From positions 1 to 30,117 of IMG/VR virus record IMGVR_UViG_3300033144_002943: 30,117 nucleotides of DNA. One strand, 5' to 3'. The position numbers and the translations under genes are program-made. Each line of letters begins with the position of its first letter. Within the stretch, counting starts at the first letter, position 1. The notes beneath the pieces were generated by a model. That model saw only the letters and a list, made by a program, of their open reading frames with translations. It made no database searches and had not been told where the DNA came from. Origin of the DNA: a virus. Below are positions 1-30,117 of the stretch, one piece after another.

Positions 1-375
1 TGGGCCTATATCAATACCCCCCGGGGTCGCCAGGTTATTAGCATTGGCGATTGGATAATTCAATATCCGGATGGATCTAAAGAATCGATGCCGGGACCAA
101 TTTTTAATCAGCGTTACGTTCCCCAGGATGGGGAGGCAAAATCTGAGGCGCAAGTTCTAGCTGATTCGATAGATGAATTCTCCAAGGCTCTGAAGGTATT
201 GGAGAAAACGGTCCAGGACGAAATCGAAGGTATGGGAAAACAGATTAAGGCTCTTGAGGTCATTGTTTTTAGCGTAAATAAAGATATTGCTGAAGAACCA
301 GATAAAGATACGGAAAGCCTCGTAAAGGACAAGAAAGCTAAGAAAAGCACGACAAAGGATGCAACACCAGACTAA
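1..375 (+). CDS. Phage protein of the 'PGDW-I' type, 5'-partial
   Basis: The reading frame is open from the first base, so the true start lies upstream; the ATG at 88 is internal. The N-terminal part contains ISIGDWIIQYPDG followed by PGPIFNQRY (about residues 14-39 of the visible part). This resembles a widespread small phage protein whose core reads PGDWIV-G-x-G-E-x-YPVK-x-x-x-F-x-x-TYE. After about residue 45 it becomes a charged, probably coiled-coil segment, and it ends in a Lys/Asp-rich tail. It overlaps the terminase gene by 17 bases, so the two are probably translationally coupled. The molecular function of this family is not known to me. I am confident that it is coding and moderately confident of the family resemblance. 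Confidence 0.75.
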   Translation, partial: WAYINTPRGRQVISIGDWIIQYPDGSKESMPGPIFNQRYVPQDGEAKSEAQVLADSIDEFSKALKVLEKTVQDEIEGMGKQIKALEVIVFSVNKDIAEEPDKDTESLVKDKKAKKSTTKDATPD

Positions 376-1813
376 AGAAATATATTTAGGTTACCGTGAC
401 GAATACGGTGAGCCATCGGTTCCGCTGCCCAAGCAGATGCTTGGCCACGCCAGTGTAGGTCCCTTCAAGGATACTTGCATTGCGGGATCTTTAGGTACCG
501 GTAAAACAGAGTGGCAGTGCCAGGAAATGATAACCCAGGCTGCCAGTTTCCCAAAAAATATGATATTAACCGGGAGAAAAGTTTTAGACGCCTTTAAGAA
601 ATCAACCCTCATTCAGCTGCTCGAGGCGGGTGGCGACTTCATTAAAGTACACAGACCCCAGGATCACGAAATTATAATGCTCAACGATTCGAAGATCGTG
701 TACCTGGCGCTCGATGACACTCGTGACGCTATTCAGCGTATCAAATCGATGAACTTAGGCGCCTTCTCATTCGACCAGTTGGAAGAAGTCCCGGAGGAAA
801 CGTATCGGGCAGCCAGAGGGCAGCTGCGCCGTAAAAATTCAGCGCTAGTGAATTTCCATACTTGCAATCCCGCCGGCCACGATTGGGTCTGGCGGAGGTT
901 CAAAAAGAATTTAAAAGACAATCACAAGTTAGGCCGGCAACTTATCGAAACAGTAACCTGGCCCAAGGGTATGGATCCCCCAACCAGTGACCTTGAGGTT
1001 CAGGCCCATTCCGATAACCCTTATCTTCCTTATGAGTATATTGTCGGCCTACTTGAGAACCCCACGCACTGGGTGAATCGCTATGTCCATTGCGAATGGG
1101 ACGATTTTGCCGGACTGGTTTATCCAATGTTCGATTATGAAAAGCATTTCATCAAGCCGTTTAATATTCCGGATTGGTGGGACCGCTATATTATTTACGA
1201 TTATGGTTATACCAATCCCACGGCAATTATGTTTGCAGCTGTAGATCCTAATGGTGTTATCTATGTATATGATCTGATCTATGTGAGCGAAATGATCATT
1301 CCTGAGATCTATCCAATGGTCCATCAGCGCACCAAGGGCCGCAATCATCTTTATAAATGGTATGCGGATCCATCGATCGTAAAAACTGAGCGTGACGGAT
1401 CTAACGTGGCGGACGAATGGGAAGACTATAGCATCTTCTGGGATATGGCAAAAAATGACAAGCGGGCCGGGTTTGAAAGGGTTGGAAAATATTTGCATTT
1501 GGATTCTACCAAAAAGGGTCCGCACGGTGTAATGGGCCGAGCCAAATTGTATTTCTTTGATATCCCCGCAATGCAACCGGTGTACGATGAGGTCTCGGAA
1601 TATAAATGGGCCGAATTAAAATATAATCATTCTACCAAAAATAAACCGGAGGAACCGGTTAAAAGGAAGGACCATACTTGTGACGATCTGAGGTACCTGG
1701 TCCACGCTGTTGAAGACGCATCTTCGAAACCCAAAAAGCCAATGGATGAATATGATATGAGTCGTTTTTATGAGAAGTCTGGCAAACGTAGAAATAAATT
1801 TATGAGCGTATGA
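359..1813 (+). CDS. terL: Terminase large subunit (DNA-packaging ATPase/nuclease)
   Basis: This is the motor that translocates phage DNA into the prohead through the portal and cuts the concatemer. The ATPase half has a Walker A motif, GSLGTGKT, at residues 43-50. A Walker B-like strand, GAFSFDQLEEV, lies around residues 134-144, with D139 and the E142/E143 pair as candidate catalytic acids. The C-terminal half looks like the RNase H-fold nuclease: YDYGYTNPTA carries the first acid, WYADPS the second, and DHTCDDLRYLVHAV near the C-terminus the third. At 484 residues it has normal length. The ATG at 359 lies inside the end of the preceding gene and leaves about 40 residues before Walker A, as is usual. 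The portal gene follows after one base, the classic packaging order. I saw no small-subunit gene in the window; the partial gene upstream is not an obvious one. Confidence 0.95.
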   Translation: MQHQTKEIYLGYRDEYGEPSVPLPKQMLGHASVGPFKDTCIAGSLGTGKTEWQCQEMITQAASFPKNMILTGRKVLDAFKKSTLIQLLEAGGDFIKVHRPQDHEIIMLNDSKIVYLALDDTRDAIQRIKSMNLGAFSFDQLEEVPEETYRAARGQLRRKNSALVNFHTCNPAGHDWVWRRFKKNLKDNHKLGRQLIETVTWPKGMDPPTSDLEVQAHSDNPYLPYEYIVGLLENPTHWVNRYVHCEWDDFAGLVYPMFDYEKHFIKPFNIPDWWDRYIIYDYGYTNPTAIMFAAVDPNGVIYVYDLIYVSEMIIPEIYPMVHQRTKGRNHLYKWYADPSIVKTERDGSNVADEWEDYSIFWDMAKNDKRAGFERVGKYLHLDSTKKGPHGVMGRAKLYFFDIPAMQPVYDEVSEYKWAELKYNHSTKNKPEEPVKRKDHTCDDLRYLVHAVEDASSKPKKPMDEYDMSRFYEKSGKRRNKFMSV

Positions 1814-1814
1814 T

Positions 1815-3710
1815 ATGAACGAAAGAGAACAATTAAAACATTACCGAGAAGAATACGAGGCGATGGAAAAGAATATGGGTGACTGGGTGGACTACTCGAT
1901 TGAGTCAGCCAAGTTTACTTCCGGGCATTTTGGTAAGGGGCAGTGGACCACTGAGCAGATCGATGAACTGGAAAAGGATGACCGGGCGCCTTTGCAGCTG
2001 CAGCTTATTTTACCAAAAGTTAATTTGATTACCGGCCTGGAGCGGCAGCAAAGATCGGGATGGGAGGCTACGGCCTTTGGCGTCGAGGATGAAGTCTGGC
2101 CGCAGTTGATGACACCCCTGATGATGCACCTGGATCGCAATAAATATTTACAGAATTTATTTTCCGGCGGATTTAAAAATACCGCTATGACCGGACTCGA
2201 TTGGATCGATCAATACATTATGGATGACTGGGATTATGGCAAACGCCTGGTCATTGAAAGGGAGTCCTGGAAAAATGTTAAGATCGATCACGAGGCCCGC
2301 ACTGACGACATCGACAAATGGGAAAGATTAGCCAGGCACAAATGGCTACCTTTCGATCGGGCAAAGATTATGTATCCAGATACGATTGGACAATTTAAAA
2401 ACATAGAACGATTTGCGGAGGCCGGGGGTGATATCGCCACTGACATTAAAGGCGAAAACAGTAAGGACTTCGGTGAATTCTATCACGATCACGATAAAGA
2501 AACCACTGATTATAATGTTCGTAATTATATCAATCTCCAAAAACAGGCGATCAACCTGATCGATATGTGGGAAAGGCACTGGGAGACACAATTCAGAATT
2601 GCCTATAACGATCCCGAGCAGGGGAGGATGAAACTCACTGATCAGTTCAAGACCCAGGGCGAGGCCAATGAGTTTAGAGATACCTTCGTCGAAACAGAAG
2701 GGATTGAGGACCGGGACCGGGTGGTTGTGATCAAGCGTCGTTTACACCATATCGAACACGGTGTGTTCTCCGGGAACGTGATGGCCGGTAAACCTAAAAA
2801 AGATGAATATAATCACAAACAATTCCCACTGACCCCGATCATTTATTATGCGATCGATAATGGCGAAGGCCTGGACATATTCGGCCTGGTGGAAAATTTA
2901 AAAGACCCACAGCGAGAGAAGAACAAGCGTAGATCCGTTGCTACTGATATGATCGGCCGCACACCCAAGGGTGGTGGTTTATTTAACAACCGTGGTGGCT
3001 TAACAGCTGAGAAGATCCAGAAGGCCAGTGAGTCCGGAACCTGGGAAGGGATCCCATTAAAACGTGGTGAGAAAGTCTCAGACCATATGCAGCAGTGGAG
3101 CCAGACCCATTTACAAATTCTGAATTACCTGGTGAATTATGAGCAGCTGTCAGCTGATGAGGCTAAAGAGATCTCCGGCGCCAATGACCCAATGTTAGGG
3201 ATCGCAGCCGGGGCCAAGGAGTCGGGTTTTGCGGCTAACACCAGGATCCGCCAAGGTATGTTGACCCTGGAAGAAGTATTCGAAAATTTGGATAGAGCAA
3301 AACGCAGAGTATTATCGCAAGCTGTTCAGAATATGCAGCAGTTTTATTCTTCAGATAAGATCATCAGGATCATAGGTGAGAGTATTAAGATCGGGCCACA
3401 GCCAAGTGAAAAACAAGTTACTCCGGATGAGATCAAGCAGTTCGTGGAGGCCTTTAAGTCTGAAGAAACATTAATGAAGTACGATATTATTTTAACCAAG
3501 ACCCAGTCGCCTACAATGAAGGCAATGAAGGCGCAGGAAGTCAAAGAATTAATCAGTCAGGCCCCAGGTTATGCGGGAGCATTATTACCGCTATTTGTGG
3601 AGAACTCTGATTATGAAAGTAAAGACCAGGTTCTGGAAGCTATTAAGAGCGTCCAGACTCAAGAGGGTCTTATCAAAGTTGCTCAAGCAATGAGCAAAAA
3701 TAAAAAGTAG
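1815..3710 (+). CDS. Portal protein, P22-like
   Basis: This protein forms the dodecameric ring at the capsid vertex through which DNA enters and leaves. Residues 57-92 hold the P22-type N-terminal signature: RAPLQLQLILPKVNLITGLE, then the short RQQRSGW stretch. Residues 127-190 (GLDWIDQYI, IERESWKNVKIDHEA, WERLARHKWLPFDRAKIMYPD) match the stretch of this family that describes substrate-like 'D-P-x-A' positions. Residues 465-512 (SGFAANTRIRQGMLTLEEVF, then NLDRAKRRVLSQAVQNM) resemble the helical stem and crown of P22-like portals. At 631 residues it is close to the P22 protein, which has about 725. It starts one base after the terminase stop and shows only a weak ribosome-binding site, so coupling is likely. 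No frameshift is visible. Confidence 0.88.
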   Translation: MNEREQLKHYREEYEAMEKNMGDWVDYSIESAKFTSGHFGKGQWTTEQIDELEKDDRAPLQLQLILPKVNLITGLERQQRSGWEATAFGVEDEVWPQLMTPLMMHLDRNKYLQNLFSGGFKNTAMTGLDWIDQYIMDDWDYGKRLVIERESWKNVKIDHEARTDDIDKWERLARHKWLPFDRAKIMYPDTIGQFKNIERFAEAGGDIATDIKGENSKDFGEFYHDHDKETTDYNVRNYINLQKQAINLIDMWERHWETQFRIAYNDPEQGRMKLTDQFKTQGEANEFRDTFVETEGIEDRDRVVVIKRRLHHIEHGVFSGNVMAGKPKKDEYNHKQFPLTPIIYYAIDNGEGLDIFGLVENLKDPQREKNKRRSVATDMIGRTPKGGGLFNNRGGLTAEKIQKASESGTWEGIPLKRGEKVSDHMQQWSQTHLQILNYLVNYEQLSADEAKEISGANDPMLGIAAGAKESGFAANTRIRQGMLTLEEVFENLDRAKRRVLSQAVQNMQQFYSSDKIIRIIGESIKIGPQPSEKQVTPDEIKQFVEAFKSEETLMKYDIILTKTQSPTMKAMKAQEVKELISQAPGYAGALLPLFVENSDYESKDQVLEAIKSVQTQEGLIKVAQAMSKNKK

Positions 3711-3720
3711 GAGTGAGAAT

Positions 3721-4437
3721 ATGAAATTCTTACAAGTCTTAATGGTGGCATTGGTTTTCCTTTTGGTCCCGCTGTTTGCACAAGTCGGGGACATTACTGA
3801 GAATGGAATGAGCCAGGGATCATTGGTGAGACACCTCCAGAGAAACCGGGATCTGACCAATGAATTACGCACTGACCACGCTACCTACAAAACGCTAGTC
3901 GATGAAGTTAAGGTGTTGCTTAATGTTCTGCGCACGCAGGAATTAACACGCTGTGTTACTCCGCCTAATTTCGAAATTGATACCAATATGGATATTCGGA
4001 ATGGTGATGCTTTTGAAATTATCAGTGGTGGGGTACAGATTACAATCGCAACCGAACAGAGCTTTGATACAGGAACAGGTACCGTTGTTACCACGGCCGC
4101 ATATCACGCAGCCGGGATCCTAAGTATCGACATCGGTGGAACCACTTATGTTGATTGGGGTGCCGAGGATGAACTTGAGGCGGGTGCAATCACTAATCTA
4201 GCGGTAGTTACCGCCAGTGGTGAAGTTGTCTGTGGTTATGTGACTGTTCACGCTAAAGCCGCACAGGATTTTGTGGCCGGAACGGATGCTTTAGAAGGTG
4301 GCTCGGGTGGTGAAGTGTCGCAAGATACCAATTATTTCAATAACCAGTATGTTGGTGCCGCAGCAATGGGTATCGCCGTGGCGGGATCTTCGCCAGGGGC
4401 CGTGGCCGCAGCTGCATTAGCACTAACAGCGCAATAA
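3721..4437 (+). CDS. Predicted exported protein between portal and scaffold
   Basis: Family not recognised. The first 20 residues form a clear signal peptide: MKF, a hydrophobic core (LVFLLVPL), and a probable cleavage at FA|QVGD. Residues 33-76 look alpha-helical and charged (VRHLQRNRDLTNELR, VDEVKVLLNVL). Residues 80-205 look like a beta-rich domain with FEIISGGVQITI and ILSIDIGGTTYVDW. The C-terminus is an Ala/Gly-rich run. The start has a good GGAGTGAG ribosome-binding site. It sits between portal and scaffold, where a virion head protein would be expected, yet a secretion signal is odd for a protein assembled in the cytoplasm. It could be a head protein whose N-terminus merely looks like a signal peptide, or a truly exported protein. 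It shares signal-peptide style with the genes at 23659-29089. Confidence 0.7.
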   Translation: MKFLQVLMVALVFLLVPLFAQVGDITENGMSQGSLVRHLQRNRDLTNELRTDHATYKTLVDEVKVLLNVLRTQELTRCVTPPNFEIDTNMDIRNGDAFEIISGGVQITIATEQSFDTGTGTVVTTAAYHAAGILSIDIGGTTYVDWGAEDELEAGAITNLAVVTASGEVVCGYVTVHAKAAQDFVAGTDALEGGSGGEVSQDTNYFNNQYVGAAAMGIAVAGSSPGAVAAAALALTAQ

Positions 4438-4478
4438 TTATTAACCAAATCTTCCCCCATTAGGGATAAGGAGTAATT

Positions 4479-5348
4479 ATGTTTTTAGAATTTGGTCCTG
4501 AGGACGAAGATCAGGATCTTATCATCGATGAGGACAAGGAATTAGACGGCAGTGCCGATGATGATGACGAGACCGGGATAGATGATCACCCGGACGACGA
4601 TGACGACGCCAAAGATTCCCCCGACGACAAAAAAGAAGACGATAAGGACGATGATGATTCATCTGATGATGATTCCGATGATAAATCGGATGATCCAGAT
4701 GACGATGAACCAGAGGCACCTTATGAGATCTTGGAGGACGGTCGGGTTATGGTTGGAAACCAGGTCTTTAAGAACTGGGGAACATTTGTTAATTCCCACA
4801 TTAACCTACGAACCGCTTACGGTAGACAAGGAACGGAACTTGGTAAAGCTAAAAAAGGTGAGTTGCCTGACGATGAGCAGGATGAACCGGATGCTAGTCA
4901 GGGTGAACTTGATTATGATCCTTGGGATCCTCAATCTGTTAAGAATTACATCAAGAATGAAATTGGTGGCGGCGTCAAAGTCGCAATGGCTGATGTATTC
5001 GCAGATATGAAAGATCGGGCAGCTATCAATCAGCTTAAACAAGACAACCCGAAAGTTACCGACGAACAATGGCAAGAGGTCGCAGACTTCGGAGACGATA
5101 GGGGTATCAGTGATTTTGAAGATGCTCTGAAACTGTGGCGCCGAGAAAAGGACCTCGCAGCGGCTGAAGACAGGGGGCGGAATAAACTGCTCAAGGAACT
5201 TGGTAAGGAGACCCCGGACAACGGAGGATCCGGAGCAGGTACAGGCAAAGACACTAAGACAGAGTATGATGATCTGTCAGACGCACAATGGGCCGCACTC
5301 CCTGAGAAAGAAAGAGAACAGGCGCTGAAGGAGGCTGAATCAGGTTAA
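4479..5348 (+). CDS. Putative capsid scaffolding protein, Asp-rich N-terminus
   Basis: Its position just before the decoration and major capsid genes, its high charge and its predicted helices fit a scaffold that guides prohead assembly and then leaves. Residues 5-75 are nearly all Asp/Glu/Ser/Lys. Residues 80-110 hold a small folded patch (PYEILEDGRVMVGNQVFKNW). The middle carries the YDPWDPQSVKNYIKNEI segment seen in many phage scaffolds. The C-terminal third is helical (ALKLWRREKDLAAAEDRGR, WAALPEKEREQALKEAE). Scaffold C-termini usually contact the capsid protein through basic helices; here it is mixed charge. The AAGGAG ribosome-binding site at 4468-4473 supports the ATG at 4479. Scaffolds diverge quickly, so the call rests mainly on synteny and composition. 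Confidence 0.72.
   Translation: MFLEFGPEDEDQDLIIDEDKELDGSADDDDETGIDDHPDDDDDAKDSPDDKKEDDKDDDDSSDDDSDDKSDDPDDDEPEAPYEILEDGRVMVGNQVFKNWGTFVNSHINLRTAYGRQGTELGKAKKGELPDDEQDEPDASQGELDYDPWDPQSVKNYIKNEIGGGVKVAMADVFADMKDRAAINQLKQDNPKVTDEQWQEVADFGDDRGISDFEDALKLWRREKDLAAAEDRGRNKLLKELGKETPDNGGSGAGTGKDTKTEYDDLSDAQWAALPEKEREQALKEAESG
4553..4710 (+). repeat. Degenerate GAY trinucleotide tract
   Basis: This stretch of the scaffold gene is an imperfect run of GAT/GAC triplets with some AAA/AAG and TCC/TCT codons, and it encodes the poly-Asp N-terminus. Mixed use of GAT and GAC breaks up perfect repeats. It also generates a long, meaningless open frame in the +1 register. Confidence 0.75.
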
Positions 5349-5367
5349 AATAACACGGAGATAAACA

Positions 5368-5811
5368 ATGGCCGATATTACTACTTCCGTAAAGGAAGCT
5401 AATATTGAGCGGCACGACGTTGGTCTCGGTACGTGGGTAGCAAAACTTATTACACCAGTTTCCGATAGTGTAGCAGCTACCGGAACCCACGAAGTTATAA
5501 CTCTTCCTGCAAATTGTTTTGTTGCCGGTGGATGGGTAGTTGTCAAAACGAAACTAACCTCTACAAGCAATAACGGTACTATGCAGTTTAAAGTTGGATC
5601 CGCCACTCTGGGGGCCGCTTTTACTGCTGATGGGACTGAACTTGACGCCAAAGATGTTATTCGCCTTGGTGCGAATGACTTTGATGGTACGGCAGGAAGT
5701 GCGTTATACGTTACCACAGCGGATACCATTGATATGGTAATCGCAACCAACGCTATTACCGCAGGTGCGTTTTATCTAATCGTGAACATAGTCGAACTCA
5801 TCGACGAATAA
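5368..5811 (+). CDS. Putative head decoration / virion surface protein
   Basis: A 147-residue, almost entirely beta-strand protein placed directly before the major capsid gene. This is the usual slot for a small decoration or head-stabilising protein. Alternating hydrophobic strands are visible, such as HEVITLPANCFVAGGWVVVK, TMQFKVGSATLGAAF and TIDMVIATNAITAGAFYLIV, which is consistent with a jelly-roll or beta-sandwich. There is no signal peptide and no enzymatic motif. Start ATG 5368 has a CGGAG ribosome-binding site and begins 19 bases after the scaffold stop. The role comes from position and fold impression only. A head fibre base or a minor capsid protein is also possible. Confidence 0.6.
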   Translation: MADITTSVKEANIERHDVGLGTWVAKLITPVSDSVAATGTHEVITLPANCFVAGGWVVVKTKLTSTSNNGTMQFKVGSATLGAAFTADGTELDAKDVIRLGANDFDGTAGSALYVTTADTIDMVIATNAITAGAFYLIVNIVELIDE

Positions 5812-5823
5812 GGAGGCAAATTT

Positions 5824-6840
5824 ATGCCAGACTCAGGATGGGCAAGCGGACTATATGTATCACGGTGGGCAAAACAACTGTGGTATGAAGCCGCCAAAGA
5901 AATCTACTTCAGTAGGTTTATGGGCGAAGGCCCAAATTTTATGATTTCAACAAAAAACGAACTGGCTGCACAGAAAGGTGATGATATTACTGTCGGATTG
6001 GTGACCAATCTAAGTGGAGACGGAGTTACAAATGATGATATGCTCGAAGGTAACGAAGAGAAGATGAACACCTACGATATGAACATCACCATCAACCAGA
6101 AACGGAATGCAGTACGCAACGAAGGAGACTTCGATGATAAACGTGTGCTGTACAGTTTCCGTAAAGAGGCCAAGGAACTCTTGAAAATCTGGTTGGCAGA
6201 GCATATCGATAGTGCAATGTTCACTGTTCTTGGAGCCAGTCCAACCCGCACATATCGTGCTGATAACGGTGGAGACTCAGTCAATACCAGGCTGAATGAG
6301 GCAACAACCGCTACGAACCTTGTAGCAGCTGATGTCAGCACACCCGCCGATATCTCTGCGATGAAAACCGCAGCTATGAAACCTAAGGGTGCGAATGAGT
6401 TGAAGATCCGACCAATTCGGTATGAAGGTAAGAACCATTATATCCTTCTGATCACGCCGGAGCAGGGATACGATCTGAAACGGAATTCAGAATGGTTGCA
6501 GGCGCAGCGTGAAGCCAATGTGCGTGGACGTAAAAACCCGATCTTTACCGGTGCTTTTGGGATGTTTGATGATGTTATCATTCACACCCACGAGAATGTC
6601 ACAGTGTCAGCCGAGTATGGATCCGGATCCGTATACGGTGCGCAAGCATTGTTTATGGGCGCCCAGGCCGGTGTTTTCGCCTCAGGCGGACGTCCACAGT
6701 GGGTGGAAAAGAAATTCGATTACGGTAACAAATTAGGTATCGCCGGTGGTCGTATTTATGGTGTGAAGAAATCAATTTTCAATTCCGAAGATTTCGGCAT
6801 CATAGCATACTATACTGCTTGCAGCCAGTTTGTTGGCTAA
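5824..6840 (+). CDS. Major capsid protein, N4-gp56 / DUF4043-like
   Basis: This protein builds the icosahedral shell (HK97-fold lineage). The opening, SRWAKQLWYEAAKEIYFSRF, is typical. Residues 49-110 carry the family signature: GDDITVGLVTNLSGDGVT, then LEGNEEKM around residue 74, then ITINQKRNAVRNEGDFDDKR. This matches the N4-gp56/DUF4043 pattern of 'G-D-x-V-T ... LEGNEE ... I-x-Q-x-R-x-A-V'. A later segment, HYILLITPEQGYDLKRNSEW, continues into GAFGMFDDVIIHTHENV, the usual P-domain/A-domain region. The length of 338 residues fits. A strong AAGGAGG site lies just upstream. An 86-base gap with stem-loops follows, the longest break so far in the operon. The family call rests on remembered motifs. 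Confidence 0.87.
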   Translation: MPDSGWASGLYVSRWAKQLWYEAAKEIYFSRFMGEGPNFMISTKNELAAQKGDDITVGLVTNLSGDGVTNDDMLEGNEEKMNTYDMNITINQKRNAVRNEGDFDDKRVLYSFRKEAKELLKIWLAEHIDSAMFTVLGASPTRTYRADNGGDSVNTRLNEATTATNLVAADVSTPADISAMKTAAMKPKGANELKIRPIRYEGKNHYILLITPEQGYDLKRNSEWLQAQREANVRGRKNPIFTGAFGMFDDVIIHTHENVTVSAEYGSGSVYGAQALFMGAQAGVFASGGRPQWVEKKFDYGNKLGIAGGRIYGVKKSIFNSEDFGIIAYYTACSQFVG

Positions 6841-6850
6841 TCATTTTTCT

Positions 6851-6908
6851 CTGGGTTTACTCCCAGGTTAACGGTAGGGGGGTGGTCATCCTGGTACCGC
6901 CCCTCTAC
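6851..6908 (+). terminator. Two stem-loops after the major capsid gene
   Basis: A small hairpin (CTGGG 6851-6855 with CCCAG 6862-6866, loop of 6) is followed by a strong one. Bases 6874-6886 pair with 6896-6908 along 13 positions, with two G-U wobbles, around a 9-base loop. The stem is very GC-rich. No T-run follows, so it is not a textbook intrinsic terminator. It may partly stop transcription, or block 3' decay and so raise capsid mRNA levels over downstream genes. Confidence 0.45.
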
Positions 6909-6926
6909 ACAGTGTGAGAGGTAAAT

Positions 6927-7847
6927 ATGGCTACTTTGGAGCAGCAAGTAGAAGATTTCATCGGTGAAGATGTTGCCGGCGACGATATCATTTATACCAC
7001 GGATATGTTAGACCAGTGGCTGAATGATGCCGCCAACTATATAATTTCCCGAATGCCGTTTAAATTGCTGCATTTATTTTCAGCTGAATCAGCTGAGAAG
7101 ACCTCAGATGGCTATGCTTTTGAAGGTGCCATTGCCGGGGTGTTGAGGGAACACGATAGCGACGATAATGGTAGTGGGGACACCTGGATCCCGGCCGATC
7201 CGATTCATAATTCATTTAGGATACAGGCCGCAGCACTGGCTACCGCAACCAGGCCCAAGTATTATGTGGCCAATGGTCTTGTTTATGTGTTACCTACCCC
7301 CGGTGCGGATCCGAATGCCTTTAAGGTTTTAGAATGTGTGCAGAATGCGATCGACGCATCGTCTGATTCTACTATTTCCAACTTCCCGAATGTATTGGAG
7401 CCGGCGGTGGTTATATATGGCGCTATGGCTATTAAACTCAGGGAAATGGCTTATGTCAGGCGCATTGCCCAGGACAAGTTTGAGGCCATAAAAGTAGATT
7501 ATAGTGGCGATGTCGGAATCCAGGCCAAGCTGACAGCTGCTTGGGATGTTCTGCAGAACAGTAAACCAACCGCCACAACGGATGCCTACAATGTATTGGG
7601 TGTAGATGAAGATCCGGTACGTGCCAGGGTAACCTTGGAGTTGGCTAAGCGGGCAATGGAGATTGGCCTAGCGGAGGCAGGATTTTATAACAAGGACGAT
7701 GAAAATAATTTGAAAGCTATGGAGGGTTTATTTGCCCAGGGCAACAAAGCGCTCCAGGAATATCGTGATTTAAAAACAGAATTTGAAACAAAAATACAAG
7801 CATTCGTAGGAGGAAAGATTGCCTCACCGGAAATCATTGCGCAGTAA
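6927..7847 (+). CDS. Putative head-tail adaptor / virion structural protein
   Basis: A 306-residue protein directly after the capsid gene. The order of segments resembles large adaptor proteins of marine podoviruses. It opens with a helical start (LDQWLNDAANYIISRMP, residues 27-43). A middle strand region follows, with RPKYYVANGLVYVLPTPGAD. Next come the NFPNVLEPAVVIYGAMAIK helix and a long C-terminal helical part ending in ALQEYRDLKTEFETKIQAF. 'YYVANGLVYVLPTP' is the type of segment in which adaptors describe a G-x-I-x-L-x-P-x-P hairpin before the helix that docks on the portal. The start uses a GAGAGG ribosome-binding site. Its last 29 bases overlap the next gene, whose ribosome-binding site lies inside this coding sequence. 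The exact neck position is uncertain. Confidence 0.6.
   Translation: MATLEQQVEDFIGEDVAGDDIIYTTDMLDQWLNDAANYIISRMPFKLLHLFSAESAEKTSDGYAFEGAIAGVLREHDSDDNGSGDTWIPADPIHNSFRIQAAALATATRPKYYVANGLVYVLPTPGADPNAFKVLECVQNAIDASSDSTISNFPNVLEPAVVIYGAMAIKLREMAYVRRIAQDKFEAIKVDYSGDVGIQAKLTAAWDVLQNSKPTATTDAYNVLGVDEDPVRARVTLELAKRAMEIGLAEAGFYNKDDENNLKAMEGLFAQGNKALQEYRDLKTEFETKIQAFVGGKIASPEIIAQ
7807..7821 (+). promoter_or_regulatory. Ribosome-binding site fixing a TTG start
   Basis: TAGGAGGAA at 7807-7815 lies five bases before a TTG at 7819, inside the end of the preceding gene. It is among the best ribosome-binding sequences in the window. The next in-frame ATG is 56 codons downstream with no such site, so the TTG is the likely start. 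Confidence 0.75.
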
Positions 7848-9822
7848 TTCTAGGTATCTGAGACCAGGAATATCCTGGAGGAATACCCCTGATGCCCTGG
7901 AGCCAATTAGGGAGTTTGGAACTGCTAAACCTTTTTATCCCTCACAAGATCATTGTATTCTTGAGGTGAATACCGACACGCAGTTTATGTGTTGGTATGA
8001 TATAACGGTAGATTATGACGATAATGCGGGAGATTATGGAGATTTTCCACCCAACGTCTATGCTATGTTGATTAAATATAATGAAGTAGATGGATATTCT
8101 CGTGGTCCCGTTACTCAAATCGGGGGTATTCTACCTGGTGAATTTGACGGAGGGAGTGACCTCTATTGTATTGGCAATCCAAGAGCAGTAAAGATTAGGG
8201 ATGGTGTTGTCGCATTTGCTACTACTCAAGGTAATTACGGTCAAAGTGGTGCTGATAGATATAAAATATACGGTCAGGTTATTACTTGTAATGCTGATTT
8301 AACAATGACCTTACCAGGCAATACTAAAATTCTTGAATCACAAAGTAAGGGGTTTTATTCCTTTTTTGCTATGGAAACAATTAACGGAGACGATGAGTTC
8401 ACAATTATTGCTAGGAGCATTGCGACTTGGGATCATACTTCGGCATACGGATTTACCGTTTCTGGTAATGCAATTACTATGGTTGCCTCATCAATGGCCT
8501 CTAATGCTTATTGGGTTATTGGAAGTGGGTGGTCGTTAGAGACAAATGAAAATAATTTTACTGCGGTGGCAGCAACATCTAATGTGGAATCAGATAGACA
8601 GGACATTGAGAACGGAGAAACCTATACAGTTTTATTTACAATAACTAATTATGGTGGTGGTAGTTTTTCGATGAAAATTGGTGGTACTGAAACGGCTGTA
8701 AAAAGCGGTAATGTTAGTTGGACAGAGGAAATTGTGGCGGGAGCAACAGGAAAAATTGAACTTGTTGGAGTGGGTTTTACTGGTAGAGTTAAAACTATTA
8801 AAGTTTATGTTTGTGTAGATCACGATTTAAGTGATAATTCATATTGGGATAAAGGCGACGGATGGACGGTTACAGGAGGAGAACTTCGCATTACTACTCC
8901 GGCGGCACCGTCTAAAATCCAACCCGCAACGCCACTAAAATTAAATGGTAAAAGGATTCATTGTTATTCGCTTTCATATAATCCGGTAGGAGGTAAGCCA
9001 AATTCAGTTACTTTTGATGTCGGCGGTGCAACTGGTTTTACTAATCAGGCAGCTCCATTCGATACAAGTTCGTTTATCGCATCATCTGATGAATGTTATA
9101 TACAGGGAACTCCCGAAACTGTTGCACAGCGTATTTTATATTTTAGGGTGGCAATTCTAACAGGACACTTGAGCGTTTCTATAAAGGATGGATTTGAGTT
9201 TATTAAAACCAGGGCTGATGAGGGTATGTTCACTTGGACATACAATAGTTCACGCTATCCTCACTTTAGGGCGTTATTATTAACGCAGTCGGCAGGCGTT
9301 CCAACCTGGACGGTTGGGAGTGAGCATCATATCGAATACAACCCGACACAATTTCAGGCTCCAGGCGCATATCTTGAAGATGGTAAAGTTGTTGTATCTC
9401 ACGCAGGGGACTTATTTGTTTTTGCTGTTAATGCAGGAAAGATAACAACACTCACGCAAACAGCACTAAGCGATATAGACCCAAGATTCCAGGCCAAGGG
9501 AAGCGAAATAACGGCACACGATTCCAACACTTTCGCACTTCTCCCGAGAGGTGTGGATAGTGTTTACGATGTATGGTTTGCTGTTATGTCGCTTGATGGT
9601 GCTAATGTACCTGTGCTTGATTTTGCTGTTAGAACAAATGGCGGCAACCAGGCTATTGGTGGTTACAATACGCTCAATGGGGCCATCGGGAAATTTACCG
9701 ATGAAGGGTTCCTGGTTGGGTTTCCAGACAAAAGCACTGGATCTGGTGACCCAAAATACCTTGCAGCAACTTATGAAATTTATGATTTAGACGAACTTTT
9801 GATTGGTCCGGAAAATCCATAA
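7819..9822 (+). CDS. Tail/appendage protein with two nested sugar-binding-like domains
   Basis: A 667-residue, beta-rich protein with no named family that I recognise. Outer parts (about residues 35-215 and 465-660) show short strand pairs such as NPRAVKIRDGVVAFATTQGN, PGAYLEDGKVVVSHAGDLFV and GAIGKFTDEGFLVGFPD, as in beta-propeller or receptor-contact proteins. Between them lie two diverged jelly-roll units. One begins YWVIGSGWSLE near residue 231; the other begins YWDKGDGWTVTGGELR near residue 342. Each has an N-terminal 'W-x-x-G-x-GW' strand and later G-x-x-Y/H strands, as in carbohydrate-binding-like modules of phage tail proteins. DNA from about 7920 to 9640 is visibly more A/T-rich than the flanking genes. 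A role in host-surface or sugar binding on the tail is inferred. It lies between two neck genes, an unusual slot. Confidence 0.6.
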   Translation: MPHRKSLRSNSRYLRPGISWRNTPDALEPIREFGTAKPFYPSQDHCILEVNTDTQFMCWYDITVDYDDNAGDYGDFPPNVYAMLIKYNEVDGYSRGPVTQIGGILPGEFDGGSDLYCIGNPRAVKIRDGVVAFATTQGNYGQSGADRYKIYGQVITCNADLTMTLPGNTKILESQSKGFYSFFAMETINGDDEFTIIARSIATWDHTSAYGFTVSGNAITMVASSMASNAYWVIGSGWSLETNENNFTAVAATSNVESDRQDIENGETYTVLFTITNYGGGSFSMKIGGTETAVKSGNVSWTEEIVAGATGKIELVGVGFTGRVKTIKVYVCVDHDLSDNSYWDKGDGWTVTGGELRITTPAAPSKIQPATPLKLNGKRIHCYSLSYNPVGGKPNSVTFDVGGATGFTNQAAPFDTSSFIASSDECYIQGTPETVAQRILYFRVAILTGHLSVSIKDGFEFIKTRADEGMFTWTYNSSRYPHFRALLLTQSAGVPTWTVGSEHHIEYNPTQFQAPGAYLEDGKVVVSHAGDLFVFAVNAGKITTLTQTALSDIDPRFQAKGSEITAHDSNTFALLPRGVDSVYDVWFAVMSLDGANVPVLDFAVRTNGGNQAIGGYNTLNGAIGKFTDEGFLVGFPDKSTGSGDPKYLAATYEIYDLDELLIGPENP

Positions 9823-9835
9823 TTAGGAGAATTAT

Positions 9836-10384
9836 ATGGGCGACACAACTTTAACTGAATTAAGACAAGACGTCTGGGAACTCCTGGGGATTGAGCCTGG
9901 AGAAGGGATCCAGATGGAGCGGATCGACAAGGCCATCAACGATGAGATCCGATACCTTACAAAAGAGGGTAAGTTATTAAAAGAATCAGCCATTGGTGGG
10001 ACAGTGGCGAACCAGGAACGCTATGATCTGAAATCTGCCCTGATCTGGATCGCAGATAAGAACCCAACCGATTCCGGTGCGGTAATTAACGAAGGCGCCG
10101 TATTTGCTGCCGGGGACGTAACACTAACGGTGGATGACGGTACCAAGTTTACGGAAAACCAATATGCAAAAATTGATAATGAAATTATAAAGGTCACGGG
10201 AATCGCAGCTAATGATCTGACGGTAACCAGGGGCCAGTTCGGGACCACGGACGCAGCGCACGATGATGGCTCCACTATTTATATAGCAGCTGCTCTAAAT
10301 ATTTTAAAGATCACCAGGGTTGACTATGATGATTACGAGATTGATAAGAGCGACGAAAGTAGAATTAGGAGGGTAACGATATGA
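9836..10384 (+). CDS. Putative head-tail adaptor, N-terminal half with inserted beta module
   Basis: Residues 5-62 (TELRQDVWELLGI, IDKAINDEIRYLTKEGKLL, then a VANQERYDL strand) look like the start of P22 gp4-type or related adaptors. In those proteins RYDLP-S-D is followed directly by 'LRI-x-RV-x-Y-D'. Here that continuation (NILKITRVDYDDYEI) appears only at about residues 153-167. A beta module sits between (about 65-150), ending YAKIDNEIIKVTGIAANDL, then TVTRGQFGTTDAAHDDGSTI. The module resembles an 'E-x-x-x-V-x ... V-x-RG-x-x-G-T-x-x-x-x-H-x-x-G' unit that recurs in the protein at 11110. The gene ends ATGA, four bases overlapping the next gene, which looks like the missing C-terminal half. 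Start ATG 9836 has AGGAGA. Confidence 0.6.
   Translation: MGDTTLTELRQDVWELLGIEPGEGIQMERIDKAINDEIRYLTKEGKLLKESAIGGTVANQERYDLKSALIWIADKNPTDSGAVINEGAVFAAGDVTLTVDDGTKFTENQYAKIDNEIIKVTGIAANDLTVTRGQFGTTDAAHDDGSTIYIAAALNILKITRVDYDDYEIDKSDESRIRRVTI
10367..10383 (+). promoter_or_regulatory. Internal ribosome-binding site for the second adaptor half
   Basis: AGGAGGG at 10367-10373 stands seven bases before the ATG at 10381, within the last codons of the upstream gene. It argues that the downstream frame is truly initiated rather than reached by an error in the sequence. Confidence 0.7.
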
Positions 10385-10743
10385 CCAGTCCATTTAGTCG
10401 GCCGATCAGCCGCAGGATCTATTATGTTGTGGATAAAATGATGGGGATCTATTACACTCCCGCAACGGACAATATCCCTATCCGGGTCCACTATGTTCCG
10501 ACACCAACTCCGATGAGTGATGTGATCACGACACTGCCCATAGATGACGACTTTAAGGACGCTGTGACATATGGGGCCGCACTGAGGCTCGTTAAGCTGC
10601 TGATGCCTAAAAACCCAAAGAAATTTATGGTCCTTGAAAGTGGACTCAAAATAGACTATGAAGAAAAGAAAGCAGAGGTCCTGGCAGCCGGAGATAATCT
10701 GGCCGGAGACGATCACGCCAGGGTAGGCTTTAGGGATTATTAA
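10381..10743 (+). CDS. Putative head-tail adaptor, C-terminal half
   Basis: A 120-residue protein opening with RRIYYVVDKMMGIYYTPATD, then IPIRVHYVPTPTPMSD, then LPIDDDFKDAVTYGAALRLV. In single-chain phage adaptors this is the expected second half: a strand giving 'I-G-L-Y-P-x-P', then 'I-x-V-x-Y', then 'LP-x-x-F-x-D-A-x-x-Y-x-A' on the docking helix. It has its own AGGAGGG site and overlaps the upstream gene by ATGA, so the two products are probably made together and may assemble into one fold. It ends one base into the next start (TAATG at 10741-10745). A stand-alone small neck protein is the alternative reading. Confidence 0.6.
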   Translation: MTSPFSRPISRRIYYVVDKMMGIYYTPATDNIPIRVHYVPTPTPMSDVITTLPIDDDFKDAVTYGAALRLVKLLMPKNPKKFMVLESGLKIDYEEKKAEVLAAGDNLAGDDHARVGFRDY

Positions 10744-11138
10744 TGGGAACAACGCAATTAGGTGAAAATAGATTTCTCTCCAGGTTAGGGAACTTCGCAC
10801 CCGGCCTGGTGACTTTTTTCTCTGCTTTGGACCAGGAAGGTTTCCAGATATTTAAGAATGTTAATAATCTTAAACGGGGCCAGGTTGACAAGGTCAAGGG
10901 CCAGGGGAATAAGTCCACCACCCAAAACGTGGATAACTATACCAATGTCGAAGGCCAGGGGTTCTTCACGTATAGATCTGAGAAAAACCAGAGTGACGCA
11001 TCTGTTTCTACCTTCTGGTGGTTAACCTATCTAAAGGTTAGCGCAGCTTTCAAGATCCTACGCTGCAGTGCTGATAGTACCGGTTTATGGGGGGAGATCA
11101 TAGCGCAAGGTGGCGCCTTATGGCCAGGGACCGCTTAA
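10743..11138 (+). CDS. N-terminal portion of tail/stabilisation protein, separate frame
   Basis: A 131-residue product starting in a TAATG overlap. It begins ENRFLSRLGNFAPGLVTFFS and contains ALDQEGFQIFKNVNNLKRGQ, TYRSEKNQSDASVSTFWWLT and AFKILRCSADSTGLWGEII. It reads like the first part of a larger beta-rich tail protein, not like a complete small protein. The downstream 806-residue frame lacks such an N-terminus and begins within this gene, shifted by one base. The two may be one ancestral protein separated by a frame change (programmed, mutational or a sequence error), or a genuine two-gene arrangement. There are no catalytic or membrane features. Confidence 0.6.
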   Translation: MGTTQLGENRFLSRLGNFAPGLVTFFSALDQEGFQIFKNVNNLKRGQVDKVKGQGNKSTTQNVDNYTNVEGQGFFTYRSEKNQSDASVSTFWWLTYLKVSAAFKILRCSADSTGLWGEIIAQGGALWPGTA

Positions 11139-13530
11139 CTTCGGTAACGTGGCCAACCCTAGCCTTTGGTACGATCATATTAAGCGCAATATTTTCGGCA
11201 AGACTCAGTCCTATGCCACTACAAAATTCCCGAACTTCTATCAACCAAGTATGGCCGTAGAGTTAGATGATTGGTTTCTAAAAAAACAAGAATTAGTTGC
11301 ACCAACAATTGTCAAGATGGATTCTGCTATGGATTATACTGGTTTAGTCAACGCTGCCAATGAGGTGGGCCTGTTTGTTTATGATCCGTTGCACAGTTAT
11401 GGGTCAGGTGGGATAGCGGTAGACCTTCACAAACTTTGGCCGGATGCCGATTCTAAGGTCTTAGAGTTATTTAAAGAGGACGATCGATGGGCAGTAACAT
11501 ACGTGTATGATCACGTACAGGAGTCTGAACTTTCCAGGGACGGTGATGGTAATATTGGTATCACCGGGTTTGAGGCTATTCCAGGAGTTGACCCGGTAGA
11601 TAGTGGATCTACAACCGGGATAGCGGTTACTGCTACTACCCCTCAGTTCCTAATCTCTGAGGCTATACCATTTGCGTCCGGTGGTTTTATTTTGATTAAT
11701 GGTGAAGAGATGCGCATCATTCGGATGGATCAGGGGTCTGGCTTAACAACAATTACTGTTGAGCGGGGTTATAACGATACTGAAATAACTACACACGGAT
11801 TGGGCGACATAATCTACTTTGTCGGGAATCCGCAAAAGGCCAGGGCAATTAACCTGGTTCCTTATATCGGAACAATCGGGACTGATTGGAACGAAAGGAT
11901 TACCGGGATCAATGTTTACTGGCAACCAACAGGCGATATAGACTGGTATTATGTTGGTCATCTTGATACGGAAAAAGGTTATTCAGATTCTTCGGTTGCC
12001 AATTTCGAGGCCCCCGAGGATTACGATAATATTAAAAGTAATGGCGCCAATGGGACGAATAATTTTGGATTTTGGCAGGCCTGTCCTGACGGCACGAGTA
12101 AGAGTACTCCAGATCCGGAGTTTCGAGCAGCTGAAGAACCCTCAAGCGGCGAGGCCAATTGGGTCCATACGGCGGGTTTCACCCAGGCCGTTGTTGGTGA
12201 TATCGCTATTGGTAATATTCTCCCGACCGGTGATGTTAATGTGGCTACGCTATTTAATCTTATGACATCATACAGGGGCAGGGTTTGGGTAAGAACTGAT
12301 AATAATATTGCTTTCGAGGCGACTTATATTCACGGCAATCGTTTTAATTTACATCCCTATCTTAATTTAGATCTTGAATTAACCAGTATCGGTGTGTTTG
12401 CACTGCGAACTGATGTTATAACAAATTGGTATATGCCTTTTGACGGACTCAAGATTGCAACCTACCAGGGTCTAACTGGCCGGGAAGAAACAGAGCGGAT
12501 TAGGGCCTACCGGTGGAAGTCTTCTTGTGAGGCTGAAAATGGTGAGATGTATATCTTTAATGTGGATTCGATCGATGACCAGGGCCAGACCCTTCACGAG
12601 CGCTCCAGGTTAATGTGGACCTCTCCTGGCAAATCGGACGATTTTCATATTACCAGATCCATTCCTATGGGTAAGAACGATGGCGACGAGGGCGTCGCTG
12701 TAGTGTACTGGAATGGTCGCATATTTGCCTTTAAAGAGCGCAATTTGTATGTTCGGAACGTCGTGTCGCAGATGCGGTATCAAGAGGGGCATTACCCCGG
12801 ATACGGCTGTTATTATAGGCACGCAGCTGTGGCCACACCTTATGGGGTCTGTGCGGTTGATATTGCCCGGATCAACCTGTATGATATGGAGAGCCGGCCA
12901 GTGGAGTTGACATTCCCCTGGCGTGATGATTACCAGGCGCTTACGTTGAATCGGCCTACACTATCATACTCTGGAAAAACAAACGAACTTTATTTTATCC
13001 CAGATACTTCTGGAACAGATTTAGATCTGTATAAATATAACTTTGATTCAAAGTCCTGGTCGCAACAAACTATGCCGGCCACATCGGCAATGAGCAATAT
13101 GCGGATGGGCGAGGCTATGGAGCCGATGGCCAATTTCTATCTGGACGATTCTCAGGATGTGGTCCAGACTAAAGAATTTAATAACGCAGGCACGGACAAT
13201 ACTGATGCGGCTGATGTTAAAACGTATAAATTTGACGGAGGAAATCCTTATCGTGAAAAGAATTTAAGAATAGTAAGAATCATTTATAAGACCGACGATG
13301 AGGTGGCTGACGCACTTACAATAAAGATTTATAGGGATGGGAGTGCGACTATAAGCGACACTTTAACATTCGGTGCAAGTGCTGCTTTAACCATAGCTGC
13401 GGATAAGGATAATATCACGAATGCGAAGAGAACATTTAAAACTTTAGAACTTAGAGTACAATGTGCAGGGCAGGATCTGGCCATAGACGATGTGGCCATT
13501 GAATGGTCCTGGATGGGACTAAAAACTTAG
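11110..13530 (+). CDS. Large tail stem / stabilisation protein
   Basis: An 806-residue, beta-rich structural protein in the position of the podovirus tail needle/stabilisation or hub protein. Residues 188-240 contain GGFILINGEEMRIIRMDQG and ITVERGYNDTEITTHGLGD, the same module type as in the gene at 9836. The middle region shows repeated strand-turn patterns with TYQGLTGREETERIRAYRW, EAENGEMYIFNVDSID and YWNGRIFAFKERNLYVRNV, as expected of a propeller-like fold. The C-terminal part (NLRIVRIIYKTDDEV ... ELRVQCAGQDLAIDDVAIEW) resembles the terminal beta-sandwich of P22 gp10-like proteins. The start is assigned to GTG 11110 only because an in-frame TAG at 11101 blocks anything earlier. The GGGGAG 13 bases upstream is poorly spaced. 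A longer product through frameshifting from the previous gene is plausible. Confidence 0.65.
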   Translation: MAPYGQGPLNFGNVANPSLWYDHIKRNIFGKTQSYATTKFPNFYQPSMAVELDDWFLKKQELVAPTIVKMDSAMDYTGLVNAANEVGLFVYDPLHSYGSGGIAVDLHKLWPDADSKVLELFKEDDRWAVTYVYDHVQESELSRDGDGNIGITGFEAIPGVDPVDSGSTTGIAVTATTPQFLISEAIPFASGGFILINGEEMRIIRMDQGSGLTTITVERGYNDTEITTHGLGDIIYFVGNPQKARAINLVPYIGTIGTDWNERITGINVYWQPTGDIDWYYVGHLDTEKGYSDSSVANFEAPEDYDNIKSNGANGTNNFGFWQACPDGTSKSTPDPEFRAAEEPSSGEANWVHTAGFTQAVVGDIAIGNILPTGDVNVATLFNLMTSYRGRVWVRTDNNIAFEATYIHGNRFNLHPYLNLDLELTSIGVFALRTDVITNWYMPFDGLKIATYQGLTGREETERIRAYRWKSSCEAENGEMYIFNVDSIDDQGQTLHERSRLMWTSPGKSDDFHITRSIPMGKNDGDEGVAVVYWNGRIFAFKERNLYVRNVVSQMRYQEGHYPGYGCYYRHAAVATPYGVCAVDIARINLYDMESRPVELTFPWRDDYQALTLNRPTLSYSGKTNELYFIPDTSGTDLDLYKYNFDSKSWSQQTMPATSAMSNMRMGEAMEPMANFYLDDSQDVVQTKEFNNAGTDNTDAADVKTYKFDGGNPYREKNLRIVRIIYKTDDEVADALTIKIYRDGSATISDTLTFGASAALTIAADKDNITNAKRTFKTLELRVQCAGQDLAIDDVAIEWSWMGLKT

Positions 13531-13543
13531 TTAGGAGGACGTT

Positions 13544-14266
13544 ATGTCATTATTGTATCTATATTTAAGAAATCAAGCGAAGCAGAAGAAAAAAGGCAAG
13601 AAAGAGACCAAAAAAAGAGAAGAATATTGGAAGTGGGCGGAGGAAACCTATGGAGTTGTTCGCCAGGGCAAAGGAAAATATGTAACTCCGGATGGGATGA
13701 TGTATCAGTCTTCAGCTGATGCAATCAACGCTATCATTACTGAACGCAAGTCTGATGAGAAAACCGCTGAACTTAAAGCCGATGTAAATCGCAGAGAAGG
13801 TCGGCTCAAAGGTTTAATTTCTGAAACCGGTGATGAACTCACGGATCTGGCCAGGCGCAAGTCTTCTAGGATGGGTGGACTAAACGCTCGTTTGGCTCAA
13901 GGTGCCTTTCTCAACCAAGGGTTTGATCCTGCAGCGTCAACAGTGGTGGGGGGACGAATAGCCGCTAACCAGGCAAGATCTCTTTCTGACGTTCTACAAA
14001 GTGTCCGTGGACAAACTAAATCGCAGTTAGCCGGAGTAGAGGCCGGTGGATTTGGCAGAGACTTTACCCAGGCAGGCTTAAGGCTAGACTCACGAAACCT
14101 ATCTGATAGAATGCAACAATTTATGATGTCCCAGGGAATGGAACGTGATAAGATCCAGGCTATGTTCGATATGCAACCAGAATGGTGGGAAACCGCATTG
14201 CAGGGAACTTTTAGTGGAATTGGTCAGGCAGCCGGCACAGCAGCCGGAACGGCAATGATGGCATAA
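13544..14266 (+). CDS. Putative internal virion (ejection) protein 1
   Basis: A 240-residue helical protein, strongly basic at the N-terminus (residues 10-30, mostly Lys/Glu). A small WAEETYGVVRQGKGKYVTPDG segment follows, broken by G-x-x-Y/V turns. The middle is amphipathic (ELTDLARRKSSRMGGLNARL). The C-terminus is a Gly/Ala-rich, membrane-seeking stretch (GIGQAAGTAAGTAMM). Podovirus ejection proteins, which leave the capsid with DNA and form a channel across the envelope, commonly show this composition, and they lie just before the largest internal protein, as here. AGGAGG lies before the ATG. There is no family-specific motif, so the role is inferred from order and composition. Confidence 0.55.
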   Translation: MSLLYLYLRNQAKQKKKGKKETKKREEYWKWAEETYGVVRQGKGKYVTPDGMMYQSSADAINAIITERKSDEKTAELKADVNRREGRLKGLISETGDELTDLARRKSSRMGGLNARLAQGAFLNQGFDPAASTVVGGRIAANQARSLSDVLQSVRGQTKSQLAGVEAGGFGRDFTQAGLRLDSRNLSDRMQQFMMSQGMERDKIQAMFDMQPEWWETALQGTFSGIGQAAGTAAGTAMMA

Positions 14267-14275
14267 GGAGGTATT

Positions 14276-15442
14276 ATGGGCAGATTTAAAGTAAAAAGAC
14301 GAGGTGGGGCGTTTGGGGCCATAGCATCCGGTCTCGGTATTGGGTTAGGTAAAGGACTTGGTAATGCCTCAACAATGATGATGAAGGCCAGGCTTTCTCA
14401 AATGCTCAAAGAGGATAAAACCCGGGAAGATTATATTAAAGAGGCTGACAAGTATATGAGTGGTGTCCAGGATAACAATATCACGGCCGAGTACAGATCC
14501 CTGCGGAGACAATTCAGCAAAGGGGAAATTGGGCAAGATGTGATGGACGCTTTCATTGATCAAAACCTGGTCGATAATCCCGATATTTATGTTTCTGAGT
14601 CAGAGCGGAGAGCAACTAATAAAGACCTCAGGACACGCACCCAAGAAAAGGTTGAGCAGATAGAGGCAGGCAAAGGCCCACTAACTAAGGCTTATTATAA
14701 ACAGATTGCCTCAGACACAATAGCTGCCGCCGAAGAAGGTAAAACTTTACAGGAGTACAGGGACGAAAACAGCGACGTTAACGAAGTCTTAACAAATCTA
14801 AGAACTCGGGCAGCTAAAGAAATGGAGGGGGATGGCTATCTAGAGTGGAAGGCAAACCAATTTGGACGAGGCTATGTGAATCAGGATGAATTTTATCAAT
14901 CGATTTATAATAGTCCAACATCACTTGGCGTAGAAACCGGAGTAGGTAGTCTGGCTAAAAATAAATGGGAGTTTACTAATCCGAATGCGACCGGGGATGA
15001 ACAGAAGGTATATGAGTACAGCCAAAAGAAATATCCTTTTGAAACTGACGCCCGCAGGGCATATGCGACGGAACTAGCGGCAAGTGAGTATGAAAAAGAA
15101 CTTGATATGTTGTTTGGTAATGAGGTCGCTCCTGAGAAAGTTGATCAGCCTGCCACACCTTATGCGCCCAACAAACCACAGCACGGTCCGCCGAAACCAC
15201 GTACAACTAGTGGTGGTGGCGCAGGATCCGGTGTTCCGCCTAGAGATAGAACATATGCCGGTCCAACCAATGCACAGATGAAAGGAATGCCACTGCAGCC
15301 AGGTGCGATTACATCGACCAATCCAAAGACCGGCAATCGGATTCAAATGTTACCAGGTACTACAATCTGGGTCCCGGTAGTTGAAAATCCAAAGAATTTT
15401 TCACCACCACCAGGTGATTCAAAATTGAGGCCTAAATTTTAA
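14276..15442 (+). CDS. Putative internal virion (ejection) protein 2
   Basis: A 388-residue protein with a perfect AAGGAGGT ribosome-binding site. Residues 10-30 form a glycine-zipper-like hydrophobic helix (GGAFGAIASGLGIGLGKGLG) that could insert into membranes. Residues 40-285 are charged and helical (LKEDKTREDYIKEADKYM, RTRTQEKVEQIEAGKGPL). From about residue 290 it turns into a Pro/Gly-rich, unstructured linker (PPKPRTTSGGGAGSGVPP) and ends with a short beta element (QMLPGTTIWVPV). It overlaps the giant gene by one base (TAATG at 15440). The Gly-zipper and its place between ejection-like genes suggest that it travels with the DNA. I recognise no named family. Confidence 0.55.
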   Translation: MGRFKVKRRGGAFGAIASGLGIGLGKGLGNASTMMMKARLSQMLKEDKTREDYIKEADKYMSGVQDNNITAEYRSLRRQFSKGEIGQDVMDAFIDQNLVDNPDIYVSESERRATNKDLRTRTQEKVEQIEAGKGPLTKAYYKQIASDTIAAAEEGKTLQEYRDENSDVNEVLTNLRTRAAKEMEGDGYLEWKANQFGRGYVNQDEFYQSIYNSPTSLGVETGVGSLAKNKWEFTNPNATGDEQKVYEYSQKKYPFETDARRAYATELAASEYEKELDMLFGNEVAPEKVDQPATPYAPNKPQHGPPKPRTTSGGGAGSGVPPRDRTYAGPTNAQMKGMPLQPGAITSTNPKTGNRIQMLPGTTIWVPVVENPKNFSPPPGDSKLRPKF

Positions 15443-18400
15443 TGTCAGATCCTATACCTCCAAAAGGATATGTATTAGACGAGCCTGATTCAACTAAGTT
15501 GGATCTTGGATCGTTGCGAGTTCCAACTGGCTATGCGCTAGACGATACCGCAGCTGCACGCCTATTTTTAGAAAATATGCAGATGAATCCTTCTAAAAAG
15601 AAGGAGCCGGAAATTATGCAGGGTCCTGATCAACTGCGCACAATTAGACCGGACACCACTTTAACGGATACGATGAAACCAGTGTATGAGACTGTATTAC
15701 AATTTGAGGTGGGTGACGATCCTAACTCCCGGGCCAATCGACACAATAACCCTGGCGCTCACGTATGGACCCCAGAACTGGCAGACAAATATGGGGCAAA
15801 GCGTGGAGATCCGTTTGAGGACTCCAGTGGGTCTACCTATTATACTGCCAAATATGATTCAATGGCGCAGGGGACCAAAGCATCAAAATTTATTATCGAT
15901 CGGATCTGGGACCAGACCGATGGGAACCCCTTGGACTTCGCAGCTAAATATACCGGCGAAGCACCTGACAGTCAGATTGTTGCGAACTATGCCCAGGAGA
16001 TCCAGTCTAAGATTGATAATGTCGGGACTATCGATACGCCTGGTTTAATTGTTGAGCCAAAGGATTCTGGATTTAGTAAGAAGATGACAGTATCTGGCCG
16101 GGAAGGTCGGTTCAATTTTAATATTCCACCAAAAGAACAACGGACTACTGAGGGCGGCCATACTAACTGGTACCGCTTTGAGGCAGAGGATGGATCTAAC
16201 TGGAACCATCGCATAGAGGAAGATAAACAAGGCGGACGTTGGGAAGAAGATCCACTGGCGGACCAGGAATACTTGGAATGGCAGAAGGATCCGCAGGGTA
16301 TTTATGATCACTGGGAACACGACAGTAATCTGACAGCATATATTGTAGAGTCAGCTGAGTCTGGGGTTCCGTGGTCAGAATTTAAAGAAGGCTTAAAAGG
16401 TTTTAATACTTACCGGCAGGAGTCTGGAGATCTGATCCCGGACGATGTTCCACCAGACCCCAGGATCAACTCGGTGTTGAACGGTCCCCAGGAATCGTTG
16501 GGTGATATCCTATCAAAAGATTATTCAAAAGAGTCCTACGACTTTGATGATAAGATCCCGCTATTCCTAAGATTAGGGTGGAACGAATCGATCACTGGAG
16601 CAGCCAGGAAGATGATAACCGGTGAGGAGGCTTACGATTTATCCGAAGAAGATCCTAATGCGTTAGAAGGTATTGCCGCCACAATATTTGGATTTATGAT
16701 GCCGCTAGATGCCCTGACTTTCGGGGTGGGTGGCAAAATAGGGGCCAAGCTATATAATTGGGGACTCAATAAAACTGTCGGGATCTTAAGCAAGTTTGGG
16801 ATCTCAAGAAAAGCAGCTGTGAAACTTGCTACAGCAGGCTCACAGAAGTTCGTGGCTAGGCTAGGTGGTGCCGGTGTTGGTTTAGGATCCTACCAGGGAA
16901 TCCATAATGCGATGACCCAAAAAGCCGAAGGGAAAGAAGTCGATTGGTGGGAAGTTAGTAAGGCGGGTCTACACGGCTTTTTCTTGGGATCTGTGGCTGC
17001 TATGGGCGGTACTCTTGGGGGTTTGATTACTAAAAAATTATTTGGCAAAGGTCTTAGTACTTTAGGAAATCGGTTCTTTGGCGAGCAGTTTGGCACAAAG
17101 GCCGCCAAGGCTATTGGGGACCTGGGTGGTGAGGTTGTTAGCTTTGGAACTCTAGCCGGCGCAATAGAGGGACGGATGCCCACCTGGGACGATTACTTAG
17201 GTGCTGCCGGGGTTATTATGGGAATGCGTGGCGTTAACCTTGGTAAGGCCGGATTCCGCAAATTCTCGAAGGAAATGGAGAATAGAGCCTTATCGATGAA
17301 GAACCTGGTTGAGGCTAAGAATCATTCCTTCCGCCAGGCGATGGATCGATCTGGGACTTCATATATAGAATGGGCAGCTGATCGGGTAGTTGAAAAGACT
17401 TTAGGCGTGGATCTGCGTGGTAAGAGCGGAGTTCGTGAGGCAATTGAGGGTAAGGATGTAACTGATCAGATCCGGAAACCAAAATTAATTAAAACCAAGG
17501 AAGGTGTTTTTTCTGAGAAACCTAAAACGCCGGCAGAAATTGAGCAGGGTAAGCCGGCAAAACCACCAAAACCAACAAAGATTAAAACAGTTAGGGGACC
17601 AGGTGAAAAGGGTGAGGATGTGTTGGCCAGGGGGGTCCGGAGGGGTATCACAGATCCGGGAACCGAAGGGATTGGTCGTTATTTATTAAAATCTAATCCT
17701 AAATTAGCCAAGAAGATCTTTCTTGAGATCTCAGACCGCACGGTAGAAATCACTGACGAGTACATCCGGAAGAATCACAATATGACTCCGGAGGAATTCT
17801 TCAAAGCGGAAGGCAAAAGGCCTGGTCGTTATATGTCCGTTGGACAGACAAAGAATTTTGTAAAGAATGGCATTGAAAAAACAGCTCTAAAATTATATAA
17901 AGGTCACGACGCTGATACTATAGTTGAGGAATTCTATGGCGCCCATTGGCGTAATCTGAATAAGAAATCTCAAAAGATGTTTGAGCGGTTTCATAATAAA
18001 TCCAGGGATACACGATCAAGCCAGGAACATTATGAGCAGGATGGCCGTGACTTCTTCTTCTCAGAGAAGATGCATCAAAAAGCCGGAATGGGGATCCGTA
18101 GTATATTCCAAAATGCCAGGGGAACACTGCGGGATCTGATTGGTCGCATACGTAAGATACGGGGAGCAAAGGTACCTAAGGAAGTTCAAAAATTATGGAA
18201 GTCTGCTGTTAAAGTTGAGAAGCAGCCGACCTCTACTTCTCGCCAGAAACCCCGGGGGAGAGCGGCCCCATCGAAGGGGATTCCAGATAAGGGAAGGGTT
18301 CCGGAACAAATTTCAATTTTCAAAGATGCTACACACCAGTTACGCCGCACAAGCAAAAATGTTTCCAAAAATCGTTATAAAGATGAAACAAAAATATTTG

Positions 18401-21400
18401 AAGTATCGATCCACCCAAAAGAATTAGCTGATATTAAGGATAAAAATTCTAAGGTTAAAATTAATAATCTAAAAGATGCGGAAACCGCTAATACAAACAA
18501 GGAAAGGGTTAAAGATTGGAAGAAGATCCATTCCACGGCCAAGGATATTCCCCCGGCCAAAATGAGGAAGGCTCCAATTAAAGTTGGTAAACTGGTTGGG
18601 GTTGAAGTTTTAATGTTGACTAAGGGTTGTCAGCGGGCAGAGACAACGGTTGAGCGGGTGCAGAATGGTGTACTACCAAAAGAAACCAGGACCGAGGCTT
18701 GCTTTGGTGGGGACTGTTGGGTTAACAAACAATTCAATTCCAAGTTCGGTGCTTTTGAGAATATGGAAGTGCGGGATCTAGAGATAGCATCAGAGGCCTC
18801 GATCAGTAAACTTCTGGGCAATCCCAAGATGATAGATAAACTCAATAAGGCATTGTTTATTCGCCAGGGATTTGCCGGGGATGATTCGCATCTATTCTCA
18901 ACCGGTCGGGCAGTACATTATTTGAAAGAGGCCAAGGCCAATGGACTGATCCCTAAAACAATATTTATTTCCGCATCATATGCGCCGGTAACGTCTAAAC
19001 AGTATAAAGCAATGGCGGAATATAAAGATAAGTTTGAGATCCATTTCTCTAATTCTGGATGGTTCCACAAGAATGAAATAATGATTCGGTTAAACGAGTT
19101 CCAAAAAGCCAAGGCTGCCGGCCTGAATGTTTCTATTCGAATGATCACCAACAAGGATGGAATCTCCGGTATTACGATGGACAACCAGAGGTTCATCGCC
19201 AAAGAATTGGAGAAGATGGGTGTCAAACAAGCTGAAGTTTTGGAAACCCCATTCCACGATGATTCGATAGCAAACAAAGAACTTCGCCGCAGCAATCCAA
19301 CTGGTGATTATAAATATATTTGCTGTGAGTTTGGAAAGTGTGGTCCCTGTAAATACAAGTGTATGACCACGGTTGATAAAGATGCGTCGATCCAGGTTAC
19401 CCATCAGCTGCGGGATATGGATCCTGAGGCCAAGGTTGGTAAGGAGCGGGGTCAGGTAGATCCTTATGGTACGGATGTATCGGCCATCAGGCAAGCCAGT
19501 GTGCCTGCAAGTGATGCTGAATTTGTTGAGGCCAAACCATCTGTGGAGGTAAAGGTTTCCAGGAAGAAACCATTATCACAGCAAGAGATTGTTCAGTTCG
19601 TTAGGAAGGCTTTTAATGCTCCTGTTTTTGGTAAATCAACCGTAAAAATGGGGAAGGTACAGGGGTATTTTAAACCATTCCAACGCTACATCAGATTACG
19701 GGAAGAATATAATACTTATGTGCTGTCGCACGAAATTGCCCACCTCATTGATCAGGATGTTTGGAAAGGTGATAAACAGCGGTTTAAACCGTGGCAGGAT
19801 GAACTGTCGGTCCTGGATTATAACCCCAATAAGGGTAGGACCTCAGAGGGTTTTGCTGAGTTTATGCGTCACTATGTAACAACTGGCAGAGCCGAATTTC
19901 TGGCGCCTAAGTTCTATAAATATTTTACCACAACCTTTGCAAAAGAGAATCCTAAACTCTGGAAAAATATTGAAAAGTTCCGGGATATGATGTCCGAGTA
20001 CCATAACCAGGGAGCCTATAATCGGATCCTTTCTCAGATTGATTTTAGTGGAGAAGGCCCAAAGAGACCACTCGGGACCAGGATAAGAGATTATTATCAG
20101 TTACTAAGGCATCGTTTCTATAGCGATGTAACGTACATCGATCGGGTATTGAGACAATCAGGCGTTAAGAAGAAAATACGGAAAGGCAAGTGGGAGTCCA
20201 CCCTTCCTTCTACCAAGGATCCTGAGGCATTATTTGTTGCTAAGAAAGGCAAAGCATCCGGGATGGCCAGGCAGTGGGTGTTTGAGGGTACAACGGATTT
20301 TGTTGGCCGGGAAAACGGAGAATCGCTCAATGCGATCTTAAAAGATGTGGTGAAACTTGAAGGGGTGTTAGATCCCCTGAATCCTGGCAAGACAGTTAAA
20401 GGAACGAAATTAATGCAGGCCTTTATCGGTTATACTTTTTCCAGAAGGGCATTATCTAGACCAGACATTGAAACTGGCGCTCACCTTAGTGATGCTGAAT
20501 ACATATTTAAACTAATGGACACTAAAGGATTTAGATCTGCCTCCGATCGATTGAACGGATGGATGGATCGGGTCCTGGATTATATGATCGATGCGGGAGC
20601 GTTACCGGCCGAAGGTAAGGCAGCAATGAAGGCCCTCAATCCGTTCTATTTACCACTAAAAAGATTAATGACGGATCCATTTATTACTAACCCTAAGGGT
20701 GGCGGTGGCAGTGGATCTGGTACATATCTGCCCACTTCCGGGATTAAGCGCTTAAGGGGTAGCGGCAGAAAGGTTGTTAACCCACTTGAGTCAATGGTGG
20801 GAATTGCAGAGAATTTAATTTCGGTTGCTGATAAAACCAGGCTTGTAAGGGCCATTGCGGATCTTGAACATACGCAGGGCCTAGGGATGATTATTCGCAG
20901 GATCCCGGCTCCCACAAAGGTTACCAACGTAAACACGCAAAGGATCCTTGATAGTTTAGGGGAACAGATGATGGGCCGCCTTGATAAGATGGGCGATAAA
21001 GACAAGATGCGGATGCTGATGAATACCACCAAGGAACTTGCTAAAGAGATGGCCCCCGATTATTTACAATACTTTTCTCAAAGCGATCGCTATGTCGGAT
21101 CCGGGAATGTTATCGTGCTATGGCGCAACACTGCGGTGGAAGTGAAAACATCCGAAGGAATCAAGCGCAAGATGGAAATGCGCCCACACTTCTATGAAAT
21201 CGATGATGGTGTCTACAGAGTATTGCAGGGGATCGATCGGGTTCAGATGGGTCCAGTAATCTCAGCGATCAGCCACGTTACCAGGGGAATTAAATTTGGT
21301 GCGGTAGGTTTCCATTTAGCGTTTTCATACATAACTAACCCGGTGCGAGACATCCCAACCTATCTATTATTCTCTAAGGCCAAACTTCCTAATCCTGCTG

Positions 21401-22668
21401 CCCCAATGGTTGCATTAGCAGCTGACCTAGGTTTAGGATCTCAAAAATATAAACAAGCATCCAGGACCTTCCGGGGAATGGGTGGCGAACTGGCCACAAT
21501 TATGGGTCGAGACAGAGCAAGATCTAAAAAGGGATATAAAGAATTATTGGCCAGATCTAAAGGGTGGAAAGGGAAGACCGTCCACTCAGTCCTTCATCCG
21601 GTGGATGCGCTCCGGACCCTATTCCAACTTCCGGAATTGGCACCCAGAATTGCAGAGTTTAAAACACGCCTAGAACATTATGAAAAGAAATACGGTAAAG
21701 ACTCAGACGATGCCCGCCTAGCAGCTTTCAACGACGCCCAGGATGTGACGATTAATTTCAGCAGAATGGGCGTCTGGGGATCCATTCTTAATCAGCTGAT
21801 CCCATTTTATAATCCGGACGTACAGGGTGGATCTAAGATCTTAAGATCCTTCCAGGAGCGACCCCTGGCCACAATGTTGCGGGGCGTGTCAGCGATTACA
21901 TTCCCAACCTTTATGGCCTACTGGATGAACAAAGACAAAGAATGGTTCAAGAACATTCCCGCTCCAATGAAATATTCACACATATATATAGATCTGGCGG
22001 ATATTCCCTGGGCCGATAGCAAGGAAGTAATAGTTCTTCCGCTGCCGCACGAACCTGGTGTTATTTTTGGAGGCCTACCAATGGCTATGTGGGACGAATT
22101 GTACCAGGGTAAAGATAAGGCCTTTATGGAGGCTGCGCAGCTGATGTTCAACCAGGTTAATCCAATTCCTAACCCATTGAATGTGTCCGGAGTAAACGTC
22201 CTTTATCAAATGTTCGCTAATAGAAACTGGTATGGTGCGCCAATTGAAAGTTTGGGAGATCAATTTAAAGAGGCTCCTGACAGATACCACGATTATACCA
22301 CTGAAGTGGCCAAGGCAGCCAGTCAATGGAGTTATGATGCGCTGCAGTACACGGGACAATGGTTGCCTGGTGCGGGTGAACTGGCCAATCAAATGTCACC
22401 CAAGAAAATTGAGAACTTTATGGGCGGCTTGACCGGTGGTTTAGCTACCAGGATGATGCGCCTTATGGATCTTGCATTGAAAGATGATCCGATTAAGAGT
22501 AAAGCAGATCTGCCCACGGTTGGAAGACTGTTCCATCGCAAGCGACTGGGTGTCACGGTTGATTATAAGCGGATGCGACAATTACAAAGAAAGCGTGGCA
22601 GTAAAAATATGACCGCATCTGAAAGGAATGAACTGAAAAGATTAGAGAAGAGAGCAAGGAGGAGATAA
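15442..22668 (+). CDS. Giant polyvalent internal virion protein (2408 residues)
   Basis: Probably packaged in the capsid and injected with the DNA. Residues 7-13 and 28-34 repeat a P-x-GY-x-LD motif. Residues 85-192 (NRHNNPGAHVW, DFAAKYTGEAPD) resemble lysozyme-like 'NNPGN' peptidoglycan hydrolases of virions. Residues 413-592 are Gly/Ala-rich and hydrophobic, as in channel-forming ejection proteins. Residues 1049-1321 look like a TIM-barrel, Gp88-like domain with C1063, C1087, C1092 and the cluster C1294, C1295, C1300, C1303, C1307, then H1321. H1430-E-I-A-H1434 with E1469/E1473 (SEGFAEF) is a zincin metallopeptidase signature. From about 1680 to 2133, AHLSDAEY, NPFYLPLKRL, ITNPVRD and INFSRMGVWGSILNQLIPFY resemble large-polyvalent-protein-associated (LPD38-like) regions. 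I saw no RNA-polymerase motifs. Family names are from memory; the HExxH and cysteine positions are seen directly. Confidence 0.82.
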   Translation: MSDPIPPKGYVLDEPDSTKLDLGSLRVPTGYALDDTAAARLFLENMQMNPSKKKEPEIMQGPDQLRTIRPDTTLTDTMKPVYETVLQFEVGDDPNSRANRHNNPGAHVWTPELADKYGAKRGDPFEDSSGSTYYTAKYDSMAQGTKASKFIIDRIWDQTDGNPLDFAAKYTGEAPDSQIVANYAQEIQSKIDNVGTIDTPGLIVEPKDSGFSKKMTVSGREGRFNFNIPPKEQRTTEGGHTNWYRFEAEDGSNWNHRIEEDKQGGRWEEDPLADQEYLEWQKDPQGIYDHWEHDSNLTAYIVESAESGVPWSEFKEGLKGFNTYRQESGDLIPDDVPPDPRINSVLNGPQESLGDILSKDYSKESYDFDDKIPLFLRLGWNESITGAARKMITGEEAYDLSEEDPNALEGIAATIFGFMMPLDALTFGVGGKIGAKLYNWGLNKTVGILSKFGISRKAAVKLATAGSQKFVARLGGAGVGLGSYQGIHNAMTQKAEGKEVDWWEVSKAGLHGFFLGSVAAMGGTLGGLITKKLFGKGLSTLGNRFFGEQFGTKAAKAIGDLGGEVVSFGTLAGAIEGRMPTWDDYLGAAGVIMGMRGVNLGKAGFRKFSKEMENRALSMKNLVEAKNHSFRQAMDRSGTSYIEWAADRVVEKTLGVDLRGKSGVREAIEGKDVTDQIRKPKLIKTKEGVFSEKPKTPAEIEQGKPAKPPKPTKIKTVRGPGEKGEDVLARGVRRGITDPGTEGIGRYLLKSNPKLAKKIFLEISDRTVEITDEYIRKNHNMTPEEFFKAEGKRPGRYMSVGQTKNFVKNGIEKTALKLYKGHDADTIVEEFYGAHWRNLNKKSQKMFERFHNKSRDTRSSQEHYEQDGRDFFFSEKMHQKAGMGIRSIFQNARGTLRDLIGRIRKIRGAKVPKEVQKLWKSAVKVEKQPTSTSRQKPRGRAAPSKGIPDKGRVPEQISIFKDATHQLRRTSKNVSKNRYKDETKIFEVSIHPKELADIKDKNSKVKINNLKDAETANTNKERVKDWKKIHSTAKDIPPAKMRKAPIKVGKLVGVEVLMLTKGCQRAETTVERVQNGVLPKETRTEACFGGDCWVNKQFNSKFGAFENMEVRDLEIASEASISKLLGNPKMIDKLNKALFIRQGFAGDDSHLFSTGRAVHYLKEAKANGLIPKTIFISASYAPVTSKQYKAMAEYKDKFEIHFSNSGWFHKNEIMIRLNEFQKAKAAGLNVSIRMITNKDGISGITMDNQRFIAKELEKMGVKQAEVLETPFHDDSIANKELRRSNPTGDYKYICCEFGKCGPCKYKCMTTVDKDASIQVTHQLRDMDPEAKVGKERGQVDPYGTDVSAIRQASVPASDAEFVEAKPSVEVKVSRKKPLSQQEIVQFVRKAFNAPVFGKSTVKMGKVQGYFKPFQRYIRLREEYNTYVLSHEIAHLIDQDVWKGDKQRFKPWQDELSVLDYNPNKGRTSEGFAEFMRHYVTTGRAEFLAPKFYKYFTTTFAKENPKLWKNIEKFRDMMSEYHNQGAYNRILSQIDFSGEGPKRPLGTRIRDYYQLLRHRFYSDVTYIDRVLRQSGVKKKIRKGKWESTLPSTKDPEALFVAKKGKASGMARQWVFEGTTDFVGRENGESLNAILKDVVKLEGVLDPLNPGKTVKGTKLMQAFIGYTFSRRALSRPDIETGAHLSDAEYIFKLMDTKGFRSASDRLNGWMDRVLDYMIDAGALPAEGKAAMKALNPFYLPLKRLMTDPFITNPKGGGGSGSGTYLPTSGIKRLRGSGRKVVNPLESMVGIAENLISVADKTRLVRAIADLEHTQGLGMIIRRIPAPTKVTNVNTQRILDSLGEQMMGRLDKMGDKDKMRMLMNTTKELAKEMAPDYLQYFSQSDRYVGSGNVIVLWRNTAVEVKTSEGIKRKMEMRPHFYEIDDGVYRVLQGIDRVQMGPVISAISHVTRGIKFGAVGFHLAFSYITNPVRDIPTYLLFSKAKLPNPAAPMVALAADLGLGSQKYKQASRTFRGMGGELATIMGRDRARSKKGYKELLARSKGWKGKTVHSVLHPVDALRTLFQLPELAPRIAEFKTRLEHYEKKYGKDSDDARLAAFNDAQDVTINFSRMGVWGSILNQLIPFYNPDVQGGSKILRSFQERPLATMLRGVSAITFPTFMAYWMNKDKEWFKNIPAPMKYSHIYIDLADIPWADSKEVIVLPLPHEPGVIFGGLPMAMWDELYQGKDKAFMEAAQLMFNQVNPIPNPLNVSGVNVLYQMFANRNWYGAPIESLGDQFKEAPDRYHDYTTEVAKAASQWSYDALQYTGQWLPGAGELANQMSPKKIENFMGGLTGGLATRMMRLMDLALKDDPIKSKADLPTVGRLFHRKRLGVTVDYKRMRQLQRKRGSKNMTASERNELKRLEKRARRR

Positions 22669-22955
22669 TGGCAAAGGATCCAACAAAACAAGAAACTATT
22701 CGAGTCCTGGATCGGCAGCCAATGGCCAGTGACCTGGATGAAAATATCCCTGCTATTTGGCACTATCGCCAGGGGGTCTATTTGTCAGTCAAGATCCGAA
22801 ACCGCATTCACACAACTGAGTTCGGATCCGGAACGCCGATCAGCGGTGGGGCCGTGATCACTGGATCTGCGGCAGTAGCTGCGCCACCAGGCCCAGGCCC
22901 AGGGGGACCGACAAGCAACTTGCTTGCATATATGGGGATGTTTTTAAATGGCTGA
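22668..22955 (+). CDS. Small virion-associated protein with Pro/Gly linker
   Basis: A 95-residue protein whose ATG overlaps the stop of the giant gene by one base and follows a strong AAGGAGGAG site. The N-terminal 55 residues contain WHYRQGVYLSVKIRNRIHTT. Then come Ala/Gly and a PPGPGPGGPT linker, and a short hydrophobic C-terminus (LLAYMGMFLNG). The composition suits an adaptor or attachment peptide joining fibre proteins to the tail, but I recognise no family. It shares eight bases with the next gene. Confidence 0.6.
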   Translation: MAKDPTKQETIRVLDRQPMASDLDENIPAIWHYRQGVYLSVKIRNRIHTTEFGSGTPISGGAVITGSAAVAAPPGPGPGGPTSNLLAYMGMFLNG

Positions 22956-23265
22956 AACACCTAAGAGACTGTACTCCGGAACACTGGCTTCGGGAGAGAC
23001 ACTCGTGTACACAGCGTCAGGAGTAACAACAATAATTAGTGATATTCATCTGTGCAATAAAGGCGGATCCTTGGTGGAATGTGATATAAAAATAAATGAT
23101 AAATATATCAGAGAAACTATGGAAATCCAGGCCAACACCAACCCTCCGCACAATACGGTCCACTATAGCGGGACGCTTATGGTTCTGACAGGCGAAACTG
23201 TAAAAATTACAGTGGACGTTGATGCTGTGGTAGATTGCACAATATCTGGATTGGAGGTAGGATAA
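22948..23265 (+). CDS. Small beta-sandwich virion protein
   Basis: A 105-residue, all-beta protein with LASGETLVYTASGVTTIISD, IHLCNKGGSLVECDIKIN and GETVKITVDVDAVVDCTISG. The pattern 'T-V-x-x-x-x-x-x-V-x-DIHLCN-x-x-G-x-x-V-x-x-x-I' recurs in many small phage tail or head-fibre proteins of unknown exact role. It starts inside the previous gene (ATG 22948, that gene's stop at 22953) and ends in a TAATG overlap with the next, so the three are surely co-translated. There is no signal peptide, in contrast to the genes from 23659 onward. Confidence 0.65.
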   Translation: MAETPKRLYSGTLASGETLVYTASGVTTIISDIHLCNKGGSLVECDIKINDKYIRETMEIQANTNPPHNTVHYSGTLMVLTGETVKITVDVDAVVDCTISGLEVG

Positions 23266-23657
23266 TGCCTTGGAGCGATTTAGTTAAAGGTGAAAAGGGC
23301 GATACTGGTGCGGCGGGGACTGGCATAGGTGACGTTGATACCGTACAGACGCTTGATGCTACGCCAACAACGATTAGAACCATACCCCTCACTACCGATA
23401 CGGTTACTCAGATTGTTGTTGATGTCGTTGGGATTAAGTCCGATAAAACGGCTATTTCAGGATTTAAAAAGATCGTCACTTATAAAAATGACAGCGGCGT
23501 ACTGACCTTACAGGGGATGATCAGTCGTGTGCATCAACAAAGACAGGCCGGTTGGGACGTAACTTTCTCGATTAGTGGTGCAAACGTATTATTACAAGTG
23601 ACCGGAGCGGCTATGACAATAGATTGGAAGTCAAACACCTGGACATTGGAAGTATGA
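23265..23657 (+). CDS. Short fibre-like protein with collagen-type start
   Basis: The ATG at 23265 overlaps the previous stop (TAATG) and is preceded by TTGGAGGTAGG, so I prefer it to a TTG thirty bases upstream; the product is 130 residues. Residues 9-20 form four Gly-x-y triplets (GEKGDTGAAGTG), the collagen-like signature of trimeric phage fibres. The rest is a beta domain (RTIPLTTDTVTQIVVDVVGI, GWDVTFSISGANVLLQVTGA) ending WKSNTWTLEV, like the small terminal domains of tail fibres. It probably forms a trimeric appendage. It is the last gene before the secretion-signal cassette. Confidence 0.65.
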   Translation: MPWSDLVKGEKGDTGAAGTGIGDVDTVQTLDATPTTIRTIPLTTDTVTQIVVDVVGIKSDKTAISGFKKIVTYKNDSGVLTLQGMISRVHQQRQAGWDVTFSISGANVLLQVTGAAMTIDWKSNTWTLEV

Positions 23658-23658
23658 T

Positions 23659-24117
23659 ATGAGAAAAATAATATTATTTCTATTACTACTGCTCACAGTG
23701 GCCTTTTCCCAGGAAGGTGGTTGGGATGGTAGTTCGTGGTATGTGCCTGATACGACTTCAACAGACCAGTTAAAAACTTCTGGAACGGTTCAGTTTATTC
23801 CGGAGTCAGTACAGCAATTAAATGCCGGAACACAGATCGTCTTAGATGGAATGATTATATTGATAGAGGGAAATAGTGGACCGGTTACTTTAACAGGCAC
23901 ACCAACTATTGCAACTACCGACAATGGCGTGGTGATTATTCTCACTGGAAACAGTGATTCAGATTTAGTGACACTTCAAGATGAAACAAGTCTTAATGGT
24001 TCAAAACTTGAATTGTCGGGGGATGTAAACTTTACCCTTGGTGCAGGGGACGTAATATGGTTAAGGTATACTACGTCCGATGCCAAGTGGTACGAAATAA
24101 CAAGAACTGATAACTAA
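23659..24117 (+). CDS. Exported fibre-like protein (152 residues)
   Basis: Residues 1-17 are a signal peptide (MRK, a leucine-rich core, AFS|QEGG). After a short polar stretch, residues 57-150 form a beta domain (GTQIVLDGMIILIEGNSGPV, NGVVIILTGNSDSDLVTLQD, GDVNFTLGAGDVIWLRY) ending WYEITRTDN. This last domain matches the C-terminus of the protein at 24129 (strands LILHG, TLTLFDG, VNFTFGDKD, ending NWQEISRADN), so the two are related by module sharing. This type of domain often closes phage tail proteins. It starts one base after a TGA stop with only a weak GGAAG site. Confidence 0.68.
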   Translation: MRKIILFLLLLLTVAFSQEGGWDGSSWYVPDTTSTDQLKTSGTVQFIPESVQQLNAGTQIVLDGMIILIEGNSGPVTLTGTPTIATTDNGVVIILTGNSDSDLVTLQDETSLNGSKLELSGDVNFTLGAGDVIWLRYTTSDAKWYEITRTDN

Positions 24118-24128
24118 GAGAGGAAACA

Positions 24129-25442
24129 ATGAAAAAACTAATACTGTTCATAATGATCTTGTCAGTCGGATTGATGGCACAATCGGTTGGTGGCGCAGGT
24201 AGCGCTAATCAAACAACTCATCCAGGGGATGTGCTTATCAACGGTAAGATCATTCTGGAAAACATAGATGAGTTTACCGAAGAGGATAGTCCTGCTGTTG
24301 GTGATTCTGTACTGGTGTGGGACGTTACTGCTGATGCCTTAGTGCGGGTATCAATAGATAAGGTTCTTGATTTAGCCGGTGTAGCTGCCTTTGAAATAGA
24401 TCAGCTTACAGAAGAGACCACTCCTGTACTTACTGATACTATAGCTATGTGGGATGTTACAGCGGATGCTCATAGACGAGTTGAGTTTGAGGATATGTTT
24501 AGTATGATGGTTGGTGGAGAGGGACTGAGTTACACAAGAGCGTCGGCTACTTTCGATTTAGATTTTGATAATCTAGCAGAGGATACTCCTGTTGCAACAG
24601 ACTCAATGGCGTTTTGGGACATAACCGCAGACGCTCATAAACTTATGGTAGTAGCTGATTTAAGTGTAGATGGTGTTGTAATAACAGGTGGAGAGGGAAT
24701 AAGTAATACTGCGGGTACCGTAGATTTAGATTTTGATAATCTAGGTGAGGTTGCTATTGCAGCTACAGACAGTATAGCATTTTGGGATATTACTGGCGAT
24801 GTTCACGGTAGAGCAGTGGCTCAAGATGTGGCTGATTTATTTTCTCCAACTCCCTATACTGGCGGTGAGGGAATAAGTGTAGATGCGTTTGTTATTAATA
24901 TGGACATTGATAATCTCGCTACCGATAATCCGGCAATCGCAAGTGATAGTCTTCTGTTTTGGGATGCTTCTGAAGCTGAACACGCTGTTGAAGACATAAC
25001 AACCATACTAGCATTAATGACACACGATCAAGCTGAAACAATACTTGACAATGAGGATTTTGAGTTGGGTACTGGTGACTTTGCAGCGACTGAAATAACA
25101 GTTGGTACGATATTCACACTTGAGCCAAACTCAGGATCAACGACTCCTGCTGTCTATGCGAATGATGCCTCAATAGCATCAACCAGTTCTATAATGAGGA
25201 TTGGAGGCGATGGTGCTCCAGTTATACTGGATGCTGATACTGCAATAGATGATGGCGCTTATGATGGCCAGATTCTAATATTACACGGAGCCGATGATAC
25301 CAATACACTAACGCTATTTGATGGAGTGAATACTAGCTTACAGGGCGGTGTTAATTTCACTTTTGGCGACAAAGATCAAATGCTTTTGCAGTGGGATGAT
25401 GATGATTCCAACTGGCAGGAAATATCAAGAGCCGATAACTAG
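24129..25442 (+). CDS. Exported repeat protein, five WD-type fibre repeats
   Basis: A 437-residue protein. The signal peptide spans residues 1-17 (GLMA|QSVGG). Five repeats follow, centred on the VLVWD, IAMWD, MAFWD, IAFWD and LLFWD strands at residues 61-65, 105-109, 160-164, 216-220 and 275-279. Each has the form 'I/F-D-x-L-x-E-x-x-P-A-x-x-DS-x-x-x-WD-x-T-A-D'. The last three also share a leading GGEG(L/I)S and form a longer unit of 56-59 residues. Similar 'D-x-x-L-x-Y-D-A-S' repeats are known in phage fibres. Residues 320-437 form a terminal beta domain shared with the protein at 23659. A fibre or surface-binding role is inferred. A true export signal is unexpected for a virion part. Confidence 0.72.
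   Translation: MKKLILFIMILSVGLMAQSVGGAGSANQTTHPGDVLINGKIILENIDEFTEEDSPAVGDSVLVWDVTADALVRVSIDKVLDLAGVAAFEIDQLTEETTPVLTDTIAMWDVTADAHRRVEFEDMFSMMVGGEGLSYTRASATFDLDFDNLAEDTPVATDSMAFWDITADAHKLMVVADLSVDGVVITGGEGISNTAGTVDLDFDNLGEVAIAATDSIAFWDITGDVHGRAVAQDVADLFSPTPYTGGEGISVDAFVINMDIDNLATDNPAIASDSLLFWDASEAEHAVEDITTILALMTHDQAETILDNEDFELGTGDFAATEITVGTIFTLEPNSGSTTPAVYANDASIASTSSIMRIGGDGAPVILDADTAIDDGAYDGQILILHGADDTNTLTLFDGVNTSLQGGVNFTFGDKDQMLLQWDDDDSNWQEISRADN
24277..25019 (+). repeat. Internal repeat array coding the WD-type units
   Basis: Diverged tandem coding repeats of about 130-180 bases. The clearest DNA copy is a 22-base identical block at 24555-24576 and 24723-24744, 168 bases (56 codons) apart, encoding DLDFDNL. 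Other copies are recognisable only at protein level. The first two units recur in the next gene at about 25560-25760. Confidence 0.75.
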
Positions 25443-25451
25443 GAGTAAAGT

Positions 25452-26585
25452 ATGAAAAAACTACTTTGGTTAATCCTGTTTATAGGATTGGTATATCCAC
25501 AATCGGAGGGTGGAGCGGGAGTGGATAATAGCGTTGTGATTCCCGCAAAGTTAGTAATAAGGGATATATCGGCCTTTACAGAAGATGATAGTCCTGCTGT
25601 GGGCGACTCTGTTCTGGTATGGGATATTACTGCCGATGAGTTAAAGCGAGTAGCTTTACAAGATATAATAGATCTTGCGGGAAGTGTTGCCTTTGAGATT
25701 GACCAATTAACAACAGATACTCCCACAGAAAACGATAGCCTTGCATTTTGGGATGAAGATGAAGATGACCACAACCGAGCAGCAATTAACACTATACTTG
25801 GTTTAATGACAGATGCCATACTCACGAATGACTTGCAGATTGAAAGCACAGCAAATACAATGTCGCTGACCAATGCAGCAAATGCAACATTCACAATAGA
25901 CTCAGATGAAGATGCTTATGTAGTTACAGATAATGGTGCTAGTTCAAATGATTATTCAGGAATAAAGATGGTTGAGGGTGGGGCAGACGGAGTGTGGATA
26001 GATTATGCAGGAAATAGTAATGTATTTAGAATGTATGATGCTGTATTAGGTGATAAATGGTATTCCTACGATACTGATGTTCCCGCAAATACTGGTATAT
26101 GGGGAAAGGGTAATGCTGAGGTGGATTATTATCAGACCTGGAAAGGTGAAGATAATGATTTAACAATGACCTGGATGGAAGATGAGGCTAGGCTTGATTT
26201 TAGCGACAATGTTGATATTGGGGGTATATTAACAGGACATCAATTAAGCAAGGGAATTACGATTGAATCTCCTGTTACCAGTGATGAGTTCACAATATTC
26301 TTTACCAATGAGGCGATAACGATTTCAGAAATGAGGGGTGTTGTGCGTGGAACTTCACCTGATGTAACCTGGACAATCAGACACGATAATACTTCTAGGG
26401 CAGATACAGGTATTGAGGTTGTAACCGCAGGAACACAGACCACTTCTCAAACAAGCGGTTCAGATGTAACGGCATTTGACGATGAGACTATCCCCGCAGA
26501 TAGTTTTGTGTGGATTGAAATTGATGATGCTAGTGGAACGTCGGATGATGAAGTTGCAGTAACTATTATCTTTACGGTGGATTAA
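25452..26585 (+). CDS. Exported fibre-like protein, paralogue of the upstream repeat protein
   Basis: A 377-residue protein with a signal peptide (residues 1-16, LVYP|QSEGG; proline at -1 is atypical). Two WD-type repeats (VLVWDITADE near residue 57 and LAFWDEDEDD near 100) closely match the first repeats of the protein at 24129, including DDSPAVGDSVLVWD. A DNA-like middle region of Asp-rich strands follows (VWIDYAGNSNVFRMYDAVLG). Residues 265-377 are a terminal domain: GITIESPVTSDEFTIFF, ISEMRGVVRGTSPDVTWTIR and TIPADSFVWIEI, ending VTIIFTVD. This terminal domain type is common on phage tail proteins and differs from the terminus of its neighbour. The N-terminal duplication plus a swapped C-terminus suggests module shuffling. 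Confidence 0.7.
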   Translation: MKKLLWLILFIGLVYPQSEGGAGVDNSVVIPAKLVIRDISAFTEDDSPAVGDSVLVWDITADELKRVALQDIIDLAGSVAFEIDQLTTDTPTENDSLAFWDEDEDDHNRAAINTILGLMTDAILTNDLQIESTANTMSLTNAANATFTIDSDEDAYVVTDNGASSNDYSGIKMVEGGADGVWIDYAGNSNVFRMYDAVLGDKWYSYDTDVPANTGIWGKGNAEVDYYQTWKGEDNDLTMTWMEDEARLDFSDNVDIGGILTGHQLSKGITIESPVTSDEFTIFFTNEAITISEMRGVVRGTSPDVTWTIRHDNTSRADTGIEVVTAGTQTTSQTSGSDVTAFDDETIPADSFVWIEIDDASGTSDDEVAVTIIFTVD

Positions 26586-27770
26586 ATGAGAAAAATTTTA
26601 TTCATATTATTGTTAATTAGCGTTGCTTGGACACAGGTTATTCAGTATGGTGTACATCACGAGGATGTAAACAGTAGTGCTAGACAAAGCATTACTTTAA
26701 GAGGGGTTGGATGTGATGTTGGCGATTTAATGATAGTGGTTATTACTAAAGATGATGATCACGTTGTTGCTGAAAAGACTACATCAGATTGGATAGAAAT
26801 GACAAGTTCAACCTCTGGTACAGGAAATGCTTTTTATACTGCATATAGGGTGTTTGAAAGTGGCGATATCGAGTGGGACTGGGAATCTCCTGATGATACA
26901 AATGAGGATTGGGCAGGTTGGTTGTTAAGGTTTAGTGGAAATGACACTACTAATCCAATTCACGCCTCCGAAGATTCAGTAGCGACAAGTGATGCCCCTG
27001 AAGCCCCTGATGTTGCTTATACTAATTTAACGGCAGGAAGTATAGTTATAAGAGCTTTTGGTGCTGATGATGACGACACACCTTATACAATGCCTGCTGA
27101 TGCATTTGAAATATTTAATAACGATGCTGGTGATACGGGTGGTGCAGGTGGAATAGAACTCGTGGTTGTAGATCAAAATACTTCTTCCTCTGGTTCGATT
27201 GCGTTTTCTGCTACTAAAACTGGAATGGCACAGTCTTTTACTGGTAATGGTAAGGATTTAACTCAAGCCAAATGGTTTTTAGACCAAGTTAATAGTCCAA
27301 CTGGGGATATAGTGTGTAAACTATATTCACATACTGGTACTTATGGTACAAGTTCTGAACCAAATGCATTATTAGCAACATCTGAAACTCTTAGCCTTGC
27401 TGATATGCCCGATCCTGCTGGTGTTCAGGCATTTAATTTCCCAACTCCATATACATTAGCAAATGGAGTATATTATTGTATTGCTCTTGAAACCTCAGAT
27501 TGTGATGGCACGGATTACCTAAGTGTTTATCGTCGAACTACAACATCACACGATGGAAATGCCGCTGATTATGATAGTGGCAGTTGGTCTCCGTCTAGTA
27601 CGGAAGATAAAAGATTCTATGTTATGTCTAGCAATATTTCTGGTACAGACAATACAGGAACATCAGTATTTGGAATGGGTGGTAGTGAACAATGGGTAGC
27701 GGCAACTATTATTATAGAAGCAGAAGCAGGAGCACCACCATCAAGAAGTAGAGTTCACGTTATTCAATAA
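26586..27770 (+). CDS. Exported two-domain beta protein
   Basis: A 394-residue protein starting right after the previous stop. The signal peptide covers residues 1-16 (VAWT|QVIQ). Residues 30-210 make one beta domain (GDLMIVVITKDDDHVV, FYTAYRVFESGDIEWDWE, AGWLLRFSG, GSIVIRAFGADDDDTPYTMP). Residues 214-346 look like a jelly roll (AQSFTGNGKDLTQAKWFLDQ, PTGDIVCKLYSHTGTYG, ANGVYYCIALET) of a kind used for sugar or surface contact. The last 48 residues (SVFGMGGSEQWVAATIIIEA) look like the final strands of the first domain, so the jelly roll may be inserted within it. It ends SRSRVHVIQ. The DNA is rather A/T-rich. I infer a host-contact role; no exact family. Confidence 0.65.
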   Translation: MRKILFILLLISVAWTQVIQYGVHHEDVNSSARQSITLRGVGCDVGDLMIVVITKDDDHVVAEKTTSDWIEMTSSTSGTGNAFYTAYRVFESGDIEWDWESPDDTNEDWAGWLLRFSGNDTTNPIHASEDSVATSDAPEAPDVAYTNLTAGSIVIRAFGADDDDTPYTMPADAFEIFNNDAGDTGGAGGIELVVVDQNTSSSGSIAFSATKTGMAQSFTGNGKDLTQAKWFLDQVNSPTGDIVCKLYSHTGTYGTSSEPNALLATSETLSLADMPDPAGVQAFNFPTPYTLANGVYYCIALETSDCDGTDYLSVYRRTTTSHDGNAADYDSGSWSPSSTEDKRFYVMSSNISGTDNTGTSVFGMGGSEQWVAATIIIEAEAGAPPSRSRVHVIQ

Positions 27771-27784
27771 AAAGTGAGAGCAAT

Positions 27785-28183
27785 ATGAAAAAAATAATGA
27801 CAATAGTTTTAATAATAGTTGGTATTGGATATTCGCAAATGGCAAAGCCTATACCACCAGACCTAGACCACGTTAAAGTGCTGACAATAACACTTAGAAA
27901 GATGGTTAGTTTTAGTACAGTAGTGGTTGGAATAGACACAACGGTTATTGCGCCTGGTGATACTGTCTTTACGGATATTACAGCGCCAGATACAACATTT
28001 AAATACCATTTAAGAACTGAGGTGGCTTATGGAGATACTAACAACATTCAGCCAGATTGGGGCATTATCAATAAAAGTTCAAAATTGGTAGATTCAGATA
28101 TATATAATACGGCTGAAAAAACAGATTTTTATGATGCAATAGAAAGGAAATGGACTCAAGCAACAAATTTGTTAATACCATAA
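27785..28183 (+). CDS. Exported small protein of unknown function
   Basis: A 132-residue protein with a signal peptide of about 17 residues (IVGIGYS|QMAK). The mature part starts KPIPPDLDHVKVLTITLRKM, then Thr/Asp-rich strands with TTVIAPGDTVFTD, and a C-terminal helix (TDFYDAIERKWTQATN). I do not recognise it. It shares the Gln-after-cleavage rule and compact spacing with its neighbours, so it belongs to the same exported cassette. The ribosome-binding site is GTGAGAG, weak. Confidence 0.6.
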   Translation: MKKIMTIVLIIVGIGYSQMAKPIPPDLDHVKVLTITLRKMVSFSTVVVGIDTTVIAPGDTVFTDITAPDTTFKYHLRTEVAYGDTNNIQPDWGIINKSSKLVDSDIYNTAEKTDFYDAIERKWTQATNLLIP

Positions 28184-28195
28184 CCAGGAGGAATA

Positions 28196-28456
28196 ATGAA
28201 AAAAACACATATAGTTGTATTAATGCTTTTCGTTGGTTTGTTGTTCGGACAGACAAAAACCATCGAGGAACGAATCGAAGGAATTGAGAAGTCACGGGTG
28301 AGCCTTGTTGCGGCGAGAGATAGAACCATTACAGACTTACGAAAACTTAATGATCAGATAATATTTGCTGATGGTGTCCTTGCAGGTTATAATGCAGTAT
28401 TATTTGATACCTTAGAAGAAGAACCAATAGAAGAAGAACCAATAACCAGGGAGTAG
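28196..28456 (+). CDS. Exported coiled-coil protein with Glu/Pro tail
   Basis: An 86-residue protein. The signal peptide covers residues 1-18 (GLLFG|QTKT). Residues 20-56 look like an amphipathic coiled coil (IEERIEGIEKSR, DRTITDLRKLNDQII). The C-terminus carries a perfect duplication of EEEPI. AGGAGGAA precedes the ATG. Placed before the holin-like gene, it could be a periplasmic partner in lysis (outer spanin-like), but it lacks a lipobox cysteine, so this remains a guess. It could equally be the last member of the fibre cassette. Confidence 0.6.
   Translation: MKKTHIVVLMLFVGLLFGQTKTIEERIEGIEKSRVSLVAARDRTITDLRKLNDQIIFADGVLAGYNAVLFDTLEEEPIEEEPITRE
28415..28444 (+). repeat. Perfect 15-base tandem duplication
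   Basis: GAAGAAGAACCAATA occurs twice in a row, encoding EEEPI twice at the C-terminus of the coiled-coil protein. It is short, in frame, and likely prone to copy-number change. Confidence 0.85.
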
Positions 28457-28458
28457 AG

Positions 28459-28650
28459 ATGTTTAAATTCTTAAAGAAAATCAAAGATGCGATAATGGGT
28501 TATAAAACCTACGCCGTTTGTGTCATTTCAATCGTGAGTGCTTTAATTGCGTGGTCAGAAGGTGCGATAACTGTGGTTGAGTTATATACGGCAATTATGG
28601 CTGCTTTGGCCGGTATATCTATCAGGGCAGGAATGAAAGAACCGGCATAA
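28459..28650 (+). CDS. Holin-like small membrane protein
   Basis: A 63-residue protein with a basic N-terminus (MFKFLKKIKD) and two hydrophobic segments (about residues 17-33 and 37-54). The stretch GYKTYAVCVISIVSALIAW and the end ISIRAGM match a common small phage protein pattern, 'GYKTY ... AW-x-x-G ... LR-x-G-M', usually found beside lysis genes. Holins form the timed hole in the inner membrane that releases or activates endolysin. Two genes separate it from the M15-type endolysin. Two membrane segments suit a class II holin, but function is not provable from sequence. Confidence 0.6.
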   Translation: MFKFLKKIKDAIMGYKTYAVCVISIVSALIAWSEGAITVVELYTAIMAALAGISIRAGMKEPA

Positions 28651-28663
28651 ATAAGGAGAAGTA

Positions 28664-29089
28664 ATGAAGTTCTTAAAACTGATATTGATAACCTTAATGG
28701 TGTCGTGCTTTGTCTTTGGACAGAGTTTCACCACGTACACGGCAGCGCCACCTGGCGCAGATTCGGTGATGACGCTGAAAACCTCGTGGGGTACACTGTA
28801 CTCCGTATATGGGACAAGTCTTGATGTTCAAAATCTATACTTGCTTATGTATGACGATTACGAAGATTCTGTTGATACGGAATCGGAGGATCCGAAGTTG
28901 GTTTTCGTTTTGACCCCAGGCGATACAAACGCAGATGGTGACCAGTTCTACGGTACGCCAATAAGCGAGTATTATCCGGAAGGTGTTGTATTTGAAACGG
29001 CAATGTCTTTTGTGATTACTGATTCAGTAGCCGCCGACTCCACGACAACTGCAGGTGCAGGAATAATCTTAAACTTTTTGTACAAATAG
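28664..29089 (+). CDS. Exported small beta protein within the lysis region
   Basis: A 141-residue protein. The N-terminus is a signal peptide (about residues 1-19, CFVFG|QSFT). A cysteine at residue 15 is preceded by MVS, so lipoprotein processing is a weaker alternative. The mature part contains SWGTLYSVYGTSLDVQNLYL, then MYDDYEDS, then LVFVLTPGDTNADG, then PEGVVFETAMSFVITDS, and ends ILNFLYK. This order (a strand, a 'LYD' turn, a Pro-led loop, 'P-x-G-x-x-F-x-x-x-x-S-x-x-x-T', a final 'L-Y-K') resembles a small phage head or tail domain of unknown function. AAGGAGAA supports the start. Confidence 0.62.
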   Translation: MKFLKLILITLMVSCFVFGQSFTTYTAAPPGADSVMTLKTSWGTLYSVYGTSLDVQNLYLLMYDDYEDSVDTESEDPKLVFVLTPGDTNADGDQFYGTPISEYYPEGVVFETAMSFVITDSVAADSTTTAGAGIILNFLYK

Positions 29090-29098
29090 GGAAAGACA

Positions 29099-29392
29099 AT
29101 GCCAAATGGAAATGGAATAGAGTTAAAAAAGATAGCACCGTACATAAGGTTCGTTGTAATCATATTCGCTATGGCGGGCGCCTGGTTTTCATTGCAAGCA
29201 AGAGTGGACAGCAATGAGGTGTCCGTTGATTCGTTGAAACTAAATCAAAAGCAGATTAGTGAAGATGTACATAAAGTTAAAACCGACGTAGCGGTCACAA
29301 AAAACGATGTGGAGCATATTAAGGTTGAACAGATCTCACAAAGGGCGTTATTGGACGAAATTCTACGTGAAGTAAAAGCCAACGGCGATTGA
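29099..29392 (+). CDS. Membrane-anchored coiled-coil protein (spanin- or holin-like)
   Basis: A 97-residue protein: a short polar start, one membrane segment (about residues 15-33, YIRFVVIIFAMAGAWFSL), then a heptad-rich coiled coil to the end (SLKLNQKQISEDVHKVKTDV and following). Its position just before endolysin and its overlap with it (the stop TGA at 29390-29392 lies within TTGA) mark it as part of the lysis unit. The topology fits an inner-membrane spanin or a small accessory holin. No lipoprotein partner is nested in it, so the spanin reading is weak. Confidence 0.6.
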   Translation: MPNGNGIELKKIAPYIRFVVIIFAMAGAWFSLQARVDSNEVSVDSLKLNQKQISEDVHKVKTDVAVTKNDVEHIKVEQISQRALLDEILREVKANGD

Positions 29393-29772
29393 ACGTCCGA
29401 GAGAATATTACTTTAAAGGAGGCAAGCTGCCCCCATTGTGGACAGCTGCCTTCTGATAAGTGGCTAGACTGGCTCCAGGATCTGCGTGAGGCCTGCGGGT
29501 TTCCCCTACCCTTTAAATCGATTCATCGATGTAATATATACAATGAGGAAATCGGCGGATCTGATGAGTCCCTACATACCCAGTTTACCAAATGGTCTTA
29601 TGGCGCAGCTGATATTGGGATTGCGGACCCGACTAAGCGTCTAAAAATTATTCGCACGGCCATTAAATTAGGAACTAATAACCTGGAGGTTTGCGATTTC
29701 CATTTGCATATTGGCCGAGCGCCGGTTGAGCATCCACAATACAATAAGTTGTACTGGGGAAAATCTAAATGA
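29389..29772 (+). CDS. Endolysin, M15-type peptidase (D-Ala-D-Ala carboxypeptidase fold)
   Basis: This enzyme cuts the peptide part of peptidoglycan at the end of infection. Three zinc ligands of the M15 family can be placed: H63 in SLHTQ, D75 in GAADIGI, and H107 (or H105) in FHLHIG. The SIHRCNIYNEEIGGS segment corresponds to the 'S-x-x-R-x-x-x-N-x-x-x-G-G' signature, and the N-terminal CPHCG (C14, C17) to the 'E-F-x-C-x-x-C-G' start. At 127 residues it is a single catalytic domain with no cell-wall binding part, as usual for phages of diderm hosts. The start is a TTG overlapping the previous stop (TTGA); there is no good ribosome-binding site, so coupled re-initiation is likely. No later start would keep the CPHCG segment. 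Confidence 0.85.
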   Translation: MNVRENITLKEASCPHCGQLPSDKWLDWLQDLREACGFPLPFKSIHRCNIYNEEIGGSDESLHTQFTKWSYGAADIGIADPTKRLKIIRTAIKLGTNNLEVCDFHLHIGRAPVEHPQYNKLYWGKSK

Positions 29773-29960
29773 CTTGATTTTGAGCCTTAATTCTGGCTAC
29801 TATTCAGTACCAAAAAAGGAGTCGATATGGTCTTTTTGTGTTTTATAATTTCAAGATTTCATTCCCGCCACACCCTCTATTTAATAAAGATCTACGACTT
29901 CTTTGTTTCTATAAGGGTCCCTGGCGGGATCATTTTAATCAACCCAAAAAGGAGTCCACA
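29773..29960 (+). promoter_or_regulatory. Intergenic gap at the late/early module boundary
   Basis: The longest gene-poor stretch in the window. It holds a TATAAT at 29844-29849 without a convincing -35 box. An 8-base inverted repeat pairs TCCCGCCA (29863-29870) with TGGCGGGA (29922-29929). It also has two similar translation leaders (AAAAAAGGAGTCGATATG and AAAAAGGAGTCCACAATG). No clear intrinsic terminator is visible after the endolysin; an imperfect AAAAAAGG/TCTTTTTG pairing around 29810-29837 is too weak to call. A promoter for the next gene is plausible but not shown. Confidence 0.35.
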
Positions 29961-29985
29961 ATGGAACTCACCTTACACGAACTAA
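29827..29985 (+). CDS. Possible 52-residue hydrophobic peptide
   Basis: An ATG at 29827 follows AAAAAAGGAG at proper distance and opens a 52-codon frame starting MVFLCFIISRFHSRHTLYLI, which ends inside the next gene in another frame. The ribosome-binding site is good, but the sequence has no family signs and runs through the inverted repeat. It may be a leader peptide, or noise in a regulatory region. Confidence 0.25.
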   Translation: MVFLCFIISRFHSRHTLYLIKIYDFFVSIRVPGGIILINPKRSPQWNSPYTN

Positions 29986-30117
29986 GCGCACAAATGAAGG
30001 CAGTTATGGATCTAATCCACGACACTTCAATTGAGGACGAGGCGCTTACCGATACCTTAAACGCCCTTGAGTTAACAATCCAAGAAAAGGGTGTAAACAT
30101 CGCCAAGGTCTGCGAAT
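29961..30117 (+). CDS. Gp157-family protein, 3'-partial
   Basis: The frame starts at an ATG preceded by AAAAAGGAG and runs off the window after 52 codons. The visible sequence begins MELTLHELSAQMKAVMDLI and contains ALTDTLNALELTIQEKGVNI then AKV. The spacing 'A-L-x-D-T-L-x-A-L-E-x-x-x-x-x-K-x-x-x-x-AKV' is the hallmark of the phage Gp157 family (first named from a Streptococcus phage), a small coiled-coil protein usually found among recombination and replication genes. This suggests the start of the next module. Its exact role is unknown to me. Confidence 0.8.
   Translation, partial: MELTLHELSAQMKAVMDLIHDTSIEDEALTDTLNALELTIQEKGVNIAKVCE

Follow-up and report, generated by a model that had tools for sequence, protein, structure and literature searches.

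Loss of CATG, CGCG and several asymmetric 5-mers from a tailed-phage fragment suggests escape from host restriction-modification

We found that a viral DNA of 30,117 bases (the whole of IMG/VR virus record IMGVR_UViG_3300033144_002943, hereafter the window) contains neither CATG nor CGCG (1–30,117, no strand; judged against Markov and codon-shuffle expectations). Positions 1–26,585 (no strand) are also nearly free of CCAGC, AGCCC and AGCTC and strongly reduced in GAAGC and ACGGG, as seen from the positions of the 30 sites remaining in the window and from per-segment and per-gene counts. We read this loss as escape from host restriction-modification (R-M) of several specificities, with a probability of about 85%. 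A preliminary description of the sequence had reported the lack of CATG, which our count bears out, and had overlooked CGCG.

The window is part of a tailed phage, probably about half, and carries structural genes; 29,410 of its 30,117 bases are coding in the gene set used. On the + strand it encodes a terminase large subunit (359–1813; phrog_2, E = 1.4e-27), a portal protein (1815–3710; phrog_156, E = 4.9e-64), the major head protein (5824–6840; phrog_334, E = 2.3e-71), a head-tail adaptor-like protein (6927–7847; PF24175 SU10_adaptor, 36.4 bits, cut-off 27), a 2408-residue protein with an LPD38 domain (15442–22668; PF18857, E = 4.5e-25; phrog_9854, function unknown) that is probably a virion protein, and an endolysin-like peptidase (29389–29772; phrog_894, PF08291 Peptidase_M15_3). 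A tRNA scan of the window found no tRNA genes. The portal protein is 21.8–25.5% identical to portal genes among the matches listed (20 of 34 phage records), and a search of phage records with bases 1–25000 turned up no close DNA match. Scans of viral contigs with the terminase, portal or 2408-residue protein alone, an approach limited to close relatives, yielded none. Burkholderia phage BcepIL02 is 22% identical in portal and 33% in head protein, and the terminase matches listed fall in other phages; on these sequence comparisons, the window is too distant for membership of the Bcep22/Lessievirus-like podophages.

CATG would be expected 112 times from base composition and 73.6 times under a maximum-order Markov model. 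Shuffling synonymous codons gave 75.3 expected sites when done across genes (lowest 55 in 400 runs) and 69.4 when done within each gene (lowest 53 in 300 runs), so that Markov and codon-aware models alike expect some 70–75 sites where none is present. By codon frame, the coding sequence holds 0 of 21.0, 0 of 11.7 and 0 of 41.8 expected sites. The preliminary description had noted that histidine before G is written CAC, and its examples (2289, 2484, 2490 and 19729) are all in-frame CAC-G; across our own gene set, histidine before G is CAC 47 times and CAT never, compared with 37 CAC and 67 CAT before A, C or T (Fisher p = 3e-16 for codon choice against next base). The neighbours AATG, GATG, TATG, CCTG, CGTG and CTTG occur at 1.0 to 1.25 of expectation. 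We consider strong selection against an activity that targets CATG to be well supported, since the loss is total in every frame, the neighbours show no deficit, and several related lineages, though not all, share it. The CATG-specific selection first proposed stands as to its specificity, with the amendment that about six targets, and not CATG alone, are involved.

For CGCG, 56.9 sites were expected by the Markov model, 52.7 by the global and 49.8 by the within-gene codon shuffle, and each of the 400 global and 300 within-gene shuffles retained 28 or more; its neighbour CTCG/CGAG stands at 0.64 of expectation. A degenerate-motif scan indicated CCAGC (2 against 54.6 expected, its 15 one-off neighbours ranging from 14/21.6 upward) and AGCYC (6/70, made up of AGCCC at 2/32.8 and AGCTC at 4/36.7), in contrast to AGCAC (31/35.8) and AGCGC (33/28.5). 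The reduction of GAAGC (14/57.9) and ACGGG (8/30.7) is weaker, about four-fold, and no neighbour of either falls below 0.74 of expectation except ACGCG, which holds CGCG. Taking CCAGC, AGCCC, GAAGC and ACGGG together, neighbours other than AGCTC and ACGCG stand at 0.65 or more (lowest CGAGC); the neighbour test covered these four words, CATG and CGCG, and AGCTC in part. Such one-letter specificity is the mark of sequence-specific enzymes. CATG and CGCG are palindromic and CCAGC, AGCYC, GAAGC and ACGGG are not, and avoidance spans codon frames and both strands. The GAAGC sites left (12 on +, 2 on −) and those of ACGGG (7 and 1) show no clear excess of one-sidedness over the shuffles, which predict about 41 to 17 and 22 to 8. 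Rusinov et al. (2018; PMC6286503) define elimination as a compositional bias below 0.1 with more than 15 sites expected. With that threshold transferred to codon-shuffle expectations (observed/expected < 0.1, > 15 expected), CATG (0/75), CGCG (0/53), CCAGC (2/55) and AGCCC (2/33) count as eliminated, and AGCTC (4/37, 0.11), GAAGC and ACGGG (about 0.25) lie above it when taken singly.

Further candidates are tentative, such as GDGCHC (2/28.5 summed over six members, chosen after the scan), or weak, such as AAGCTT and AACGTT (0/7.0 each, among about 55 6-base palindromes tested). Of the gapped motifs scanned (four or five fixed positions within at most 8 bases, and two blocks of three around a gap of 1–9), the lowest-scoring contain CATG or CGCG or largely overlap the motifs already named; milder deficits appear in CGNGNNA (72/127) and ANGNGNNA (140/204). 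Other words deviate moderately in the codon shuffle (CGAG 75/117, AGAG 140/192) or are over-represented (CCAGG 149/60, GATC 216/149, GGCC 134/85), the latter being outside the reach of the R-M explanation.

One gene stands apart. That of a 394-residue protein (26586–27770, + strand; GC 39%) keeps eight avoided 5-mers against 10.3 expected, compared with 22 against about 199 in the rest of the window, and eight sites in 750 bp were reached in 1 of 5000 simulations. The gene of a 667-residue protein with lower GC (7819–9822, + strand; 0.41) is partly purged (4/11.6). As its 5-mers stay near background density, gene 26586–27770 is probably a recent arrival from a phage under different pressure, and the earlier suggestion that the mosaic segments have long been in this background is unsupported for it. 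Its lack of CATG and CGCG (0/2.8, within-gene shuffle) is not significant alone, and that of the stretch 26586–28195 (0/6.6, global shuffle) would be; the donor may already have been without these two words, or they may have been cleared first. The 394-residue protein gave no family match in PHROG/Pfam-type searches and no relative in a single-protein scan of viral contigs for close relatives.

Relatives were sought with the major head protein (5824–6840) and comprise the best 80 of 263, lower-ranked or partial ones lying outside this set. Within it, 28 share 53–62% head-protein identity: 21 have no CATG, two have one site in 23–40 kb (L027, 1/101.7 expected; L030, 1/60.6), three are depleted (L033, 6/31.8; L034, 16/55.3; L037, 4/24.3) and two are near normal (L001 and L002, 18/22.8 and 18/21.3). 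The 21 CATG-free loci together hold 0 sites in 169,427 bases against 436 expected, overlapping contigs included. By DNA (95% over 1 kb or more) these 28 group into nine clusters, seven of them with no more than one CATG in any record and two keeping CATG. The CATG pressure is not common to the whole group, because L001 and L002, which come nearest by head protein (62%) among the best 80 of 263, show no CATG avoidance. Since the loss recurs in several related lineages, this pressure is probably of older date or more broadly shared. We built a tree of the window and 45 loci (all 28 above, 14 of the 52 loci L039–L090, and L012–L014), with L015 (27% identity) and L115–L117 outside it. Parsimony required three changes between CATG-zero and CATG-present, their direction not being readable; L027 and L030 entered as zero on the evidence of their loci, their full records holding one site each, and the tree does not settle the placement of the window or of L001 and L002.

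Lineages differ in their avoided sets. L034 strongly avoids CTAG, GGCC, GCGC, CCAGG and GCAGC; the distant record G013 strongly avoids ACGT, CCGG, CCAGC and AGCCC, and G015 GGCC, GGACC, CTAG, CCGG and CGCCG. Asymmetric words lost in relatives include ACAGC, CCTGC, GGACC and GCAGC. None of the nearer relatives examined combines the loss of CATG and CGCG with that of the 5-mers. The lack of CATG recurs in contigs from many other IMG sample numbers, whereas other members of the family retain the word; many of the IMG numbers are, we presume, marine.

Genes beyond the structural region were examined in one long CATG-poor record, the 39.6-kb relative G001, which has one CATG against 102 expected with its non-structural half included. 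It carries two DNA methyltransferases, a sub-threshold ArdA-like match, an integrase and an S24-type repressor, and is temperate as judged by gene content; several of its ORFs have no match. Among the G001 proteins scanned (part of its ORFs), the nucleases found were a PD-(D/E)XK exonuclease family member and a RusA resolvase, with no sequence-specific endonuclease. Beside the integrase lies a tRNA-3'-end-like sequence with a weak tmRNA match (10.9 bits, E = 0.23). Searches for this attP-like end came up empty, by exact match in 289 genomes from the class to which G023 (Rhodovarius) belongs and at one mismatch in 185 from that of G312 (Pseudomonas). PF05315 (ICEA) matched in none of three genomes, and the controls gave no match either. 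These searches found no CATG- or CGCG-specific enzyme and no host. A genome scan returned six distant head homologues, on a Flavobacteriaceae MAG contig, a Bacteroidales MAG contig and in four proteobacterial genomes. A Shine-Dalgarno-like motif precedes 11 of 22 ORFs in the window, two of four on the Bacteroidales contig and none of seven on the Flavobacteriaceae contig, a contrast (0/7 against 11/22) for which we set Flavobacteriaceae aside as the window's host type.

From the observed absences, their one-letter specificity, frame independence and lineage-specific pattern, we infer R-M as the agent, as we would the identity of enzymes and host. The lineage would long have infected bacteria whose R-M systems recognise several different targets; phage DNA entering such cells unmodified and with a target site would be cut, and variants without sites would survive, until CATG and CGCG were gone and CCAGC and AGCYC nearly so. 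Most likely, the infected bacteria carry enzymes that cut at the lost words.

A non-classical site-specific defence (BREX), or Type III or Type IIG enzymes, might instead select at least against the 5-mers, which we regard as possible but rather doubtful. CCAGC, AGCYC, GAAGC and ACGGG are asymmetric, and similar words are lost in relatives; this reading is compatible with R-M for CATG and CGCG, palindromes typical of orthodox Type II enzymes. Against it, the residual strand split of GAAGC and ACGGG is not clearly beyond shuffle prediction, and the available text of PMC6286503 reports Type IIG sites as not avoided, Type III sites as avoided very rarely, and temperate phages as eliminating sites less often. 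The asymmetric 5-mers, if they are Type IIG or III sites, and the temperate G001 fit poorly with that account.

Improbable is a phage-encoded CATG (and CGCG) nuclease that shreds host DNA while the site-free phage genome stays immune. Chlorella viruses make a CATG endonuclease, and the near-total loss in G001 extends over its non-structural half; however, the nucleases in the scanned G001 proteins are of other kinds, an HNH_3 search matched none of 20 relatives' records (3 of 14 controls matched), and lineage-specific sets of several motifs would demand several nucleases. Still less probable is erasure by a mutational process such as deamination of methylated C. TGCG/CGCA, the C-to-T product of CGCG, is at 1.41 times expectation, but TATG/CATA, that of CATG, reaches only 1.09, replacement words are spread (CCTG 1.24, CGTG 1.25, CTTG 1.14), the histidine bias before G is a T-to-C difference, opposite to deamination, and exact zero counts call for purging, not bias. 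Composition, codon usage or codon-pair preference alone is very improbable as the cause of CATG and CGCG loss: codon effects could matter in a window so nearly all coding, in which CGAG and AGAG deviate moderately, but no synonymous shuffle fell below 53 CATG or 28 CGCG, which rules out single-codon usage, and the loss covers all three frames with the tested one-letter neighbours mostly near or above expectation. An artefact in which a CATG-cutter digest shaped the contigs can practically be dismissed, for digestion would leave fragments of a few hundred bases rather than a site-free 30 kb, several unrelated words are lost besides CATG, and CATG loss crosses many IMG sample numbers while other family members keep CATG.

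Restriction-site avoidance is an already known phenomenon; it is less usual for the motifs to be asymmetric and for a temperate relative to show near-total loss. In the available text of Rusinov et al. (PMC6286503), avoided sites in prokaryotic viruses are tied to host-encoded enzymes, and, as here, short recognition-type words are nearly all lost from dsDNA phage genomes; unlike those cases, the window has several asymmetric motifs and a relative temperate by gene content. Several members of the HF1 group of haloviruses, as far as the text of PMC7230728 at hand goes, share absent palindromic tetramers (CTAG and GATC, in one also AGCT), read there as host-driven purging. They are archaeal viruses in which CATG is reduced (0.24–0.44) and not absent as in the window, and non-palindromic motifs are not focused upon there, in contrast to the 5-mers here. 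For marine prokaryotes or viruses, the accessible part of a methylome study (PMC9516812) describes methylation at CGCG, CATG and other motifs, the CATG motif being in Phycodnaviridae, and reports that GANTC density is biased in some clades of pelagiphages; the study concerns methylation, and a phage lineage without CATG or CGCG is not described in that part.

In its missing words the phage lineage carries a fingerprint of the defences it has met, which can be read without the host. This fingerprint predicts enzymes expected in the host range and could link uncultured phages to hosts via methylomes, and islands still unpurged reveal recently acquired genes. Tentatively, the asymmetric words may be Type III, Type IIG or BREX-like targets, so that such systems would drive near-total site loss and genomes would be layered records of defence in which unpurged genes are recent arrivals. 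If they are Type III or IIG sites, they also cast doubt on the rarity of elimination attributed to such sites and to temperate phages.

A direct count found no CATG in the 30,117 bases of the window, as the preliminary description had reported, with 69 to 75 expected under nulls that keep codon usage or trinucleotides and a smallest count of 53 among 700 shuffles. The histidine codons it quoted are also correct, and the pattern against CAT before G is overwhelming (CAC 47 and CAT 0 before G; CAT 67 and CAC 37 elsewhere). None of the one-letter neighbours of CATG is low. The loss is therefore real, but a CATG-only picture is incomplete, since CGCG (0 observed, 52.7 expected by codon shuffle) and several 5-base words are avoided too. 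Under codon shuffle and Markov expectation, respectively, the counts were 2 against 54.7 and 69.8 for CCAGC, 2 against 32.8 and 22.3 for AGCCC, 4 against 37.0 and 24.3 for AGCTC, 8 against 30.9 and 29.9 for ACGGG, and 14 against 57.1 and 36.0 for GAAGC. The deficit in CATG, CGCG and the 5-mers extends across frames and strands.

A one-letter-neighbour test, run for four of these five 5-mers, shows sharpness like that of an enzyme. None of the 15 neighbours of CCAGC falls below 0.65 of expectation, and AGCCC and AGCTC are almost lost beside AGCAC and AGCGC at normal levels, which reads as AGCYC. Among the neighbours of ACGGG, ACGCG is low (0 against 23.6 expected) because it includes CGCG; of the six CGCG neighbours, one is low (CTCG, 0.64). 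Some words are over-represented by codon shuffle, namely CCAGG/CCTGG (149 against 60 expected), GATC (216 against 149) and GGCC (134 against 85), with milder Markov excesses (149/91, 216/183 and 134/119); in the CATG-free relatives, GGCC lies under Markov expectation and GATC close to or under it.

The window is a complete virus record and part of a phage genome. It carries genes for terminase, portal and head proteins, an adaptor-like protein, a giant LPD38 protein and an endolysin-like protein, and every gene in the set used lies on the + strand. The nearest named phages are distant by protein identity: 21.8–25.5% for portal (20 listed of 34 records), 32.0–34.5% for head (30 of 66) and 23.0–26.3% for terminase (30 of 130). 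A weak match to PF25692, a phage depolymerase C-terminal domain, falls below threshold at 24129–25442 (20.8 bits, cut-off 25).

Thirty avoided 5-mers remain in the window, eight of them within the GC-poor 394-residue protein gene at 26586–27770, downstream of the giant LPD38 gene and upstream of the endolysin. This gene is practically unpurged (8 against 10.3 expected; the remaining window has 22 against about 199), and eight sites in 750 bp were reached in 1 of 5000 simulations. The most plausible reading is that it was acquired recently. The 667-residue protein gene at 7819–9822 is intermediate (4 against 11.6), and a few small genes hold one site each with about one expected. This layering speaks against the earlier view that the mosaic segments have long been in this background.

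The strongest evidence in this analysis comes from relatives, found through the head protein as successively two, nine and 80 loci (the best 80 of 263). CATG was counted in 28 relatives with 53–62% head identity, using full records wherever at hand. It is absent from 21 of them (169,427 bases, 436 expected, many contigs overlapping); L027 and L030 have one apiece (101.7 and 60.6 expected), L033, L034 and L037 are reduced (6/31.8, 16/55.3 and 4/24.3), and L001 and L002 are close to normal (18/22.8 and 18/21.3). Grouped by DNA identity of 95% across 1 kb or more, the 28 fall into nine clusters besides the window, and in seven of these clusters no record has more than one CATG. The head tree places those seven in four groups besides the window, with support insufficient to number the origins. 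CATG persists in all 52 loci from L039 to L090 (46–50% head identity), where counts range between 0.40 and 0.94 of the expected number. CATG loss therefore belongs to several sister lineages, not to the whole family.

Scoring a word as strongly avoided below 0.15 of expectation, with at least 9 expected, revealed lineage-specific sets: CATG, ACAGC and CCTGC in L010; GGCC, CTAG, GCGC, CCAGG and GCAGC in L034; ACGT, CCGG, CCAGC and AGCCC in G013; CCGG, CGCG and GCGC in G014; GGCC, CTAG, CCGG, GGACC and CGCCG in G015; ACGT, CCGC, CCAGC and GGACC in G016; CCGG, GGCC, GACGC and GGACC in G017; and CATG alone in the lineages of L018, L027 and L035. With four such words (CATG, CGCG, CCAGC and AGCCC), the window is thus not extreme within its family. 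In the L039–L090 sister group, CCGG is missing from 51 of 52 loci (often with only a handful expected), and avoidance of ACGT, CCAGC or GGACC is seen in several members as well; this is a further avoidance pattern common to related loci.

The simplest account is restriction-site loss under several restriction-modification (R-M) systems, whose enzymes we infer from the words alone; such systems would select for loss of their sites from phage DNA. Seven CATG words in the head and portal genes of L001 are replaced at homologous places in the window, three by a CAT-to-CAC histidine difference and the rest by amino-acid differences, as expected at 48–62% identity. PMC6286503 describes site elimination as a recognised strategy, total or nearly total in roughly a tenth of viral genomes, with full elimination less frequent in temperate phages; there, avoidance of Type IIG sites was not observed and that of Type III sites was very rare. 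Passages of PMC9229481 and PMC12570018 have no bearing on CATG-free phages, and the literature searched, which excludes most subscription journals, yielded no report of a phage lineage without both CATG and CGCG.

The 39.6-kb relative G001 (locus L092) encodes an integrase and an S24-type repressor, and is therefore temperate by gene content. Its sole CATG, at record position 19219, lies within an ORF starting at 18430, whose continuation carries a C-terminal Peptidase_S74 (endosialidase chaperone) domain, as in tail-fibre proteins. A tRNA/tmRNA 3′-end-like sequence at L092 4480–4503 adjoins the integrase (4608–5555) and is possibly an attP core; it was not found among the genomes searched. 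G001 also carries two DNA methyltransferases, C5-cytosine and N6/N4, as well as an ArdA-like protein whose match is weak and under the threshold (L092 10908–11750, 12603–13376 and 17621–17992), suggesting a combination of several anti-restriction strategies, complementary to site loss.
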